Positions 1 to 64,000 of a stretch of DNA of 64,000 bases are shown here, piece after piece. Numbering within the stretch: position 1 is the first letter of the stretch; every line of letters begins with the position of its first letter. The notes beneath the pieces were generated by a model. It saw nothing but the letters and a program-made list of their open reading frames with translations, was not told where the DNA came from and did not search any database. Position numbers and translations under genes: made by a program. Source of the stretch: a bacterium (GTDB lineage Bacteria > ARS69); assembly GCA_025774805.1 (NCBI GenBank), contig JALGZR010000005.1:1-64000 (forward strand). Direction: 5' to 3'.

Positions 1-740
1 CCTTCCCACTCGTACGCGAAGAGCCTCCCGGTGCGACCCAGCCCGCTCTGGATCTCGTCGAGAACGAGCATCACGCCGTGCTTCCGGCAGATCTCCGCGC
101 ACCGCTGCAGATAGCCGTCGGGCGGGATGAGAATGCCCGCCTCACCCTGGATCGGCTCCACGAGAAACGCCACGGTGTTCGGACCGATCGCCCCCTCGAG
201 AGCGGGCGCATCGCCGTAGGGGATGATACGGAACCCGGGAGTGAACGGACCGAAGCCCTCGCGGTACTGCTCGTCGGAGGAGAAGCCGACGATCGTCGTG
301 GTTCGCCCGTGGAAATTGTTCTCGCAGACGATGATCTCCGCCTGTCCGGCCGCGACCCCTCTCTTCTCGTATCCCCACTTGCGGGCCATCTTGATCGCGG
401 TCTCGACCGCCTCGGCGCCCGAGTTCATGAGGAGGGCCTTCTCGTAGCCGGTCATGTCGCCGATGAGCTCGCAGAGCGGTCCGAACTGATCGTTGTGGAA
501 CGCGCGGGACGTGAGGGTGACGCGGGCGGCCTGCTCCCGGACCGTCGCGAGGATGCGAGGGTGGCAGTGCCCCTGGTTCACCGCCGAGTAGGCCGCGAGC
601 ATGTCCATGTACTTTCGACCCTCGGGATCCCAGACCCAGACCCCTTCTGCCCGCTCGATGACGACGGGAAGCGGGTGGTAGTTGTGGGCCGATCGGGACT
701 CGGCCAGCTCGATGAGACGGTCGGTGGTCCGGGTCGTCAT
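1..740 (-). CDS. rocD: Ornithine--oxo-acid transaminase, C-terminus cut by window edge
   Basis: Class III PLP-dependent aminotransferase converting ornithine and 2-oxoglutarate to glutamate semialdehyde and glutamate, in arginine/ornithine catabolism. About 246 N-terminal residues are visible of the roughly 400 usual. The ATG at 738–740 follows a strong GGAGGAG. Seen in order: a YHPLPVV N-terminal segment typical of Roc[14 protein letters not shown], the cofactor-binding [36 protein letters not shown] and [12 protein letters not shown] with the aspartate that contacts the PLP ring nitrogen. The PLP lysine lies beyond base 1. Acetylornithine aminotransferase is the nearest alternative, but the N-terminal wording fits RocD better. 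It is divergent from the next gene across about 190 bp. Confidence 0.9.
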
Positions 741-868
741 GGAGTCTCCTCCTCGGGGTCCGGCGATACGGGAACCGCTATCGGGAGCGCACTTCGGGAT
801 CGTCGCCAAGCTACTCCAAACGCCGCCGGGGGGCCAAGGACCGGGGGGACGAAACCGGGTCGCCCCCA

Positions 869-898
869 TTGCCGGACCGGGGGGACGCCGCGTATTCT
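869..898 (+). promoter_or_regulatory. Putative housekeeping promoter for the acetyltransferase gene
   Basis: TTGCCG at 869–874 and TATTCT at 893–898 with an 18-base spacer give a reasonable -35/-10 pair in very G+C-rich DNA. Transcription would start near 905, leaving a leader of about 24 bases with the CAGGAGG ribosome-binding site just before the ATG at 929. This is pattern reading only. Confidence 0.45.
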
Positions 899-928
899 GG
901 AGGGCGCATTTTCCGCTCAGGAGGCCCG

Positions 929-1540
929 ATGACGATTCCCGCCGGCGTTTTCGTGCACGAACGGGGCCTCTGCGACTCCGACACGGTCGGGGAGGGCACC
1001 CGGATCTGGGCCCACGCCCACGTCATGAAGGGTGCGGTCGTGGGACGCGGCTGCAACATCGGTGAGGGCTCGTTCGTGGAAACGGGTGCGGTCCTCGGCG
1101 ATTTCTGCACGGTCAAGAACGGCGTGTCGATCTGGGACAGGGTCGTCTGCGAGGACTACGTGTTCCTGGGTCCCGATGCCAGTCTGACGAACGACTTCCT
1201 TCCCCGGGCCGCCTTCAAGAAGGACCCGGAAACCGAGTTCCGGCCGACCCGTATCCGGGAGGGTGCGTCGATCGGGGCGAACGCGACCATCGTCTGCGGA
1301 GTGACGATCGGGCGACACGCCATGATCGGAGCGGGAACCGTCGTCACCCGGGACGTGCCCGACTTCGCTCTGGCGATCGGGTGTCCCGCCCGCTGCATCG
1401 GATGGGTCGGTCGATACGGCACCCGTCTTGACTTTGACGGAGAGGGGCGGGCGCGGTGCGATCGGACGGGAGACGTCTATCGCCTCGATGACGGCAAGGT
1501 GACGCTCGAGAAGATGGGAACCCCACCCACGAGAGGATAG
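929..1540 (+). CDS. Left-handed beta-helix sugar N-acetyltransferase, WbpD/WlbB-like
   Basis: 203-residue hexapeptide-repeat acetyltransferase. The repeats run through most of the protein ([40 protein letters not shown]), followed by [32 protein letters not shown] and [14 protein letters not shown]. This layout is characteristic of the WbpD/WlbB family, which acetylates the 3-amino group of a UDP-diamino-uronic acid for O-antigen; the exact sugar cannot be read here. An in-frame upstream start at 869 exists, but that codon would overlap the promoter and lacks a ribosome-binding site, so 929, after CAGGAGG, is preferred. It sits 8 bases before a class I/II aminotransferase, probably co-transcribed. 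Confidence 0.8.
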
Positions 1541-1548
1541 AGGACGCC

Positions 1549-2886
1549 ATGAGAGAGAGCACGGTGGGAGCGGGTGCGAAGGAGATGTCGGTCGTGAGCG
1601 TGGCGGCGGAGCTGGGGGGAGAACGGCGGCTCGCTCTCTCCGGCGGCGCGGAGCGATCCCGGGAGTCCACGATTCTGAAGATCGCGGAAGAGATCCGGGA
1701 ACGAAAGCAACGCGGTGAGCAGGTTCTCGATCTGACGATCGGTGACTTCCGTCCCGATCAGTTCCCGGTGCCCGCGACGTACTGTGAGCGGATTCGGGAG
1801 GCGCTCCGCGAGGGTCACACGAACTACCCCCCGGTCGCGGGGCTCCCCGAGATGCGGGAGGCGGTTCGCGACCACGTGCGGAAAGACCTCGGGCTCGAGT
1901 ATCCGACCGACGGCGTCCTCATCGGAGGCGGGGCCCGTCCTCTCATTTACTCCAGTTTCATGGCCTTCGTGGACCCGGGCGACCTCGTGCTCTATCCCGT
2001 ACCGTCGTGGAACAGCCATCACTACGTGAATCTCAGTGGAGCACGCGGGCTCGCTCTCCCGGTCACGGCCGCCAAGAACTTCCATCTGGATCACACCGAC
2101 CTGGCGCCGCATCTCGCGGAGGCCCGTCTCCTCTGCCTCAACTCCCCGTTGAACCCGACCGGTACCTGCATCTCCCGCGAGGCTCTCACCGGAATCTGCC
2201 GGGCGATCGTGACCGAGAACGAGCGTCGGAGTTCGGCCGGTGAGCGCCCTCTCTTCCTGATCTACGATCAGGTTTACAATCTCTTGACTTTCGGGAAGGC
2301 CGAGCACTTCACTCCGGTGCATCTCGTTCCCGAGGTGGCGCCGTACGCGATCCTCATCGACGCGGTGAGCAAGGGCTTCTGCGGCACGGGGCTTCGCGTC
2401 GGATGGGGAATCGGTCCGCCTCCGATCATCAAGAAGATGGCCTCGATGGCCGGCCACTACGGGGCCTGGTGCCCCCGGCCGCAGCAGGTCGGCACCGCGC
2501 GCTTCCTGCGCGACCGCGCCGCGATCGCCGAGCACCGGAAGTCCATGGTGGAGCGCCTCGAGGCGCGGCTCGGCCTCCTGGACCGCGGATTGGGCTCGAT
2601 GCGGATGGCAGGCATGCCGGTCGAGCACATCGAGCCGCAGGGCGCGATCTATCTCTCGGTGCGCTTCGCGCTCCACGGAAGGAACGTCAAAGGAAGGCTC
2701 ATCGAGACGAACGAGGACATCCGCGCGCTACTCCTCGAAGAGGCCGGATTCGCGGTCGTCCCCTTCGACGCCTTCGGTCACGAGGGAGAGCCGGGCTGGA
2801 TGCGCCTCTCCGTCGGCGCGGCCGCCGTGGAGGAGATCGAGGCCGGCCTCGACCGGGTCCGGGCCGTGCTCGAGCCGGCGGGCTAG
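1549..2886 (+). CDS. Aspartate-aminotransferase-like PLP enzyme (class I/II)
   Basis: 445-residue fold-type I aminotransferase. Visible landmarks: GHTNYPPVAGLPEMREAV, where class I enzymes bind substrate; GGGARPLIYSSFMAFVDPGD (cofactor phosphate region); LNSPLNPTGTCIS, the family NPTG motif; YDQVYNLL; and DAVSKGFCGTGLRVGW, containing the PLP lysine in the standard SK-x(5)-GxRxG arrangement. It is longer than the usual ~395 residues because of about 45 extra N-terminal residues, which are Ser/Gly/Ala-rich, so a later start is possible. The substrate is not predictable; the adjacent sugar acetyltransferase might suggest amino-sugar or amino-acid metabolism, but classical nucleotide-sugar aminotransferases are DegT-type. 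The TAG stop (2884–2886) lies in the CTAG of an intergenic repeat. Confidence 0.85.
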   Translation: MRESTVGAGAKEMSVVSVAAELGGERRLALSGGAERSRESTILKIAEEIRERKQRGEQVLDLTIGDFRPDQFPVPATYCERIREALREGHTNYPPVAGLPEMREAVRDHVRKDLGLEYPTDGVLIGGGARPLIYSSFMAFVDPGDLVLYPVPSWNSHHYVNLSGARGLALPVTAAKNFHLDHTDLAPHLAEARLLCLNSPLNPTGTCISREALTGICRAIVTENERRSSAGERPLFLIYDQVYNLLTFGKAEHFTPVHLVPEVAPYAILIDAVSKGFCGTGLRVGWGIGPPPIIKKMASMAGHYGAWCPRPQQVGTARFLRDRAAIAEHRKSMVERLEARLGLLDRGLGSMRMAGMPVEHIEPQGAIYLSVRFALHGRNVKGRLIETNEDIRALLLEEAGFAVVPFDAFGHEGEPGWMRLSVGAAAVEEIEAGLDRVRAVLEPAG

Positions 2887-2989
2887 CCTGCATCTCGCAC
2901 CGGCCTCTGCGGCGGCCTCTGCGGCGGCCCCTGCTGCGTCAGCGACAAGGCCGCGCCTCGCGCCGAGCCTCGTGAGACCTGCCGGCTAG
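2883..2989. repeat. CTAG repeat, inverted pair between convergent genes
   Basis: A minus-oriented arm at 2883–2907 and a plus-oriented arm at 2955–2989, separated by GCGGCGGCC-rich sequence, can fold into one long hairpin. The outer ends are both CTAG. The left one gives the stop codon of the aminotransferase on the plus strand and the right one gives the stop of the aldehyde dehydrogenase on the minus strand. It may act as a bidirectional terminator. Consensus of the family on its own strand: a 5' block GCCTCGCGACGAGCC, one variable base, and a 3' block GGTGAGAAATGCAGGCTAG. Confidence 0.8.
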
Positions 2990-4419
2990 GGAACCAGATT
3001 GAGGACGATCAGCTTCTCCCGGGACATCTCCTCGACGGCATAGCGCACGCCGCCCATGCCGTAGCCGGCGTTCTCCCGTCCCCCGAAGGGCATCCAGTCG
3101 ACGCGGAACGCGGAGTGGTCGTTGACGACGACGGCGTTCGCGTTGATCCCCCGCGCGACCCGGAAGGCCGCGTCCACGTCGGACGCGAAGACGGCCGCCT
3201 GGAACGGATTGCGGGACCGGTTCACCTCGGCGATCGCGTCCTCCGCGCGGGGGCGGCCCAGGATGGACACGACCGGGCCGAAGACCTCGTGGCTCACGAC
3301 CTTCGCGTCCGCGGGCGGATCCGCGAGAACGGTCACCTCGTGGCACTGGTGCGGCTTCGTCCCGCCCCCGAGGAGAACGCGGGCGCCGCGCGCTTCCGCC
3401 TCCCGCACCCACTCGTTCACTCGTTTCTGATCCGAGGTCGAGATGAGCGGTCCGACGTCGGTCCCGTCCTTCGTCGGATCTCCCACGGTCAGTCGGTCCG
3501 CCGCCTCGACCAGCCGCCGGACGAGCTCGTCGCGGAGGGGGGCGGCGACGTAGATCCGCTGAACCGAGATGCACACCTGTCCGGCATGATAGAAGGCGCC
3601 CTTGACCAGTGCGGGGACCGCGCGGTCGAGGTCCGCGCTCTCGTGGAGGACGACCGCGGCTTCACCCCCGTGCTCCAGGCTGAATCGCGCCCCCGGATTG
3701 AGGATGGCCTTCAGACGCCATCCCACCTCGTCGCTCCCGATGAAGGTCAGGAACTTCGTGCGCTCATCGGTGACGAGATTCTCGGCGGCGGCGCCGGGGC
3801 AGGGCGTGGCGATCACCGCCTCCTCGGGAAACCCCGACTCGCGGAAGATCTCCACCATCCGGATGGCGGAGAGCGGCGTCTGGCTCGCCGGTTTGACGAC
3901 ACACGAGTTCCCTGCGGCGAGCGCCGGCGCCACCTGATGGGCGATGAGATTCACCGGATGGTTGAAGGCGGACAGAGCGACGACGACGCCGATCGGCTCC
4001 CGCACCGTGAAGGCGATCCGATGCTCGGTCCCCTTCGCCTTGTCCATGGGAAGGGTCTCACCTCCGAAGCAGGTCGCCTCCTCGGCCGAGAGCCGTACCG
4101 TATTGACGGCCCGCGTCACCTCGATTCGCGCGTCGGTGATCGGCTTCCCGCCCTCCCGGGCGATCTGGCGGGCCAGGTCCTCCGCCTCGCCCTCCATGAT
4201 CTCCGCCGCCTTCTCCAACCGCTCCCGGCGTCGCCACCCCGGGGTCCTCGAAGTTTCACCCCAGAAGCACTGGTGGGCGGCGGCCATGGCCGCGTCGAGC
4301 GCGTCGGGTCCCGCCTGCTCCACGACCGCGAGCTCCTCGCCGGAGTACGGGGACCGCAGGGGACGCATCTCCCCGGACCCGGTCCATCCGGGGATGCGAA
4401 GTCGTCTCTCGTTCGACAT
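2986..4419 (-). CDS. NAD(P)-dependent aldehyde dehydrogenase
   Basis: 477 residues, usual ALDH size. Rossmann part: REPIGVVVALSAFNHPVNL, with the conserved Asn that stabilises the oxyanion, then VVKPASQTPLS. FIGSDEVG corresponds to the nucleotide-binding FTGS, LEHGGEA holds the general-base glutamate, and GQVCISVQRI the nucleophilic cysteine. EVFGPVVS and MPFGGRENAGYG close the fold. The wording resembles lactaldehyde or non-phosphorylating glyceraldehyde-3-phosphate dehydrogenases, but the substrate is open. I use the ATG at 4417–4419 because AGGAG lies just before it. A second in-frame ATG at 4441–4443 lies inside a CTAG-family repeat and would add eight residues. The stop is in the repeat pair downstream. 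Confidence 0.88.
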   Translation of the reverse strand: MSNERRLRIPGWTGSGEMRPLRSPYSGEELAVVEQAGPDALDAAMAAAHQCFWGETSRTPGWRRRERLEKAAEIMEGEAEDLARQIAREGGKPITDARIEVTRAVNTVRLSAEEATCFGGETLPMDKAKGTEHRIAFTVREPIGVVVALSAFNHPVNLIAHQVAPALAAGNSCVVKPASQTPLSAIRMVEIFRESGFPEEAVIATPCPGAAAENLVTDERTKFLTFIGSDEVGWRLKAILNPGARFSLEHGGEAAVVLHESADLDRAVPALVKGAFYHAGQVCISVQRIYVAAPLRDELVRRLVEAADRLTVGDPTKDGTDVGPLISTSDQKRVNEWVREAEARGARVLLGGGTKPHQCHEVTVLADPPADAKVVSHEVFGPVVSILGRPRAEDAIAEVNRSRNPFQAAVFASDVDAAFRVARGINANAVVVNDHSAFRVDWMPFGGRENAGYGMGGVRYAVEEMSREKLIVLNLVP

Positions 4420-4432
4420 GAAAGGCTCCTCC

Positions 4433-4457
4433 CTGGCCTGCATTCCTCACCAACCTC
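4433..4457 (-). repeat. CTAG-family repeat, variant end (CCAG)
   Basis: On the minus strand this reads GTTGGTGAGGAATGCAGGCC followed by AG, matching the 3' block of the family with CTAG changed to CCAG. It lies immediately upstream of the aldehyde dehydrogenase, and its ATG (4441–4443) is in frame with that gene. Confidence 0.65.
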
Positions 4458-4514
4458 TGCTGCGGCGGCGGCATCGAGGCCGGACGAGCGAAGGTGCCGC
4501 GACCCGGATCGAAA

Positions 4515-4542
4515 GGGGGAGCGATCTTCCGATCGCTCCCCC
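4515..4542 (-). terminator. Intrinsic terminator behind tRNA-Leu
   Basis: A perfect 12-bp inverted repeat (arms 4515–4526 and 4531–4542, TTCC loop) is followed on the minus strand by CTTTC. It lies only a few bases past the tRNA 3' end, as expected for the end of the tRNA transcript. Confidence 0.75.
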
Positions 4543-4548
4543 GAAGGA

Positions 4549-4633
4549 TGGTGCCCGAGGAGGGATTCGAACCCTCAAGGGTTTCCCCACACGGCCCTCA
4601 ACCGTGCGTGTTTACCAATTTCACCACCCGGGC
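4549..4633 (-). tRNA. tRNA-Leu (anticodon GAG), CCA encoded
   Basis: Read on the minus strand, the acceptor arm begins GCCCGGG and ends CTCGGGC plus A and an encoded CCA. The anticodon stem CACGG/CCGTG encloses the loop TTGAGGG, giving anticodon GAG. A long variable arm (TGGGGAAACCCTT) marks it as class II, and the T arm is GAGGGTTCGAATCCCTC. All stems pair, with one G-T pair in the acceptor. The gene lies between secG and a perfect terminator hairpin and could be co-transcribed with the gap-pgk-tpiA-secG operon. Confidence 0.95.
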
Positions 4634-4658
4634 TCGATTCTCTTCGATCCCGACCGGG

Positions 4659-5135
4659 CTATCCGCCCGTCTCGGTGGCCTCGATCGGGGCGGCCTCGTC
4701 GCCGGCCGGGGTTCCGCCCTCGGCGGGAGCGGTCGTCGACGGTGCCGGACCGATCGGGGCGCCTTCCGGACCGGCAAACGGTTGAGCTCCCGTCGGCGCC
4801 TCGGAGGGTGGACCGGACCCCGGGGGAGCGGTCTGGGTCGGGGTCAACGGCATCCGGGCCGCCTCTTCGGCGACGACGCTCTGGGGAGCCTCCGACGTTC
4901 TCACGCTCATCAGGGTCAGCGCGAGCGACGTGATCATGAACGCGGCCCCGAAGACGGTCGTGGCCTTCGACAGGAAGGTGGCGGCACCGCGGCCCCCGAA
5001 GACCGTGGAGTCCGCACCCCCGCCGAAGGCGCTTCCCCCGGCGAGGCCTCCCCCCTTCGCCGCCTGCATGAGCACGATCAGGACGAGCACGACGCAGACG
5101 ATGACGTGAAGCCCGAGCACTATTCCGTAGAGCAT
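4659..5135 (-). CDS. secG: Preprotein translocase subunit SecG with long tail
   Basis: SecG assists SecYEG protein export at the inner membrane. The first ~78 residues are typical: transmembrane helix LGLHVIVCVVLVLIVLMQ, the conserved QAAKGGGLAGG, FGGRGAATFLSKATTVFGA, and a second helix. After residue ~85 comes a Pro/Ala/Thr/Glu-rich tail of about 70 residues, so the protein is 158 residues against 75–110 usual. It overlaps the end of tpiA by 16 bases, indicating translational coupling, and is the last protein gene of the glycolytic operon before tRNA-Leu. Confidence 0.93.
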   Translation of the reverse strand: MLYGIVLGLHVIVCVVLVLIVLMQAAKGGGLAGGSAFGGGADSTVFGGRGAATFLSKATTVFGAAFMITSLALTLMSVRTSEAPQSVVAEEAARMPLTPTQTAPPGSGPPSEAPTGAQPFAGPEGAPIGPAPSTTAPAEGGTPAGDEAAPIEATETGG

Positions 5136-5887
5136 CCTGCCCTCACGATCGCGAGAAAGTCGGACGCCGTCAACGAGGCGCCTCCGATCAGTCCGCCGTC
5201 GATGTTCGGCTGGGAGAAGAGGTCCGCCGCGTTCCCGGGCTTCACGCTTCCCCCGTAAAGAATCCGGACCGCCTCCGCTCCGTCCTCACCGATCATCGTG
5301 GCGAGGAGCTCGCGGATCTCTCGGTGCATCGCCTCGGCCATGTCGGGGGTCGCGGTCCTTCCGGTGCCAATGGCCCAAACCGGCTCGTAGGCGATCACGG
5401 ACCGGGCGATCTCGGGACCGGGGAGCCCGGCGAGCGCGCCCCGGAGCTGCCGGCCGACGACCTCGCTCGTCCGGTCCGCCTCCCTCTCCTCGAGCGTCTC
5501 GCCGACGCAGAGGATAGGAGTAAGTCCGCACCCCAGAACGGCTTCCAGCTTTTCGTGAACCGTCGAATCGGTCTCCGCGAAAAACTGCCGACGCTCGGAA
5601 TGGCCGAGTATAGCGTACGTACACCCGAGGTCAACCAGCATCGCGGCCGACGTCTCCCCGGTGTACGCCCCCTCGAGCTGGGGAGCGCAGTTCTGTCCTC
5701 CCCACGCCACGGGGCTCTCCCGGAGCGATTCGGCGACCGCCGCGATTGCCGGGAACGGCGGGCAGACCGCGACCTCGACCCGGCCATCGTCCCCCCTCAA
5801 GCCCCGGGCGATGTCCCGCGCCAGGACCCTCGCCTCCGAAGGCGTCTTGTACATCTTCCAGTTGCCGCAAACGAAGGACCGCCTCAT
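5120..5887 (-). CDS. tpiA: Triose-phosphate isomerase
   Basis: Interconverts dihydroxyacetone phosphate and glyceraldehyde 3-phosphate in glycolysis and gluconeogenesis. 255 residues, normal length. The active-site lysine is in CGNWKMYK, the electrophilic histidine in ILGHSERR, the catalytic glutamate in AYEPVWAIGTG, which leads into the flexible loop, and the phosphate-binding YGGSVKPGNA is intact. It overlaps pgk by 4 bases and secG by 16, in the common gap-pgk-tpiA-secG order. Confidence 0.97.
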   Translation of the reverse strand: MRRSFVCGNWKMYKTPSEARVLARDIARGLRGDDGRVEVAVCPPFPAIAAVAESLRESPVAWGGQNCAPQLEGAYTGETSAAMLVDLGCTYAILGHSERRQFFAETDSTVHEKLEAVLGCGLTPILCVGETLEEREADRTSEVVGRQLRGALAGLPGPEIARSVIAYEPVWAIGTGRTATPDMAEAMHREIRELLATMIGEDGAEAVRILYGGSVKPGNAADLFSQPNIDGGLIGGASLTASDFLAIVRAGCSTE

Positions 5888-7113
5888 CGGACCGCTCCCG
5901 CGTCGACGTCGGTGAGGGCGGCCACGCCGGGAAGGACTTTCCCCTCGAGGAACTCGAGCGAGGCCCCGCCACCCGTCGAGACGTGACTCACCTCGCCGGC
6001 GAGACCCGCCTTCCGGATCGCGGCGGCGGAGTCCCCCCCGCCCACGATCGTGGTCGCCCCCTGTCGCGTCGCCTCGCCGAGAGCCTTCGCCATGGCGATC
6101 GTCCCGCCCGCGAACGGCTCCATCTCGAATACGCCCATCGGTCCGTTCCAGAGAACCGTGCGCGCCTCCACGACCGTGTCGCGAAATGCCGTCACCGTCT
6201 CCGGACCGATGTCGACCATCGTCCAGCCGGGACGCATCGCCGAGACCTTCACCACCTCGGTCTCCGCGTCCTCCCGCAGCCCTGTGGCCGCGATCCCGTC
6301 CACGGGGAGCCTCAGCTCGACTCCCTCGCGTTTCGCTCGCTCCATCAGGCCCCGCGCCATCTCGATCCGGTCGTCCTCGACGAGACTGTCCCCCGTCTCG
6401 TACCCGAGCGCGCGGAAGAACGTGTTCGCCATGGCCCCGCCGACCAGGATCGCGTCCACCCGGCCGAACATGTTCTCGAGAACGTCGATCTTCCCGCTGA
6501 TCTTCGCGCCCCCGAGGATCGCGACGTACGGTCTCGCCGGCGACGCCGTCGCGCTTCCCAGGTACTCGAGCTCCTTCTCCATGAGAAAGCCGGCGGCGGC
6601 GAGGTTCACGTGATCGGTGACTCCGACCGTGGAGGCGTGCGCCCGGTGCGCCGTGCCGAAGGCGTCGTTGACGTAGAGCTCGCCCAGCGAGGCGAGGCGC
6701 CCGGCGAAGTCCGGATCGCCGGCCGTCTCCTCGGCGTGGAACCGGACGTTCTCGAGAAGGAGAACGTCGCCGTCGCCGAGCTCGCCGGCCATCTTCTCGG
6801 CTTCCGCCCCGACACAGTCGGGAGCCATCCGCACCTCGATCCCGAGGAGCTCGCCGAGCGACCGCGCCACCGGGGCGAGGCTCATCGCGGGAACGACTTT
6901 TCCCTTCGGACGACCGAGGTGGGACATGAGAACGATCCGCGCGCCCCGTTCCCGGAGGTGGCCGATGGTGGGAAGGCTCGCGCGAATCCGCGTGTCATCG
7001 GCCACCTCACCGGTGTCGGTGAGCGGAACGTTGAGGTCGCAGCGGACGAGAACCCTCTTGCCCGCGACGTCGAGGTCGCGAACGGAGAGCTTGCCGCGGG
7101 CGGTCACCTCCAT
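5884..7113 (-). CDS. pgk: Phosphoglycerate kinase
   Basis: Transfers the acyl phosphate of 1,3-bisphosphoglycerate to ADP. 409 residues. Visible: VRCDLNVPL near the N-terminus (substrate loop), VLMSHLGRPKG, LLENVRFHAEE, GGAKISGKIDVLENM, the nucleotide-site WNGPMGVFE and the C-terminal GGGDSAAAI. All key blocks are complete. It begins two bases after the gap stop codon and ends with a 4-base overlap into tpiA, so the four genes are one transcription unit. Confidence 0.97.
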   Translation of the reverse strand: MEVTARGKLSVRDLDVAGKRVLVRCDLNVPLTDTGEVADDTRIRASLPTIGHLRERGARIVLMSHLGRPKGKVVPAMSLAPVARSLGELLGIEVRMAPDCVGAEAEKMAGELGDGDVLLLENVRFHAEETAGDPDFAGRLASLGELYVNDAFGTAHRAHASTVGVTDHVNLAAAGFLMEKELEYLGSATASPARPYVAILGGAKISGKIDVLENMFGRVDAILVGGAMANTFFRALGYETGDSLVEDDRIEMARGLMERAKREGVELRLPVDGIAATGLREDAETEVVKVSAMRPGWTMVDIGPETVTAFRDTVVEARTVLWNGPMGVFEMEPFAGGTIAMAKALGEATRQGATTIVGGGDSAAAIRKAGLAGEVSHVSTGGGASLEFLEGKVLPGVAALTDVDAGAVR

Positions 7114-7114
7114 G

Positions 7115-8125
<1,011 letters not shown>

Positions 8126-8259
8126 TGCGGAAATCCTCCCAGAGGCAACGACCGAAGAGCGCGACACCGCGCGGGGGCGGCTCCCGGAAGCCACGTTTGC
8201 GACGTGCGGAGACACGGGGAACGGGCCGGCGAGACTCCGGCCACCGAACAAACCGCGTC

Positions 8260-8288
8260 AGGGTAACCGGTGGGGTGAGGGGGGTCAA
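8260..8288 (-). promoter_or_regulatory. Putative promoter of the gap operon
   Basis: On the minus strand TTGACC (8283–8288) and TACCCT (8260–8265) are separated by 17 bases. It is the best -35/-10 pair in the gap between the small kinase-like gene and gap, and would give a leader of about 125 bases. Confidence 0.4.
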
Positions 8289-8347
8289 GAAGGGGCGGGA
8301 GGTTGCCCTGGGGACGGCTCGTCCTCCCCGGCGTCTCCGCTCCCGAG

Positions 8348-8617
8348 CTATCCGGCGGGGGTCTCGCCACCGCGAGCCTCGACGCCCCGGAGGGCGTCGG
8401 TGAGCTCCTTCATCCGCTCGATCTGACCGAGGATCACCTCGAGACCCTTCCGCGCCCCGTCGAGGTTGCCCCGTTCGATGTGCAGCCGGGCGAGCTCCGC
8501 ACGGCCGCCCACGACGCCGAGGCAGTTGTTCAGGTCGTGACCGATCTGTCGGGCCGACCGCCCTTCTCCGGGCACGGTTTCGTTGGCGGTGCCGGAGCCG
8601 TCCTTTTCCGAGTTCAT
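8348..8617 (-). CDS. Stand-alone histidine-kinase dimerisation (DHp-like) domain
   Basis: 89 residues. The centre reads RQIGHDLNNCLGVVGGRAEL, followed by an amphipathic stretch ending QIERMKELTDALRG. This is the pattern of the phosphorylated helical hairpin of HisKA-type kinases, with the H-box histidine followed by DLNN. No ATP-binding (HATPase) domain follows, so it cannot phosphorylate itself. It could dimerise with a partner kinase, act as a phosphotransfer hub, or be a remnant of a kinase. The ATG at 8615–8617 follows AGGAGGAAG and lies 10 bases after the HDOD gene stop. Third gene of an operon with a large PAS/GAF sensor. Confidence 0.7.
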   Translation of the reverse strand: MNSEKDGSGTANETVPGEGRSARQIGHDLNNCLGVVGGRAELARLHIERGNLDGARKGLEVILGQIERMKELTDALRGVEARGGETPAG

Positions 8618-8627
8618 TCCTTCCTCC

Positions 8628-9512
8628 TCAGACCTCGATGGACGGTCCCAGCTCCTGTTGCCTGATGGCGAGATCGGAGACCCGTTCGACGAGCTCTCCG
8701 AGATCCTGTTCCTGCATCCCGAACGCCTCGAGGGCCTCGGGGCGCGGCGTGGGGGTTCGCGCATGGCCGTCCCCATGCTCTCCGCACCGGTGCGCGATCA
8801 CGTCTCCCAGGTGGACCGCCGCGGCGTACTCGAGGTGACCGTCGGCCTCCTGGGGAGCGTGATGCCACTGCACCGCGCACGTCAACTCGTCGGGGAAGCT
8901 CCACCGCCGCGCGAACCACTCCCCGATCCCGGCGTGGGTGAGCCCGAGAACCTCGGCTTCCGCCTCCTCAGGCTCCTCTCCCTCCGCGATCCGGGTCCGG
9001 ATTTCCGACCATCGGTCGGGCAGGAACTCCACGACCACGAGCTTGCCGAGATCGTGGAGGATGCCCCCGGCGAAGGAGGTCGGAGCCCGCCGGGGACCGA
9101 TTCGCTCCATCAGCTCCCGGGCTCCGGTCGCCACGAGCAGGCTGTGGCGGAAGAAGGCCTTCGGCTCGATCCCCGAGCTTCGTCCCGGATTGAGCGCCCG
9201 GAAGACCGAGGCGCCCATGGCGAGCCACTTCACCGTCTCGAAGCCGAGGATCACGATGGCCTGCGTGACGGTGCTCACCTTCCCCGGAAACCCGAAGTAG
9301 GCCGAGTTCGCGAGTCGGAGAACGGAACCCGTGAGTCCCGCGTCCGTGCTCATCGCCCGGCCGAGGTCGTCGGCCGACGTCTCCTCCCGCTCCGCGAGGT
9401 CCCAGACCCGGATCAGCACCCCGGGCAGTGCCGGGATGTCCTCGATCCGCTCCAGGCGCGCGCGGGTCGTACCGGCCAACCGAGCCCGATGACCGGAAGG
9501 ATCGGCGCCCAT
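8628..9512 (-). CDS. HDOD-domain signalling protein
   Basis: 294 residues. The domain covers roughly residues 20–230: the opening RIEDIPALPGVLIRVWDLA, then STDAGLTGSVLRLANSAYFGFPGKVSTVTQAIVILG, a very typical HDOD core, and SFAGGILHDLGKLVVVEF with an HD pair, then LTHAGIGEWFARRWSFPDEL. HDOD proteins are usually non-enzymatic relatives of HD phosphohydrolases that work in signalling. The ATG directly abuts the stop of the upstream PAS/GAF gene, so translation is probably coupled. The last ~60 residues are charged and unassigned. Confidence 0.88.
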   Translation of the reverse strand: MGADPSGHRARLAGTTRARLERIEDIPALPGVLIRVWDLAEREETSADDLGRAMSTDAGLTGSVLRLANSAYFGFPGKVSTVTQAIVILGFETVKWLAMGASVFRALNPGRSSGIEPKAFFRHSLLVATGARELMERIGPRRAPTSFAGGILHDLGKLVVVEFLPDRWSEIRTRIAEGEEPEEAEAEVLGLTHAGIGEWFARRWSFPDELTCAVQWHHAPQEADGHLEYAAAVHLGDVIAHRCGEHGDGHARTPTPRPEALEAFGMQEQDLGELVERVSDLAIRQQELGPSIEV

Positions 9513-12500
9513 TCACAACTCCTCGTCGAAGCCCGCCTCGAATCCCTCGTCCTCCCCGGAGGGGGACGGCAGGAAGCGCAATGCCGCGGCGGCCGCGTAG
9601 TCGCAGAGACGGTGGCCGATCTCCACCTCGTGATCCTGGTAGCCGGACCACCGGCCCTGCGCATCGACCACGCGATAGACGACGACCGTTCCCACGACGC
9701 GATCGGCCGCGATCAGCGGGACTCCGAGGGCGGCGGAGACGTTCGACCGCTCGAGATAGGGCTCGATCTCGGCGAGGGGAAGATCGGAGTCGCGGCACGG
9801 GCCTCCGTGGTCGAGGACCTCCCGCGTCAACAACTCCTCCAGCTCCCCGAGGGGATCCCCGGGACCGGAGACCGATGCGCCGTGCACGGCGAGCAGCTCG
9901 TGGAACTCCAGGCCGCGCGCCGGGTACGGCGCGTCTTCCCGGAGCAGGCGCACGCTGCAGATGTTCGAACCGAGAACGGTGCACGCCGAGAAGGAGAGCA
10001 GACGGGCGAGACTGCTCCGCTCGGGAGCCGCGGCGAACGCCACGCCCAGCTCGCTCAGCGCCGACAGCATCGTGACCTGGCGCTGGGAGTCCTCCCGGAT
10101 GCGCGACTCTCCGATGCTCTGTCCGATCACCGTCGCCAGCGACCCGACGAGACGGATCCGGGTCTCGTCGTATGCCGTCTTCGAGGCGCTCTCGAGCGTC
10201 AGTACGCCGATCAACTCGGTCTGGAAGCGGATCGGGAACCCGATACACGTCAGCTGGAATCCGCCGCGGTCGCGGGAGGCGTCCGTGCCGCTGCGGAGCA
10301 CCAGGGGACGCAGGTTCTTCGCCACCCTTCCCACCATCCCCGTTCCGATCGGCACCGACAGCGCCTGGCGCGATACCGCGCTCACTCCGGACACGGCCCG
10401 GAGACCGAGATTCGTGCTCTCCGGCTCGACGAGATAGATCGCGCACGTGTCCGCGTTGAGAAGCTGCACGAGTCGGGAGGCGATTCTCTCCAGGCGGGTG
10501 TCGAGATCCAGGAGCGAGTTGATGATCGCCTCGATCTCCCCGCGCATCGCCTCCTCGAACGATCTTCCCCGCATCCGTCGAAGCTGCCGCGACCGGTCGA
10601 GGGCGGGTCCGAGCTGTTGTCCCAGTCTGGCGACCCGGTTCAGGTCGGCCTTCCCGAAGGGGGGCAGCGCCGGGTCGGAGTTCACGTTGACCACGCCGAT
10701 GACCTGACCTTCGGAGACGATCGGCGAGCAGATCGAGGAGGGGATCTCCGAACGCTCACCCAAGCGGAAGCGGTCGTCCCCCAAGTTCCCGACGAGCAGC
10801 ATCGGCTCCTCGTCTTCCGCCACGCGTCCCGCGATTCCCTCCCCTACCCGCTGCCGGGTGCCCTCGACGACCTGGTCGGACAGCCCCGAGGACGCCACGA
10901 TCCGGAGCACGCGCTGTTCGTCCTCAATCAGCATCACGCTGCCGGAGCTACCGCTCGTGATCTCGAGGGCGATGTCGAGAACGCGGGACGCGAATCGATC
11001 GAAATCGAGGAGAAGATCGAGAGCTCCGAGGATGGACGCCACGTCGCGCGAGACGGCGTCCTCCCCGGTCGCGAGGGGGAGACGTTCCGATTCCGCGAGC
11101 CGGATCAACGAGAGGCTCTCCGGGTCGTTTCCGGCGGGTCCCCCCCCCACGATTCTCGGGGTCGGGGGCGCTGCGGCCCCCTCCGGCTCGGAGCGGACGG
11201 GATCGGACGGCTCCGCCCTCTCCGGTACGGGTTCGGGGCTGAAGAAGGGCTCGGCCTCCTCCCGCACGGAGTCGCGGGTCGGCGGAGGCACAGCCACCGG
11301 CGGCCCTGTTTTCGACCCTCGGGAAGGCCCGGTCTCCTCCCGCTCGAGACCTCTCGGGGGCTCCGCCTCGGGCTCCTCCGCGGCACCTTCCTCGCGGGTT
11401 TCCGCCGGAGGCTCCGCCGCCTCCGCCACCTCCTCGGCCTCGGGCGCCGCCTCCGCCGTCACGTCCTCCCCGGTCGCGCCCTCCGGCACGACGGACGTCT
11501 CCTCCTCCGCGACGGCGGGCTCGGACTCGGGGGACGGGCCGGTCGAGTCGACTTTCTCCGAAGCCGTCGCCTTCGTGTCGTTCGGGGCCGCATCGGTCGC
11601 CGCGGTACCTTCCGGCTCGTCGGCCGTCGCGGACCCCTCGGTCGCGACGAAGGACTCCGGATCGACGAGGAACAGCTCCACCTCGTCCCGGGTCACCAAA
11701 ACGGCCCCTTCCAGGTTCAGTTCCTTCAGATGGGGCTCGAGCTCGGGGCGCGCGAGGACGACGACGTCGGGCGGACGGTCCATCTCCAGGGTGAGCGCGC
11801 CCGAGAGCGTCGGGATTCCGAGGTTGCGCGCGAGAGAGAGACCGAACGCGGTCGGCTCCGGGTCGTACACCATGCGGATGTCCATTCGCTGGACGCGGTA
11901 GAGCATTCGTAGAACGGGAACGTCCCGTTCCTCCGCGCCGAGGAGAAGAACGTGATACCGCTTCGGCTTCCCTTTGACCGAAAGCTCCGTCGCACCCTCC
12001 ACGCGGAGGTCTCCGGGCTTGGAACCTTCCGGCTCCCCGGTTCGGCACAAAACCCCCGCCACGACGGTGCGGAGCTGCTCCCGATACAGAGGTCCGGCGA
12101 GCACCCCGAGAATCCTCACGTCGCCGACCGCCGTTCGCGCCGCCGCCTCCTCCCGCTCCGTCACCGCGACCACCGGAACCTTAGGGGCGGTCTCCGTGAT
12201 GCGCGCGCAGAACTCCCGCGCCTCTTTCTCGTCCCGGTCGAAGCCGACGAGCATCAACGCGAAAGTGGCGGGATCGAAGGAGGCCAGAGCGGCCTCTCCG
12301 GACTCCATCAGGGTCACGTCCTCGAACCCGGCGCTGCGGACGATGTCCGACAGGATCATTCGCGCCCAAGCGTCGGGCTCGACGACGAGAACGCGGGCCT
12401 GGGTCGAGGGGGGCCACATCTCCAGACGCGAGGGAGCGAGAATCTCCTCGGGAGTGACGGGGACTGGGCCGGCTTCTCGCGTGGCGGCCTCTGGGATCGG

Positions 12501-13394
12501 TGTCATGCCTTCGACCTCATGAACGATGAGTAAGATCTCTCGGGCGTTCTCGTCGCGGAGCATGACAGGCTGCAATTCCACCTCGAACCGAGGTGGCGAT
12601 TTCTCCGAGGACTCCGCCTCGACGGTCCCGCGAACGGTCTGTCCCGTTCGTCGGCATTCGGAGAGGATTTCCTGAAACTCCTGATCCCGGAGAACCGGAA
12701 AAAGTGCGAAAAGATGCCGATCCCCGGTCGACCGGGGGGGCAGCCGCCGGCCGAGCATCTCCTCGAACCGGGCGTTGACCCGAAGGATGTTGAGGGCGGG
12801 ATCGAGCAGGCAGGCCCCCACCGGGAGCATCTCCAGAATCCGGTCGGTCAGCTCGGTCAGGGTGAAGATCCGGTCCGCCTTCTCCTCGAGCAGAGTCGTG
12901 ATGAACGGGGCCACGTCCTCCTCGGGAGAGGACTCCTCCTCCGCGCGGGATCGCAGCCAGACGAGGATCCGACGATACCGGGGGTCCTCCGTGTCCCAAG
13001 GCTCGGCCCGGATCGTCCACGTCCGGGACTCCTCCCCCGGGCGGGGGGGAGCCTCGAACCGGTCGAGGCGGAACGTGCGATTCGCGCCCGTCTGCTCGAC
13101 CAGGATCTCTCCCAGAGGGGCGTCGCCCCGCTCGGAGACCGGAGCCTGAAAGAACGGCCCATCGCCCAGGGACACCGGTTCGGCCTCCGGCCCCGAGGGG
13201 ACGCCGAAGGCCTGAGCAAAGGCCCGGTTCGCGTTTCGGACCCGGAGCCGGTCGTCGAGAACCGCGACCTCATCCGGGATCAGATCGAGAAGGGCCTCAC
13301 CGAAGGCGAGAAGGTATCCCAGCCGCTCCTCGAGGGAGAAAGGGGAGGCTGGGGGCGGGAGACCGGCGTCGATCCCCTCTTCGGACTCGACCAT
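9513..13394 (-). CDS. Large multidomain sensor: PAS-PAS-pseudoreceiver-Rossmann-like-GAF x3
   Basis: 1293 residues, no kinase or output domain. Approximate layout: PAS at 30–150 (LLDLIPDEVAVLDDRLRVRN); PAS at 185–295 (ILEMLPVGACLLDPALNIL); a receiver-like domain at 331–450 starting ARVLVVEPDAW, in which the position of the phosphorylated aspartate appears to be Gly in LMLVGFDRD; a Rossmann-like domain at about 470–585; an acidic Glu/Ala/Pro-rich linker to about 780; then three GAF domains (about 785–950, 960–1105, 1110–1275). GAF1 carries GEGIAGRVAEDEEP and PIVSEGQVIGVVNV, textbook ligand-domain wording. It is cytoplasmic, with no membrane helix. Likely a scaffold that passes signals to the HDOD and DHp proteins encoded directly downstream. 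Ligand unknown. Confidence 0.85.
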   Translation of the reverse strand: MVESEEGIDAGLPPPASPFSLEERLGYLLAFGEALLDLIPDEVAVLDDRLRVRNANRAFAQAFGVPSGPEAEPVSLGDGPFFQAPVSERGDAPLGEILVEQTGANRTFRLDRFEAPPRPGEESRTWTIRAEPWDTEDPRYRRILVWLRSRAEEESSPEEDVAPFITTLLEEKADRIFTLTELTDRILEMLPVGACLLDPALNILRVNARFEEMLGRRLPPRSTGDRHLFALFPVLRDQEFQEILSECRRTGQTVRGTVEAESSEKSPPRFEVELQPVMLRDENAREILLIVHEVEGMTPIPEAATREAGPVPVTPEEILAPSRLEMWPPSTQARVLVVEPDAWARMILSDIVRSAGFEDVTLMESGEAALASFDPATFALMLVGFDRDEKEAREFCARITETAPKVPVVAVTEREEAAARTAVGDVRILGVLAGPLYREQLRTVVAGVLCRTGEPEGSKPGDLRVEGATELSVKGKPKRYHVLLLGAEERDVPVLRMLYRVQRMDIRMVYDPEPTAFGLSLARNLGIPTLSGALTLEMDRPPDVVVLARPELEPHLKELNLEGAVLVTRDEVELFLVDPESFVATEGSATADEPEGTAATDAAPNDTKATASEKVDSTGPSPESEPAVAEEETSVVPEGATGEDVTAEAAPEAEEVAEAAEPPAETREEGAAEEPEAEPPRGLEREETGPSRGSKTGPPVAVPPPTRDSVREEAEPFFSPEPVPERAEPSDPVRSEPEGAAAPPTPRIVGGGPAGNDPESLSLIRLAESERLPLATGEDAVSRDVASILGALDLLLDFDRFASRVLDIALEITSGSSGSVMLIEDEQRVLRIVASSGLSDQVVEGTRQRVGEGIAGRVAEDEEPMLLVGNLGDDRFRLGERSEIPSSICSPIVSEGQVIGVVNVNSDPALPPFGKADLNRVARLGQQLGPALDRSRQLRRMRGRSFEEAMRGEIEAIINSLLDLDTRLERIASRLVQLLNADTCAIYLVEPESTNLGLRAVSGVSAVSRQALSVPIGTGMVGRVAKNLRPLVLRSGTDASRDRGGFQLTCIGFPIRFQTELIGVLTLESASKTAYDETRIRLVGSLATVIGQSIGESRIREDSQRQVTMLSALSELGVAFAAAPERSSLARLLSFSACTVLGSNICSVRLLREDAPYPARGLEFHELLAVHGASVSGPGDPLGELEELLTREVLDHGGPCRDSDLPLAEIEPYLERSNVSAALGVPLIAADRVVGTVVVYRVVDAQGRWSGYQDHEVEIGHRLCDYAAAAALRFLPSPSGEDEGFEAGFDEEL

Positions 13395-13418
13395 GATCGC
13401 GCACGAACCTCACATCGC

Positions 13419-13432
13419 CGGTCCCGGGACCG
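13419..13432. promoter_or_regulatory. Perfect 14-bp palindrome upstream of the sensor operon
   Basis: CGGTCCCGGGACCG lies 25–38 bases before the ATG of the large PAS/GAF gene. It could be an operator or a leader hairpin. The rest of the 381-base gap (13395–13775), shared by two divergent operons, holds a degenerate CTAG repeat pair and no gene I can support. Confidence 0.35.
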
Positions 13433-13593
13433 CGAGCGGACAATCCAGACCAATCTTGGCAAGAGATCGGCTGCTTTCGATCCGGACTTGAAAGCGGCGG
13501 GCCTGGGCCTCGGCGACCCCGATTCTACTACGCGGAAGGGTCGCGACCGGCCCGTCCTTCGGGCCCCGCAGCCGGAGGCCGCCTCTGCCCTCC

Positions 13594-13654
13594 TGTCTCA
13601 CCCCCCTCGGCTGCGGCGGCTCGCGACGAGCCGGGTGAGAAGCACGGGCGGGAG
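13594..13654. repeat. Degenerate CTAG-family inverted pair
   Basis: A minus-oriented arm around 13594–13616 (TGTCTCACCCCCCTCGGC) and a plus-oriented arm from 13620 (TCGCGACGAGCCGGGTGAGA) face each other. The terminal CTAG is lost in both arms. It sits between the divergent sensor and CHAT operons. Confidence 0.55.
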
Positions 13655-13775
13655 GTTGTGCTAATCTGCGCGGGCGCTGCCGACTCTTCCGTGGGACTCT
13701 GTTCGCGCGAAGAACCGCTCAAGACGGGGGGCGGGAGGTGTCCGATCCGAACGAGACGGGTCAGGAGGGGGCGTC

Positions 13776-14285
13776 ATGAGGGGCGACGAGGGGAGGTCGG
13801 GAGGAGAGAGAGCGCGCTTCCGCGACCACTGGAGGCCGTGGAAGGACTTCTTCACCGGCACCTGGGCTCCGGCGCTCACCGCGGGGGCCTCTGTCGGTCT
13901 TCTGCTGACCTTCGTCGTGCGGGATTCGGGGGGACCGGTACCCGATCCAGCGCCCTACCGGGTGGAGGAGTCGCCTCCCCGCGCCATCGTCCGACTCTCC
14001 CCCTCCCCCGAGGCGGAGCCGGCCGGGGACCTGAGCTTCTCTTGGGAATCCATCGAGGGCGCGATCCGGTACTGGGTCACGCTGGCGGATCCGGTGGAGG
14101 GGACGATTCGCGAAATCGGCTCGACCGATGCGACCCGTCTCGCGGTGCCGCGCTCGCGAATGGGCGATCACTTCCCCGGAAGCGAGCCCCGAATCCTCCT
14201 CTGGACGGTCCGGGCCCGGCTGCTCGACGGAACCGAGATCTCCTCCGACCCGGGCAGCTTGCGATGGACCCCTCCGGCCCCCTGA
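13776..14285 (+). CDS. Single-pass membrane protein with FnIII-like ectodomain
   Basis: 169 residues. A basic 30-residue N-terminus is followed by one membrane helix (WAPALTAGASVGLLLTFVV, about 30–48) and an external part with LSFSWESIEGAIRYWVTLAD and LLWTVRARLLDGTEIS. These spaced motifs (W near gA-x-x-Y, later W-x-V-x-A) are the wording of beta-sandwich ectodomains found on anti-sigma proteins encoded next to TPR-CHAT genes. Here the N-terminus has no cysteine or histidine zinc-finger and no sigma-factor gene is adjacent. The strong AGGAGGGGG start site and a 22-base overlap with the next gene show coupled expression. Function not assigned. Confidence 0.75.
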   Translation: MRGDEGRSGGERARFRDHWRPWKDFFTGTWAPALTAGASVGLLLTFVVRDSGGPVPDPAPYRVEESPPRAIVRLSPSPEAEPAGDLSFSWESIEGAIRYWVTLADPVEGTIREIGSTDATRLAVPRSRMGDHFPGSEPRILLWTVRARLLDGTEISSDPGSLRWTPPAP

Positions 14286-16621
14286 GCACGGGACCCGGCG
14301 AAGGGCCGGCGGAGGCCGGGAACGCCCGGGAGCCTCGCGTGCTCGCCCTCGTGGCGGTCGGAATCGCGCTCGTCCCGCTTCTCGGACGCCCCGCCTCCGT
14401 CGAAGGCACGTCCCCCGAGCGGGGGCGCCCCGAGGCGACCGACCCGTCGGCCGAGGATCCGGCGAGCCGCGCTCAGGCACTCCTGGAGGCCGAGGCCTTC
14501 CTGGATGCCGCCCGCCAGTTCGACGAAGCGGCCTCGGGGGCCGCCCACGCCCGCGAGCGCGTGCTGCACCTGTGCAACGCCGCGGTCTGTCTCGAGCGGG
14601 CCGCGCGTTCGGGCGCCGGAGAGGCGAGGCTGGCCCGCGCGGCCCGGGAGGCGATGCAGCTGTCCGACTCCGATCCCGACGCCGCTTTCGTCCTCGCGAA
14701 CTGGGCCCGGTGGCAGCTCGACCAGGGCCGGTGGGAGGAAGCCGAGGCGTTCGCGCTCCAAGCGATTCGAAGGGCGCGGTCGGCGAAGGAACCGGCGACC
14801 CGGGTGAGGGGCTGGCGAATCGTGGCCGAGAGCCGGCGGCTGCTCCGCCGCTTCGGGGAGGCGGAGGAGGCGGTGCGGACGGCGCGGGGCCTTCTCCGGG
14901 ATTCGGATCTCTCCCCCGGCCTCGACCCGGTGGCCCGGGAGCTCGATCTGACGGCCGGTCTCCTGGAGCTCGACCGGGGGCGGCCCGGCGCGGCCCTTCT
15001 CGACTTGGAGGCGATCCTGCGCGCGGTGGAGGGCGAAGGGGACGAGGGTGTCCGACGTCGCGCGCTGCTCGGCATGGCCGAGGCCGCCTCCCGCGACGAC
15101 CGGCCCGGACTCCGGGAGATGGCGCTGCAGCGCGCCGCCGAGCTCGCCCGGGAGGCCCGCGAGCGTGCCGACGTGCACCAGTGCCGGGCCCTGGTCGCGA
15201 CGATCGAGGGACGGCACGAGGACGCCGCCGCCGAGGCCGAGCGCTGCCTGGCGGAGGCGGAGGCGTGGATCCACCGGGCCCCGGACGAATCGGAGCGGAT
15301 CGCCCGCCGGAGAGGGGCGCGGGGCTATCTCGAGGCCGCGCTCGCGACGGCGGACGCCAGCACGGTGACCGGAGACCGGGCCCGGACCGCGCTCGCTTGG
15401 ATCCGACGGATTCGGGACGGCATATCCTCCAACCCCCCCCAGGAGACCCGCCATCCGGTCACCTCGTCGGAGCCCCGCCTGGACGCGGGCGACGTCCACG
15501 TCCTCTGGTTCTGGGGGGCCCGCCGGGTGACCGGGATCCTCGGCCGCCCGGGCGAGGACGGCCGGACCGTGTATCGCCGCTTCGACGCGGGACCCTCCGA
15601 GGACCTCCGGGAATGGATTCTCCTCTTCCGGAGCCTGCTCGGAAACGCGGGGCAGGAGGAGCTGCGGCTCCGAGCCGGGGAGCTGCTGGCTCGATCCCTC
15701 CTTCCGGGCGGGGAGGCGGGGCAGGGGGGACGGTTGGTCCTGGAGCCCGACGGGCCTCTGACCGCCCTCCCCTTCTCCGCGCTGCCCGGGGTCCGTACGG
15801 AAGGAGATGTGGACCGGGCCCCGCTCGGCATCCGGTGCGCGCTCCTCCGGTGGTTGCCGGGAGTCCCGGCTTCCCGGGGGCCCGTCTCGGCCCCGAGCTC
15901 CGATCTGGTGATCCTGGCCGATCCCTCCCTTCCCGAGAGCGGCGGACACGACGAGCTCCCCGGGGCCCGGCGCGAGGCCGAGCGGATCGCGCGGGAAGAC
16001 CCTCGCGCGGTGGTGCTCCTGGGACCCGAGGCGACGGAATCCCGCGTGATCGGATCGGGGGGAGCGGCGGTCCTTCACGTGGCGGCGCACACGTCTTTTC
16101 GTCCCGAGACGTCGGCCCTCCTGCTCGCGCCGGGGGACGGCGAGGACGGACGGTTGACCCCCGAGGAGATCCGCCACCTTCCCACCGTCCCCGGCCTCGT
16201 CGTCCTCTCGATCTGCGAGAGCCCGCTCGCGGACGTGTCGGGGCGCACGAGCGCGGGGGCCCTCGGCCACGCCTTTCTGCGGGCGGGGGCCGCGACCGTG
16301 ATCGGTGCACTGTGGAAGGTGGAGGATGATCACCTCCCGACGTTTCTCGCGGAGGTGTACCGGAGGCTTCGGGAGGGCGTGACGCCCTCGGAGGCGTTGC
16401 GGGGGGCCCGGGAAACGATGGTCCGGTCGGGCGATCCGCATCTCGCGGTTCCGCTCCTCTGGGGCGCGTTCGTCGCCGAGGGGCGCGACGAGCCGCCGCG
16501 CTGGCTTCCCCGCCGCCGCGAGAAGGGAGCCGATCCGATGGCGGCCGTCCTGGGACTGACCGCCGCCATCGGCTTTCTCGCCGCGCTCGGCGCGCGGCGG
16601 ATCCTCCGGCGCGCCGCGTAG
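14264..16621 (+). CDS. Membrane-anchored TPR-CHAT cysteine protease
   Basis: 785 residues from the ATG at 14264; the frame is open further upstream but runs through the previous gene. A hydrophobic segment at 25–41 (VLALVAVGIALVPLL) is followed by Ala/Glu-rich helical repeats of TPR type to about residue 390, then a C-terminal caspase-like CHAT domain (about 470–750). The catalytic dyad is intact: His609 in VLHVAAHTS and Cys651 in VLSICESPL, followed by FLRAGAATVIGALWKVED. A last hydrophobic stretch (AAVLGLTAAIGFLAALG) may be a second membrane anchor. With both ends in the membrane, the repeat and protease parts would lie on one side, probably outside the cytoplasm. The substrate may be a membrane or envelope protein; nothing in the sequence identifies it. 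Confidence 0.85.
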   Translation: MDPSGPLSTGPGEGPAEAGNAREPRVLALVAVGIALVPLLGRPASVEGTSPERGRPEATDPSAEDPASRAQALLEAEAFLDAARQFDEAASGAAHARERVLHLCNAAVCLERAARSGAGEARLARAAREAMQLSDSDPDAAFVLANWARWQLDQGRWEEAEAFALQAIRRARSAKEPATRVRGWRIVAESRRLLRRFGEAEEAVRTARGLLRDSDLSPGLDPVARELDLTAGLLELDRGRPGAALLDLEAILRAVEGEGDEGVRRRALLGMAEAASRDDRPGLREMALQRAAELAREARERADVHQCRALVATIEGRHEDAAAEAERCLAEAEAWIHRAPDESERIARRRGARGYLEAALATADASTVTGDRARTALAWIRRIRDGISSNPPQETRHPVTSSEPRLDAGDVHVLWFWGARRVTGILGRPGEDGRTVYRRFDAGPSEDLREWILLFRSLLGNAGQEELRLRAGELLARSLLPGGEAGQGGRLVLEPDGPLTALPFSALPGVRTEGDVDRAPLGIRCALLRWLPGVPASRGPVSAPSSDLVILADPSLPESGGHDELPGARREAERIAREDPRAVVLLGPEATESRVIGSGGAAVLHVAAHTSFRPETSALLLAPGDGEDGRLTPEEIRHLPTVPGLVVLSICESPLADVSGRTSAGALGHAFLRAGAATVIGALWKVEDDHLPTFLAEVYRRLREGVTPSEALRGARETMVRSGDPHLAVPLLWGAFVAEGRDEPPRWLPRRREKGADPMAAVLGLTAAIGFLAALGARRILRRAA

Positions 16622-16638
16622 GATGCCGCCGACCCGCA

Positions 16639-16673
16639 GCCTCGCGACGAGCCCGGTGAGAAATGCAGGCTAG
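16639..16673 (+). repeat. CTAG repeat, near-consensus copy
   Basis: The best full copy: GCCTCGCGACGAGCC, one C, then GGTGAGAAATGCAGGCTAG. It sits between the convergent CHAT and rnc genes. The CTAG at 16670–16673 supplies the minus-strand TAG stop of rnc. Confidence 0.9.
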
Positions 16674-18595
16674 CGGCGCCGGAGTCCTCTCACCTGCCGC
16701 CGCTTGCGTCGGGCGAACGTCCCTCGGGGAGCCGACGGAGGCTTTTCGGACTTCTCACCCTTCCCCGGCGACGGGGTGGACGAGCTCGCCGACCCGGACG
16801 GCTCCTCCGCGGGCGCGTCCACCGGTGACGGCGTATCCGCACCCTGCGGAGCGGGCTTCTCCTCGGGCGGACCTTCCGGCGGGCGAGGACGCTCCGCGTC
16901 CCCCACCGGCGGCCCTTTCGGTCGAGCTTCCGGAGCCACCTCCCGAGGCCCTTCCGTGGGGCCCGCCTCCACCCACGCCGGGGGAGGCGGTTCGGCCGGA
17001 GTGGTCGACGAGGGATCACTCTCGGGAGCAGGGGAGCGGGACGCATCCGCCCGTCGGCCCTCGGCAGGACGGAACGGCACGGGCTCCGGAGTGGAGACGG
17101 GCGTCGTCCGGGAATCCCGCCGCGCGCGGCGACGACCGACACGATCCCCCTCCCGCACCGGAGGCTCCGAGGTCTCGCGCTCCCGACGGGCCGGCGGCGC
17201 CGGAGGCCTCTCTTCCGCCGCGTCCCGGTCTCGACGGGCCGGCGGTGCCGGGGCCTCGGTCGCCTCGGAGACCCCCGAGGAGGCTCCCGGCGGAGTCGCC
17301 GTGGCGGGAGACGGATCGGGTCTCGGGGCGCTTTCCGCTTCCGCGTCCCGATCCTGCCCCGGCCGGCGCCGGCGTCCCCGACGCGGCCCGCGGCGATCGG
17401 CGGGGCCGGCCTCCGTCGTCCCGGATCGGTCGTTGGACGGGGCGGGGCGCGTCGACGAGGTCGTCTCCCGCGCGCGGGCGGCCTCCTCCCGCCGCCTTCG
17501 CGCGGACCGTCGCCGTTCCCTGGCCTCGCGCTCCGCTCTCTCCCTCTCTTCGAGCTCGACCCGCCGTTGGTGCAGGATCTTCTCGCGGGAGGCGGCGATG
17601 CCGTGTTCGCCGCGGTGACGGGCCACGCGATCGGGTCGTCCCTCGTTGCCGCCCCGCTCCGTTCGGCTCGGCCCGGTCGATCGGGATGCCGGTCGGGACG
17701 GTCCTGCCGATTCCTCGGCCCGAGGCTCGCGGATCCGGCGTCGCTCGGCGGCGGCGCGGCCCGATCGGTCGGAACGGCCGGCGCGACGTCCGCCGCCCCG
17801 TTCCGGCGCGGCTCTCCCCTGTTTCCGCTCGAGGGCGGCCCGGGCGGCGTTCTGTTCCGCCTCCTTCTTGCTCTTGCCTCGACCGGTCCCCCATACGTCG
17901 CCCCGTACGACGACCTCGATCGCGAACTCCTTCTCGTGTTCCGGACCCTCCTCGCGCCGCACCCGGTAGACCGGATGGCTGAGGCGCTTCGATTGCACGA
18001 ACTCCTGAAGCAGGGACTTGAAGTTCGTGTGCTCCTCGTCCTTGAGGATCGTGTGGATGTTCGCCAGGAGGAAGCGCTGGATGAACTTGTTCGAGGCGCG
18101 GTACCCCTGGTCCAGGTAGATCGCGCCGATGACTCCTTCGAAGGAGTCCGCGAGAATGGACGAGCGATCGCGTCCTCCCATCTCGGACTCCTCGCCGGAG
18201 AGCAAAAGGTACTCGCCGAACCCCACATCGCGGGCCACGGAGGAGAGCACCTTTCGACTGACGAGGAGCGACTTCATCTTCGAGAGCGCTCCTTCGCTCC
18301 GGTCGGGAAACTTCAGGTAGAGGAACTGACTCACCGCGAGACCCAGCACGGAGTCTCCCAGAAACTCCATTCGCTCGTTGGAGTCGTTGCGGCTCAGGGA
18401 GGTGACGTGGGAATAGGAGCGATGGGTCAGCGCCTGTTCCAGAAGAGAGATGTCCGTGAACCGGATCCCGATCGACTTCTGAAACCTCTTGAGTTGACGG
18501 ATCCTGTCACCGGACGGGCCCTTGCGCGTACCGACGAAGAGCTTGCCGAGGACCGACATGCCCCGTCGGATCGCGGATGACTGGCTATTGCACAT
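16670..18595 (-). CDS. rnc: Ribonuclease III with a ~375-residue disordered tail
   Basis: Cleaves double-stranded RNA in rRNA and mRNA processing. Residues ~35–180 form the nuclease domain, with the signature [14 protein letters not shown] (Glu74, Asp81) and [16 protein letters not shown]; ~190–262 is the dsRNA-binding domain ([11 protein letters not shown] to [13 protein letters not shown]). The usual protein would end here at ~250. Instead about 375 residues follow, nearly all Arg, Pro, Ala, Glu, Ser and Gly, with runs such as [17 protein letters not shown] and repeated [10 protein letters not shown]-like segments. The open frame is maintained to a TAG inside a CTAG repeat. The start at 18593–18595 has AGGA upstream and overlaps fabF by 11 bases; an alternative ATG is at 18559. 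Confidence 0.92.
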
Positions 18596-19832
18596 GATTC
18601 CTGGTTGCGAGTGAGACGTTGTGTCCTCCGAACCCGAGCGAGTTGGTCAACGCGACTTCGACTCCTATCGTCCGCGGCTCGTTCGGGACGTAGTCGAGAT
18701 CGCACTCGGGATCGGGGGTCTCGTAGTTGATGGTCGGAGGGATCCTTCCCTCGCTGACCGCGAGCACACACGCGATGAGCTCGATCCCCCCGGCCGCTCC
18801 CAGCAGGTGGCCGGTCATGGATTTCGTCGAGCTGACCGCGAGGTCTCGCGCGTGATCTCCGAAAACGGTCTTGATGGCGGCCGTCTCGATCTTGTCGTTG
18901 AGCTCGGTCGAGGTCCCGTGGGCGTTGACGTATCCCACGACGTCCGGGGGGATCTCGCCGTCTTCCAGGGCCGCCGCCATCGCGCGGGCGGCTCCCTCGC
19001 CGCCGGGGGACGGGGCGGTCATGTGGTAGGCGTCGGCGGTGTAGCCGTACCCGGCGAGCTCGCTGTAGACGCGTGCGCCGCGCGCCCTCGCGTGCTCCAG
19101 CTCCTCGAGGACGACGATTCCCGCCCCCTCGCCGATCACGAACCCGTCGCGATCCGCGTCGAACGGTCGACTCGCCCGCCCCGGATCGTCGTTGCGGGTG
19201 GAGAGGGCCTTCATCGACGTGAAACCTCCGACGGCCAGAGGGGTGACGGGCGCCTCCGCCCCCCCGGCGATCATGACGTCGGCGTCTCCGCAGCGGATGA
19301 TCCGGAACGCATCCCCGATGGCGTTCGCGCCCGACGCACAGGCGGTCACGGTGGAGTTGCTCGGACCGCGGGCTCCGAGCCGCATGCTGATCAATCCCGT
19401 CACCATGTTGATGATCATCATGGGAATGAAGAACGGACTGATGCGACTAGGCCCCTTCTCCATGAGGATGCGGTGTTGGGCCTCGAGCGTCCCGATTCCG
19501 CCGATGCCGGAGCCCACGAGGACCCCGATCCGATCCGCGTTGCCGTCGTGGATTTCGATCGCCGAGTCCTCAACCGCCATCAGCGCGGCCGCCATGCCGA
19601 ACTGGGTGAAGAGGTCCATCTTCCGGACCTCTTTGCGATCTCCGCAGATCGCGGAATCGAAGTCCTTCACCTCCGCCGCGATCTTCACGCCGTGACTGGC
19701 GCAATCGAAGCGGGTGATCGGACCGGCTCCGCTGGTCCCGGTGAGCGCGTTGCTCCAGAACTCCGGGTAACTGTTCCCGATCGGCGTCACGGCCCCGAGG
19801 CCGGTGACGACCACGCGTCTCTTCTGACTCAT
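18585..19832 (-). CDS. fabF: Beta-ketoacyl-ACP synthase II
   Basis: Elongating condensing enzyme of type II fatty acid synthesis. 415 residues from the ATG at 19830–19832 ([19 protein letters not shown]). The catalytic triad is visible: cysteine in [11 protein letters not shown], histidine in [11 protein letters not shown] and histidine in [13 protein letters not shown]. The frame is open for another 65 codons upstream, but those run antisense through the acpP end and are not coding. It follows acpP by about 50 bases and overlaps rnc by 11. Confidence 0.96.
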
Positions 19833-19881
19833 GCTGCTTCCATCGGCAAGCCGCCGATCCCGTCGTCCGGGATCGGGCGGC

Positions 19882-20130
19882 TCAGTTCGTGGACCCGACG
19901 TGTCCGTCGATGTATTCGACGGCGTCGCGAACCGTTTTGATCTTCTCCGCCTCTTCGTCCGGGATCTCGATGTCGAAGTTCTCCTCGAGGGCCATGACGA
20001 GCTCGACGGTGTCGAGGGAATCGGCACCCAGATCCTCGATGAAGGACGCGTCTTCGGTGACCTGATCCGCCTGAACGTCGAGCTGTTCGACGATGATCTC
20101 TTTCACTTTCTCGAAATTCGGAGAGCTCAT
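19882..20130 (-). CDS. acpP: Acyl carrier protein
   Basis: 82-residue acidic carrier of acyl intermediates. The phosphopantetheine serine is in the standard [17 protein letters not shown], and [17 protein letters not shown] follows. Complete. It lies between fabG and fabF in the classical fab order; its ATG is 40 bases after the fabG stop. Confidence 0.98.
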
Positions 20131-20170
20131 GCGCTCGTCTCCAGGTGGGAGTGAACAGTTGACCGGAGCC

Positions 20171-20905
20171 TCACATCACCATGCCGCCGTCCACGGTCAG
20201 CACCTGACCGGTGACGTAGGAGGCCCCTTCGGAAGCGAGAAACGAAACGATCCCCGCCACGTCGTCGGGCGTCCCGAACCGACGAAGCGGAATCGACTGC
20301 AGCATCTTCTCCTTGACCTGATCCGACAGGACGTCGGTCATCGCCGTCTTGATGAAGCCGGGCGCGACCGCATTCACGAGGACGTTCCTCGACGAGAGCT
20401 CGCGCGCCAAGCTCTTCGTGAAGCCGATGACGCCCGCCTTCGAGGCGGCGTAGTTCGTCTGCCCCTCGTTGCCGATCAGGCCGATCACCGAGGCGATGTT
20501 GACGATCCGACCGCTTCGCCTTTTCATCATGAGTCGGGATACGGCCTTCGAGAAGTGGAAGCACCCCGTCAGGTTGACCCGGATCACCTGCTCGAAGTCT
20601 TCGGCGTCCATGCGCATCAGCAGACGATCCCGGGTGATGCCGGCGTTGTTGACGAGGACCTCGATGTCCCCCAGCCGCTCGACCGTCTCCTTCACTGCGG
20701 CGCCCACGGCGGACTCGTCGGTCACATCCGCGGCGAGGGAGATCGCCTTTCTGCCCTCCGCGGTGACGAGATCCCGGGTCTCGTCGAGCAGATCCACCGC
20801 TCGATCGATTCCGGCGACGTCGAATCCGTCGCGGGCGAGACGCACGGCGATGGACTGCCCGATGTTCATCGCGGCCCCGGTGACCAGAGCGACTCCACGG
20901 CTCAC
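20171..20905 (-). CDS. fabG: 3-oxoacyl-ACP reductase
   Basis: NADPH-dependent short-chain dehydrogenase of the fatty acid cycle, 244 residues. Starts with GTG at 20903–20905 after AGGAGG. The N-terminal cofactor loop is [12 protein letters not shown] rather than the common TGxSxGIG, but NNAGITRD, the catalytic serine in [16 protein letters not shown] (Tyr-x3-Lys) and the C-terminal VDGGMVM are all typical of FabG. Part of the fabH-D-G-acpP-F run. Confidence 0.95.
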
Positions 20906-20990
20906 GGCTGTCCTCCTCCGGACGCCCCGGGGGTGCCGTTTCCGGTGACTCTCCCGGCCCTCTCTCGATTCGGACCGGCGGACAAGGTCC

Positions 20991-21932
20991 TCATCGGACC
21001 GCTCCCTTCGGCCGGTCCAGCACGGCGGTCAGCGTCTCCGGCGGTCCCATCGACGTGGCGCGCGCGGAGCGGTCGACCGACCGGAGCAATCCGCGAAGGA
21101 CCTTTCCCGACCCGATTTCGTAAAACTCCGCAACGTCCTCGTCCAGAAGAAACCGCATGGACTCCTCCCACCGGACCGGGGAAGTCATCTGATCCACGAG
21201 GCTCTTCCGGATCTCCGCGCCGTCCGTCACCGGTCGGGCCGTGGCGTTCGCGATCACCGGCACTCGGGCGTCGCGAATGTCGATTTCCTCGAGGAAGCGG
21301 GCCAGCTCGTCACGCGCGTCTTCCATCAACTCGCTGTGGAACGCGCCGGAGACCTTGAGAACCATCGCCTTCTTGGCCCCGTGCTCCGGGGCGAGCTCGA
21401 CCGCCCGTTCCACTCCGGCCACCTCGCCGGAGATCACGACCTGTCCGGGACAGTTCAGGTTCGCCGGCTGAACGACTCCCGCGGCGGAGGCCTCGACGCA
21501 GAGCTTCTCGACCTCTTCGGAGGAGAGCCCCAGGACGGCCGCCATCGTGCCGGGTCGTCTCACCCCCGACTCGAACATCAGCTCTCCCCGTTTCCGGACC
21601 GCCGCGACACCGTCCGCGAAGGAGATCGCTCCCGCGACCGCGAGGGCCGTGTACTCGCCCAGGCTGTGTCCGGCGACGAAGTCGGCGGCGAGCTCGTCCT
21701 TCACCACGTCCCAGGCCGCCCAGCTCTTCACGAAGAGAGCGGGCTGCGTGTTGACCGTCTTCTTGAGCTTCTCCTCGGGCCCCTCGAAGCAGATCCGGGA
21801 GAGGTCCTCTCCGATGATCGACGAGGCCTCGTCGAACCACCGGCGAGCCCGGGGGAAGCTCTCGCAGAGCGCCTTCCCCATGCCGACGTACTGGCTGCCC
21901 TGACCGGGGAACAGGAATGCCACCTTGCTCAT
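20991..21932 (-). CDS. fabD: Malonyl-CoA:ACP transacylase
   Basis: Loads malonyl groups on ACP. 313 residues from the ATG at 21930–21932; a GTG directly before it is equally in frame. FLFPGQGSQYVGMG opens the fold, the nucleophilic serine is in AGHSLGEYTAL, the partner histidine in KVSGAFHSELM, and IANATARPV and the C-terminal GSGKVLRGLLR complete it. It lies 10 bases after the fabH stop. Confidence 0.96.
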   Translation of the reverse strand: MSKVAFLFPGQGSQYVGMGKALCESFPRARRWFDEASSIIGEDLSRICFEGPEEKLKKTVNTQPALFVKSWAAWDVVKDELAADFVAGHSLGEYTALAVAGAISFADGVAAVRKRGELMFESGVRRPGTMAAVLGLSSEEVEKLCVEASAAGVVQPANLNCPGQVVISGEVAGVERAVELAPEHGAKKAMVLKVSGAFHSELMEDARDELARFLEEIDIRDARVPVIANATARPVTDGAEIRKSLVDQMTSPVRWEESMRFLLDEDVAEFYEIGSGKVLRGLLRSVDRSARATSMGPPETLTAVLDRPKGAVR

Positions 21933-21942
21933 CACTGCGCTC

Positions 21943-22941
21943 CTAGAATCGGTGAATGGCCGAGCCCCAGGTGAAGCCGGCCCCGAAGGCCACGACCGCC
22001 ACGGTCATTCCGTCCTGAAGCGCTCCCTGGCTGCGCGCTTCGTCGAGGGCGATCGGGATGGAGGCGGCGGATGTGTTTCCGAAGCGGTGCACGTTCACGA
22101 AGACCTTTTCCATCGGCAGTCTCAGCTTCTTGGCCGTCGCCTCGATGATCCGGATGTTCGCCTGGTGGGGAATCAGGAGGTCGATCTCCCCGGGACCGAT
22201 GCCGACGTCGTTGAGGCCCTGCCGCACGATGCCCGTCATCGACTTGACCGCCGACTTGAACACGTTGTTGCCGCTCATCTTTATGTAGTGAAGGCGCAAG
22301 TCGACGGTCTCGTGGGTCGCCGGGTGAAGGGATCCTCCCGCCGGCAGCTTCAGCATGTCCCCCAGCGTCCCGTCGGACAGCATGCGAACCGAGAGCAGCC
22401 CCTTCCCGTTCTCCACCCGCTTCAGAATCGCCGCCCCGGCGCCGTCGCCGAAGAGCACGCACGTCGTGCGGTCCTGGAAGTCCAGGATTTTGCTGAGGGT
22501 CTCCGCCCCGATCACGAGTCCGGTCTCGCACGTGCCGTTCCGGATCATTCCGGCGATCACGTTGAGGCCGTAAATGAAACCGGTGCACGCGGCGGCGAGG
22601 TCGAAGGCGGCGGCGTTTCGTGCCCCGATCTCGGCCTGGACGAGGCAGGCGGTCGACGGAAAGAGCATGTCGGGCGTGGCGGTGCCCACGACGATGACGT
22701 CGATCTCCTCCGGCGTCACCCCCGCGTCGGCCATCGCGCGGCGGGCCGCATTGCTCGCGAGCACGGACGTGGTGGTCTTGTCGTCCGCGATGTGACGTGT
22801 CCGGATCCCGGTGCGCTCGACGATCCACTCGTCCGACGTCTCGACGAGCTTCTCCAGATCGTGATTCGTGAGGAGCTGCGCGGGGGCGTCCGAGCCGATC
22901 CCGACGATGCCCACCGGGGGGTCAGGGAGATACGGTGCCAA
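21943..22941 (-). CDS. fabH: Beta-ketoacyl-ACP synthase III
   Basis: Starts fatty acid synthesis by condensing acetyl-CoA with malonyl-ACP. Catalytic cysteine in LAAACTGFIYG, histidine in LLIPHQANIRI, asparagine in HRFGNTSAASIP. The start is uncertain. I chose the TTG at 22939–22941, giving 332 residues, because AGGAACAGGAA lies before it; this overlaps plsX by 20 bases. A GTG at 22912–22914 (VGIVGIGSD) gives 323 residues without overlap but has no ribosome-binding site. A longer reading to 23004 would run further into plsX. Confidence 0.93.
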   Translation of the reverse strand: MAPYLPDPPVGIVGIGSDAPAQLLTNHDLEKLVETSDEWIVERTGIRTRHIADDKTTTSVLASNAARRAMADAGVTPEEIDVIVVGTATPDMLFPSTACLVQAEIGARNAAAFDLAAACTGFIYGLNVIAGMIRNGTCETGLVIGAETLSKILDFQDRTTCVLFGDGAGAAILKRVENGKGLLSVRMLSDGTLGDMLKLPAGGSLHPATHETVDLRLHYIKMSGNNVFKSAVKSMTGIVRQGLNDVGIGPGEIDLLIPHQANIRIIEATAKKLRLPMEKVFVNVHRFGNTSAASIPIALDEARSQGALQDGMTVAVVAFGAGFTWGSAIHRF

Positions 22942-23950
22942 TTTCCTGTTCCTGAAGCTCGATGAGCTCCCGGCGAATGTGATCGTTGATCCGCTCACGG
23001 GCAAATCGAACGGCGGCCAGAATGGCGTTCTTGATGGCCTTGGGACTCGAGCTTCCGTGGGCGATGATGACCCCGCCGTTCACTCCCAGCAGGGGGGCGC
23101 CTCCGTACTCGGCGTAGTCGAGTTGCTGCGACAGGCTCCGGAAGACCGGTTTCATGAGAAGGGCCCCGAACCGATTCCGCAGATCGTCTCCGACCTGGTC
23201 CCGGATGAGAGACGTGATGAGATGGATGACGCTCTCCGAGAACTTCAGGACCACGTTTCCCACGAAACCGTCGCAGACGACGACGTCCGCGCCCCCTTGA
23301 AACACGTCCCGACCCTCGACGTTGCCGACGAAGTTCAGATGACTCCGCTCCAGCAGCGGATACGTGCTCTGGACCAGCTTGTTTCCCTTCGTGCTCTCCT
23401 CCCCGATGTTCAGCAGACCCACCTTCGGGTCCGGCCGACCGAGGACATGTCGCGCGTAGATCTCGCCCATGACTCCGAACTGCAGCAGGTGCAGCGGAGT
23501 GCAGTCGGAGTTGGCACCGACGTCGAGGATGATCGCCCCGCCCGTCGGAGTGGGCAGAAACGTCGCGATCGCGGGGCGCCGCACTCCTTTCAGCCGACCG
23601 AGCTGCAGCAGGGAGCCCGCGACCACCGCACCGGTGTTGCCGGCGCTCACGAGTCCATCGGCCTCTCCGTCCTTCACGAGGCGGGTGGCGACGACGATCG
23701 ACGCCCCCTTCTTCCGCCGGATCTGGCGGGCGGGGTCCTCCCCCATCTGGATCTGATCGGGAGCGTGCTCGGTGGAGATGCTCGAGGGGGCTTCCACCCG
23801 GAGCTGGCGAAACTCGGCCGCGATCCGGTCGCGGTCGCCGGCGAGGACGATCTCGAGGTCTCCGGGGTTCTCCCGGACGACCTGGAGCGCCCCCTCGACC
23901 TCGACTGCCGGCGCTCGGTCCCCCCCCATCGCGTCGACGACGATCCTCAT
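22922..23950 (-). CDS. plsX: Phosphate acyltransferase PlsX
   Basis: Makes acyl phosphate from acyl-ACP for phospholipid synthesis. 342 residues. The signature start RIVVDAMGGDRAPAVEV, then GLVSAGNTGAVVAGSLLQLGRLKGV, LDVGANSDC and VVCDGFVGNVVLKFSE are all present. It sits in the widespread yceD-rpmF-plsX-fabH order. Confidence 0.96.
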   Translation of the reverse strand: MRIVVDAMGGDRAPAVEVEGALQVVRENPGDLEIVLAGDRDRIAAEFRQLRVEAPSSISTEHAPDQIQMGEDPARQIRRKKGASIVVATRLVKDGEADGLVSAGNTGAVVAGSLLQLGRLKGVRRPAIATFLPTPTGGAIILDVGANSDCTPLHLLQFGVMGEIYARHVLGRPDPKVGLLNIGEESTKGNKLVQSTYPLLERSHLNFVGNVEGRDVFQGGADVVVCDGFVGNVVLKFSESVIHLITSLIRDQVGDDLRNRFGALLMKPVFRSLSQQLDYAEYGGAPLLGVNGGVIIAHGSSSPKAIKNAILAAVRFARERINDHIRRELIELQEQEIGTVSP

Positions 23951-23981
23951 CCCGTTCCGTCCCGTGTCCCGAAGTGAGGAA

Positions 23982-24167
23982 TCAGGCGTCGTCCGTCCCC
24001 GCCATGACCTTGCGGCCGCCGTAGCTGCCGCAGTGGAGACAGACGCGATGCGGCAGCTTGACCTGTCCGCAATCGGGGCAGAGGTTTCGGGCGGGAACGC
24101 TCAACGCGAGATGGGAGCGCTTCTTCAGCTTCCGTGTCTTGGAGATCCGATATTTGGGAAGGGCCAT
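23982..24167 (-). CDS. rpmF: 50S ribosomal protein L32
   Basis: 61 residues, basic. MALPKYRISKTRKLKKRSH is the usual start, and the four-cysteine zinc ribbon is intact (CPDCG near residue 30, CLHCG near residue 43). Nine bases after the yceD stop, 31 before plsX. Confidence 0.96.
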   Translation of the reverse strand: MALPKYRISKTRKLKKRSHLALSVPARNLCPDCGQVKLPHRVCLHCGSYGGRKVMAGTDDA

Positions 24168-24176
24168 GAGAGTGAA

Positions 24177-24782
24177 TCACTCCTCTGACTCCGAAGGGAA
24201 GGAGAGCCGCCGGAGAGCGTCCCAGCGCGAGTCCCCTTCCGGTGAATGACGATCGCGGGAGTCCTCACGATGCGGACAAGGTCCGTCGTTGAGGTTCACC
24301 CCGCAAACGGAGCAAATACCACGACAGTCGTCGCGGCAAAGATTCTTGATCGGAATCTCCAGGAGGGCCGCCTGCCGAAAGGAGGCCGTGAGGTCGAGTG
24401 TCGCCGCGCCGGGCTCCGAAGTCTCGATCGTCCCGGAGGTCCCTGCCGCGGAGCCGTTCGGGTCGGCCGGCGCGCCGCCGGCTTGAGACGGCGCGAGGGC
24501 GACTTGAGCGTCCACGGAAGCTAGGATCTCCCGTCGGAACGTCGACAGACACCGATCGCAGCGGGTCTCCAGGAATCCGCTCAGGAAACCACGGACTCGA
24601 CAGTCCTCACCCGTCCGTTGAAGGCTTCCCTCGAACCGGTAGCGGCGCAAGGCGCTCGGGCCCTCCGGCTCGACAGCCAGGGACGCCTTCCCCCCTTCCA
24701 GAACCAGCGGGTGCGTACCTTCCTGAATCTCGCGAAGATCGATTCCGATCGATCCGTGGATTAGCTTAGGTGGCCGGGTCAT
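24177..24782 (-). CDS. yceD: YceD/DUF177-family 23S rRNA accumulation protein
   Basis: 201 residues. The family pattern is clear: a beta-rich N-terminal part with LETRCDRCLSTF, then EIPIKNLCRDDCRGICSVCGVNLNDGPC, the C-terminal cysteine cluster. Homologues are co-transcribed with rpmF, and in plants and E. coli are linked to 23S rRNA accumulation. A Ser/Gly/Ala-rich insert of about 30 residues separates the two blocks. The ATG at 24780–24782 is used; a TTG three codons upstream is possible. Confidence 0.88.
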   Translation of the reverse strand: MTRPPKLIHGSIGIDLREIQEGTHPLVLEGGKASLAVEPEGPSALRRYRFEGSLQRTGEDCRVRGFLSGFLETRCDRCLSTFRREILASVDAQVALAPSQAGGAPADPNGSAAGTSGTIETSEPGAATLDLTASFRQAALLEIPIKNLCRDDCRGICSVCGVNLNDGPCPHREDSRDRHSPEGDSRWDALRRLSFPSESEE

Positions 24783-24851
24783 TCGTGTCAAACCGGAAGG
24801 GTGTCCCCCCAGGATCCGAATCGGATCCCGAACGTGGCTCCCCTTCGTGGT

Positions 24852-25280
24852 TTAGCTCACCTCCACGGCGACTTCGGGGAAGAAGTGCGGGATCTCCTTG
24901 AGCGCCGATTCGGGTGAATCGGAGGCGTGGACGGCGTTGTTCTGGACGTTCGTGGCGTAGAGCGCCCGCACGGTCCCTTCGGCCGCCTCCGCCGGATTCG
25001 TGGCGCCGATGAGCTCCCGGAGCCCGGCGATGGCATCCCCTCTCTCGAGGACCAGGGGAATGCAGGGACCCGAGGTCATGAACGCCACCAGGTCGTCGTA
25101 GAACGGGCGGTCCCGGTGGACCTCGTAGAACCGTCTCGCCGAATCGACGGTCAGGCGCTCCATCCTCATCGCTATCACGGTGAATCCACCCTGATTCTCG
25201 ATCATGGCGAGGATTCTCCCCGCGTTCCGCGCCGCGACGGCGTCCGGCTTGATGATCAGTAGTGTTCTCTCGACGGCCAT
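24852..25280 (-). CDS. ndk: Nucleoside diphosphate kinase
   Basis: Balances NTP pools through a phosphohistidine intermediate. 142 residues. ERTLLIIKPDAVAARNAGRI opens the fold, and the active histidine is in NNAVHASDSPESA. Complete. It lies between sucD and yceD, with a hairpin upstream and about 70 bases before yceD. Confidence 0.97.
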   Translation of the reverse strand: MAVERTLLIIKPDAVAARNAGRILAMIENQGGFTVIAMRMERLTVDSARRFYEVHRDRPFYDDLVAFMTSGPCIPLVLERGDAIAGLRELIGATNPAEAAEGTVRALYATNVQNNAVHASDSPESALKEIPHFFPEVAVEVS

Positions 25281-25321
25281 GGCACTCCCTCGCGCCCTCC
25301 GACCGGGCGGAACGTCCTCGT

Positions 25322-25355
25322 GGGGGATCCGGTGCCCGGGGAGGACGGATCCCCC
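25322..25355. terminator. Stem-loop between sucD and ndk
   Basis: Perfect 10-bp arms GGGGGATCCG (25322–25331) and CGGATCCCCC (25346–25355) enclose a 14-base loop. There is no T tract on either side, so it may be an mRNA processing or attenuation hairpin, not a strong terminator. Confidence 0.4.
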
Positions 25356-25385
25356 CGCCCTTCCCGGGCTCGAACGGGCCGGCGG

Positions 25386-26258
25386 TCAGACCGCGACCAG
25401 ACCGGCCACGAGTCGGCCGATCTCGGTCGGGGTCACCGCGACCTTCACGCCGGCCTGGCTGAGCGCCTCGATCTTGTCCTCGGCCTTGCCGCTGCCGCCG
25501 GACACGATCGCTCCGGCGTGGCCCATGCGGCGACCCGGCGGGGCGGACCGTCCGGCGATGAAGCTCACCACCGGCTTGGTCACATGGGCGGCGATGTACT
25601 CGGCGGCGACCTCCTCGTCGTTGCCGCCGATCTCTCCGATCATCACGATGTACTCGGTCTGCACGTCCCTCTCGAACATCTCGAGAACGTCGACGAACTT
25701 CGTGCCGATGATCGGGTCCCCCCCGATCCCGAGGCAGGTCGACTGCCCGAGACCGCTCCGGGAGAGCTGGTCGACGACCTCGTAGGTCAGCGTGCCGCTT
25801 CGGCTGACGACGCCGACGTTCCCCGGCCGGTGGATCGAGCCGGGCATGATCCCGACCTTGCACTCGCCCGGCGTGATGACTCCGGGGCAGTTCGGACCGA
25901 GCAGACGCGTCCCGGTTCCCTCGAGAGCGGCCCAGACGTTCACCATGTCGTTGACCGGGACGCCCTCCGTGATCGCGGTGATGAAGGGGATGCCGGCCTC
26001 GATCGCCTCGAGGATCGCGTTCGCGGCGAATCGGGGCGGCACGTAGATGACGCTCGCGTTCGCGCCCGTCGCCTCCACCGCCTCCCGCACCGTGTTGAAC
26101 ACCGGCCGGCCCAGAGCCTCCTGACCGCCCTTTCCCGGGGTCACGCCGGCGACGACGTTCGTCCCGTACTCGATCATCTTCTCGGTGTGGAACGATCCGT
26201 CCCGCCCGGTGATGCCCTGGACGATGAGCTTCGTCTCCCTGTTGACCAGGATTCCCAT
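25386..26258 (-). CDS. sucD: Succinate--CoA ligase (ADP-forming) subunit alpha
   Basis: TCA-cycle enzyme making ATP from succinyl-CoA. 290 residues from the ATG at 26256–26258. CoA-binding [39 protein letters not shown], and the phosphorylated histidine in [21 protein letters not shown] are present. It follows sucC by 11 bases. Confidence 0.97.
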
Positions 26259-26269
26259 CGGTCCCCCTC

Positions 26270-27424
26270 CTAACTGGCGATTTTGCTCTGCAGGGCGAGA
26301 CGAATGCCCTGCTGAACGACTTCGTCCATCGTGACCGCGGGGACCACGTCGACGTCGGATTCCTCGAGTATCTTCCGGGCCTCTTCCTCGTTCGTCCCGG
26401 TGAGCCGGACCACGATCGGGTGGTCGATCTTTCCCTTCTTCACCGCCCCCACGATGCCCCGGGCGACATCGTCGCAGCGAGTGATGCCGCCGAAGATGTT
26501 GAAGACGATCGCCTTCACGTTCTTGTCGGCGAGGATGATCTTCATCGCCGTCAGGACCTTCTCCGGAGAGGAGCTTCCCCCGATGTCGAGGAAGTTCGCC
26601 GGCTCGCCTCCGTAGTACTTGATGAGATCCATCGTCGCCATCGCGAGCCCGGCGCCGTTCACGCAGCAGCCGACGTCCCCGTCGAGCTTCACGTAGGACA
26701 ACCCCATCTCGCGGGCCATCCTCTCCCACTTCGACTCGGAGTCGGGATCGCGGAGCCCCTCCATCTCGGCCTGCCGGAGCAGCGCGTTGTCGTCGATCAC
26801 CACCTTCGAGTCGAGGGCGAGCACCTTGCCGGCGTCGTCGACGATCAGCGGATTGATCTCGATGAGGGAGGTGTCCTTCTCCCCGCAGATCTTCCAGAGC
26901 TTGAGAAGAACCTCGGCGGCCTGCTTCGCATGGGACTCGTCGGGGAAGACGCGACCCGAGATGTCGAGCGCTTCCTCACGGGTCAGGCCGGTCTTCGGAT
27001 TCACGAGGTGGCGCACGATCTTGTCCGGGGTCTTGGCCGCGACCTCTTCGATATCGATGCCGCCCGCCGCGGAGCACATGATCACGTGACGGCGCGCGGC
27101 CCGATCGAGCGTGATTCCGTAGTAGGCCTCGGTCGCGATCTCGGCGGCCTTCGCCACGAGGACCTTCCTGACCGGCCATCCCTTGATCTTCAGCCTGAAG
27201 ATCGCCTTCGAGACCTCGGCCGCCTGGTCGGGATTGTCCGCGAGCTTGACGCCGCCCGCCTTGCCCCGGCCGCCGGCGTGAACCTGCGCTTTCACGACCA
27301 CGGTGCCGCCGAGCTCGCGGGCCGCCTCCTTCACCTCCTCCGGAGTCGTGGCCACGCGCCCCGACAGAACGGGGATTCCATAGGAGGCGAAGAGCTCCCT
27401 TCCCTGGTACTCGTGGAGATTCAT
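26270..27424 (-). CDS. sucC: Succinate--CoA ligase subunit beta
   Basis: 384 residues, ATP-grasp fold. [19 protein letters not shown] is the standard start; [19 protein letters not shown] binds nucleotide; [29 protein letters not shown] and [13 protein letters not shown] complete the core. Its start overlaps rfaE2 by 4 bases, tying central metabolism to LPS heptose genes in one operon. Confidence 0.97.
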
Positions 27425-27966
27425 CGGTTTTCCTTTCCCGATCGCGGATTCCTCGGGGACGAGATCCCCTCGCCGCCGCTCCCGAAACGTTCCAGCACGG
27501 TCTGAATGATTCCCTGCGTCGATCGACCCGTCGTGATACGGATCCGGGCGACCCGGCCTCCCGACTCCTCCACCGTTCGCCGCCCCACGATGTCCTGCAG
27601 CTCGTAGTCGGCACCCTTGACCAGAATGTCGGGCCGGAGAGCCTCGATCAAGTGACCCGGGGTGTCCTCGGAGAAAAACACGACCCGATCCACCGCCTCG
27701 AGCGCCGCGATCACCTCAGCCCGATCCTCGCCCGGAACCAGCGGCCGTCCCTCTCCCTTCAGGCGGCGGACCGAGGCATCCTCGTTGATCCCGACCACGA
27801 GCGCGTCCCCCATCGAACGGGCCTCCCGCAACAGGTCCACGTGTCCCCGGTGCAGAACGTCGAAGCACCCGTTCGTGAAGACGACCGCGCTCCCGGCCGC
27901 TCTCAGGTCGCGGCGCCAGGCGACCGCCTCCTCCCGGCTCACGATCTTCGGCGAGGGCCCCGTCAC
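27421..27966 (-). CDS. rfaE2: Heptose 1-phosphate adenylyltransferase (HldE C-terminal type)
   Basis: 181-residue nucleotidyltransferase forming ADP-glycero-manno-heptose for LPS core. VFTNGCFDVLHRGHVDLL contains the HxGH nucleotide motif; VGINEDASVRRLKG, LVKGADYE and the C-terminal RITTGRSTQGIIQTVL are typical of RfaE domain II. It overlaps both neighbours by 4 bases. In enteric bacteria it is fused to the kinase; here the two are split. Confidence 0.93.
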   Translation of the reverse strand: MTGPSPKIVSREEAVAWRRDLRAAGSAVVFTNGCFDVLHRGHVDLLREARSMGDALVVGINEDASVRRLKGEGRPLVPGEDRAEVIAALEAVDRVVFFSEDTPGHLIEALRPDILVKGADYELQDIVGRRTVEESGGRVARIRITTGRSTQGIIQTVLERFGSGGEGISSPRNPRSGKENR

Positions 27967-28979
27967 CGGCCCGACTCCGGCGGATAGCCCAGCTCGATCG
28001 CCAGGGCGAGCTCCTCGGCCGTGACCGAGGCGGTGCCCACCTCGCCGACGACGACCGCCGCCGCCGCGTTGGAGAGCACCGCCGCCTGCTCCAGCGTCGC
28101 GCCCGCGGCCGCGGCCAGGGTGAGCGTCGCGATCACCGTGTCCCCGGCTCCCGTCACGTCGTAGACCTCGCGGGCCATGACCGGAACGTGGGTCGGCTCC
28201 CGGTCGGGTCGGAAGAGGGACATCCCCTCCGGACCCCGGGTGATCAGAACTCCCATGCAGTCGAGCTCGTGGAGCAGCCGGCGTCCCGCCTCCTCGAGGG
28301 TGGACAGGTCGCGGATCTCCAGACGGGTCGCGCGCGAGGCCTCGTGAACGTTCGGAGTGACCACGGAGACGTGCCGGTATTGGTAGAAGTGGGACTCCTT
28401 GGGATCCACCGCCACGAAGACCCCCTTCTCCCGGGCCGCCGTGCCGAGATGCTCCATGAGCTCGAGATCGACGATGCCCTTCCCGTAGTCGGAGACGACC
28501 ACTCCGTGCACCCGGTCGAGGCGATCGAAGAGCTCGGCGTGGAACCGCTCGCGGACGCTCCCCCGGAGAGGATCCCGCCGCTCGCGGTCGACCCGGACGA
28601 CCTGCTGCCGGGAGGCGACGATTCTCGTCTTCAGCGTGGTCGGGCGGTCGGGATCGGGATGGAGACCGTCACTCGGGATTCCCCGCTCGGCGAGGACCCG
28701 TCGGAGATCCTCCGCCCGGCCGTCCTCCCCCACGACGCTGAGGAGTTCCACCCGACCCCCGAGGGTGACGATGTTCCGCGCCACGTTCGCGGCCCCGCCG
28801 AGGCGCAGGGACTCGCTCACGACGTCGACGACCGGGACGGGCGCCTCGGGGGAGATCCGACCCGCCTCACCCCAGACGTACTCGTCGAGCATGACGTCCC
28901 CCACCACGAGGACGGTTCGCTCTCCGAAGCCGGAGGCGAGGGTGCGGGCCTCGGCGGCGGTGAGGCGGGCTGGACTCAA
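27963..28979 (-). CDS. rfaE1: D-glycero-beta-D-manno-heptose-7-phosphate kinase (HldE N-terminal type)
   Basis: 338-residue PfkB-fold kinase. LVVGDVMLDEYVWGEAGRISPEAPVPVV is the RfaE domain I hallmark, LGGAANVARNI follows, and the catalytic DVTGAGDTVIATL lies near the C-terminus. The start is TTG at 28977–28979 with GGAG 8–11 bases before it; I see no better ATG. First gene of the rfaE1-rfaE2-sucC-sucD run. Confidence 0.92.
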   Translation of the reverse strand: MSPARLTAAEARTLASGFGERTVLVVGDVMLDEYVWGEAGRISPEAPVPVVDVVSESLRLGGAANVARNIVTLGGRVELLSVVGEDGRAEDLRRVLAERGIPSDGLHPDPDRPTTLKTRIVASRQQVVRVDRERRDPLRGSVRERFHAELFDRLDRVHGVVVSDYGKGIVDLELMEHLGTAAREKGVFVAVDPKESHFYQYRHVSVVTPNVHEASRATRLEIRDLSTLEEAGRRLLHELDCMGVLITRGPEGMSLFRPDREPTHVPVMAREVYDVTGAGDTVIATLTLAAAAGATLEQAAVLSNAAAAVVVGEVGTASVTAEELALAIELGYPPESGR

Positions 28980-29221
28980 GGGCGTGGCTCCGGAGGCGCC
29001 GGGGATCGCGCGCCGGACGGACTCGGTCGGAAGTCGGAGGGCAAGACAGACAAGGCCGAACGCAGTCGACGGAGGACGGAAAGGCCGGAGGCGCGAAAAC
29101 GACCGGGCAAGCTAGCACGCGGCTTCGGGGGTGTCAAGCGGACGGCATCAAGAGGGCCTCTCGGAACGTCGATGGCGAAGGGGGGGTTGAACGCGGTACG
29201 CTTCCGCTCCGGAAGGCCCCC

Positions 29222-31012
29222 ATGGATCCCTCCCCGATGGAGACCTCGATGTTCCCGATCCTCCGCCGGGAGTTCCTGGCCGCGTCCCTGTTCGTGATCT
29301 TCACGATCCTCATCGCCCCCTCCCCGTCCCGGTCCGCCCCCGGCTGCGTCGCCCGTCCCTTCGGGGCCGAGGATCCGGGATCGCTGAGGGCCGCGCTGTG
29401 GGGAGCCGCGAGGGAGGACCGGCTGCGGACCGGACCGGCCGCGGTCCACCCGCGGAGCGCGACCGGCTCGATCCACCTCCTCGTGATTCTCGCCGAGTTC
29501 GCCGACCTCGACCGCCGGATCGACGCGACCCGGTTCGAGGAGCTCCTGTTCGGTGAGGGCTCGAGCATGAAGTCCTACTACCGAGAGGTGTCGGGGGGAG
29601 AGCTCTCCTTGACCGGATACGTGGTCGACTGGGTGACGCTGCCGGAGACGCAATTCCACTATTCCCAGGGAGAGGGGGGGATCGGAGCCTACCCGAACAA
29701 CGGACAGAAGATGGCCGAGGACGCCGTCGAGGCCGCCCTCGCGCGCGGTCTCGATCTCGGAGGCTACGACGCGGACGAGGACGACATCGTGGACGCCCTC
29801 CTCATCATTCACTCGGGGCAGGGTTACGAGTGGGCGGGAGATACGCGTCCTCTCTACGCGAACTCCCCCGAGCCGGACCCGAACGCGATCAACTCCCACA
29901 AGTGGGTCACCCGGCGGCAGGAGTTCCGATCGGGGATGCCGCGCGTGGTCGACTACTTCACGTGTCCGGAGCTCCAGCTCGTGAAGCGGATCGCGGGCCA
30001 CTCCCCGGCCTGGTCCGACTCGATCGCGACGATCGGGGTCTACTGCCACGAGTTCGGGCACGTGCTCGGCCTCCCCGACCTGTACGACACCCAGACGTTC
30101 GAGAACCGCGTCGGAGTCTGGGGAATCATGGACTACGGATCGTGGAACCGTCTTCCGGACGAGGCGCCCGGCTCGTGGCCGGGGCACTTCACCGGATGGG
30201 GGAAGCTCTACCTCGGATGGGTCGATCCGATCGAGATCGCCCCCATCACGGGGGAGATTCTCGCCCTCGATGTCACTCTGACCTCCGCCTCGACCCGGGG
30301 CGCCCCGCTTCAGCTTCTTGCGAATCCCGACGGGGTCGACTGGTCCTCCACCTCCCCCGGGAGCGGGGAGTTCTTCCTCGCCGAGGTGCGCACCCGGGAG
30401 GGCTACGACGCCGCCTTGCCCGCAGAGGGCGTGCTTCTCTACCACGTCGACGAGTCGAGCGTCTCGAACCGTGCGGGCGAGCATCCGGACGGCGGGGGGC
30501 TGTTGGTCCTCCTCCCCGAGGACGGAGACATCTCGACCAAACCGAACCTCGCCACCGGGGATCCGTGGCCCGGCGTACAGATGACGTTCGGTCCGACGAG
30601 CTCTCCCTCCTCCGACCGCTTCGACGGATCCGCGACGGGGGTCATCCTCGGAGGAACCGAGTCATTCGACGGAAGCGGCGCCCGACTCGAGGTGGTGGTG
30701 CCGAATCTCGAGACCCGGCTCGCTCTCCCCTTCGCCCGACCGAATCCCTTCCGTCCCTCGCTCCACGGACAGGTCGGACTCCTCTTCTCGCTCGATGTCG
30801 AGCCCCCTCCCGGCGTCCGAATGACGATCTACGACGCGGCGGGTCGCCGGGTGCGAACCCTGGAGACGGACTCGGAGCTCGAAGCCGGTGGGCGCGCCGC
30901 AATCTGGGACGGCCGCGGGGACGGCGGTCGGCCCCTGCCGGCGGGCGTCTACTTCTTCCGCGTCGAGGGGGCACGGAGCAACGGCACGGGCAAGGTCGTT
31001 CTCCTTCGCTGA
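29222..31012 (+). CDS. Secreted M6-family metalloprotease with FlgD-like C-terminal domain
   Basis: 596 residues. A signal peptide (FLAASLFVIFTILIAPSPSRSA, about 18–40) precedes an immune-inhibitor-A-like M6 peptidase. The zinc motif is in GVYCHEFGHVLGLPDLYD, with MDYGSWN as the downstream turn. The last ~90 residues (ARPNPFRPSLHGQ, MTIYDAAGRRVRTL, AIWDGRGDGGRPLPAGVYFFRVE) form the FlgD-like Ig domain that ends many secreted proteins in Eisenbacteria-like and FCB-related lineages. GGAAGG lies before the ATG. It is single and divergent from rfaE1. Substrate unknown. Confidence 0.88.
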   Translation: MDPSPMETSMFPILRREFLAASLFVIFTILIAPSPSRSAPGCVARPFGAEDPGSLRAALWGAAREDRLRTGPAAVHPRSATGSIHLLVILAEFADLDRRIDATRFEELLFGEGSSMKSYYREVSGGELSLTGYVVDWVTLPETQFHYSQGEGGIGAYPNNGQKMAEDAVEAALARGLDLGGYDADEDDIVDALLIIHSGQGYEWAGDTRPLYANSPEPDPNAINSHKWVTRRQEFRSGMPRVVDYFTCPELQLVKRIAGHSPAWSDSIATIGVYCHEFGHVLGLPDLYDTQTFENRVGVWGIMDYGSWNRLPDEAPGSWPGHFTGWGKLYLGWVDPIEIAPITGEILALDVTLTSASTRGAPLQLLANPDGVDWSSTSPGSGEFFLAEVRTREGYDAALPAEGVLLYHVDESSVSNRAGEHPDGGGLLVLLPEDGDISTKPNLATGDPWPGVQMTFGPTSSPSSDRFDGSATGVILGGTESFDGSGARLEVVVPNLETRLALPFARPNPFRPSLHGQVGLLFSLDVEPPPGVRMTIYDAAGRRVRTLETDSELEAGGRAAIWDGRGDGGRPLPAGVYFFRVEGARSNGTGKVVLLR

Positions 31013-31141
31013 CGCGATCACGGTCCGGCGGAGCGCCCCCGACGGACGTCCTCTTGCCAGGGTGATCCGCCCCGAGTAAGCTCCCAACTCCGCCGTCCGG
31101 ACTTTGACTCACGGAGTCCGAGTCGCCCACCCTCCGGACCG

Positions 31142-31176
31142 CTAGCCCGCTGATCTCCCCAGACTCGTCGCGAGGC
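31142..31176 (-). repeat. CTAG repeat copy behind the M6 peptidase
   Basis: Minus-strand copy: GCCTCGCGACGAGTC, then a GGGGAGATCAGCGGGCTAG block. With the plus-oriented copy at 31289–31323 it makes a widely spaced inverted pair across the 320-base gap (31013–31332) between the peptidase and the DUF3467 gene. I see no gene in that gap. Confidence 0.8.
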
Positions 31177-31288
31177 TGCGGATAGTCGTGGCTGGCAAGG
31201 AGATGGGGTGCTTTGGTCCGAGGCGGGGCCGTCGCTCCGTCGCAGGGCGAAAGCGCCGCAGCGACGAAGCCGGGCGCGACTTCGCCGC

Positions 31289-31323
31289 TGCCGCAGCAGA
31301 GCATGGTGATAAATGCGGGCTAG
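31289..31323 (+). repeat. CTAG repeat copy directly before the DUF3467 gene
   Basis: The 3' block reads GGTGATAAATGCGGGCTAG. The bases after CTAG continue as GAGG, so the repeat end merges with the ribosome-binding site of the DUF3467 gene that starts at 31333. Confidence 0.75.
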
Positions 31324-31332
31324 GAGGCTTCC

Positions 31333-31692
31333 ATGACGAATCCGAAGACCCAGGGACCCCCGGCGGCGACGCAGCTCCCGGTCGAGCTGCCGGACGACGT
31401 GGCTCAGGGCACGTACACGAACCTGATGTTCATCACGTATTCCCCATCCGAGTTCATTCTCGATTTCGCGCGAATGCTCCCCGGCACCCGAAAGGGGAAG
31501 GTCTACTCCCGCGTGGTGATGACCCCGCAACATGCCAAGGCCCTGTTCGAGCTCCTGCAGCGAAACGTCGCGACCTACGAGGAGAAGCACGGAGCGATCC
31601 GCCGGCCGGGCCAGGAGGACGATCCGTCCCGCATCGGATTCACGCCGGCCCCCTCCTCGGCGGGTGGAGAGGCCGGGGCCGCGGAGTCGTGA
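31333..31692 (+). CDS. DUF3467 family protein
   Basis: 119 residues. The core YTNLMFITYSPSEFILDFARMLPG, then VYSRVVMTPQHAKALFELLQRNVATYEEKHG, is the compact DUF3467 pattern. Homologues are widespread small cytoplasmic proteins without a settled function. A Pro/Gly/Ala tail follows residue ~100. Its stop overlaps the GTG of the next gene (GTGA), so it is translated together with the GH57 enzyme. Confidence 0.82.
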   Translation: MTNPKTQGPPAATQLPVELPDDVAQGTYTNLMFITYSPSEFILDFARMLPGTRKGKVYSRVVMTPQHAKALFELLQRNVATYEEKHGAIRRPGQEDDPSRIGFTPAPSSAGGEAGAAES

Positions 31693-33494
31693 GCGACGCC
31701 CGCCCCGCCCGCTGCTTCTCCTTTTTCCTCCACGGTCATCTTCCCTGGGTCCTCCCGCACGGTCGATGGCCGCACGGAGCCGAGTGGCTCTGCGAGGCCA
31801 CGATCGCCACGTACGTTCCTCTTGTGGGAGCGCTTCGCCGCCTGCGCGCGAAGGGGATCCGCGGGGGGATCACGTTGGGAGTGAGCCCCGTGCTCGCCGA
31901 GCAGCTCGCCCACGGGAAGTTCGCCGAGCTCTTCGGGATCTACCTGGAGGATCGCGTCCGCACGATTCTCGCGGAGATCGATCGTTACGAGCGGGAGGGA
32001 CGCGCCGACTTCCTCGCCCTCGCGAAGAGGGCGCTCGACGAGTATCGCCAAACGCGCTGCCTCTTCTTCGAGGAGTTGGGAGGGGATCTCCTGGGTGCCC
32101 TGCGTGACCTCGAGTCGTCGGGCACGCTCGAGATCGCGACGTGCGGTGCGACCCACGGGTATCTGCCGCTCTTGGGAAGGGAAGAGTCGATCGCCCTTCA
32201 GGTGGAGCTGGCCCGTCGCGTCCACGAACGGCACTTCGGTCGTTCCCCGCGCGGCATGTGGATTCCGGAGGCGGCATACCGGCCGGCCGGCCCCTGGAGC
32301 TCCCCGGTGGGGGGGAGAAGTGCGGATTCGCGGCCCGGCGTCGAGGAACACCTGATGCGGGCCGGGATCCGTTACTTCCTGGTCGACTCGAGCCTCCTCG
32401 AGGGAGGTCGGGGCGTCGGGTCTTACCCCCAGCTCTTCGGGAAGCTCGGAGACGTGTGCGAGGAGGCCCGACGCGATGCCCCTCCCCTTCCGGAACCGGA
32501 GCGCGCCCGTGACACCCGCCGGTCGTACCGGGTCGCCGGGGGTCCGGACGCCACGCCGGGCGTGTGCTGCTTCGTGCGCGATCCCCGAACGGGGCTCCAG
32601 GTCTGGAGCGGGGACCACGGCTACCCGGGCGATCCCGCGTATCTCGAGTTCCACAAGAAGTCGGACACGGGCGGGCACCGCTACTGGCGCGTGACGGGAC
32701 CCGGGGTCGACCTCGGGAACAAGGCGGTCTACGACCCGGACGCCGCGAGCGCGCGGTCGAGTCTGCACGCGGATCACTTCCGGGATCTCGTGGCGGGAGT
32801 CCTCCGGGGGGGGCCCGACGGGTGCATCCTCGCCGCCCCGTTCGATGCCGAGCTCTTCGGACACTGGTGGCGGGAGGGAACATCCTGGCTCGAGGGCGTG
32901 CTCGAGCGGCTGGCCGATCACGACGAGGTGCGTCCGGTCACCTTCGACGAGCACGTGGAGAGCTTCCCGCCCGAGGAGGTCATCCGGCTCCCCGAGGGTT
33001 CCTGGGGAGAGGGAGGAAGGCATTACGTCTGGATGAATCCGAGGGTGGACTGGACGTGGGAGCTCATCTACTCCGCGGAGGACGAGGTCTGGTCCCTGTG
33101 GAGAAAGATCCGAGAGGCGGGAAACGAGCTGGCGCGGCGCGCGGCCGAAGCCGCCGGCCGGCAGCTCCTTCTTCTCTGCGCGTCCGACTGGCAGTTCCTG
33201 ATCACCACGAGAGGCGCCGCGGACTACGCGACCGATCGGGTCCGGCTCCACTCCGACGACCTGGCGGGTCTCACCGACGTGGCTCGGAGAGCATTGCGGG
33301 GAGAGACGATCTCGGACGAGGACCGGGCGTTCCTGGATGCGGTCGAGACGCGGGACGATCTCTTCCCCGAGCTGGCCGACGTGATGGACGTGGCCGTTGG
33401 CCACGACGACCCGTCACGGTTCGCGGGGGCGCGCGAGCACCTCGGCGAGCCGGGTCTCGGGATTGACCCCGAGCGCCAGTCGCCCGTCGAGTAG
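31689..33494 (+). CDS. GH57 family glucan-acting enzyme, DUF1957/branching-enzyme type
   Basis: 601 residues from the GTG at 31689. [11 protein letters not shown] opens the (beta/alpha)7 barrel. [13 protein letters not shown] and [11 protein letters not shown] (nucleophile Glu194), then [13 protein letters not shown] (acid Asp386), are GH57 alpha-glucan branching-enzyme motifs. [12 protein letters not shown] and a helical C-terminal domain ending [12 protein letters not shown] are also typical. It probably acts on glycogen-like glucan; amylase activity cannot be excluded. About 40 residues around 205–265 look like a lineage insert. The end overlaps rnd by 81 bases on the opposite strand. Confidence 0.87.
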
Positions 33495-34607
33495 CTTTCC
33501 CAGATCGTCCCCCACGAGCTCGGCCCGCCACCCCTTGGTGATGGCCGGGGGATCTCCGTCGATCCGGCCGTCCAGGCGCATGGCCGCCATGCGGTCCAGA
33601 TCGATCCGGGTCGCCAGCACGTTCCGTCCGACGCCCGTCTCCCGCGCCCGGAGCTGCACGAGGACGTCCATCAGATCGACGAGGCGGGCCCGCGCCGGGT
33701 CCGCGGAGCGAAGCGGAGGGGGCGAGGGCCGCTGCGCGGGAGGGACGCGAAGGCCCACGGCGACGCGCCCGAGGATCTCCTCACCGTCGCGACGGAGGAC
33801 CCGCTCGGGGAGGTTACGGATCGCGCCGAGATGTTGAATCTGGCGGGGCCCCCGGCGCGCGACCTCGACCAGAACGTCATCACTCACGACCCGATTGCGG
33901 GGGACGTCGCGACTCGCGGCGACCTCCTCCCGCCAGGCCGCGACCTCCCGCAACACCGCGAGCGCCTTCCCGTCGAGGGACTTCCGCCGGGAGAGGCGGA
34001 GGTAGGCCCGCCTCGGGTCCCGGCGAAACGTCTCCTCCGACTCGTAGAATCGATGCTCCTCCTCGATCCACGCGAGGCGACCCAGCCCCTCGAGAGCCGT
34101 GACGAGATGTTCTTGAATCTGCAGCAGATGGCGGACATCGTTGAGAGCATACTCGAGCTGGGCGTCGGTGAGCGGGCGCCGCGCCCAGTCGGTCATCGTC
34201 TCTCTCTTCTTCAGCCGAACGCCGAGCTCCTTCGCCAGAAGTCCGGCGTAACTGATGCTGTCTCCGTGTCCGGCAAACGAGGCCGCGATCTGGGTGTCGA
34301 AGACATTGGCCGCCGGACGGCCCGTCGCGTCGAAGACGATCTGGAGATCCTGCACGCCGGCGTGGAGTACGCTGAGGCACTCCGGATCGGCCACGAGATG
34401 CCAGAGAGGATCGAGTGCGCCCACCTCGAACGGATCGATGGCGGCCACGAGGTCCTCCACGGCCACCTGGACGAGGCAGAGCCGGGGCCAGTAGGTCCGG
34501 TCCTGGATGAACTCCGTGTCCCAGGCGAAGCGACCCGCCCTCCGAATCCTTTCGACGATTCGGAGGAATTCGGCTCGTTCCCGAACGTACAAGGTGCCTC
34601 CCGGCAT
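33414..34607 (-). CDS. rnd: Ribonuclease D
   Basis: 3'–5' exoribonuclease for tRNA maturation and RNA decay. 397 residues. DEDDy exonuclease motifs: [20 protein letters not shown] (Asp, Glu), [13 protein letters not shown], and [10 protein letters not shown] (Tyr-x3-Asp). An HRDC-like region with [24 protein letters not shown] follows. I use the ATG at 34605–34607. A GTG at 34623–34625 sits inside a CTAG repeat, at the position where other copies carry ATG, and would add six residues; neither has a clear ribosome-binding site. The 3' end overlaps the convergent GH57 gene. Confidence 0.93.
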
Positions 34608-34614
34608 TTCAGCG

Positions 34615-34669
34615 CTAGCCCGCACGTTTCACCAGCCTCGCCGCGAGCCCGGTGGGAAATGCACGCCAG
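34615..34669. repeat. CTAG repeat, compact palindromic form
   Basis: A minus-oriented arm (34615–34640, starting CTAGCCCGCACG) and a plus-oriented arm (34635–34669, ending GGTGGGAAATGCACGCCAG) share one central GCCTCGCCGCGAGCC. It is the tightest version of the inverted pair and lies just upstream of rnd. Confidence 0.8.
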
Positions 34670-34732
34670 CGTCGATCGCGACGGATCATACTAACGTGGG
34701 AATCGGGGGAGGCAAAGTCTGCAAGTCCCGGG

Positions 34733-34767
34733 AAAAAAAGGGGCACCCACCCGAGGGAAGGTGCCCC
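34733..34767 (-). terminator. Strong intrinsic terminator with U tract, no gene directly upstream
   Basis: Arms GGGGCACC (34740–34747) and GGTGCCCC (34760–34767) are followed on the minus strand by seven T (34739–34733). It is the clearest factor-independent terminator in the window. The nearest protein gene upstream on this strand ends at 35141, almost 400 bases away. Confidence 0.8.
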
Positions 34768-35140
34768 GAACCTGCTCGAGAGACGAAGCGGTCGAACGTC
34801 AGCGGCTCCCCCCCGGAAGCTCCTCTCTCACTGACCGTCCGATTCCTCGACGACCTCGAGGGCCGGTCCGTCGAAGCCACGGGAAAGGCTCGATGCACGT
34901 CATTCGGCTCCGACGAGCGATAAGCTAGAAAGTTCCGTGCCGAATCCAGCCCTCTGCGACGGGAAACGGCACTCGATCACGACGAGCCACATGAACCGGT
35001 TGTCGATAATGGACTTCGCTACAAACCGACAAAACGTTCCGGATTCCCACAAGGACGCGGGTCGAGCCGCGCCCGGTCGAAAGAGGAACGAACAGGGCCC
35101 ATCGATTCCCCACGATGGTTCCCGCCAGGGCCCTTTCGGA
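34768..35140. other. 373-base gap without a convincing gene; possible small RNA
   Basis: No frame here has credible protein character. On the minus strand, CCTCGAGGTCGTCGAGG and flanking GACCG/CGGTC can form a bulged hairpin, and transcription would end at the strong terminator at 34733–34767. At about 34925–34941 the minus strand reads CGGCACGGAACTTTCT, which resembles a sigma-54 promoter but has TC where GC is expected. A transcript of about 180 bases is possible. Confidence 0.3.
35094..35134 (-). terminator. Bulged stem-loop after the PfkB kinase gene
   Basis: AGGGCCC (35094–35100) pairs with GGGCCCT (35128–35134) and CATCG with CGATG inside. The minus-strand flank GTTCGTTCC is only moderately U-rich. 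Likely the end of the lpxL-pfkB transcript. Confidence 0.4.
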
Positions 35141-36124
35141 TCAGACGGAGGTCGGCCCCGGCGGCGAATCCGGCGGCTCGCCGGGAGGTGAGAGGCGAGG
35201 GTGACGGGCGAGCGCGCGATCCCGAACCCCCCGCAGCCGGCGCAGCGCCCGGAGACCCGCGAGCGCGCACACTTCGGAGGCGACCCAGGCGCCCAGGTGA
35301 GCGGCCTCGGAGCCGGTCATCCCCAGCACCCGGCCCGCGCAGACTCCGGAGAGGAAGGAGTCCCCGCATCCCGTCGGGTCGACGGCGTCGCGGCAGGGAA
35401 CCGCCGGGATCTCCTCGCTGCGCACCGTCCCCCCGCCCCGGTAGTAGCGGACCGCTCCCTGTTCCCCCCGCGTGACGAGGACCTCCCGCGCTCCGGCCGT
35501 GAGAAGCCTCGCGGCCGCGGCGGAGACGTCGCCGGGCCGTCCGCCGAAGTGCTCGACCTCTTCCTCGTTTCCGCGGACCACGTCGAAGAGCGCCGTCCAC
35601 TCCGGCGCGTCCGGAACGCCGCGCGGCCGCCGCGGGGACCCGAGCGTCCGCGCGAGCGCCTGGATGTCGAGCAGGAACAGCGCCGACGAGCTCCGTCGGA
35701 GCGCGGTCAGGGTCGCCCGTTCGAGGTCCCGCCCGGAGATCATGTTCACCAGGACCGCGCGACCCTCGGCGGCTCCCGACAAATCCGCGGGCGTGAGCGG
35801 GGCGACGCGCATCTCGACCTCCTCCCGTCGGTCTCCGGGGCCGGAGTAGTCGAGAACGGAGAGATTCGTTCCCCCCGGGTCCGGGATCAGGGCGTCGGTC
35901 TCGACGTCGGGGAAGGCGGAGATCAGCTCGACGGCCTCGCTCCGGTGCGCGGATCCCAGCCTTCCGTGCGGCCGGACCCGGATGCCCGTCCCCTCGAGCA
36001 CGGCGGCGAGCGACAGGACATTGTAGAGGATCCCGCCCAGGCTCTCGTGCCGGGCTCCGTCGGGAGCGATGATGACGTCGTGGTTCACCGTGCCGACGAT
36101 CGAGACGAAGTCCCTAGTCCGCAT
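35141..36124 (-). CDS. PfkB-family sugar/nucleoside kinase
   Basis: 327 residues. FVSIVGTVNHDVI opens the ribokinase fold, LGGILYNVLSLA resembles the substrate-binding GG region, VRGNEEEVEHFGG and LVTRGEQGAVRYY follow, and the catalytic base and anion hole are in DAVDPTGCGDSFLSGV. The substrate is not evident. The start ATG (36122–36124) lies inside a CTAG repeat, and its GGTGAG may serve as the ribosome-binding site; no other in-frame start keeps the first strand. It overlaps the lpxL stop by 11 bases. The C-terminus is Pro-rich. Confidence 0.85.
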   Translation of the reverse strand: MRTRDFVSIVGTVNHDVIIAPDGARHESLGGILYNVLSLAAVLEGTGIRVRPHGRLGSAHRSEAVELISAFPDVETDALIPDPGGTNLSVLDYSGPGDRREEVEMRVAPLTPADLSGAAEGRAVLVNMISGRDLERATLTALRRSSSALFLLDIQALARTLGSPRRPRGVPDAPEWTALFDVVRGNEEEVEHFGGRPGDVSAAAARLLTAGAREVLVTRGEQGAVRYYRGGGTVRSEEIPAVPCRDAVDPTGCGDSFLSGVCAGRVLGMTGSEAAHLGAWVASEVCALAGLRALRRLRGVRDRALARHPRLSPPGEPPDSPPGPTSV

Positions 36125-36148
36125 TTCTCACCCGGCTCGTCGCGAGGC
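36114..36148 (-). repeat. CTAG repeat forming the lpxL/pfkB junction
   Basis: Full minus-strand copy with GCCTCGCGACGAGCC, one G, and GGTGAGAAATGCGGACTAG. Its reading frame encodes the last ten residues of lpxL (LATSRVRNAD plus TAG). The internal ATG at 36122–36124 is the start of pfkB, so one element gives both stop and start. Confidence 0.9.
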
Positions 36149-37106
36149 CGCCGCGCCCGCCCCGGATCGGTTCCTCCCCGCGCGGGGCGGAGGGGGTCGC
36201 CCCGCCGTCGGGCGGCCGGGTCTTCCATCGACGGTGAGCCCAGAAGTAGTTCGTCGGCCAGCGGAGGACGAGCGACTCGAGGTAGCGATTGAAACGGACG
36301 GCGCCGTCGCGCCGGTTCCGCACCTCGTCGAGACTCGGATCGGGCCTCCAGACCTCGTGCGGAACGAGGGTGTAGGTGTCTCCCTCGTCCACGAGCGCGC
36401 CGAACACGAGAGGAGCCCCGGTTCGCATCGCGAGGGACACGATCCCCCCGTGGGTGGACGCCGGCGTCCCGAGGAAGTCGATGAACACCCCCTTGCCCCG
36501 GGCGTCCTGATCCATGAGCGTGACGACGCAGCCGCCGCCTTCGAGGTGTCGCACGACCCCTCGCAGATCCCGCCGGGGCGAGAGAGGCTCGATTCCGGCC
36601 GCCCGCCGGGCCCGCATCACCCGTTCGTTCACGCGGGGATTCGCCATGTCGGCGGCCAGCGCCGCTATGGAGACCCCGAGCCGGCGGAGCCCCTGGATCG
36701 CCAGCTCCCAGTTGCCGAAGTGCCCGGACACGACCAGCGAGCCTCCGTCCTTCGTGAGCGAGTGCTTCAGCTCCTCCATCCCCGAACGGGAGAGAACGCC
36801 CCAGAGCTCTTCGTCCCCGAGGCGGCCTCCCCGAAGGAGGTCGACGAACGTGCGGGTCATCACGGCGTAGCTCTCACGGGCGATCGATTCCGCCTCCGGG
36901 CGCCCGCCCTCCGGCTGCAATCTCTCCAAAACGTTCCGAACCGCGACCTCACGGCGTACCCGGGCGATGTCGAACGCGAACCGGCCGGTGCCCGTCGCGA
37001 ATCGCATGGCCGATCGTCGCGAACCGGCTCGAACCGCGGCCTCGAGGCCGCGGAAGCCGACGAGCTCGAGAACGTGGCGGGCGCGCCGGCCCGGCCTAGC
37101 CTGCAT
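36114..37106 (-). CDS. lpxL: Lysophospholipid/lipid A late acyltransferase (LpxL/HtrB family)
   Basis: 330 residues. Acyltransferase motif SGHFGNWELA (His-x4-Glu), LMDQDARGKGVFIDFLGTPAST, APLVFGALVDEGD, and the typical SLVLRWPTNYFWAHRRWKTRP at the end of the fold. It adds a secondary acyl chain to lipid A at the inner membrane, which supports a diderm host. The start ATG (37104–37106) lies in a short CTAG repeat shared with the dprA stop. The last ten residues and the stop come from another copy. About 25 Gly/Pro/Arg-rich residues after the fold look non-essential. Confidence 0.92.
   Translation of the reverse strand: MQARPGRRARHVLELVGFRGLEAAVRAGSRRSAMRFATGTGRFAFDIARVRREVAVRNVLERLQPEGGRPEAESIARESYAVMTRTFVDLLRGGRLGDEELWGVLSRSGMEELKHSLTKDGGSLVVSGHFGNWELAIQGLRRLGVSIAALAADMANPRVNERVMRARRAAGIEPLSPRRDLRGVVRHLEGGGCVVTLMDQDARGKGVFIDFLGTPASTHGGIVSLAMRTGAPLVFGALVDEGDTYTLVPHEVWRPDPSLDEVRNRRDGAVRFNRYLESLVLRWPTNYFWAHRRWKTRPPDGGATPSAPRGEEPIRGGRGGLATSRVRNAD
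37096..37106 (-). repeat. CTAG repeat remnant forming the dprA/lpxL junction
   Basis: Only the 3' end ATGCAGGCTAG is kept. The ATG starts lpxL and the TAG stops dprA, an 11-base overlap identical in layout to the lpxL/pfkB junction. Confidence 0.7.
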
Positions 37107-38135
37107 GACTCGCCTCTCTCGTGTCGACGAGACCGAGCAGCTCCAGACGGGCCAGGCGATCGCGCGCGTCGGGAGTGGAGACGCCGAGCGCGGCGGCGAG
37201 CTCGTCCGGGGTCCGCGCCCCGGAGCGGTGAGCCTCGAGGGCGCGCACCTCGTCGGGCTCGAGCCCGGGACCGCCGCGGATTCCGTTCAGGTCCTCGAGG
37301 AGGTCCTCGGCGTCCCGGATCGGGCGCGCCCCCTCCCGGAGAAGGGCGAGGGGTCCCGCCGACCGCGCCGAGCCGGGCCATCCGGGAACGACGAAGATCT
37401 CCCGCCCGAGATCGAGCCCGTGCCGAACGGTCACGAGAGCACCGCCGCGGATCCGGGACTCGACGACGACGATCGCATCTCCCAGGGCGGCGAGAATCCG
37501 ATTCCGACGCGGGAAGTGGCCCGAGCGCGGCTCGGCCCCCGGCACGAACTCGGAGACGACGGCGCCCTCCTCCCCGATCCGGTCCTGAAGATCCCGGTTC
37601 TCGGGAGGGTAGGCCACATCGGGGCCGCACCCCAGAACCGCCACCGTGTCGCCGTCCGCCTCGAGGGCTCCGCGGTGGGCGGCCGTGTCGATGCCGCGGG
37701 CGAGACCGGAGATCGTGGCCCACCCCTCTTCGGCCAGCCGCTCGCCCAGGTGACGGGCCAGCCTCGCCCCCCCGGGCGAACACTCCCGGGTGCCGACCAC
37801 GGCGACCGCACGTTCCCGCAGGGTCTCGGGGCGGCCGCGCAAGAAGAGCACCTCGGGGGGATCGGAGAGGTCCTCGACGCGGTCGGGCCAATCCGCTTCG
37901 CCGCGGAAGAGAGGCCGGACGCGACAGGCGTCGCACGCGCTCTGCACCTCCTTCCCCCGGCGCTCGGCGTTCGCGAACCCCGGGCGCAGCCGCTCGGGCA
38001 CGGCGCGGTCTCCCCGGGACGCGGCCTGCACGGCGCGCGACCAGCCCCCGCAGCGGTCCCGGACCGCGCGGGCGGTCTTGGGTCCGATGCCGCGCGTCCC
38101 GACCAGTCCGAGCCGAATGCGGCGATCGCGGTCCA

Positions 38136-38136
<1 letters not shown>
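37096..38136 (-). CDS. dprA: DNA-processing protein DprA
   Basis: 346 residues from the ATG at 38134–38136, with GGAGG upstream. An N-terminal helical (SAM-like) part with GIGPKTARAV is followed by the Rossmann domain: VAVVGTRECSPGGARLARHLGERLAEEG, ISGLARGIDTAAHRGAL, VLGCGPDVAYPPENRDL, FPRRNRILAALGD, and a C-terminal winged-helix region (PDELAAALGVSTPDARDRLARLELLGL). It loads RecA on incoming single-stranded DNA during transformation. Type IV pilus genes in the same window fit natural competence, though ComEA/ComEC are not seen. Confidence 0.94.
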
Positions 38137-39895
<1,759 letters not shown>

Positions 39896-40012
39896 TCAGG
39901 GCCCTCCCGAGGGCCCCTCCCGGAAGGGCGTCGGGCGAGCGGCCTCGAACCTACCGACGGCCTCCGGGCGCGTCAATCGGACCCCTCCCGTTGACGCCGG
40001 GGGTCGGCCCCC

Positions 40013-40040
40013 CTAACCTGCACCTCTCACCAGGCTCGGC
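40013..40040 (-). repeat. CTAG-family repeat, variant end (TTAG)
   Basis: Minus-strand 3' part reads GCCGAGCCTGGTGAGAGG followed by TGCAGGTTAG. It sits between the divergent obg and HAD genes, in the 186-base gap that holds no other visible feature. Confidence 0.65.
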
Positions 40041-40069
40041 CTTTCTCCATCCCCGCTCCCGAGGAGCCC

Positions 40070-40741
40070 GTGCCCGAACTTCGTGCCTCGTACGATCTCG
40101 CGGTCTTCGACATCGACGGGACGCTTCTCGCGACGGACGTCTTCTGGCTGTCCATCGGCCGGCGCGGGGTGTCCGAGGTCTACGCGCGGCACGGAATCGA
40201 GCGGGCGATTCCGCCCGACTCGACGTTCCTGGGGGCGATCGGTCTGGCCATGAGGGACTTTTGGAAGTACGTCCTTCCCGAGGATCTCCACTCCCTCGTC
40301 GAAGAGGTGGAGCAGGAGTGTCAAGAGCTCGAGAAGGCGGCCTTCGCGGGCGGTCTCGGAGCGATGTACCCGGGGGCCCGCGGTCTCCTCGGCGACCTCC
40401 ACACGGCGGGTCTCGAGGTGGCGCTGGCCTCGAACTGCGGGCGCCGCTACCTCGAGGGGTTCATCGAGGCCTTCGACCTCGGCCCCATTCTCGCGGCGGC
40501 GCGCTGCGTCGACAGCCCCGGGATGAGATCGAAGGCCGACATGGTCCGCGACATCCTGGCGGACACGGGAGCTTCGCGGCCGGTGATGGTGGGCGACCGG
40601 GACGGCGATCGCCAGGCCGCCCTCGCGAACCGGATTCCTTTCGTTCTGTTCACGGGGGGTTTTCTCGCCACCCGGCCCCGACCCGGAGACCGGGTGGCGC
40701 GGAACTACGAAGAGGTCCGGCGCTTTCTCTTACCGGTCTGA
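40070..40741 (+). CDS. HAD-superfamily phosphatase
   Basis: 223 residues from a GTG with GAGGAG upstream. Motif I LAVFDIDGTLL contains the nucleophile and acid aspartates, motif II is LASNCG, motif III uses SKADMVRDIL and motif IV MVGDRDGDRQAA. The helical cap lies at about 20–90. The wording is close to phosphoglycolate-phosphatase-like enzymes, but the substrate is open. The 3' end overlaps the opposite-strand FmdB gene by 37 bases. Confidence 0.88.
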   Translation: MPELRASYDLAVFDIDGTLLATDVFWLSIGRRGVSEVYARHGIERAIPPDSTFLGAIGLAMRDFWKYVLPEDLHSLVEEVEQECQELEKAAFAGGLGAMYPGARGLLGDLHTAGLEVALASNCGRRYLEGFIEAFDLGPILAAARCVDSPGMRSKADMVRDILADTGASRPVMVGDRDGDRQAALANRIPFVLFTGGFLATRPRPGDRVARNYEEVRRFLLPV

Positions 40742-41100
40742 GAGCTGCCGGTCCGAGAGGAGCTCGATCCGGGCGAAGAGCCCTCGTCCGCCCCGGAGGA
40801 GGACCCGGAATCCGATCCGGAGGCCGAGCTCTTGCCCGATCCGGACGACGACGCCGCGTCCGCTTTGTCCGCTTTGCCGGCGGCCTCCTTCTCCTTGCGG
40901 GCGGCCCGGTGATACGTCTCGGAACGGTAGTCGGTCGTGTAGAAGCCGCTCCCCTTGAGGATCACCCCTCCCCCGCTCCCGATGAGACGCTCCAGCCGGC
41001 CCCCGCAGTCGGAGCACTTCCGGCGCGGGCTCTCCGACATGGAGTGGAAGATCTCGTGGGTCTTCCCGCAGGAGTGACATCGGTAGCGGTAGGTCGGCAC
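40705..41100 (-). CDS. FmdB-family zinc-ribbon protein with Ser-rich tail
   Basis: 131 residues from the GTG at 41098–41100. The first 45 are the FmdB putative regulatory domain: PTYRYRCHSCGKTHEIFHSMSE, then CSDCGGRLERLIGSGGGVILKGSGFYTTDY, with the four cysteines of a zinc ribbon. A charged helix (AARKEKEAAGKADKADAA) and about 45 residues of almost pure Ser/Gly follow, ending in KRKRR. It lies directly downstream of coaD. Function of the family is poorly defined. Confidence 0.85.
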   Translation of the reverse strand: MPTYRYRCHSCGKTHEIFHSMSESPRRKCSDCGGRLERLIGSGGGVILKGSGFYTTDYRSETYHRAARKEKEAAGKADKADAASSSGSGKSSASGSDSGSSSGADEGSSPGSSSSRTGSSQTGKRKRRTSS

Positions 41101-41102
41101 GA

Positions 41103-41582
41103 TCAGCGTCCCAGCTTCTCGCGCAGAGCCGCTTCCACCGGGGCGGGCACGAAGTCGGAGACGTCCCCTCCCAGGCGCGCGATCTCTTTGACCAGGGACG
41201 AGTTCACGTAGGAGTAGTCCTCGTTGGGGCAGAGAAACACCGTTTCGATGCTGGAATCGAGCTTGCGGTTCATCCACGCCAACTGGAACTCGTAGTCGAA
41301 GTCGGTCACCGCCCTCAGCCCCCGGATGATGGCGCACGCGGAATTCTCCCGAGCGAACTCGACCGTGAGCTGGTCGAAGTGCACGACCTCCACGCCGTCC
41401 TGATCGGCGATGGCGTTCCGGAAGAGCGCGACCCGCTCCTCGAGCGTGAACATCGGGCCCTTGGAGCCGCTGTCGGCCACGGCCACGATGATGCGATCGA
41501 AGAGCCGGCGACTTCGCAGCACGAGATCGACGTGACCCAACGTCACCGGGTCGAAGGTGCCGGGATAGAGAGCGGTCCTCAC
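41103..41582 (-). CDS. coaD: Phosphopantetheine adenylyltransferase
   Basis: Penultimate step of coenzyme A synthesis. 159 residues, normal. YPGTFDPVTLGHVDLVLRSRRLFD carries the nucleotidyltransferase HxGH-like motif, IIRGLRAVTDFDYEFQLAWMNRKL binds pantetheine, and NEDYSYVNSSLVKEIARLGGDVSDFVP closes. Overlaps rsmD by 4 bases; rsmD-coaD is a common pair. Confidence 0.97.
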   Translation of the reverse strand: MRTALYPGTFDPVTLGHVDLVLRSRRLFDRIIVAVADSGSKGPMFTLEERVALFRNAIADQDGVEVVHFDQLTVEFARENSACAIIRGLRAVTDFDYEFQLAWMNRKLDSSIETVFLCPNEDYSYVNSSLVKEIARLGGDVSDFVPAPVEAALREKLGR

Positions 41583-42178
41583 GGGAGATCCTCCGGGTGG
41601 TGTTTGAACAGCGTCACGGCGGTGCCACCGTACCGCCGCTCCTTCCAGAGCGCGAGCCCTTCGGGCGGGGGAACCGCAGGGCCGGTCGCGTCGTGCTCGA
41701 GGGCGAAGACCCCGCCCGCCCCCAGAGCCCCGGCGATCCGGCGTCCGAGCTCCGCCGGCAGCCCGTGGCGATAGGGCGGATCGGCCAGCACCAGGTCATA
41801 GGTCCCTTCGGGAAAGGCGGACTCCGCGCACGCGTCCCCGTCCACGATCCTTCCCCGGTCGGTCAGCCCGAGAGCCTCGAGATTGCGACGAAGAGAGCGC
41901 AGCGCCTCGCGATCGCTTTCCACGAACGTCGTGCGCGCCGCTCCCCGGCTGAGCGCCTCGATCCCGAGCGCCCCCGACCCCGCGAAGAGATCGAGGACCT
42001 CCGCTCCGGGCGGAATCGGCCCGAGCAGATTGAAGAGCGCCTCCCGGACGCGGTCGGCGGTGGGGCGGGTTCGCCGGCCGGGCGGCGCGTCGAGACGTCG
42101 ACCCCTCAGCTCGCCGGCGATCACCCGCAGGCGGGCGCGCGGGGGTTGCCTCGGGCTGCGATCCCGGAGCGCGGTCAC
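41579..42178 (-). CDS. rsmD: 16S rRNA (guanine966-N2)-methyltransferase
   Basis: 199 residues from the GTG at 42176–42178, which overlaps the aroK stop (GTGA). LRVIAGELRGRRLDAPPG is the family start, VLDLFAGSGALGIEALSRGAARTTFVE binds SAM, and LVLADPPYRHGL holds the catalytic DPPY. The longer open frame to 42823 only runs antisense through aroK. Co-transcribed with coaD. Confidence 0.94.
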   Translation of the reverse strand: MTALRDRSPRQPPRARLRVIAGELRGRRLDAPPGRRTRPTADRVREALFNLLGPIPPGAEVLDLFAGSGALGIEALSRGAARTTFVESDREALRSLRRNLEALGLTDRGRIVDGDACAESAFPEGTYDLVLADPPYRHGLPAELGRRIAGALGAGGVFALEHDATGPAVPPPEGLALWKERRYGGTAVTLFKHHPEDLP

Positions 42179-42732
42179 CTCCCGTCGGTCCCCCGGCCGA
42201 AGTAGACCTGGAACTCCTCGAGCTGGCCGAGCTTCTCGAGAATGTGGCGCCCCGCCTCGCGCGGATGGGAGAACCCGCCCGGCACGGGGATGCCGTACTT
42301 CCGGTAGAGCGGCTCCCGGACGGCCATCAGATGCGTGATCCGCGCCTCGAGATCGGGGGCCGTGGTGAGAAGGGGCCGGCGGGCGGCCCAGGGGCGCTGG
42401 CACCGCTCGAGCACCTCGCTCTTCGTGACGCGCAGCCAGAAGACCGGACCCTGGACCCGCAGAATCTCCATCGTCCCTTCGCTGAGAACGAGTCCCCCGC
42501 CCGTGGAGAGCACGAGGTCCCGCTCGGGGGGAAGCTCTTCGACGATTTCGTGCTCGATCGCGCGAAAGTGGCTCTCCCCCTCCGACTCGAAGATCTCCTG
42601 CACCGACATGCCGGTCCGCTCGACGATCATCGCGTCGGTGTCGTAGTGGGACCAGCCGAGCTGCCGGGCCAGCATTCTCCCGGTCGAGGACTTGCCGGAG
42701 CACATGAAGCCGATGAGAGAAACCCAGGGCAC
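42175..42732 (-). CDS. aroK: Shikimate kinase
   Basis: 185 residues from a GTG with GGAGGAG upstream. P-loop GFMCSGKSSTGRMLA, substrate DTDAMIVERTGMSVQEIF, STGGGLVLSE and ERCQRPWAARRPLL in the lid region. It phosphorylates shikimate in aromatic amino-acid synthesis. First gene of aroK-rsmD-coaD-fmdB. The 374-base gap upstream (42733–43106) holds a sigma-54 promoter region for the divergent secreted protein. Confidence 0.9.
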   Translation of the reverse strand: MPWVSLIGFMCSGKSSTGRMLARQLGWSHYDTDAMIVERTGMSVQEIFESEGESHFRAIEHEIVEELPPERDLVLSTGGGLVLSEGTMEILRVQGPVFWLRVTKSEVLERCQRPWAARRPLLTTAPDLEARITHLMAVREPLYRKYGIPVPGGFSHPREAGRHILEKLGQLEEFQVYFGRGTDGR

Positions 42733-42905
42733 GATCTCCTCCAGCTCGAAGGATAGCCCGAAGCCGTAACGCCCGGGTAGCCCCGATACGGACCCGAGAG
42801 AGGGCAGCACAGAGGGCAACCACGACGGGGTGGCCGTCCCGGGGCCCGTCGAAACCGACCCCGACCCCGACGAACGGGCCGATATCGACGGACCGTGACG
42901 ACCGG

Positions 42906-42923
42906 GTGACGACGGATCGTCAC
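42906..42923. promoter_or_regulatory. Candidate activator-binding dyad upstream of a sigma-54 promoter
   Basis: GTGACGA-cgga-TCGTCAC is a perfect 7-bp inverted repeat. A further direct GTGACGAC copy lies 11 bases upstream (42895–42902). Its position, about 85 bases before the -24 element at 43009, is where sigma-54 activators usually bind. Confidence 0.45.
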
Positions 42924-43008
42924 TTCGGCTCTCGAATCGCCACCGGCCGGGGGTCCGCCCACCCCGCAAACCGACACCCCCCAAGTGCTTCTACCGTCTC
43001 GCAACGAG

Positions 43009-43024
43009 TGGCATCGGAGTTGCA
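43009..43024 (+). promoter_or_regulatory. Sigma-54 (-24/-12) promoter
   Basis: TGGCATCGGAGTTGCA matches the consensus TGGCAC-N5-TTGCA with one difference, and has the obligatory GG and GC ten bases apart. Transcription would start near 43035; the gene begins at 43107 after AAGGAGGG. Confidence 0.75.
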
Positions 43025-43106
43025 AAAGAACCGGTATGGAACCTGACGATCCACCGGTTCCATCCCCCGAAGACGCCTGGTGATCCCCGCAGGCAAGGAG
43101 GGCGAC

Positions 43107-43616
43107 ATGAGAAGGACCTCGCTCGCCGCTCTCGTGATCCTGCTGGCCGTGCCTTCCGCGCGAGCCGGTGACGAGACTGCCGGCAACCGATCGATTCACA
43201 TCGTACTCGGGTCCCGTCTCTCCCTTCCCGTGATCGAACTGGCGGCCTGGGTCCCGGAGACGGGTCGACCGCAGCAGGATCATCCTGAAGTGGGAAGCCT
43301 CGATGCACTTCATCGGATCCTGTTGCCGGGAGAGCCCACCGACCCGCAACTCACCTTCCCGGTCTCCGATCGCGAGCTCGGGGTTGGCGAGGGCGTCTCC
43401 GCAATCCTCGCCGGAACGACGGTGCACGCGGCTCCGTCGGGTGGGGGTGCCGAGGCGGGTGCGGCGAATCGGATCGACAGCCTCGACGAGAGCCCGGAAG
43501 GGGGCGAGCGGTCGCCTCGGGGGATCGGTTCTTCCCTGGAGACCCCCTGGGACGACTGGGAGAATCGTGACTCCACGTACGACGGATGGGACTACCGGGA
43601 CGGCTACGACCGTTGA
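43107..43616 (+). CDS. Small secreted protein of unknown function, sigma-54 controlled
   Basis: 169 residues. MRRTSLAALVILLAVPSARAGD is a clear signal peptide cleaved near residue 20. The mature part has a short beta-like stretch (IHIVLGSRLSLPVIELAAWVP), then a Gly/Ser/Asp-rich region ending with aromatic-acidic repeats (TPWDDWENRDSTYDGWDYRDGYDR). No cysteine, lipobox or known domain. A strong AAGGAGGG precedes the ATG. The sigma-54 promoter and the convergent sigma-54 activator next door suggest regulated export, perhaps with the pilus or another surface structure. I do not recognise it. Confidence 0.75.
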   Translation: MRRTSLAALVILLAVPSARAGDETAGNRSIHIVLGSRLSLPVIELAAWVPETGRPQQDHPEVGSLDALHRILLPGEPTDPQLTFPVSDRELGVGEGVSAILAGTTVHAAPSGGGAEAGAANRIDSLDESPEGGERSPRGIGSSLETPWDDWENRDSTYDGWDYRDGYDR

Positions 43617-43700
43617 GCTTTGACCGGAGTCTCATCTGAGGGCGGTGGCGCCGCGACGACGAGATCGGTCGCGGCGCGCCGCCGCAGCGGCAGGGCAGGC

Positions 43701-43729
43701 GGCAGGGCAGGGTGAGATACGCCGGCTAA
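43701..43729 (+). repeat. CTAG-family repeat, variant end (CTAA)
   Basis: GGCAGGGCAGGGTGAGATAC followed by GCCGGCTA. The CTA supplies the minus-strand TAG stop of the sigma-54 activator gene. GC-rich GCCGCC sequence precedes it, as in the 2883–2989 pair. Confidence 0.65.
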
Positions 43730-45276
43730 ATGCCGAACCGCTTGATCTTCGAGTTCAGGGTCGTGCGAGGGATGCCCATGAGTCGAGCCGCCTCTCGCTT
43801 GTTCCCTTCGGTCAACTGGAGAACGGAGCGAATGTAGTCCCTTTCCATGCTCGCGTAGGACGGCACCCCCCGGCCGTCCGCTCCGAGGACGGAATCGAGG
43901 TCGGCCCCTCGGCCCCGGCCGGGGGGCGCCGGTCCGTCCGCCTCCGAGGTGGATCCGGAGGCGATTTCCGGCCCATCGGGAATGTGCTCGGGACGCAGCT
44001 CGGGACCTCCTCGGGAACGGACGATGGCCCCGGCGATCAGACTCTCCAACTCGCGGACGTTGCCCCGAAGATCCCTCGTGGACAGCACCTCGACGAAGCC
44101 GGGTGTCATCCGCAGCTCGGAGCTCACGGTGCTCCGATATCCCTCGAGAACGTGCTCGGCGATCGCGGGGATTTCCTCCCTCCGCTCCCGCAGCGGGTGG
44201 ATCTTCACCGTGTACATCTGAAGGCGATAGAAAAGATCGGCGCGGAATCGCTCCGCTTCGACTTCCCGGACGAGATCGCGATTCGTCGCGCTGATGACCC
44301 GGGCCGTAGCCGGGATCATCCGGGATCCCCCCACCCTGCGGAAGCCGCGCTCCTCCAGCACGCGCAGGAGCATGGCCTGGGTGTCGAGCGGCATGTCCCC
44401 GATCTCGTCGAGGAAGATCGTCCCGTCGCCCGACCTCTCGAACGCTCCCCGAACCGTCGAGTCGGCCCCCGTGAAGGCTCCCTTCTCGTGGCCGAAGAGC
44501 GCGCTCGCCATGAGGTCCTGGGGGATGGCCGCGCAGCTGATCGCCTCGAAGCTCTCCGCCCGGCGGTGGCTGAGCTCGTGCACGGCGTGGGCGACGAGCT
44601 CCTTGCCGGTGCCCGTCTCCCCGAGGATCAGCACCGGTAGATCGAGCTTCGCGACGGCGACGACCTCGGCGAAGAGGGAGGCGGTGCGATCGCCCTCCCC
44701 GCGAATCGTAGTCAGGATGGGATGCTCTTTCCGGAGCGAAAGGATCCGCGCCGCGGGATCCCGGTCGCGCTCCGTAGCCCCGACATCGGCGCCGAACGAG
44801 GTCCCGAGCGCGAGGACCGACTGCCCGACGATCTCCCGGACCACCGGAACGTCTCTCCCGGCGAAGGGCTCCCCCAGCAGCTTGGGTCCCAGGGCGAAGA
44901 AGCCCCGCACCCGACCCTCGAGACGGACGGGACAGACCAGCTCGATCTCGAGACCACGGGCGAGGCGCGCGACCCTCGGGCCGAGACCGGCGATCTCCTC
45001 TCCGCAGAGCGGATCGACGGACTCGCCGAGCGTCTTCTCCATCCGGCGGGTCAGGGGCAGAGAGACCTCGGGAACCTCGGAGAGTCCCTGCGCGGCGCGG
45101 AGAGTGAGGCGATCGTCGGAATCGCGCTCGAAGAACACCGCGAAGCTCGCTCCGCTGGCGCCCATGAGCGAGAGCAGCGCCGTGGTCAGGATCGGCTCCC
45201 GCCCGCGGAGCCCGAGGAAGCCGCGCGCCGTGTCGTACAGCAGGGAGAGCTCCAGCAGGTCTTTTCTGGGATCCAC
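43726..45276 (-). CDS. Sigma-54-dependent activator with N-terminal GAF domain
   Basis: 516 residues. GAF-like sensor at about 20–165 (ILTTALLSLMGASGASFAVFFER), AAA+ domain at about 190–425 with Walker A LGETGTGKELVA, the sigma-54 contact loop GAFTGAD, Walker B GTIFLDEIGDM and RADLFYRL, then a Fis-type helix-turn-helix (GNKREAARLMGIPRTTLNSKIKRF). There is no receiver domain, so it should answer to a ligand rather than a kinase. A perfect palindrome lies 26–51 bases before its start. Its natural target may be the sigma-54 promoter at 43009. Confidence 0.93.
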   Translation of the reverse strand: MDPRKDLLELSLLYDTARGFLGLRGREPILTTALLSLMGASGASFAVFFERDSDDRLTLRAAQGLSEVPEVSLPLTRRMEKTLGESVDPLCGEEIAGLGPRVARLARGLEIELVCPVRLEGRVRGFFALGPKLLGEPFAGRDVPVVREIVGQSVLALGTSFGADVGATERDRDPAARILSLRKEHPILTTIRGEGDRTASLFAEVVAVAKLDLPVLILGETGTGKELVAHAVHELSHRRAESFEAISCAAIPQDLMASALFGHEKGAFTGADSTVRGAFERSGDGTIFLDEIGDMPLDTQAMLLRVLEERGFRRVGGSRMIPATARVISATNRDLVREVEAERFRADLFYRLQMYTVKIHPLRERREEIPAIAEHVLEGYRSTVSSELRMTPGFVEVLSTRDLRGNVRELESLIAGAIVRSRGGPELRPEHIPDGPEIASGSTSEADGPAPPGRGRGADLDSVLGADGRGVPSYASMERDYIRSVLQLTEGNKREAARLMGIPRTTLNSKIKRFGI

Positions 45277-45301
45277 GGGTCGTCTCCCGGTCGCATCGTC
45301 G

Positions 45302-45327
45302 CCCGGACGATAGCATCATCGTCCGGG
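45302..45327. promoter_or_regulatory. Perfect inverted repeat upstream of the GAF activator
   Basis: CCCGGACGAT and ATCGTCCGGG, 10-bp arms around AGCATC, end 26 bases before the start codon. Could be an autoregulatory operator or a leader hairpin. The rest of the 255-base gap to pilQ holds only the pilQ terminator. Confidence 0.45.
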
Positions 45328-45439
45328 GGAGGGAAATCAACCGGGTCTCTCGGAGCGGCCAACGTACGGTCGTGGAGGAGATGCACTGCGACCGCCCACC
45401 GGAGCCCGGAAGCGGAATCGAGCGCGAACACGCAAAGGT

Positions 45440-45473
45440 GAAGGCGCCGGGGACCGTCGTCCCCGGCGCCTTC
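45440..45473 (-). terminator. Terminator of the pil operon
   Basis: Perfect 15-bp stem (45440–45454 and 45459–45473) with a CGTC loop, 60 bases past the pilQ stop. The minus-strand flank ACCTTTG is weakly U-rich. The plus flank AATGTTT would also serve. Confidence 0.7.
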
Positions 45474-45532
45474 AATGTTTCCGCGTTCTCCGGCGCGCGG
45501 TCATCCGCGCCCGGAGAGATGCGACCTGAGCG

Positions 45533-46822
45533 CTAGGCCTGATCGGGCATCACGATCTTCGGAGTGACGAGGATGATCAGCTCCCTCTGCTCCCGGATGT
45601 CCGTCGAGGTCTTGAACAGGTTTCCCAGAACCGGAACGTCCATGAGATAGGGGATCCCGTTCTCCACCGAGGAGTCGTTCGTCCGGACGAGTCCGCCGAT
45701 GACCGCGGTCTGGCCGTCATTCACGATCACCCGGGTCGACGCCTCGGCCGTCACGATCACGATGCCGCCCTGGACCGTCGCCTGCGAGGACAGATCCGAG
45801 ACCTCCGGCACGAGATCGAGGGTGACCCGATTGTCCTGGTTGATGTGCGGGATCACCGTGAGCTTGATCCCGATCGTGGTCAGCTCGGTGATCGCGTTAC
45901 CGGACTCGTCGGACACCACGAGCGGGATCTTCTTCCCGACGATGATCTTCGCTTCCTTGTTGTCCGCCGTGGTGATCTTCGGATTGGAGATGATCTCCGC
46001 GAAGTCGTTCCGCGCAAGCGCCTCGAGCTGCGCGGTGAGATCCCCGTCCGTTCCGATGAGCTCGAAGTCGACCGTTCCGACCTGGAGAGCCTCGGGAAGA
46101 TCGAAGTCCGCGGAGAGATCGATCTTCTTGACGTCTCCCTGGTTCAATCCCGACGTCTCCCAGTCGATGCCGAGGCTGCGGAGCTTCCGGGTGTCCACAT
46201 CCACGAGCTTGGCCTCGATCTCGACCTGCGGAGTCCGGTAGTCGAGAATCGTCACCATCTCGCGAATGCTCTCCAGGCGATCGTGAATGTCGGTCACGAT
46301 CAAGGCATTCGTGCGCAGGTCGGGCTCGATCTTGCCCCGCGTGGAGAGGAGAATCTCCAGCGGCTTCTTCATCTCGTCCGCCTTCGCGTAGCTGACCCGC
46401 ATGACGGCGGTCTCGAGAGGCAGGAACTCCTCCCGTTTCCTCTCCACCACCTCTTCGTTCAGCCGCTCGTTGTTGAGCTTCTCCAGCGTGGTGACCCGGA
46501 TGATGTCGTCCAGCCGTTCCCAGCCGTATCCGTTCGTCCGGAGCACCGTGTCGAGGGCGACAAGCCAGGGCACGCCCTCGATCTTGGCGGTGATCTTGCC
46601 GTCGACCTCGGGTCCGGAGATGATGTTGACTCCCGCGAACTCGGAGAACATCCGCAGCACCGATTGGACGGTCGCGGCCTGAACGTCGAGCGCGATCGGG
46701 GCCATGTCCTCCGTGTCGATCGGTGGCCGGTAGGCCTCCGCGGGAATCACGCCCGCGGCCGTCAAGACGATGATCGCCAGGCCCAGCGTGAAGCCCTTTC
46801 GGAAGAATTCCAGTCTAGCCAT
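45533..46822 (-). CDS. pilQ: Type IV pilus secretin PilQ, short form
   Basis: 429 residues: signal peptide (FTLGLAIIVLTAAGVIPAEA), a secretin N-terminal STN-like domain (IALDVQAATVQSVLRMFSEFAGVNIISGPEVDGKIT), one N1-type domain (MVTILDYRTPQVEIEAKLVDVD) and the beta-barrel secretin domain to VPVLGNLFKTSTDIREQRELIILVTPKIV. It forms the outer-membrane pore for the pilus. Well-known PilQ proteins are 700–900 residues and carry AMIN peptidoglycan-binding domains; these are missing. It overlaps pilP by 8 bases. Confidence 0.92.
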   Translation of the reverse strand: MARLEFFRKGFTLGLAIIVLTAAGVIPAEAYRPPIDTEDMAPIALDVQAATVQSVLRMFSEFAGVNIISGPEVDGKITAKIEGVPWLVALDTVLRTNGYGWERLDDIIRVTTLEKLNNERLNEEVVERKREEFLPLETAVMRVSYAKADEMKKPLEILLSTRGKIEPDLRTNALIVTDIHDRLESIREMVTILDYRTPQVEIEAKLVDVDTRKLRSLGIDWETSGLNQGDVKKIDLSADFDLPEALQVGTVDFELIGTDGDLTAQLEALARNDFAEIISNPKITTADNKEAKIIVGKKIPLVVSDESGNAITELTTIGIKLTVIPHINQDNRVTLDLVPEVSDLSSQATVQGGIVIVTAEASTRVIVNDGQTAVIGGLVRTNDSSVENGIPYLMDVPVLGNLFKTSTDIREQRELIILVTPKIVMPDQA

Positions 46823-47423
46823 TCTTCACGTCCTTCCTCTCCTCGAGTTTCAGCTGGACCGTGGTGGTGTATCCGAGAATCGTCTGCGAGGCGACGAGAG
46901 CATCCTCCGTGATGCGGACCACGCGACCGTTCTTCACCCGGTCATCCTTACGCAGTACATAGCTGATTCCCTCCACGTCCTCGACGACGCAGAAGGGGAC
47001 CTCTCCACTCGTGACGACTCCGACGAGAGTGACGACCGAGAGGTCGACGACGTCGGACCAGTTCTCGTCCTCGGATGAGACGAGAGAGCGGAACGGGTCA
47101 CGGGACTTCGATGCCCGATACAGCATCGCTTGCTCCCGGAGGGGTACTCCCGTCTTCGTGGTCTCCTCGTTGAGGGGCTGAGCTCCCTTCGTGGCGACCG
47201 CCGGGCCTTCCACCCGGGCCGGGTCCGGGGCGGACGGGACCTGTGGCTGTGGCTGTTCCGTCGCGGAGGCGCTCACGGCCGGAGGTATTTCCGTTTTGTC
47301 CTTCGAGTTCGTTCCGCCCGTGAACTGGCTCACGGCATCGCCACTACAGCCGGCGAAAGCGAGAACGGCGCCGATCGCGAGGCCTGCGACGAGAATCCGT
47401 GAGAGGGCGTTCCTAGTGACCAC
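46815..47423 (-). CDS. pilP: Type IV pilus lipoprotein PilP
   Basis: 202 residues from a GTG. Lipobox LAFAGC gives a lipidated Cys near residue 26. A Pro/Ala/Thr-rich flexible linker (30–90) is followed by the compact PilP beta domain (LSVVTLVGVVTSGEVPFCVVEDVEGISYVLRKDDRVKNGRVVRI). It links the PilMNO inner-membrane complex to PilQ. Overlaps pilO by 11 bases and pilQ by 8. Confidence 0.88.
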   Translation of the reverse strand: MVTRNALSRILVAGLAIGAVLAFAGCSGDAVSQFTGGTNSKDKTEIPPAVSASATEQPQPQVPSAPDPARVEGPAVATKGAQPLNEETTKTGVPLREQAMLYRASKSRDPFRSLVSSEDENWSDVVDLSVVTLVGVVTSGEVPFCVVEDVEGISYVLRKDDRVKNGRVVRITEDALVASQTILGYTTTVQLKLEERKDVKNG

Positions 47424-48078
47424 CTGGCATCCCTCCCCTGGTCCTGGCGTTCGGCCGCGGCGCCGGAGTCGGCGTCGCCGCAGCCGCCCGCTGATCCGCA
47501 GAAAGCAGCGTGTACGCCATCAAGCTCAGATTCGCCTCGACGACGTCGGGAAGCTCCGAGCCGGACGGATTCGCCACGTTCTTGAGATCGATGGATTTGA
47601 CGTTGATGATCCGGGGCAGGTTGCTCACCCGGCCGAGGAAGACCCCGATGTCGTGGTAGCCGCCCTGGACGGTGACCTCGATCGGGTTCTCCATGTAGAT
47701 CTCGCGCGGGGTCGGAGGCTTCGGCTGGAAGAGCAGGAACTCCACCCCCGAGCGCCGACCGGCGACCGTGACCTGGGAGAGCAGCTCGGCCATCTCCTTC
47801 TCGGTGGGCAAGAGCGTCTTCGCCTCGTCCCACTGCGAGGTGATCTGCTCGTACTCCTTCTTCACCTGAGGAAGCCGGCTGGCGGCCTGTTTCGCCTTCA
47901 TCAGGTCGGCCGAGAGCTTTTCGTACTCCACCTCGAGGGCCGCGATCTCCGCGGTTCGCGGCTTGTACCCGAAGGGGATGATGGGCGAGAGGAAGAAAAC
48001 GTAGGCGAACGTCAGCGAGATGATCACCACCATCCCGGCAATCTGCACGTTCGGATCACGGAAATCGATGTTTCCCAT
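47413..48078 (-). CDS. pilO: Type IV pilus assembly protein PilO
   Basis: 221 residues: one membrane helix (IAGMVVIISLTFAYVFFLSPI, about 13–33), a coiled coil (AEIAALEVEYEKLSADLMKAKQAA), then a ferredoxin-like periplasmic domain with VTVQGGYHDIGVFLGRVSNLPRIINVKSIDL, typical of PilO. The C-terminus is Ala/Pro/Arg-rich. Partner of PilN. Confidence 0.9.
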   Translation of the reverse strand: MGNIDFRDPNVQIAGMVVIISLTFAYVFFLSPIIPFGYKPRTAEIAALEVEYEKLSADLMKAKQAASRLPQVKKEYEQITSQWDEAKTLLPTEKEMAELLSQVTVAGRRSGVEFLLFQPKPPTPREIYMENPIEVTVQGGYHDIGVFLGRVSNLPRIINVKSIDLKNVANPSGSELPDVVEANLSLMAYTLLSADQRAAAATPTPAPRPNARTRGGMPGGH

Positions 48079-48090
48079 GCTCGACCCCTC

Positions 48091-48660
48091 CTAGGAATCG
48101 CCGATCCGGACCGCGTCGATAGACGAGGTGACGGTGAAGTTCACGGTATTCTGGCCTTCCACGACCTTACGCTTCGCCACGCTCAGCTCCGCTTCGCGGA
48201 AGATCTCGGACTGGTCGAGACTCGACATGAGATCCGAGATGACCAGATTCGAGAATGCGTAGCCGTCGATCGAGTACTTCTCGGGAGCGATGTTCTTGAA
48301 CGACGTGAGCCACATGTAGCGGGGCACCCGGCGGGCCACCTCGTCCAGCACCCGAACCGTCCGGAATCGGTCCTTGTCGAGGGTCTGCACGAGATCGAGC
48401 CTGCGGTTCAGCTCCTGCTCCTTTCGAACCATCTCGTCGATCAGCGCGATCGTTCTCCGGTACTGCTCGGACTCGGCGCGCGCCGTGGCCACGTCCCGCT
48501 CGATCGCCTGCAGGCGCGCGCTCTGCACCACCGTGGTGGCGAGGCTGGCGATGAGGACGATGGTCAGGCAGACGAGCGGCACTACCTTCATCCGGTCGAG
48601 CCGGATTCCGGCGCGTCGGTGGTGCCGTTGTTCCTGGGGAAGCAGATTGATGCGGATCAT
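48091..48660 (-). CDS. pilN: Type IV pilus assembly protein PilN
   Basis: 189 residues. The cytoplasmic MIRINLLP motif that docks on PilM is at the very start, followed by a membrane helix (VVPLVCLTIVLIASLATTVV, about 25–45), a coiled coil and the domain with LDEVARRVPRYMWLTSFKN. Three bases after pilM. Confidence 0.93.
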   Translation of the reverse strand: MIRINLLPQEQRHHRRAGIRLDRMKVVPLVCLTIVLIASLATTVVQSARLQAIERDVATARAESEQYRRTIALIDEMVRKEQELNRRLDLVQTLDKDRFRTVRVLDEVARRVPRYMWLTSFKNIAPEKYSIDGYAFSNLVISDLMSSLDQSEIFREAELSVAKRKVVEGQNTVNFTVTSSIDAVRIGDS

Positions 48661-48663
48661 GGA

Positions 48664-49716
48664 TCACTCCCCTTCCGTCCGGAGCGCGAGCCCGGCGGCC
48701 ACCATGTAGTGGGGACCCAGGAGATCGGGGTCTTCGCTCCCGAACAGGTCCTCCTCCCACACGAGGTTCCGGAACGGATTCGCGACTTCAACCGGAGACC
48801 CCTGTCGCTTCTCGATCGACTCCCGAAGCCCCGGCGCGAACGAGCTCCCGCCCGACAGGCAGATTCGGTCGACGTGGTCGGCCTCCCCGGAGGCTCTCAG
48901 GTACGAGAGCGACTTCTCGATTCCGACGGCGAGCTCCTCGCCCACCAGCCCCACGATCGATTGGAGGTCGTCGAGACGCTCCTCGCCGGGATTCTCGAGG
49001 ATCTCGTTGGCCTCGTCGTAGTCGACGCCGAGATCCTTCTGGATCGCCTCGAGGATCGCGTTCCCCGCGAAGGAGAGGTCCCGAGTGAAGTAGGGGATCC
49101 CGTCCTTCACGATGTTCACATTCGTGACGAAGCAACCCACGTTCAGAAGGAGAGTGACGTTTCCTTCGGGGTACTCGTGGTTCCGTTCGTAGGCGTTCTG
49201 AACGGCGAACGACTCGACGTCGATCACGGTCGGAGTGAGCCCCGCGGCTCGCATGAGCTCGGATCGGGCCTCGAGCATCTCCTTCTTCGCCGCGACCAAG
49301 AGCACGTCCATCTTGTCCGGAGAGCTCTCCCGATTCAGAACCTGGAAATCGAGGGAGACGTCATCGATGTCGAACGGGATGTGCTGCTCCGCTTCCCAGT
49401 GAATCGCCTCTCGCGCCTGCTCGTCGGTCATCATGTCCATCTGGATCTTCTTGACGATGACCGCCCGGCCGCTGACCGCGCTCACCACATGCCGGGAGGC
49501 GATCTCGTTGACCTCGAAGAGCTCGGCGATCGTGTCCACGACCACATCGCGATCCATGACCTCGCCGTCGACGATGGCTTCCGGGAGGAGTCCACAGCGA
49601 CCGAACCTCACCAGCCGGGAAGTCTCACCGGAGTGGTCCAGCTCGACCACTTTGATGGAGCTCGAGCCGATGTCGAGGCCGACGGTCCTTTTCGATCCCC
49701 GACCGAACTTGAACAT
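48664..49716 (-). CDS. pilM: Type IV pilus actin-like ATPase PilM
   Basis: 350 residues. Actin-fold nucleotide motifs GLDIGSSSIKVVELD, LLNVGCFVTNVNIVKDG, and ICLSGGSSFAPGLRESIEK; VEVANPFRNLVW near the end is the usual PilM C-terminus. It binds the PilN N-terminus in the cytoplasm. Start of the PilMNOPQ run. Confidence 0.95.
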   Translation of the reverse strand: MFKFGRGSKRTVGLDIGSSSIKVVELDHSGETSRLVRFGRCGLLPEAIVDGEVMDRDVVVDTIAELFEVNEIASRHVVSAVSGRAVIVKKIQMDMMTDEQAREAIHWEAEQHIPFDIDDVSLDFQVLNRESSPDKMDVLLVAAKKEMLEARSELMRAAGLTPTVIDVESFAVQNAYERNHEYPEGNVTLLLNVGCFVTNVNIVKDGIPYFTRDLSFAGNAILEAIQKDLGVDYDEANEILENPGEERLDDLQSIVGLVGEELAVGIEKSLSYLRASGEADHVDRICLSGGSSFAPGLRESIEKRQGSPVEVANPFRNLVWEEDLFGSEDPDLLGPHYMVAAGLALRTEGE

Positions 49717-49771
49717 GCTGTCTCCTCTCCTCCGTTGAGGCTAATCGTTCCAGGGGCTCCACCTCGGCCGA

Positions 49772-51292
49772 TCACCGCGACCGATCGTCGAGATTGCCCG
49801 ACAGGAGGGCAACGACGGGCGTGTCCAGCACGTAGGGAGACTCCCCGGCCTCCCGGAACGCGCCTCGAACGTTGATCCAGACCCGAAGGTCCTTCCCGCC
49901 CGTCACGAGATCGTCATCCCCGTCTCCGTCCAGGTCGAGCGCCGCGAAGGCTACGGGAAACTCTCCCCCCGTCGCGAGCCTCGCCGGCGATCCCGTCTCC
50001 GGAATCGCGAGCGCGGCCCCGGTCCGTGCCTCCCGCACGACCACGAGCCACCCCGGTCCACCGTCGAAGCCGAAGGCTCCGTCCACCGCGCCAAGCGGTT
50101 CCCCGGGGAGCCGCAAGACCCTGGACGAAGCCGGCTTCGAACCTCCTTGGGTATCGGCAGGCCAATCCCAGGACTCAAGCATTCCTTCGGCCCCTTCCCC
50201 CGTGAGAATGAGGAGGCGATCCGCGCCGGAAGCCGGCCCCCGAGCCCGGCGCATCACCCGGATCCGGCCCCGGGAGCCGAGGGGGGGCTCCAGCAGTTCC
50301 TGGGGAGCCCAGGCGGGCTCTTCCCCGCTCTCACGGCGCCAGACTCGAATGCGGGTGTCGTACATGTCCAAAAGCGCCAAGAAGATCTCGTCCGCCCCGT
50401 CCCCGTTCGCGTCGGCCAGCGCCAGCGCGTCCGGCAGCCCCTCCAGCGGGGTCACCTGGGCCGGCCCCTCGGCCAGCCCGAGGCGAATCGTCAGTCCCCG
50501 CCCCCGCGAGGCGGTCACGAGATCGGGCTTGCCGTCGCCGTCCAGGTCGCCGACCGCCGACGCCGCGACCTGCCGGCCGATGGCCAGCGATCGACCCGGC
50601 TCGAACCGCCCTCCTCCTCCGTTCATTCCGACCCGGAGCTCGCCGCGGGTTCCGGCCACCACGAGGTCGAGGCGATCGTCGTCGTCGAGATCGGCCAAGA
50701 CCGGCAAACCGATCGGAACTCCGGTCGGGAGGATCGCTCCGGGGGTGAATCCTCCCGCCCCGCTTCCCGTCCACGCCCGGGCGGAACCGTCCCGGTCGAA
50801 CAGGAAGAGATCGGGAGTCGAGACGCGCGGCTTCACCCGCACGGTGCCTCGGCCCACCGCCACCGGGGCGACCTCCGCGCCGCGAACCCGGATCTCGAAG
50901 GGGTGGACGGCGTCCCGGACCCAGGTGTAGGTGTCGATCGTGCCCACGACCTCTTCGACGCTCGAGTCGAACGCGCCATCCACGGGGAGCATCTCGATGC
51001 GCTCCCCTTCCCGTTCCTCCTCGAGGAGGACGAGCGTGGCGCCGGTCACGTGCGGCCGGGACTCTTCCGCCGCGATCCGCGCCCAGACGTTGACCGACAT
51101 CGTTCCCAGCGCGATCTGCTCCGGCGCCTCCAGGTATTCGAGGACGAACTGCGGGCGGGCCTCTCCCGCGGAGGGCTCGGGAACGTCCGCGATCATCTGC
51201 GCGCGCGCCGCGAACGAGAACACGACCACCATCCCCGCGAGCGCGGTGTTCCCTGCCCGCCGGGTCACCCGGCCGGGACCCGTCGTCCTCAT
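49772..51292 (-). CDS. Secreted FG-GAP/VCBS beta-propeller protein in the pil cluster
   Basis: 506 residues from the ATG at 51290–51292, which overlaps the activator stop (ATGA). Signal peptide NTALAGMVVVFSFAARAQ. Repeated LADLDDDDRLDLVV, GDLDGDGKPDLVT, LADANGDGADEIF and LDLDGDGDDDLVTGG are calcium-binding FG-GAP blades of a seven-bladed propeller (about 190–490), preceded by a beta-rich domain. It lies between the second PilR-like gene and pilM. It may sit at the cell surface near the pilus pore or act as an adhesin; this is inference from place only. Confidence 0.85.
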   Translation of the reverse strand: MRTTGPGRVTRRAGNTALAGMVVVFSFAARAQMIADVPEPSAGEARPQFVLEYLEAPEQIALGTMSVNVWARIAAEESRPHVTGATLVLLEEEREGERIEMLPVDGAFDSSVEEVVGTIDTYTWVRDAVHPFEIRVRGAEVAPVAVGRGTVRVKPRVSTPDLFLFDRDGSARAWTGSGAGGFTPGAILPTGVPIGLPVLADLDDDDRLDLVVAGTRGELRVGMNGGGGRFEPGRSLAIGRQVAASAVGDLDGDGKPDLVTASRGRGLTIRLGLAEGPAQVTPLEGLPDALALADANGDGADEIFLALLDMYDTRIRVWRRESGEEPAWAPQELLEPPLGSRGRIRVMRRARGPASGADRLLILTGEGAEGMLESWDWPADTQGGSKPASSRVLRLPGEPLGAVDGAFGFDGGPGWLVVVREARTGAALAIPETGSPARLATGGEFPVAFAALDLDGDGDDDLVTGGKDLRVWINVRGAFREAGESPYVLDTPVVALLSGNLDDRSR

Positions 51293-52665
51293 CCCAACTC
51301 GTACTCCTTCAGCTTCGACCACAGCGTCTTGTAGGAGACCCCGAGCCGCCGGGCGGCCTCCGTGCGGTTGCCGCCGGTCACCTCGAGCGCGCGGTGGATC
51401 GCCTCCGCCTCCGCCTTCCGCTGAGCGTCGCGCCCGACGTCAAGAAGCGTCGTCCCTTCGGGAAGTACCGCGTCGTCCCCTTTTCCGGAGGCGACTTCCG
51501 GGTCCCCGTCCATCACCCCCGTCAGGTGCTCGGCCCGGATCTCGTCGCCATCGGCGAGAATGACCGCGCGCTCGATCACGTTCCGAAGCTGCCGCACGTT
51601 GCCGGGCCACCCGAACCGGGTCAGGCGTGCGACCGCGTCTTCCGAGAGCACGAGCCGGGGGCGATCGAGACTTTCCCCCACCTCTCGCACGAACGTGGTG
51701 GCGAGCGAGCACACGTCTTCCGGTCGATCGCGCAGCGGCGGCATCCGAATCGGGAAGACGTTCAACCGGTAGTAGAGGTCGTCGCGAAACCGGCCCTCGC
51801 GAACGCCGGTCTCCAGATCGCGGTTGGTGGCCGCAATCACGCGGATGTCGGTGTGGAGCTCCTCGGTCCCTCCGATTCGGACGAAGGTCCTCTCCTGGAG
51901 GATCCGCAGAAGCTTCACCTGGAGCGATTGGGAGAGATCCCCGATCTCGTCCAGGAACAGCGTGCCGCCGCTCGCCAACTCGACCCGGCCGATCTTGCGC
52001 GCGACCGCCCCGGTGAACGCGCCGCGCTCGGACCCGAAGAACTCCGCCTCCATCAGCTCCCCGGGAATCGCCGCGCAGTTCACGGAGACAAGGGGTCCGT
52101 TCGACCGCCCGCTCCATCCGTGGATCGCGCGGGCGACGAGCTCCTTTCCGGTCCCGCTCTCCCCGAGCAGGAGCACGGTGGCGTCGCTCGGTGCGACCCG
52201 TCGGGCCGAGTGGATGACCGCCCGGATCGCCGGGCTCTTTCCGAGGATTCCCCCGTTCTCGGTCGTGCCGGACTCCGGCTCCTCGCCCGGGTCGGCGGCA
52301 CGGGGTCGGCGCTCCAGGGCGTGTCCCACGAGAGAGACGAGCCGATTCGTGTCGAACGGCTTCGGCACGAAGTCGTAGGCGCCGCTCTTGATCGCCTCCA
52401 CCGCGATCTCGATCGTGCCGAACGCGCTCATCACGAGGACCGGAAGCCGGGGATCGCGCCCGAGCCCCCAGGTCAGGAGCTCGAGACCCGTTCCGTCGGG
52501 GAGCTGGAGATCCGTGAGGAGGAGATCGGGGGCCTCGCCGTCGAGCAGTCGCCTGCCCTCGGCGACCGTGCCTCCGCTCACGACGTCGTATCCCCGGCGC
52601 CGGAGAGTCTCCTCCACCATGACCCGGGTCGACTCCCGGTCTTCGATGAGCACGACCCGCTTCAC
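51289..52665 (-). CDS. NtrC-family response regulator (PilR2 position)
   Basis: 458 residues. Receiver domain 1–120 with acidic pair ED, phospho-aspartate in LLLTDLQLPDGTGLE and lysine in DFVPKPFD; AAA+ domain with LLGESGTGKELVA, GAFTGAV and GGTLFLDEIGDL; Fis-type HTH (GNRTEAARRLGVSYKTLWSKLKEY). It overlaps the upstream kinase by 4 bases and forms its cognate pair. In M. xanthus the same place is held by pilR2. Confidence 0.93.
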   Translation of the reverse strand: MKRVVLIEDRESTRVMVEETLRRRGYDVVSGGTVAEGRRLLDGEAPDLLLTDLQLPDGTGLELLTWGLGRDPRLPVLVMSAFGTIEIAVEAIKSGAYDFVPKPFDTNRLVSLVGHALERRPRAADPGEEPESGTTENGGILGKSPAIRAVIHSARRVAPSDATVLLLGESGTGKELVARAIHGWSGRSNGPLVSVNCAAIPGELMEAEFFGSERGAFTGAVARKIGRVELASGGTLFLDEIGDLSQSLQVKLLRILQERTFVRIGGTEELHTDIRVIAATNRDLETGVREGRFRDDLYYRLNVFPIRMPPLRDRPEDVCSLATTFVREVGESLDRPRLVLSEDAVARLTRFGWPGNVRQLRNVIERAVILADGDEIRAEHLTGVMDGDPEVASGKGDDAVLPEGTTLLDVGRDAQRKAEAEAIHRALEVTGGNRTEAARRLGVSYKTLWSKLKEYELG

Positions 52666-54599
52666 GACGCCTCCTCGGGCAGCAGGATCACGAACTCGGT
52701 GCCCACGCCGACTCGGCTGTAAAGGTGCATGCGTCCTCCGTGGTCGGTGACCGTCTTGTGCGCGAGGGCCAGCCCCAGACCGCTCCCCTCCCGCTTCGTC
52801 GTGTAGAAAGGCGTGAAGACCCGGACCCGGTCCGCTTCCGGGATTCCCGGACCGGTGTCCCGAAACGAGATCCGGACGAAGCGACCTTGGGGAGCGCGGC
52901 CGCCGCGCTCACTGGGAGTTTCGGCCCAACGGGTCGCGATCGTGAGCGTTCCCCCTTGCTCCATCGACTCGATCGCGTTGAGGGCGAGGTTGCGGAAGAC
53001 CCCTCGGACCGCGCGGTCGTCCACCTCCGCGGACGGTCGGTCCTCCGCGAGCTCGAGCTCGACCGTGACCCGGTTCGCCCGGGCCCTCTCCTGCGTCGAC
53101 TCCACCATCTCCTCGAGGATCGTGTTCACGGACGTCATGCTGCGCGCGAGGGGGGATGGCCGGGAGAACTCGAGGACGCCTCGGACGAGGGACTCCAGGG
53201 AGCCGGCCTCGGAGAGGATGCCGCGGACGGCCATCGAGGGCTCTCCACCGTTCAAGTCGTCTTGGAGCAGGTTCTCGTACCCCTTCATCGAGTGAAGGCA
53301 GTTCTTGATCTCGTGGGCGATCCCGGCGGACATCTCCCCCACCGCGGAGAGCCGGTCCTTCAACGCCATGGTCTCCCGCAGCCGTTTCGTCTCGGTGAAG
53401 TCGTTGAGAAGGAGAATGCCGCCTGCGGTCTCGCCGTCACCGCGGCGGATCACCGAGCTCGCGATCCCGAGCCAGCGGGACTCCCCCTCGGAACCGGGGC
53501 GCTCGCACTCGATGCGGTTCTCCCCGCCGCCCGTGCGCAGGAGCTCGTCCCCGATGCGGGTCAGTTGGTCTTCCGGGCCGAAGACGTGCGCGAGATCCCG
53601 CCCGATCGTCGGACGGGCCTCGATCCCGAGGATGTCCTCCGCCGCCCGGTTGAACATCGTGATCCGTCCGGCCGCGTCGAACGCCACGATGCCGCTCGTC
53701 ATCGATTCCAGAATGAGGTCGTTCGTGATCCGGTGGTGCTCGGCGTCCGCCTCGGCGGCCGTCCAGCGGTCGCGATAGACCGACTCGCTGTCCTTGAGGG
53801 TGGTCATCACCTTCTTCATCGTTCCGAGAACCATGTCGACGTCGGAGGCCGGCGTGATCGGAGCCGGTCGGGTCACGGGCTCGGCCCCTCCCCGTGCGAC
53901 CCAGCGCAGGAGAATGAGCAATCCCGCCGCGATCACCACCCCGGCCAGGGCCTTCGCCATCTGGAAGAAGAAGTCGATCGCCGCGAGATCGCCCTGGCTC
54001 TCGCGGCCGATCCGGGTGAGCAGGGCACCCGCCAGAACGCCGGGGGGGAGCGGGATGACCAGCGTGAGGCCGCCGGCCGGATCCCGTTCCGGGTCCCGAT
54101 CGTCGGGGTCCACCGGAGCGGACGCGGCCGGAGGCTCGGCGAGACGGATCTGGCGCGGAACCACTCCGGTGACCGGACCACTGAGCGCGCCCCCGAGGAA
54201 TCCCCCCTGACGATCGTACACCGCGATGTCCGTGACCGCGGTGGCCCGGCGAATCTCCTCGATCCGCTGCGCCAGCTCGGAGGACAGGCCCCGCTTCCCC
54301 TCGGGGTCGGCGAGGGGTCCGTCCTCGAGGACCCCCGAGACCAGATGGGCCGAGAGGCGCAATCGCTCCGCGAGCTCCCCTTCGAGCGTGCCGCGGAGTC
54401 GGGAGCTCAGGTGGAGCGAGACGACGACCAAGAGGAACAGCGCGACCGCCCCGAGAACGGGGCCCGGCCCCGGTCGGGCGGGAGACGGCGCGGGTTCCGG
54501 CTCCGGTGCGTTTCCCGGGCCGCGAGGCCGGGCGGTCCCCGGGGTCGGGCCTTCGATCGCGCGGGGGATCCGAGTCCGTGTCGGTGCAGCGCGGCTCAT
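52662..54599 (-). CDS. Membrane sensor histidine kinase (PilS2 position)
   Basis: 645 residues from the ATG at 54597–54599 (overlaps the pilD stop). A Pro-rich cytoplasmic N-terminus, membrane helix near 50–67 (VLGAVALFLLVVVSL), a periplasmic sensor of about 150 residues, second helix (LAGVVIAAGLLILLRWVA), a PAS domain (ILESMTSGIVAFDAAGRITMFNRAAEDILG), HisKA with GIAHEIKNCLHSMKGYENLL and HATPase with NLALNAIESMEQGG, DTGPGIP and GSGLGLALAHK. It should phosphorylate the regulator encoded next. Confidence 0.92.
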   Translation of the reverse strand: MSRAAPTRTRIPRAIEGPTPGTARPRGPGNAPEPEPAPSPARPGPGPVLGAVALFLLVVVSLHLSSRLRGTLEGELAERLRLSAHLVSGVLEDGPLADPEGKRGLSSELAQRIEEIRRATAVTDIAVYDRQGGFLGGALSGPVTGVVPRQIRLAEPPAASAPVDPDDRDPERDPAGGLTLVIPLPPGVLAGALLTRIGRESQGDLAAIDFFFQMAKALAGVVIAAGLLILLRWVARGGAEPVTRPAPITPASDVDMVLGTMKKVMTTLKDSESVYRDRWTAAEADAEHHRITNDLILESMTSGIVAFDAAGRITMFNRAAEDILGIEARPTIGRDLAHVFGPEDQLTRIGDELLRTGGGENRIECERPGSEGESRWLGIASSVIRRGDGETAGGILLLNDFTETKRLRETMALKDRLSAVGEMSAGIAHEIKNCLHSMKGYENLLQDDLNGGEPSMAVRGILSEAGSLESLVRGVLEFSRPSPLARSMTSVNTILEEMVESTQERARANRVTVELELAEDRPSAEVDDRAVRGVFRNLALNAIESMEQGGTLTIATRWAETPSERGGRAPQGRFVRISFRDTGPGIPEADRVRVFTPFYTTKREGSGLGLALAHKTVTDHGGRMHLYSRVGVGTEFVILLPEEAS

Positions 54600-55387
54600 C
54601 GCACGAAGAGGCCCCAGTACGCTTCCACGATGCGCGTTCCCACGAACATGACGACGACGGCGCCGGGCGCCAGGAACGTCCCGAAGGGAAGCTCCGCCGT
54701 CCGACCCTTGCCGGTGCGGAGCATGAACCATGTCGCGAACAGAGTGCCGGAAACCGAGCCGATCAAGATCGTCAGGAACGCTCCGACCGGCCCCAGAAAC
54801 GCGCCCACCATCGCGAGGAGCTTCACGTCTCCCCCCCCGAGCCCCTCCCGACCCGTCGCCGCCCGGTAGCCGGTGGCGATGAAGAGGAGCCCGCCCGCCC
54901 CGATCAGAACCCCGAGGAGCGCGTCCAGCGGGCCCACCACCAGCCCCGCGAAGGCGGCGGCGAGACCGAGAAGGGTCCCGGGCAGGGTGATCACGTCGGG
55001 GATGATCATGTGATCGAGATCGATGAACGTGACCGCGATCATCGCCGTGGCGAAGACGAGAGCGACGGCGAGCCCGGTGGGCTCGGCGATGAACCGTCCT
55101 GCCGCCATGAAGAGAACGGCGGTGAGGAGCTCCACGAACGGATAGCGGAAGGAGATGCGCTCTCCGCAGGCACGGCATCGTCCGCGCAGCAGGAGCCACG
55201 AGATCACGGGAACGTTGTCCCAGGGACGGATCGGCTCCCGGCAGTCGGGACAGCGCGAGCCGGGGCGCAGCAGCGACTCCTTCCGGGGCAAACGGTGGAT
55301 CACCACGTTGAGGAAGCTCCCCACGCACGCACCGAGCCCGGCGAGAAGCGCGGGGTGACGCAGGATCACGAGGGTCTCCGAGCTCAT
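54596..55387 (-). CDS. pilD: Prepilin peptidase/N-methyltransferase PilD
   Basis: 263 residues, polytopic. VGSFLNVVIHRLP, then the zinc-binding CPDCREPIRPWDNVPVISWLLLRGRCRACG (two CxxC), and the two catalytic aspartates in FIDLDHMIIPD and GGGDVKLLAMVGAFLG. It cleaves and methylates the PilA leader. The start at 55385–55387 overlaps the previous stop by 3–4 bases. Confidence 0.95.
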   Translation of the reverse strand: MSSETLVILRHPALLAGLGACVGSFLNVVIHRLPRKESLLRPGSRCPDCREPIRPWDNVPVISWLLLRGRCRACGERISFRYPFVELLTAVLFMAAGRFIAEPTGLAVALVFATAMIAVTFIDLDHMIIPDVITLPGTLLGLAAAFAGLVVGPLDALLGVLIGAGGLLFIATGYRAATGREGLGGGDVKLLAMVGAFLGPVGAFLTILIGSVSGTLFATWFMLRTGKGRTAELPFGTFLAPGAVVVMFVGTRIVEAYWGLFVR

Positions 55388-56451
55388 ACCGGACTCCTCC
55401 CCTGATTCCGTTTCTCGGTTGCGGGCCACGGCGGATTCCACGCGACCGACCCGGTGAGCGGGTCGTAGTCGAGGGCGATGCCCATTGGGCGCAACGGCGG
55501 AAACGGCATGATGCCCCGCTCCACCAACGACTCGAGGCTCGGCGGAAGCACACCGTCGGTTCGGTGGGCGAGGCGCACGTGCTGCTGAAACACGTCGCGC
55601 TCCTGGGCCATGCGACGATCCAGATGCGTGGTGGCCCAGACCCGCATCCCTCCGGGATCGAACAAGAAGAGCCCGCCGTAGGGCTCCGGGGGCAGGTGGC
55701 TTACGCAGCCCTTGTCGAGGAGCTCCGCCCAGTCGTGCGGAAGTCGATCGTGCTCCGCGCGGAAGCGCTCCACGCCGGCGGTCAAGAGTTCCTCGGCGTC
55801 CTCCATGTCGAGGTTTTTCAGGTTCCTCTCGGCCACCGAGCGCATGACGTCGTTCTCCGCCTCGTCGTAGATCGCCCGCCAGACCTCCCTCGAGGAGCTG
55901 CGGTCTCCGAGACGCGCGAACGTGAGCCCCGCTAGGCGACGCGTCACCGCGGGCGCCCCGGGAAGCTCGGACGAGTGCCGGTACGCCTGCGCGGCACCGG
56001 TGTAATCCCTCAGGACGGTCTGCAGGATGAATCCGCGATCGAAGGGGTATTCCCAGGCGCCCGGATCGTCCCGCTCGGCGCGGGTGAGCAGCGCGAGCGC
56101 GGCCTCCGGCTCGCCGGCGTCCTGGGCCAGCACGAGCGCGCCGAAACGGGTCGCCCCCTTGAACGTCGGATCGAGGGTGTAGATCAGGCGGAACAGCCGA
56201 TCGGCCTGGTCGTAGTTGCGGGTCGTGAGCCTCTGCTCTCCGTAGTACTGGATCGCCAGGATCCAGACGGCGTCCGCCATCAGGTTTCGGTGGCCCAAGC
56301 TCGCCGCCTTCAACACCTCTCCCTCGGGAAGGTAGGCGAGCTGATCCGGATTCCCGGGCGCGGCCCGCGCGGCCCCTGACCGCTCCCCGGTCCAGTGCGC
56401 CGCACCCAGGAGAAGCAGAGCGGTCAGGAGCTTCAGTCCTTCCCTCATCAC
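55384..56451 (-). CDS. TPR-like exported protein in the pilG position
   Basis: 355 residues. The N-terminus has a hydrophobic export segment (LLTALLLLGAAHWTG). Helical repeats follow: ADAVWILAIQYYGEQRL, YDQADRLFRLIYTLDP, EAALALLTRAERDDPGAWEYPFDRG, YTGAAQAYRHSSELPG. The C-terminal half has AELLDKGCVSHLPPEPYGGLFLFD, a phrase seen in pilus-linked TPR proteins. Its place between the ABC permease and pilD corresponds to the pilG/H/I block of M. xanthus; equivalence to PilG is inferred from position only. Confidence 0.75.
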   Translation of the reverse strand: MMREGLKLLTALLLLGAAHWTGERSGAARAAPGNPDQLAYLPEGEVLKAASLGHRNLMADAVWILAIQYYGEQRLTTRNYDQADRLFRLIYTLDPTFKGATRFGALVLAQDAGEPEAALALLTRAERDDPGAWEYPFDRGFILQTVLRDYTGAAQAYRHSSELPGAPAVTRRLAGLTFARLGDRSSSREVWRAIYDEAENDVMRSVAERNLKNLDMEDAEELLTAGVERFRAEHDRLPHDWAELLDKGCVSHLPPEPYGGLFLFDPGGMRVWATTHLDRRMAQERDVFQQHVRLAHRTDGVLPPSLESLVERGIMPFPPLRPMGIALDYDPLTGSVAWNPPWPATEKRNQGRSPV

Positions 56452-57215
56452 TCGAAATCCCGGCGGTGGAACACGACGATCGTCACGACAAGCACGGCCC
56501 CCGCATAGAGAATCGAGTACGCCGTGCAGCCGAGGATCTGGTCGGGAGGAACGGGGACTCCGGAGACGACGTTGTTGCGGACGTCGAAATGGTGGAGTGC
56601 CGGCAGCAGGACATAGGCGAACTGCGAGGCGGCGGCCACCGCACCGTTTCCCGACTGTTCGGCGAGCAGCCGAAGATCGTCGGCGAGGTGTCCGGCCACG
56701 AAGACGAGCGAGGTGAAGACCGCGGAGAGAAGGGGTGAGGCCACCGCGGAGAACAGAATCGCGATCGCCGTGACGACGAACGCCTCCACGGCGACGAGCC
56801 AGAGCGCTTCGAGGAGGTGCCAGCGGAAACCCCCGCCGAATAGCGTGGCCACCGCGAGATAGACGGCGGAGAGGACGAAGAAGCTCACCAGCACCGACGC
56901 ATACATCCCGAAGAACTTCCCGAGGATGAAGTGCGCCCGGTCCACCGGCTGGGAGAGAATCGTCTCGATCGTGCGTCGATCGATCTCCCGGTGGACCATT
57001 CCCGTCCCCACGAGGACGATCAGCAGAAGCGTGAAGGCGCTCACGGCCGAGAGCCCCAGGTCCCGGATGACGCGATCCTGCTCACCGAGCGTGAGGGGCG
57101 CGAGGACGACGGATCCGGTGACCAGGATCCCGCCGAAGACGAGCACCGTGGTCAGGAGTCGATCGCGCACCGCCTCCCGGAACGTGTTGCGCGCGAGGAT
57201 CCAGGTGTTTCTCAC
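56448..57215 (-). CDS. pilI: ABC-2 type permease of the pilus cluster
   Basis: 255 residues from a GTG that overlaps the ATPase stop. Six hydrophobic segments (LLTTVLVFGGILVTGSVVLAP through YAGAVLVVTIVVF) and the cytoplasmic ETILSQPVDRAHFILGKFFGMY motif of ABC-2 permeases. With the upstream ATPase it makes a membrane transporter matching PilHI, needed for pilus function in M. xanthus. The symbol rests on synteny. Confidence 0.78.
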   Translation of the reverse strand: MRNTWILARNTFREAVRDRLLTTVLVFGGILVTGSVVLAPLTLGEQDRVIRDLGLSAVSAFTLLLIVLVGTGMVHREIDRRTIETILSQPVDRAHFILGKFFGMYASVLVSFFVLSAVYLAVATLFGGGFRWHLLEALWLVAVEAFVVTAIAILFSAVASPLLSAVFTSLVFVAGHLADDLRLLAEQSGNGAVAAASQFAYVLLPALHHFDVRNNVVSGVPVPPDQILGCTAYSILYAGAVLVVTIVVFHRRDFE

Positions 57216-58225
57216 CTCTCGACCTCCCCGTGGGCGGTTTCGTGAACAACGCCGACGGTCCGCGACGCGACCGGAGCTTCCGGCGACCTCACCGGGGGCG
57301 AGGCCACCGGCTCCGGTTGCGTGCGGGTCGTCGCGCGCGCCGGGTCGATCTGGCGAAGGAAGAAGTCCTCGAGAGACGTGCGACAGTGATGGTAGCCGTG
57401 GAGCCGTCCTCCCTCCGCGAGGATTCGATGAACGACATCCTGACCCGACGCCGCGTCGGAGGTGGTTCCGATCCACCCCCGGGCTCCCCGGCGTAGGGTG
57501 TCGAGGCGCCGCTCGAGCGTCTGCGGCACCGGATCCTCCGGCATCTCGAACGAGATCTCGATCGACCGCGGTCCCCCGGAGAGGATCTCCTCGAGAGATC
57601 CGCAGCGGACGAGACGACCTCGAGCGAGGATTCCCACGCGGTCGGCCGTCGACTCGATGTCGGCCAGGACGTGCGACGACAGGAACACCGTCCGGCCCTC
57701 CCGCTTCAGCGAGAGGAGGAGATCTCGCACCTCGCGGCGACCGAGCGGATCGAGCCCATTCATCGGCTCGTCGAGAACGACGAGCCGCGGCCCGTGAAGG
57801 ACCGCCGCCGCGATCCCGATCCGCTGGAGCATCCCCCTCGAGTAGGTGCGGAGCGCGCGCCCGCGGGCGTCTTCGGCGAGACCGACCGCGTCGAGCGTTT
57901 GTTCGATCTGCCGGGGCAGGGCGCCGCCGTTGATCCCGTGCAATCGACCCGTGAACTCCAGCAGCTCGCGGCCGGTGAGATAGCGGTAGAAGTTCGGGGT
58001 GTCGGGAACGTAGCCGACCTCGCGCCGGGCCTCCCGACTTCCGAACCGTCGACCGAGCAGCGTTCCGCGCCCGGTCGTGGGGCGAATCAGGCCCAGGAGG
58101 ATCTTGATCGTCGTCGTCTTGCCCGCCCCGTTCGGACCGAGAAAGCCGAAGATCTCCCCCTCCTCGACGGCCAGATCGAGGTCGGTCAGGGGGCACCGAG
58201 CCGGCCGGAGCCACCCCGGAGCCAC
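57212..58225 (-). CDS. pilH: ABC transporter ATP-binding protein of the pilus cluster
   Basis: 337 residues from a GTG at 58223–58225. Walker A FLGPNGAGKTTTIKILLGL, Q-loop region VPDTPNFYRYLTG, signature YSRGMLQRIGIAAA, Walker B LVVLDEPMNGLDPLG and the H-loop SSHVLADI. The N-terminus is odd: only about 15 residues precede TDLDLAVEEGEIFG, without a recognisable A-loop aromatic, and the frame is closed by a stop nine codons further up. There is no ribosome-binding site. A sequence or frame error, or a diverged start, are both possible. Confidence 0.85.
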   Translation of the reverse strand: MAPGWLRPARCPLTDLDLAVEEGEIFGFLGPNGAGKTTTIKILLGLIRPTTGRGTLLGRRFGSREARREVGYVPDTPNFYRYLTGRELLEFTGRLHGINGGALPRQIEQTLDAVGLAEDARGRALRTYSRGMLQRIGIAAAVLHGPRLVVLDEPMNGLDPLGRREVRDLLLSLKREGRTVFLSSHVLADIESTADRVGILARGRLVRCGSLEEILSGGPRSIEISFEMPEDPVPQTLERRLDTLRRGARGWIGTTSDAASGQDVVHRILAEGGRLHGYHHCRTSLEDFFLRQIDPARATTRTQPEPVASPPVRSPEAPVASRTVGVVHETAHGEVER

Positions 58226-58350
58226 CGTTGCACGTACACGGACCCGTTTCCGTCATCGGCCTGGCGGACTGGCGAGTTGAGACCGGCGAGGATGGACCCG
58301 AGGGGGACCGGGGCCGGCGGAGCGAGATCCCGGCCAGGTGCCGGGGCCCC

Positions 58351-58380
58351 GGCGCCGGCGGGCGCCGGCGGGCGCCGGAG
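58351..58380 (+). repeat. Tandem repeat of GGCGCCGGCG
   Basis: Three 10-base units, the last with one change, in the 253-base gap (58226–58478) between the ABC ATPase gene and pilA. Each unit is itself nearly palindromic. It may help end the pilA transcript or be a slippage-prone site. Confidence 0.75.
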
Positions 58381-58426
58381 AGGAGCGGAGCCGGCCGGGA
58401 GAGAATGATCCGGGCCGGGAAAGCGA

Positions 58427-58452
58427 GGGGCGGGACCTCGCGGCCCCGCCCC
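58427..58452 (-). terminator. Terminator behind pilA
   Basis: GGGGCGGG (minus strand) and CCCGCCCC form an 8-bp G+C stem (arms 58427–58434 and 58445–58452), followed by TCGCTTTCCC, 27 bases after the pilA stop. The U tract is weak, so some read-through into the ABC genes is likely. Confidence 0.5.
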
Positions 58453-58478
58453 GTCGGCTCGTACCCTCTTCAGAGTGC

Positions 58479-58943
58479 CTACTGGTTCGTGAGCACCAGG
58501 GAGAGGGCCGCCCCCTGATCGTCCTCACCGGTGATGTCGTAGGCGTCCCACGCACCGCCGGCGATCGTCTGAATGACGTTCAGGCTGATTCCGCCCGCTG
58601 GGTCGGTCGTCGGGGCAGTCCCCAGGGCGTTCGACCAGTCGAGGTTGGTCGGAGCGGCCGTGAACGGGTTCAACGGCATCGCCCCGCCCGGAAGCAGCTG
58701 CGCAAAGGTGAGAGCGCCGTCGGCCGTGGTGGCGGCGGCGTTGTTCGGATACTGGCCGTTGTTCCGGGTCGCGAAGTCCTCGACCGTGACCTGGGCCGTG
58801 TGCATGGACGACTTGACCTGGGCGACCTTTGCCCGGTTCGTCATGCCCATGAAGTTCGGGATGGCAATCGCGGCCAGGATGCCGATGATGACGACCACGA
58901 TCATGAGCTCGATGAGGGTGAAACCCTTGCTGCTCCGAAGCAT
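58479..58943 (-). CDS. pilA: Type IV major pilin PilA
   Basis: 154 residues from the ATG at 58941–58943, with AGGAGGAAG upstream. A short leader MLRSSKG is cut before Phe; FTLIELMIVVVIIGILAAIAIPNF is the class IVa N-terminal helix with Glu5. The head domain has MTNRAKVAQVKSSMHTAQVTVEDFATRNNGQYP and GGISLNVI. There is no cysteine pair, so no classical D-loop disulphide. It has its own sigma-54 promoter upstream; the PilS/PilR pair is encoded next to it. Confidence 0.95.
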   Translation of the reverse strand: MLRSSKGFTLIELMIVVVIIGILAAIAIPNFMGMTNRAKVAQVKSSMHTAQVTVEDFATRNNGQYPNNAAATTADGALTFAQLLPGGAMPLNPFTAAPTNLDWSNALGTAPTTDPAGGISLNVIQTIAGGAWDAYDITGEDDQGAALSLVLTNQ

Positions 58944-59010
58944 TTCCGATCTTCCTCCTGAGAGCTTCGTCCCCGAGGGGACTTCGGTTCGCGCCTGCGA
59001 CCGGACAAAA

Positions 59011-59026
59011 CGCATGGGCCGTGCCA
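59011..59026 (-). promoter_or_regulatory. Sigma-54 promoter of pilA
   Basis: On the minus strand TGGCACGGCCCATGCG has a perfect TGGCACG -24 block and GC exactly ten bases after GG. Start of transcription near 58999 leaves a 55-base leader. The 375-base gap (58944–59318) also has a weaker GGGCACGCCACAAGCC at 59215–59230, and room for PilR sites. Confidence 0.85.
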
Positions 59027-59292
59027 ACAGGTCCGAGCGTCCGCACTCGGCTCACAACTCGTTGGAGATCAGGGGGTTCGCACGATGTCGATCCGGTCGC
59101 AACCGTCTCGGACCGCCCTTCGCCCCGTCCCGGAATGCAAGGACGGATCGCACTCTGCACGGTCCGAATCGGAATCCCCACGCGAGGGACGGCCCCCACG
59201 TCTCGTGCATCGGAGGCTTGTGGCGTGCCCTTTAGAGCCGCGACAAAATTGTGGGAGGCACTTGCCGATGGTGGAGGACACGAGCGTGGAGT

Positions 59293-59322
59293 CACGCGAG
59301 CCTGGTGAGAAATGGAGGCTAG
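59293..59322 (+). repeat. CTAG repeat between pilR and the pilA promoter
   Basis: GCGAGCCTGGTGAGAAATG then GAGGCTAG. Its CTAG gives the TAG stop of pilR on the minus strand, and the element separates the pilSR transcript from the pilA control region. Confidence 0.8.
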
Positions 59323-60734
59323 CGGCCGTCGCCCTTTCCTCTTCGTCCGCTCTTCACCGGCTCGAGTCCGTAGCGCTGGATCTTCCGGTAGAGGGTGGAG
59401 GAGTTGATCCCGAGGATCGTGGACGCCTTTTTCTTCTGCCAGCCGGTGTCCTCGAGAACCTTGACGAGATACTCCCGCTCGATGTCCTCGAGCGTCCCGG
59501 ACCGATCGGCCATCGGGGAAAACAGACTGTCGGACGACCCCGGGCGGGCCGACCGCCGTCCCTCCCGCACGCGCTCCGGAAGCGACTCGAGCGTGAGGAT
59601 CCCCCGGTCCTCGAGGATCACGCCCCGCTCGATCACGTTCTCGAGCTCCCGCACGTTGCCCGGCCAGTGATACTCGCAGAGGACACGCAGTGCCGTGTCG
59701 TCCACTTTCATCATGGGTCGCTCGGAGAGCGCGCAGTACGTCTCCAGGAAGTGATCCACCAGAAGGGGAATGTCCTCCCGTCGTTCCCGGAGCGGCGGCA
59801 CCGTGATCGGAATCACGTTGAGGCGATAGAAGAGATCGGCCCGGAAGCTCCCGGCTTCGACCTCCTCCTCGAGATCGGCGTTCGTCGCGGCGATGACCCG
59901 CACGTCGACCTTGAGCGGTTTCTGACCACCCACGGGAATGATCTCGCGCTCCTGGAGGATGCGCAGCAGCTTCACCTGGATGGCGAGGCTCGTCTCCCCG
60001 ACCTCGTCGAGGAGGAAGGAACCGCCGCGCGCGACGATGAAGAGCCCCTCCTTGTCGCGAATCGCCCCGGTGAAGCTCCCCTTCACGTGGCCGAAGAGCT
60101 CCGACTCGAGAAGGGTCTCCGGCAGCGCCCCGCAGTTGATCGAGACGAACGGACCGTCCGCCCGCCGGGATGCGGAGTGGATCTCGCGCGCGAAGAGCTC
60201 CTTTCCCGTTCCGCTCTCACCGCACAGCAGAACCGTCGAGTCGGACTTCGCCACCTTGTGGACGGTCTGGAAGACCTCCTGGAGTTTCGGGCTCTGACCG
60301 ATGATCGACCGCGACGTCAGGGTCTGGCGAAGCTCGTGCCTGAGGTAGCGATTCTCGCCGCGCAGCCGGCGAAGCTCGAGGGCCCGCCGGATCACGAGCT
60401 TGATCTCGTCGTTCTTGGTCGTCTTGACGAAGTAGTGATGCGCCCCTTGGTTCACCGCCTCGATCGCCGTGTCGAGAGACGCGTAGGCCGTCATCATGAT
60501 GACCGGCACTTCGGGATCCCGAGAGCGGATCGACTTCAGGAGCTCGATCCCCGACATGCCTGGCATCTTGATGTCCGACAGAATGACGTCGTATGCCGTC
60601 CGGTCGAGCTCCTCGAGAGCCGCGACTCCGTTGGACACGCCCGTGACCTCGTAGCCTTCCTTGGACAGCATGATCGAGAGGAAGCGACGCTGCCCTTCCT
60701 CGTCGTCGACGATCAGGATTCTTTGTCTGGCCAT
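59319..60734 (-). CDS. pilR: PilR, sigma-54-dependent response regulator
   Basis: 471 residues. Receiver with DDE acidic patch (ILIVDDEEGQ), phospho-aspartate in VILSDIKMPGMSGIE and Lys in FVKTTKNDE; AAA+ domain with LCGESGTGKELFA, the contact loop written GSFTGA (Ser in place of the usual Ala), and GGSFLLDEVGE; Fis HTH (GWQKKKASTILGINSSTLYRKIQRYGL). Touches pilS (TGATG). It should drive the pilA promoter nearby. Confidence 0.95.
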   Translation of the reverse strand: MARQRILIVDDEEGQRRFLSIMLSKEGYEVTGVSNGVAALEELDRTAYDVILSDIKMPGMSGIELLKSIRSRDPEVPVIMMTAYASLDTAIEAVNQGAHHYFVKTTKNDEIKLVIRRALELRRLRGENRYLRHELRQTLTSRSIIGQSPKLQEVFQTVHKVAKSDSTVLLCGESGTGKELFAREIHSASRRADGPFVSINCGALPETLLESELFGHVKGSFTGAIRDKEGLFIVARGGSFLLDEVGETSLAIQVKLLRILQEREIIPVGGQKPLKVDVRVIAATNADLEEEVEAGSFRADLFYRLNVIPITVPPLRERREDIPLLVDHFLETYCALSERPMMKVDDTALRVLCEYHWPGNVRELENVIERGVILEDRGILTLESLPERVREGRRSARPGSSDSLFSPMADRSGTLEDIEREYLVKVLEDTGWQKKKASTILGINSSTLYRKIQRYGLEPVKSGRRGKGDGR

Positions 60735-62485
60735 CAGTGGGTCGCCTCGACGGGTGGACCGGAGGCCCGGTGTACATCGGGGGAGGGTCCGGTCTTCTCT
60801 CTCTTCGGCGGGAAGGAAGGTCGGGATGACCCCCGATTCTCCGGGTTTGCGGGAAGCTCGACGGTGAACGCCGCACCCATGCCGGGCGTGCTCCGCGCGC
60901 GGATCACGCCCGCGTTTCCCTCCACGATTCGGGATGCGATCGAGAGACCGAGCCCCGTTCCCCCCGCCTTGGACGTGAAGAAGGGTCGAAAGACGTTTTC
61001 CAGCTCGTGGTGAGGAATGCCTACCCCTGTGTCACGAAAGACGACGTGAATCCTTCCGTTGCCGGGGTTCTCACCCGTGATGCGGAGGATTCCCCCGACC
61101 CCCATCGACTCCAGCGCGTTTCGGGCAAGATTGAAGAAGACTTGTCGAATGCCCGCCTCTTCGATCTCCGCTTGGAAGTCCTGTTGCGAAGGGAACTCGA
61201 GAAGGATCGTCTTCCCCAGACTGAGATCGTGATCGTGGGAGATCAGGCGGACCACCTCTTCCGCGATCGCCGCCACGTCGTGCACGTCCCGGGAGCAGGA
61301 GTGGTCTCTCGTGTAGTCGAGCACTCCCTCGATCGTGCGGTTCAGCCGGTCCGACTCTCGGATGATGAGGTCCATCAACTCGGCCTCATCTCCTTCTCCC
61401 TCGATCTCGCTGCGGAGAACCTGGACGGCACCGGAAATCGACGCGAGAGGGTTGCGGATCTCGTGGGCCACTCCCGCGGCGAGCTCTCCCAGCGAGGCGA
61501 GCTGCTCGGACCGCTGCATCTCCCGCTCCATTTGCCGGAGCTGTCTCAGGTCGGTGAAGGTCACGATGACGCCCTCGAGGATTTCCTCGTCGTGGACGAG
61601 GGGCGTGATCGCGACCCCCACGGGGTACGACTGCATTCCCTTCTCGACGAGGATCTCCTCCCGCATCGCCCACTTGCGCGTGAGGAGCGCGCTCTCCAGC
61701 GCGTCGACCAGCGCGGGCGAGAGCTCCCCGAGGAACGCGCCGAGGTCCTGATCGATCAGAGAAATGTTCGGTTTGACCCCGAGTATCTCACGGGCCGCCT
61801 GATTGGCGCGCAGGATCTTCCCGTCGCTGGACGCGGTCATGAGCCCGATCGGCATGCTCTCCATGATCCGGTCGGTGGAGATCATGACCCGCTGCAGCTC
61901 TTCGCGCACCGACTCCGCCCGCCGCCGGCTGCGACGCGACCGCTCCGCCACGACTCCGGAGAGCACGGCGAGCAGCGCGAACGCGCCGCCGTGAATTCCG
62001 ACCTCGTAGAGGACGCGGGGCCGCGCGAGCGACTCCCCTCCCTCTCCGACGAACACGGCGATCAGGGCGAACGTGAGCACCGCGCCTCCGGCCGTCAGCA
62101 GGGCGCCGGGCAGGTAGAGGAACATGCCTGCGGTGAGGATCGTGAGGAGATAGAGAAGGACGTAAGGGCTCGCCGTGCCCCCCGTTCCCGCGACGAGAAG
62201 GGTCTCGATGAGGACGTCGAGCGCGATCTGCACGCCGACCAGGGTCCCCAGGGAGATCCCGAACCGCAGACCGGTCCAGAACAGGAAGGTCAGCGCCCAG
62301 ATTCCGGTCAGGAGTGCCAGCGGCGGACCGGGAGACACCCCCAGGATGCCGGCGCGATCGGCCCCCCACACGAGGAGGCCGAGGGCCGTCATCACGAGCA
62401 GACGTACGAGGATGAGACCCCGGAACTGCGACGCCAGCTCGCCCGATCCCCCCGGGGACCGGTACCCGTTCACCCTGTCCTGCAT
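60734..62485 (-). CDS. pilS: PilS, membrane sensor kinase for pilin expression
   Basis: 583 residues. About six membrane helices in the first 190 residues (LILVRLLVMTALGLLVW, LALLTGIWALTFLFWTGL, VLLYLLTILTAGMFLYL, GALLTAGGAVLTFALIAVFV and others), a PAS domain (IMESMPIGLMTASSDGKILRANQAAREILG), HisKA with GVAHEIRNPLASISGAVQVL, HATPase with NLARNALESMGVGG, DTGVGIP and GTGLGLSIASR. Classical PilS layout. Confidence 0.94.
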   Translation of the reverse strand: MQDRVNGYRSPGGSGELASQFRGLILVRLLVMTALGLLVWGADRAGILGVSPGPPLALLTGIWALTFLFWTGLRFGISLGTLVGVQIALDVLIETLLVAGTGGTASPYVLLYLLTILTAGMFLYLPGALLTAGGAVLTFALIAVFVGEGGESLARPRVLYEVGIHGGAFALLAVLSGVVAERSRRSRRRAESVREELQRVMISTDRIMESMPIGLMTASSDGKILRANQAAREILGVKPNISLIDQDLGAFLGELSPALVDALESALLTRKWAMREEILVEKGMQSYPVGVAITPLVHDEEILEGVIVTFTDLRQLRQMEREMQRSEQLASLGELAAGVAHEIRNPLASISGAVQVLRSEIEGEGDEAELMDLIIRESDRLNRTIEGVLDYTRDHSCSRDVHDVAAIAEEVVRLISHDHDLSLGKTILLEFPSQQDFQAEIEEAGIRQVFFNLARNALESMGVGGILRITGENPGNGRIHVVFRDTGVGIPHHELENVFRPFFTSKAGGTGLGLSIASRIVEGNAGVIRARSTPGMGAAFTVELPANPENRGSSRPSFPPKREKTGPSPDVHRASGPPVEATH

Positions 62486-62491
62486 CGCAGG

Positions 62492-63715
62492 CTAGCTCGC
62501 GATGACGTTGACCATCCGGAAGATCGGAAGGTACATCGCCACGACCATTCCGCCGACGATGGCGCCCATGAAGACGATCATGATCGGCTCGATGATCGAG
62601 GTAAGGCCCTCGACCGCGCTGTCGACCTCATCGTCGTAGAAATCGGCGATCTTGGTCAACATCTCGTCGAGAGCGCCGGTCTCCTCCCCGACGGTGATCA
62701 TCTGCACCACCATGGGCGGGAACACCCCCGACTGTCGCAGGGGATTCGAGATCGTGTCTCCCTCGCGAATCGAGGCCCGCGCGTTCATGACCGCATCCTT
62801 CACGATGACGTTGCCCGCCGTCTTCGCCGTGATCTCCAGCCCGTCGAGGATGGGTACGCCCGAGGAGACCAGCGTTCCGAGAGTCCGGGTGAATCGCGCC
62901 ACGGAGCCTTTCCGGAGCACGTCTCCGAGGACCGGGACCCTCAGCAGGAGCCCGTCGATCACGTGCTTCCCCTTGTCCGTCGCGTAGTACCGACGGAACC
63001 CGAAGAAGGCAGCGACGATCAGAGCGACGCCGATCCACCACCAGTCGCGGATGAGGTTGGACGCGCCGAGGACGATTCGCGTCGGGAGCGGAAGCTGTGC
63101 CCCGAAGTCCGAGAACATCTTCGCGAACGTCGGGATGATGAACAGCAGCATGAAGAGGGTCGCAGTGACCGCAACGGTGAAGACGACCGCCGGGTACATC
63201 ATGGCCCCCTTCACCTTGCGCTTCAGAGCCTCGATCTTCTCGATGTACTCCGCCAGCCGCATGAGGATCGTGTCCAGGATGCCTCCGGCTTCGCCCGCGT
63301 TGACCATGTTGACGTAGAGCTCGTCGAACGCCTTCGGATGCCGGACGAAGGCCTCCGAGAGGGTCGATCCCGCCTCGATGTCGTGCATGACCCTCTTGGT
63401 GACGTCCCGGAACGCCTGCTTGTCGAGCTGACGCGAGAGGATGTCGAGGCACTGCACCAAGGGAAGGCCCGCGTTGATCATGGTCGCGAACTGCCGCGTG
63501 AAGATCGCGAGGTCCTTGGTCCCGATCCGATTGCCGAAGGGGAGCTTCAGACTGATTTCCTTGGGCTTCTGCCGAACCGAAGTGACGATGATCTTCTTTC
63601 TTCGGAGCTGGGCGAGCAGCTCACCCCGGTTCCCGACGGTGAGCTCACCGTTCACGGTGTCTCCGCCGACGGTTCGACCCTGCCATTGATATGTGATCAC
63701 GTTGTCCACCCCCAT
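62492..63715 (-). CDS. pilC: Type IV pilus inner-membrane platform PilC
   Basis: 407 residues. Two GspF domains: FTRQFATMINAGLPLVQCLDIL to the helices near AMMYPAVVFTVAVTATLFMLLFIIP, and FTRTLGTLVSSGVPILDGLEIT to EPIMIVFMGAIVGGMVVAMYLPIF. ATG at 63713–63715. It anchors the pilus motors. The TAG stop lies in a CTAG whose neighbours (CCTGC) recall the repeat, but the element is too eroded to count. Confidence 0.96.
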   Translation of the reverse strand: MGVDNVITYQWQGRTVGGDTVNGELTVGNRGELLAQLRRKKIIVTSVRQKPKEISLKLPFGNRIGTKDLAIFTRQFATMINAGLPLVQCLDILSRQLDKQAFRDVTKRVMHDIEAGSTLSEAFVRHPKAFDELYVNMVNAGEAGGILDTILMRLAEYIEKIEALKRKVKGAMMYPAVVFTVAVTATLFMLLFIIPTFAKMFSDFGAQLPLPTRIVLGASNLIRDWWWIGVALIVAAFFGFRRYYATDKGKHVIDGLLLRVPVLGDVLRKGSVARFTRTLGTLVSSGVPILDGLEITAKTAGNVIVKDAVMNARASIREGDTISNPLRQSGVFPPMVVQMITVGEETGALDEMLTKIADFYDDEVDSAVEGLTSIIEPIMIVFMGAIVGGMVVAMYLPIFRMVNVIAS

Positions 63716-63812
63716 GCAACGTAGGGGACCCTGAAGACCGGCGACCCGGGAAACGCCGGTGCTCCATTGCGCTTTCTTGCGGGTCTACCCGGACACCCGC
63801 CGAAAAGCCCGA

Positions 63813-64000
63813 TCATCCTGCCACCATCATCGCCCGGCCCAGCATCCCCTCGAACTCCTTGGGATCCGGACTCCGGGCGATCGCGTCCTCGTAGGCGATC
63901 TCCTTGCGGTTGTAGAGGGCCACGAGGGATTGGTTCATCGTCTGCATGCCGTACTTCTGGCCCGCCTGCATGAGACTGTAGATCTGGTGCGCCTTCCCCT
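63813..64000 (-). CDS. pilT: PilT retraction ATPase, C-terminal end only
   Basis: About 62 C-terminal residues: KAHQIYSLMQAGQKYGMQTMNQSLVALYNRKEIAYEDAIARSPDPKEF and a short tail. This is the conserved PilT end (QAGQKYGMQTMNQSL). The ATPase core lies beyond the right edge. About 97 bases separate it from pilC. Confidence 0.92.
   Translation of the reverse strand, partial: GKAHQIYSLMQAGQKYGMQTMNQSLVALYNRKEIAYEDAIARSPDPKEFEGMLGRAMMVAG

Follow-up and report, generated by a model that had tools for sequence, protein, structure and literature searches.

Several described systems resemble the repeats considered here. RUP of Streptococcus pneumoniae and the Correia/NEMIS elements are intergenic MITEs of about 100 bp, which occur in about a hundred or more copies and are tied to an IS through matching ends (PMC2229807). 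REP/BIME elements with their RAYT transposases are extragenic palindromes in hundreds of copies, and REPs have a GTAG head and a single hairpin (PMC2817692). IS1380 insertion sequences are 1.6 kb long and contain a transposase; IS1380 transposases are the outgroup of the piggyBac superfamily (PMC10813416). The window, by which we mean the whole stretch of 64,000 nucleotides analysed here, had been described in an earlier note as containing a dispersed, extragenic hairpin repeat of mobile type with inverted pairs, and this description was borne out. With a probability of about 0.85, we assign the repeats to a family of MITEs, non-autonomous DNA transposons, that is present in high copy number, has IS1380-type ends and was apparently once moved in trans, inserting at CTAG.

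Anatomy and copy number

The 35-bp unit first described as the repeat is actually one terminus of a larger element with terminal inverted repeats (TIRs), as seen at 31142-31323 (+ strand), where an intergenic full-length copy of 182 bp has CTAG on both sides. Measured from tetranucleotide to tetranucleotide, full-length forms span 181-182 bp: within a CTAG on either side, inverted ends of 15 bp (CCYGCATTTCTCACC) enclose an interior that is an imperfect hairpin. The 182-bp consensus reads CTAG - CCYGCATTTCTCACC - AGGCTCGTCGCGAGGC ... GGCGGGGCYGTAGCCCCGTCG ... GCCGCTGCCGCAGCAGAG - GGTGAGAWATGCRGG - CTAG, in which GGCGGGGCYGTAGCCCCGTCG is a central palindrome between the subterminal sequences TCGTCGCGAGG on the left and GCCGCAGCAGA on the right. 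Most of the sites listed earlier have GGTGAGAAATGCAGGCTAG or its reverse complement. Of the two blocks that were thought to be shared by the copies, GCCTCGCGACGAGCC is restricted to the TCGTCGCGAGG-side end, and the opposite end carries CTCTGCTGCGGCAGC.

With up to 3 mismatches in 19 allowed, the GGTGAGAAATGCRGGCTAG block has 466 sites in the 5.1-Mb assembly, compared with a single site for the control, the same pattern read backwards; the repeat is real. Inverted pairs of end blocks (96 in 1.54 Mb of the source genome) fall into discrete lengths of 182, 181, 55, 71 and 83 bp. The class at 181-182 bp holds 35 pairs; next come 55 bp, with 12 copies, and the classes of 69-72 and 82-84 bp. The short forms of 55, 71 and 83 bp retain both ends and are missing the middle; they look like internal deletions that were later multiplied. 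All elements are gene-free, their sizes range from 55 to 182 bp, and many copies are broken or reduced to solitary ends. On large contigs totalling 395 kb, nhmmer located 30 elements, which scales to very roughly 390 elements for the genome. Neither the element in the window nor five related loci matched a curated Rfam model, and the full-length MITE had no BLAST match among plasmids or phages.

Ends of the IS1380 type

The repeats are filed as IS1380-type MITEs because their ends and 4-bp CTAG duplications match IS1380. The MITE end CCCGCATTTCTCACC is identical in 14 of 15 positions to the IS1380 end CCCGCATTTCTCACA, which was found at four sites belonging to three distinct IS elements. These are plasmid elements of P. 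putida, Stutzerimonas and two Bradyrhizobium, and the first two count as one since they encode the same protein accession. In these elements both ends read CTAG followed by CCCGCATTTCTCACA, with CCCGCATTTTTCACA at one left end, and CTAG stands on both sides in 4/4; their transposases are 62% identical to each other. Among more distant IS1380 elements, ISMaq4 and a Rhizobium element are flanked by CTAG/CTAG and ISPa33 by CTAA/CTAA. A Nostoc element has a similar end without the YTAR duplication, some further IS1380 elements had no recognisable match, and none was found with ends of exactly ...CACC.

An IS1380 transposase would have been supplied in trans to act on the element ends, and this helper may later have been lost from the genome. 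No intact IS1380 was found in the source genome, whose assembly is fragmented, or in the other MITE-bearing genomes searched. The assembly does contain one IS1380-like C-terminal fragment (PF13701), which is 25% identical to the P. putida protein and lacks MITE ends. For old MITEs an absent autonomous partner is usual, and a partner in the same genome is not strictly defining. Searches of the source genome for an IS701 transposase and for DDE_Tnp_1 of the IS4/IS5 type were likewise negative.

The IS1634 family was the leading candidate for the helper at first and was displaced by the plasmid IS1380 ends. Its elements likewise begin with YTAR followed by CCC and share with the MITE the pattern CCC...TTT..C. 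In G052, Rhizobium, Bradyrhizobium, Segatella and others they have CTAG, CTAA or TTAA duplications and ends like CCCGTCTTTCGCAACT, CCCATCTTTCACG and CCCACATTGCAGCAG, and G052 carries an IS1634 element and MITEs in one genome. However, end identity is about 10/15 here compared with the closer match to IS1380, IS1634 relatives are absent from the source genome, and the published duplication length is 5-6 bp (PMC2266710). An IS1634 transposase as helper is therefore unlikely.

Copies in the window and location at stop codons

Many copies in the window coincide with the ends of genes. The 107-bp element at 2883-2989 has CTAG at 2883-2886 and at 2986-2989, and both hold the TAG stops of the convergent genes 1549-2886 (+) and 2986-4443 (-). 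The first codons of the latter gene are overlapped by a solitary end at 4433-4474 (-), which reads CTGG followed by CCTGCATTCCTCACC with 1 mismatch. A solitary end with a perfect 15-bp TIR lies at 16628-16673 (-), and its CTAG (16670-16673) contains the stop of an RNase III-domain ORF, 16670-18595 (-). The right half of an element at 43616-43729 (+) has the outer tetranucleotide CTAA, where the sigma-54 activator gene 43726-45276 (-) stops, and the NtrC-like response regulator gene 59319-60734 (-) has its stop in the CTAG (59319-59322) of the solitary end at 59293-59322. Two further copies are the 55-bp short form at 34615-34669, in which two ends are fused over one subterminal hairpin, and an intergenic solitary end at 40013-40031, CTAA followed by CCTGCACCTCTCACC. 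Two of the sites listed earlier are present in degenerate form with 3 mismatches in 15: a 69-bp element at 13584-13652 (corrected from 13594-13654), where this holds for each end, and a weak solitary end at 37096-37114.

The claim that all copies sit at gene borders largely stands, with the qualification that the copies at 36114 and 37096 overlap last codons. The solitary end at 36114-36150 (+) falls inside the final codons of the lipid A acyltransferase-like gene 36114-37106 (-); the frame of this gene continues into the element and terminates at its TAG. The DprA-like gene 37096-38175 (-) has the weak end 37096-37114 at its 3' terminus and likewise takes its TAG stop from it; this frame perhaps also enters the element. 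Proteins that end at elements of the window look complete by Pfam, with coverage of 460/461 for an aldehyde dehydrogenase and 359/361 for an aminotransferase, and with HTH_8 aligned through its final profile position at 2 and 16 residues from the C-terminus. Insertion at existing stops is thus more likely than gene truncation.

For the genome-wide picture, ends were placed with at most 2 mismatches in 15 (n=246; control 2) on 1.54 of 5.1 Mb, in pieces partly picked for carrying matches, and genes were called with a simple home-made caller. Only 5/246 ends lie at least 30 bp inside a called gene, although 85% of the sequence is coding. The neighbouring gene is oriented with its 3' end toward the element end 144 times and with its 5' end toward it 92 times. 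For 73 of the 144 3'-facing cases, the TAG within the element's CTAG serves as the stop codon, a count that requires the gene and the flanking tetranucleotide to end on exactly the same base. In six paired elements, 2883-2989 among them, each of the two flanking tetranucleotides contains a gene stop. As stated before, CTAG is rare: it is tenfold depleted in the 1.54 Mb, with 437 sites observed where composition predicts 4586. Leaving aside recognised element ends, the census gives 110 CTAG sites at stop codons, 126 between genes and 54 in genes.

Because CTAG is scarce and mostly found at stops and in spacers, and because intragenic insertions would be selected against, elements would accumulate there. 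We infer that CTAG targeting and selection against gene disruption account for the location, and special recognition of stops is unnecessary. Insertion at CTAG would duplicate the tetranucleotide and hence keep the stop codon of the target gene intact. Even two convergent genes with one common CTAG as overlapping stops would both survive. Intragenic insertions would be purged by selection and copies would pile up at gene 3' ends.

Relatives and the folded interior

The four genomes of the same family are essentially without the repeat (G004 has one 56-bp pair), and it recurs in scattered genomes. These comprise G039 and G043, which belong to one phylum, and MAGs titled Deltaproteobacteria, Actinomycetota, Nitrospirales, Nitrospira and Gammaproteobacteria, titles that can be wrong. 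Copies in the Actinomycetota and Deltaproteobacteria MAGs are nearly identical in sequence, and misbinning is therefore possibly behind some of the phylum labels. The exact end occurs in 2/398 sampled genomes of the phylum that holds G051. Copies elsewhere are mostly 184-185 bp long; in G051 and G052 the interiors differ or are enlarged by tandem units. Homologous 184-185-bp elements with covarying hairpins are present in MAGs assigned to several phyla, and when 21 full-length copies drawn from six groups are aligned, the ends, TCGTNGCGAGG, GGCG...CGTYG and GCCGYAGYAGA are conserved.

RNAalifold predicts 45 pairs, 22 of them with two-sided changes. Paired cells amount to 94.6%, versus 84.3% in shuffles and 34-49% when slid, a high level that is partly expected because the plan of the element is palindromic. 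In every one of the 57 full-length copies tested, the strand whose left end carries TCGTCGCGAGG has the more stable fold; its average advantage over the complement is 20-28 kcal/mol. When the element is aligned symmetrically to itself, G.T oppositions outnumber A.C by 269:66 in the source genome and by 66:31 elsewhere; the copies of one genome are non-independent, and the agreement in sign in 6/6 groups is weakened by homology between groups. The G.T excess is small in G043, G039 and G051. Private mutations of the source genome's copies show no strand bias (21 G.T versus 24 A.C), suggesting that individual insertions drift. The simplest reading, suggestive only, places any constraint on the lineage as it propagates and not on host use of inserted copies.

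Since a core of about 184 bp, with like hairpins near its ends and at its centre, recurs in genomes that carry different phylum labels, since two-sided changes preserve its pairing, and since one strand is the stabler in every full-length copy, the MITE might be an old and widely travelled element with a selected interior, in which a single-stranded form (RNA or ssDNA) of the stable strand aids propagation and insertions drift neutrally. We put this forward tentatively, as possible and on balance doubtful. Template-switch correction within palindromes could also yield two-sided changes; that it would yield the strand bias is not obvious.

Alternatively, the host could keep the elements as 3'-end signals, either bidirectional terminators or mRNA-stabilising hairpins. 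The strong hairpins and the enrichment at 3' ends and between convergent genes, where 40/133 nhmmer elements lie and which make up 9% of non-element intergenic sequence, would fit such a function. However, the private mutations disrupt pairs without strand preference, and the orientation relative to genes is random (18 sense, 21 antisense). In addition, many copies are broken or solitary ends, and the distribution of CTAG explains the location. A host regulatory function is therefore unsupported by private mutations and orientation, and we consider it very unlikely.

Length of the target duplication

In the source genome, 34/96 pairs have CTAG on both sides. Outer tetranucleotides in other genomes follow YTAR and are identical on both sides in the best-preserved copies, even when they are non-palindromic. 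In G043 and G039, TTAG/TTAG is found twice (L102, L104) and CTAA/CTAA twice (L109, L063); TTAA/TTAA, also seen in G043, flanks L111 and L112. Identical non-palindromic flanks favour a target duplication of 4 bp (YTAR; mostly CTAG in the source genome). An IS630/Tc1-type MITE would instead duplicate only the TA inside CTAG, and it is true that every target includes TA and that several pairs disagree at the outer base (e.g., TTAG/CTAG, CTAG/CTAA), as TA duplication predicts. Yet the TTAG/TTAG, CTAA/CTAA and TTAA/TTAA pairs require 4 bp, the source genome has no DDE_3 (PF13358), and the ends match IS1380. We consider the IS630/Tc1 assignment highly improbable and dropped a TA-only duplication on account of the non-palindromic pairs. 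Equally improbable is the earlier assignment to REP/BIME elements that depend on a RAYT (Y1) transposase for their spread. Beyond extragenic position, palindromes and hundreds of copies, the elements have IS1380-like termini and true inverted ends with 4-bp duplications, an arrangement typical of DDE transposons and absent from REPs. They lack the REP head and single-hairpin plan, and stand in a genome with 0 matches to PF01797, for which 5/14 control genomes were positive.

Comparison with known systems

The terminal sequence was not found in the literature searched, no description of a MITE with these ends was found there, and searches on MITEs located at stops or bearing ends of IS1634 or IS1380 likewise gave no account of the element. 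The IS1380-type MITE family thus appears to be undescribed so far. Two features stand out, the accumulation on stop codons and the structured core common to distant genomes. The former illustrates a safe-haven strategy, in which a rare tetranucleotide target, for the most part a stop codon with one added base, allows hundreds of copies in a compact genome with almost no gene disruption. For annotation, the elements duplicate or supply stop codons and hence mark gene 3' ends. If upheld, the conserved structured core and its strand-asymmetric fold would make selection on a MITE interior directly testable.

The closest known systems are the IS1380 insertion sequences (the P. putida WP_034018616 element, Bradyrhizobium CB82/62B, ISMaq4 and ISPa33), which share ends of the form CCCGCATTTCTCACA or CCCGGATTTCTCATGA and the 4-bp CTAG/CTAA duplication with the MITE, whereas the MITE lacks their gene and has an unrelated interior. 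RUP and Correia/NEMIS resemble the MITE in size, location and copy number and in the link to an IS; RUP, however, belongs to IS630 with a TA target, and ends, hosts and target are different. REPs share the extragenic palindromes and lack the combination of TIRs and duplication. In the piggyBac superfamily, the TIR starts with CCC and TTAA is duplicated, rarely TTAG or CTAA (PMC10813416). These transposons are eukaryotic, and their resemblance to the MITE is limited to ends and target.

Unoccupied targets and neighboring elements

Gene stop codons account for six of the ten CTAG sites that lie outside elements in the window (21943, 45533, 46815, 47413, 48091, and 62492), i.e., these six represent targets that are still unoccupied. 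A tRNA gene on the minus strand (4552-4633) is located just past a solitary element end (4433-4474). At locus L032, two adjoining elements (1975-2171) have a single CTAG in common, which is expected if the duplicated target flanking one of them served as the insertion site for the second.

Related elements in other genomes and possible relatives in viral contigs

In genome G051, relatives of the element (L081-L090) measure 223-704 bp and have grown by tandem internal units, for example GGCAACCGCTCCTGCGTTGCTCTAGCTC. Loci L091-L099 of genome G052 have the element's ends around unrelated interiors (137-358 bp), as if one pair of ends had captured different interiors. Two viral IMG/VR contigs from one sample, L079 and L080, share an end block of ~120 bp terminating in GGTGAGAAATGCGGGCTAG; the block is present at both contig ends in L080 and may reflect either a repeat-caused assembly effect or an inserted relative. 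Viral contig L203 harbors a MITE-like pair of 264 bp (2071-2334) with the ends CCCGCATTTCTCACA.

Comparison with IS1634, IS1380, and piggyBac

IS1634-family elements at L128 (contig C129 of G052), L133, L134, L141, L192, L197, and L201 have 4-bp YTAR flanks and CCC...TTT..C ends; the published description gives IS1634 duplications of 5-6 bp (PMC2266710). This signature is shared with IS1380 and is reminiscent of the eukaryotic piggyBac superfamily.

Follow-up and report, generated by a model that had tools for sequence, protein, structure and literature searches.

Copies of a palindromic CTAG-ended repeat family at the overlapping stop/start junctions of the dprA-lpxL-pfkB operon in an ARS69 bacterium

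The dprA-lpxL-pfkB operon of this ARS69 genome most probably carries, at two junctions that already overlapped, partial copies of a high-copy, non-autonomous palindromic mobile element (MITE- or REPIN-like) that sits at CTAG; we give this reading a probability of about 0.8. The repeat forms a family of palindromic elements that has been amplified in the lineage of this genome, since its copies are dispersed, its inverted pairs have sharp sizes, its consensus folds as a hairpin and genomes of the same family have almost none. The dispersed near-identical copies point to transposition as the cause of the spread, with CTAG as the probable target.

The repeat end, GGTGAGAAATGCRGGCTAG, occurs 466 times with at most three mismatches in the whole genome (5.1 Mb), against once for a reversed control. 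In the window, by which we mean the whole 64,000-nucleotide stretch analysed, the 19-mer terminus has 10 matches with at most three mismatches (none in each of 20 Markov-random windows), and ATGCRGGCTAG has eight with at most one mismatch, where 0.64 are expected. Over 842 kb, later 1.57 Mb, of the genome many termini form inverted pairs with CTAG outermost, the remainder being solo ends. Pair sizes fall into sharp classes: about 182 bp (20 pairs), near 83 bp, and 55 bp exactly. Fourteen copies measure exactly 182 bp; they lie at unrelated loci, and each shares 156-175 of its 182 positions with the consensus (86-96%). Terminal inverted repeats of 19 bp are present and near-perfect, and the full-form consensus is predicted to fold into one end-to-end hairpin. 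In its 182-, ~83- and 55-bp forms the family is multi-copy and has no coding capacity of its own, as is usual for bacterial MITEs in size and copy number.

Full copies have CTAG at most ends, and element ends read CTAGCC[CT]GCATTTCTCACC. With this palindromic CTAG at both ends a target-site duplication is indistinguishable from part of the inverted repeat; related copies in two other genomes (G039 and G004) end in YTAR, with no consistent direct repeat. At four loci (L031:8556, L046:13337, L054:1043, L057:3871) there are 14-bp minimal palindromes, CTAGYCCGGRCTAG, three of them abutting an element and sharing its CTAG; these have the look of footprints left by excision or deletion, or of nested insertion into an existing CTAG. 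Rfam gave no family above the gathering threshold for the element; across the window and a pair of loci rich in elements, the only match was a tRNA. The 182-bp consensus found only short chance matches among plasmids, and a literature search using the motif letters returned nothing relevant.

Table 1. Operon genes and repeat copies in the window
Feature	Coordinates	Strand	Remarks
dprA	37096..38175	-	
lpxL (Lip_A_acyltrans)	36114..37106	-	last ~10 residues repeat-encoded; tail longer than in relatives
pfkB-family kinase	35141..36124	-	start is the element ATG
Partial element, lpxL/pfkB junction	36114..36151	-	one arm and terminus, CCTCGCGACGAGCCGGGTGAGAAATGCGGACTAG; ATG gives pfkB start, TAG gives lpxL stop
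Truncated element terminus (likely), dprA/lpxL junction	37096..37114	-	GGCGAGTCATGCAGGCTAG; 3 mismatches; ATG gives lpxL start, TAG gives dprA stop
Full-length element copy, 182 bp	31142..31323	.	consensus and long hairpin fold
Inverted pair, 107 bp	2883..2989	.	between convergent aminotransferase and aldehyde dehydrogenase (ALDH) genes; gives both TAG stops
Short palindromic form, 55 bp	34615..34669	.	contains GTG (34625) of rnd (RNase D, 33414-34625, -)
Solo copy	16636..16673	+	rnc (16670-18595, -) stops at its outer CTAG
Solo terminus	4433..4451	-	contains alternative ALDH ATG (4443)
Solo terminus	40013..40031	-	intergenic
Degenerate terminus	43711..43729	+	4 mismatches; stop of sigma-54 activator (43726-45276, -)
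Solo terminus	59304..59322	+	stop of NtrC/PilR-type response regulator pilR (59319-60734, -)

The first-pass annotation had proposed that both operon junctions are 11-base stop/start overlaps built from repeat copies, and sequence and reading frames bear this out (dprA/lpxL, 37096-37106; lpxL/pfkB, 36114-36124). The dprA TAG (37098-37096) and the lpxL ATG (37106-37104) both fall inside ATGCAGGCTAG, and the lpxL TAG (36116-36114) and the pfkB ATG (36124-36122) both fall inside ATGCGGACTAG. The LpxL C-terminus reads ...GLATSRVRNAD*, its last ten residues coming from the repeat, again as first read. The lpxL/pfkB copy is clear-cut: it spans 38 bp, has one mismatch in the 19-mer and retains the inner arm CCTCGCGACGAGCC. 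The dprA/lpxL copy is a terminus of 19-22 nt only, with ordinary conserved DprA sequence on its inner side. Its derivation from the element is likely, yet less secure than that of the lpxL/pfkB copy because just a terminus with three mismatches is present; so short and degenerate a match could reflect chance plus selection. The remaining LpxL tail resembles the inner element weakly but collinearly (score 42, a value reached by one of 300 simple shuffles), which suggests that the lpxL/pfkB copy is possibly the decayed remnant of a longer element reaching about 36220. The pfkB start at the element ATG was missed by our simple gene finder, and homology places the start there within one codon.

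Gene order at this locus is kept in related MAG contigs, dprA-lpxL-pfkB in L071 and L072 (the latter apparently identical to contig G001:C489) and dprA-lpxL in G002, and none has a copy there. At dprA/lpxL two of these three have an 8-base overlap, TTGAGTAG in L072 and GTGCCTGA in G002, and L071 has a 3-nt gap; at lpxL/pfkB both contigs have a 4-base overlap, GTGA in L072 and TTGA in L071. Start codons align within about one codon between the operon and its same-family relatives. The LpxL C-terminus is 17 residues longer than that of the best ortholog by alignment, and about 20 longer by eye than in L071 and L072. Tight coupling in this operon is thus older than the repeat, since same-family relatives without copies already have overlaps and aligned starts. 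The first-pass annotation had suggested that a mobile or copied element became the operon's coupling signal, and had pointed to relatives lacking the copies as the relevant comparison. On same-family genomes that comparison gave tight overlaps in most cases, dprA/lpxL of L071 excepted, so that the idea survives in part: a dispersed, copied element does form the junctions and the LpxL tail, but its having become the coupling signal is not supported, as the junctions overlap without it. Judged by these alignments, the element seems to have been accommodated at pre-existing overlaps, and what is new is the roughly 20-residue LpxL tail and start and stop letters that are now the repeat's own.

The route we envisage begins with internal deletions of the 182-bp form, which would generate the ~83-bp, 55-bp and solo-end forms. 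The element would sit at the rare tetranucleotide CTAG, with its TA core; about half of extragenic CTAGs are stops (C-TAG), and a copy would keep or recreate the TAG and leave the end of the neighbouring gene unmoved. Two partial copies would have landed on, or been trimmed into, the already overlapping junctions. The lpxL/pfkB remnant would have given LpxL its C-terminal tail and new TAG and pfkB its ATG, and the element-like terminus at dprA/lpxL would give the dprA TAG and the lpxL ATG. These element ATGs are predicted to be used in the cell.

Seven genes in the window had been noted to take their stop from a copy (those for the aminotransferase, ALDH and the activator at 43726, and rnc, lpxL, dprA and pilR), and each case held when checked singly. 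Five read into the copy and end at its outer CTAG or TTAG; lpxL and dprA alone run outward. Also present are the rnd GTG and the alternative ALDH ATG reported inside copies. Several genes beside these copies have features of their own. The RNase III encoded by rnc carries a probably disordered C-terminal tail of ~385 residues, rich in R, P and E; the rnc ortholog of G002 is also a long reading frame, extending about 250 residues beyond the conserved part. Directly upstream of the copy at 16655 a large CHAT-domain (caspase-like peptidase) protein is encoded (13658-16621, +), and several sigma-54 activator genes within 16 kb (44350-60305) are the source of the longest direct repeats in the window.

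The genome-wide figures for elements, CTAG and gene ends come from 1.57 of the 5.1 Mb, the second half of this sample from contigs mostly known to carry copies, and from gene calls by a simple home-made finder. CTAG is very rare in this sample, with 280 copies outside elements against 150 at element ends, the latter making up about 35% of the total. An extragenic CTAG is as likely to be a gene stop with an element (65 of 135; stop:intergenic, 65:70) as without one (97 of 208; 97:111; Fisher p=0.83), and because these fractions are equal the supply of stops is as predicted from CTAG residence alone. At about 30% of ends (70/235) a gene enters the element and stops at its outer TAG. Where such a gene has an ortholog of at least 50% identity, its C-terminus lies within nine residues of the ortholog's end; therefore copies lie where genes natively end. 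The supply of stop codons is a side effect of element location at CTAG. In the direction of lpxL and dprA, with the gene running out of the element, only four of the 235 ends give a stop, two of them the operon junctions described here, and the arrangement in the operon is therefore an exception with no genome-wide design.

Predicted gene starts coincide with 10 of the 235 ends, and the 59 predicted starts near element ends peak at the element ATG (10/59). Nine genes with a predicted start there encode proteins beginning MQA[R/K/S/G] (L252:395, L254:4450, L268:9090, L273:1133, L277:17479, L284:17523, L066:7093, L067:13227 and L036:14626). Native-looking predicted N-termini can follow directly after this tag, as in MQA-RILMSAYAC (a glycosyltransferase) and MQA-GFSRAIPRNWAVHVLLIVGAVSF (an ABC permease). 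Start calls at the element ATG are biased, because a TGA in the same frame, two codons before it, leaves no possible start further out. We regard it as a tentative proposal, with the odds against it, that the outer end is a portable translation cassette (GGTGAG, ATG, nearby TAG) providing functional starts for some tens of genes, so that the operon overlap was re-formed by a repeat that repeatedly re-engineers junctions.

Among the closest known systems are the GTAG-tagged REPs and REPINs, whose termini often furnish neighbouring ORFs with a TAG stop (Di Nocera et al. 2013, PMC3733652). Like these (PMC3733652; TnpAREP work, PMC8266576), the present repeats are high-copy palindromes with a tetranucleotide tag that occur as inverted dimers besides solo ends; they lie at 3' ends and are over-represented where two genes converge (20 of 66 elements, against 101 of 692 junctions). 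They could therefore be a REP/REPIN family moved by a RAYT (Y1) transposase, with CTAG in the role of GTAG. Unlike GTAG REPs, however, they have a 182-bp full form tagged at both ends, and the tag stands away from the local hairpin, 15 bases without one separating it from the nearest palindrome at a solo end, as read from the sequence. A search for Y1_Tnp (PF01797) moreover found no match, either here or in G001-G004, four genomes of the same family. We consider a RAYT origin rather unlikely; it would be a sub-case of the mobile-element reading favoured here, and the two probabilities overlap.

Other candidate mobilising enzymes fared no better. The genome, a 96%-complete MAG, was searched for Y1, IS630 (DDE_3) and IS4/IS5 (DDE_Tnp_1) domains and yielded none, and the corresponding drivers were set aside; IS1380 was rejected since its sole match is a fragment without these ends. 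Among four inspected ORFs between widely spaced inverted ends, candidates for an autonomous parent, none begins like a transposase.

Still less probable is a role of the terminus as a translational module under selection, in which the Shine-Dalgarno-like GGTGAG, the ATG, the TAG 5 nt later and the TGA lying in frame two codons before the ATG would be retained for coupling or initiating the next gene's translation. GGTGAGAAATGCRGGCTAG does carry these signals, nearby starts peak at its ATG, and the N-termini MQARILMSAYAC (glycosyltransferase) and MQARRIGRAVLLGALCALA are plausible. Against this, so few of the ends are predicted starts or outward stops, the TGA biases the calls, the operon overlaps are older than the element, and recent copying accounts for the conservation of the terminus. 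Fixed, non-mobile regulatory hairpins at 3' ends (terminators or RNase III sites) arisen by selection would suit the strong fold, the enrichment at convergent 3' ends and the 30% of ends that fall right at a stop, but are very improbable given the closely matching 182-bp copies at unrelated loci, the abundance of solo and half copies and the near absence from same-family genomes.

The four same-family genomes have 0-5 weak matches each, one pair of them making a palindrome of 56 bp whose arms are perfect and end in TTAG/CTAA. The genome G039 (L168, L165, L175), which belongs to another phylum, has related palindromic elements of ~185 bp, and one of ~264 bp, with ends YTARCCCGCATTTCTCACGAGG; their likeness suggests that the two genomes possibly share a widespread superfamily. 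The same genome also has a sister family with TTAGCCCGCATTATTCATG ends. An exact-motif search of viral contigs found seven with related ends, and in the three read by eye no transposase was recognised. One contig of the viral collection (L227, IMGVR_UViG_3300049216_000555) has both its ends within copies of a related element bounded by CTAG, which suggests that its assembly broke at repeats.

In general form the mobile element favoured here resembles the TA-ended MITEs Correia/NEMIS, ERIC and RUP (PMC2229807), which are likewise about 100-200 bp long with terminal inverted repeats and TA near the ends, and which also form a hairpin RNA over their whole length, have shorter classes with internal deletions and fuse with ORFs. 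It differs from them in its unrelated sequence and strict CTAG context, and its parental IS was not found among the families searched. Elements that replace a gene stop and encode a C-terminal tail are described in QMITE2 in Coxiella enhC and in ERIC/RU-1 in ECA3499 (PMC5896051, PMC2759123); the LpxL tail is like these, except that the same few bases also give the start codon of the next gene. REP-supplied TAG stops and MITE-encoded tails are thus already published in kind, and what is added here is a new family and an unusually neat stop/start case in an operon. It offers a worked case of a palindromic mobile repeat that accounts for many of the copies of a rare tetranucleotide and is tolerated because CTAG is often a stop, and a warning that, at such junctions, called starts, stops and overlaps can stem from repeat insertion, not design.
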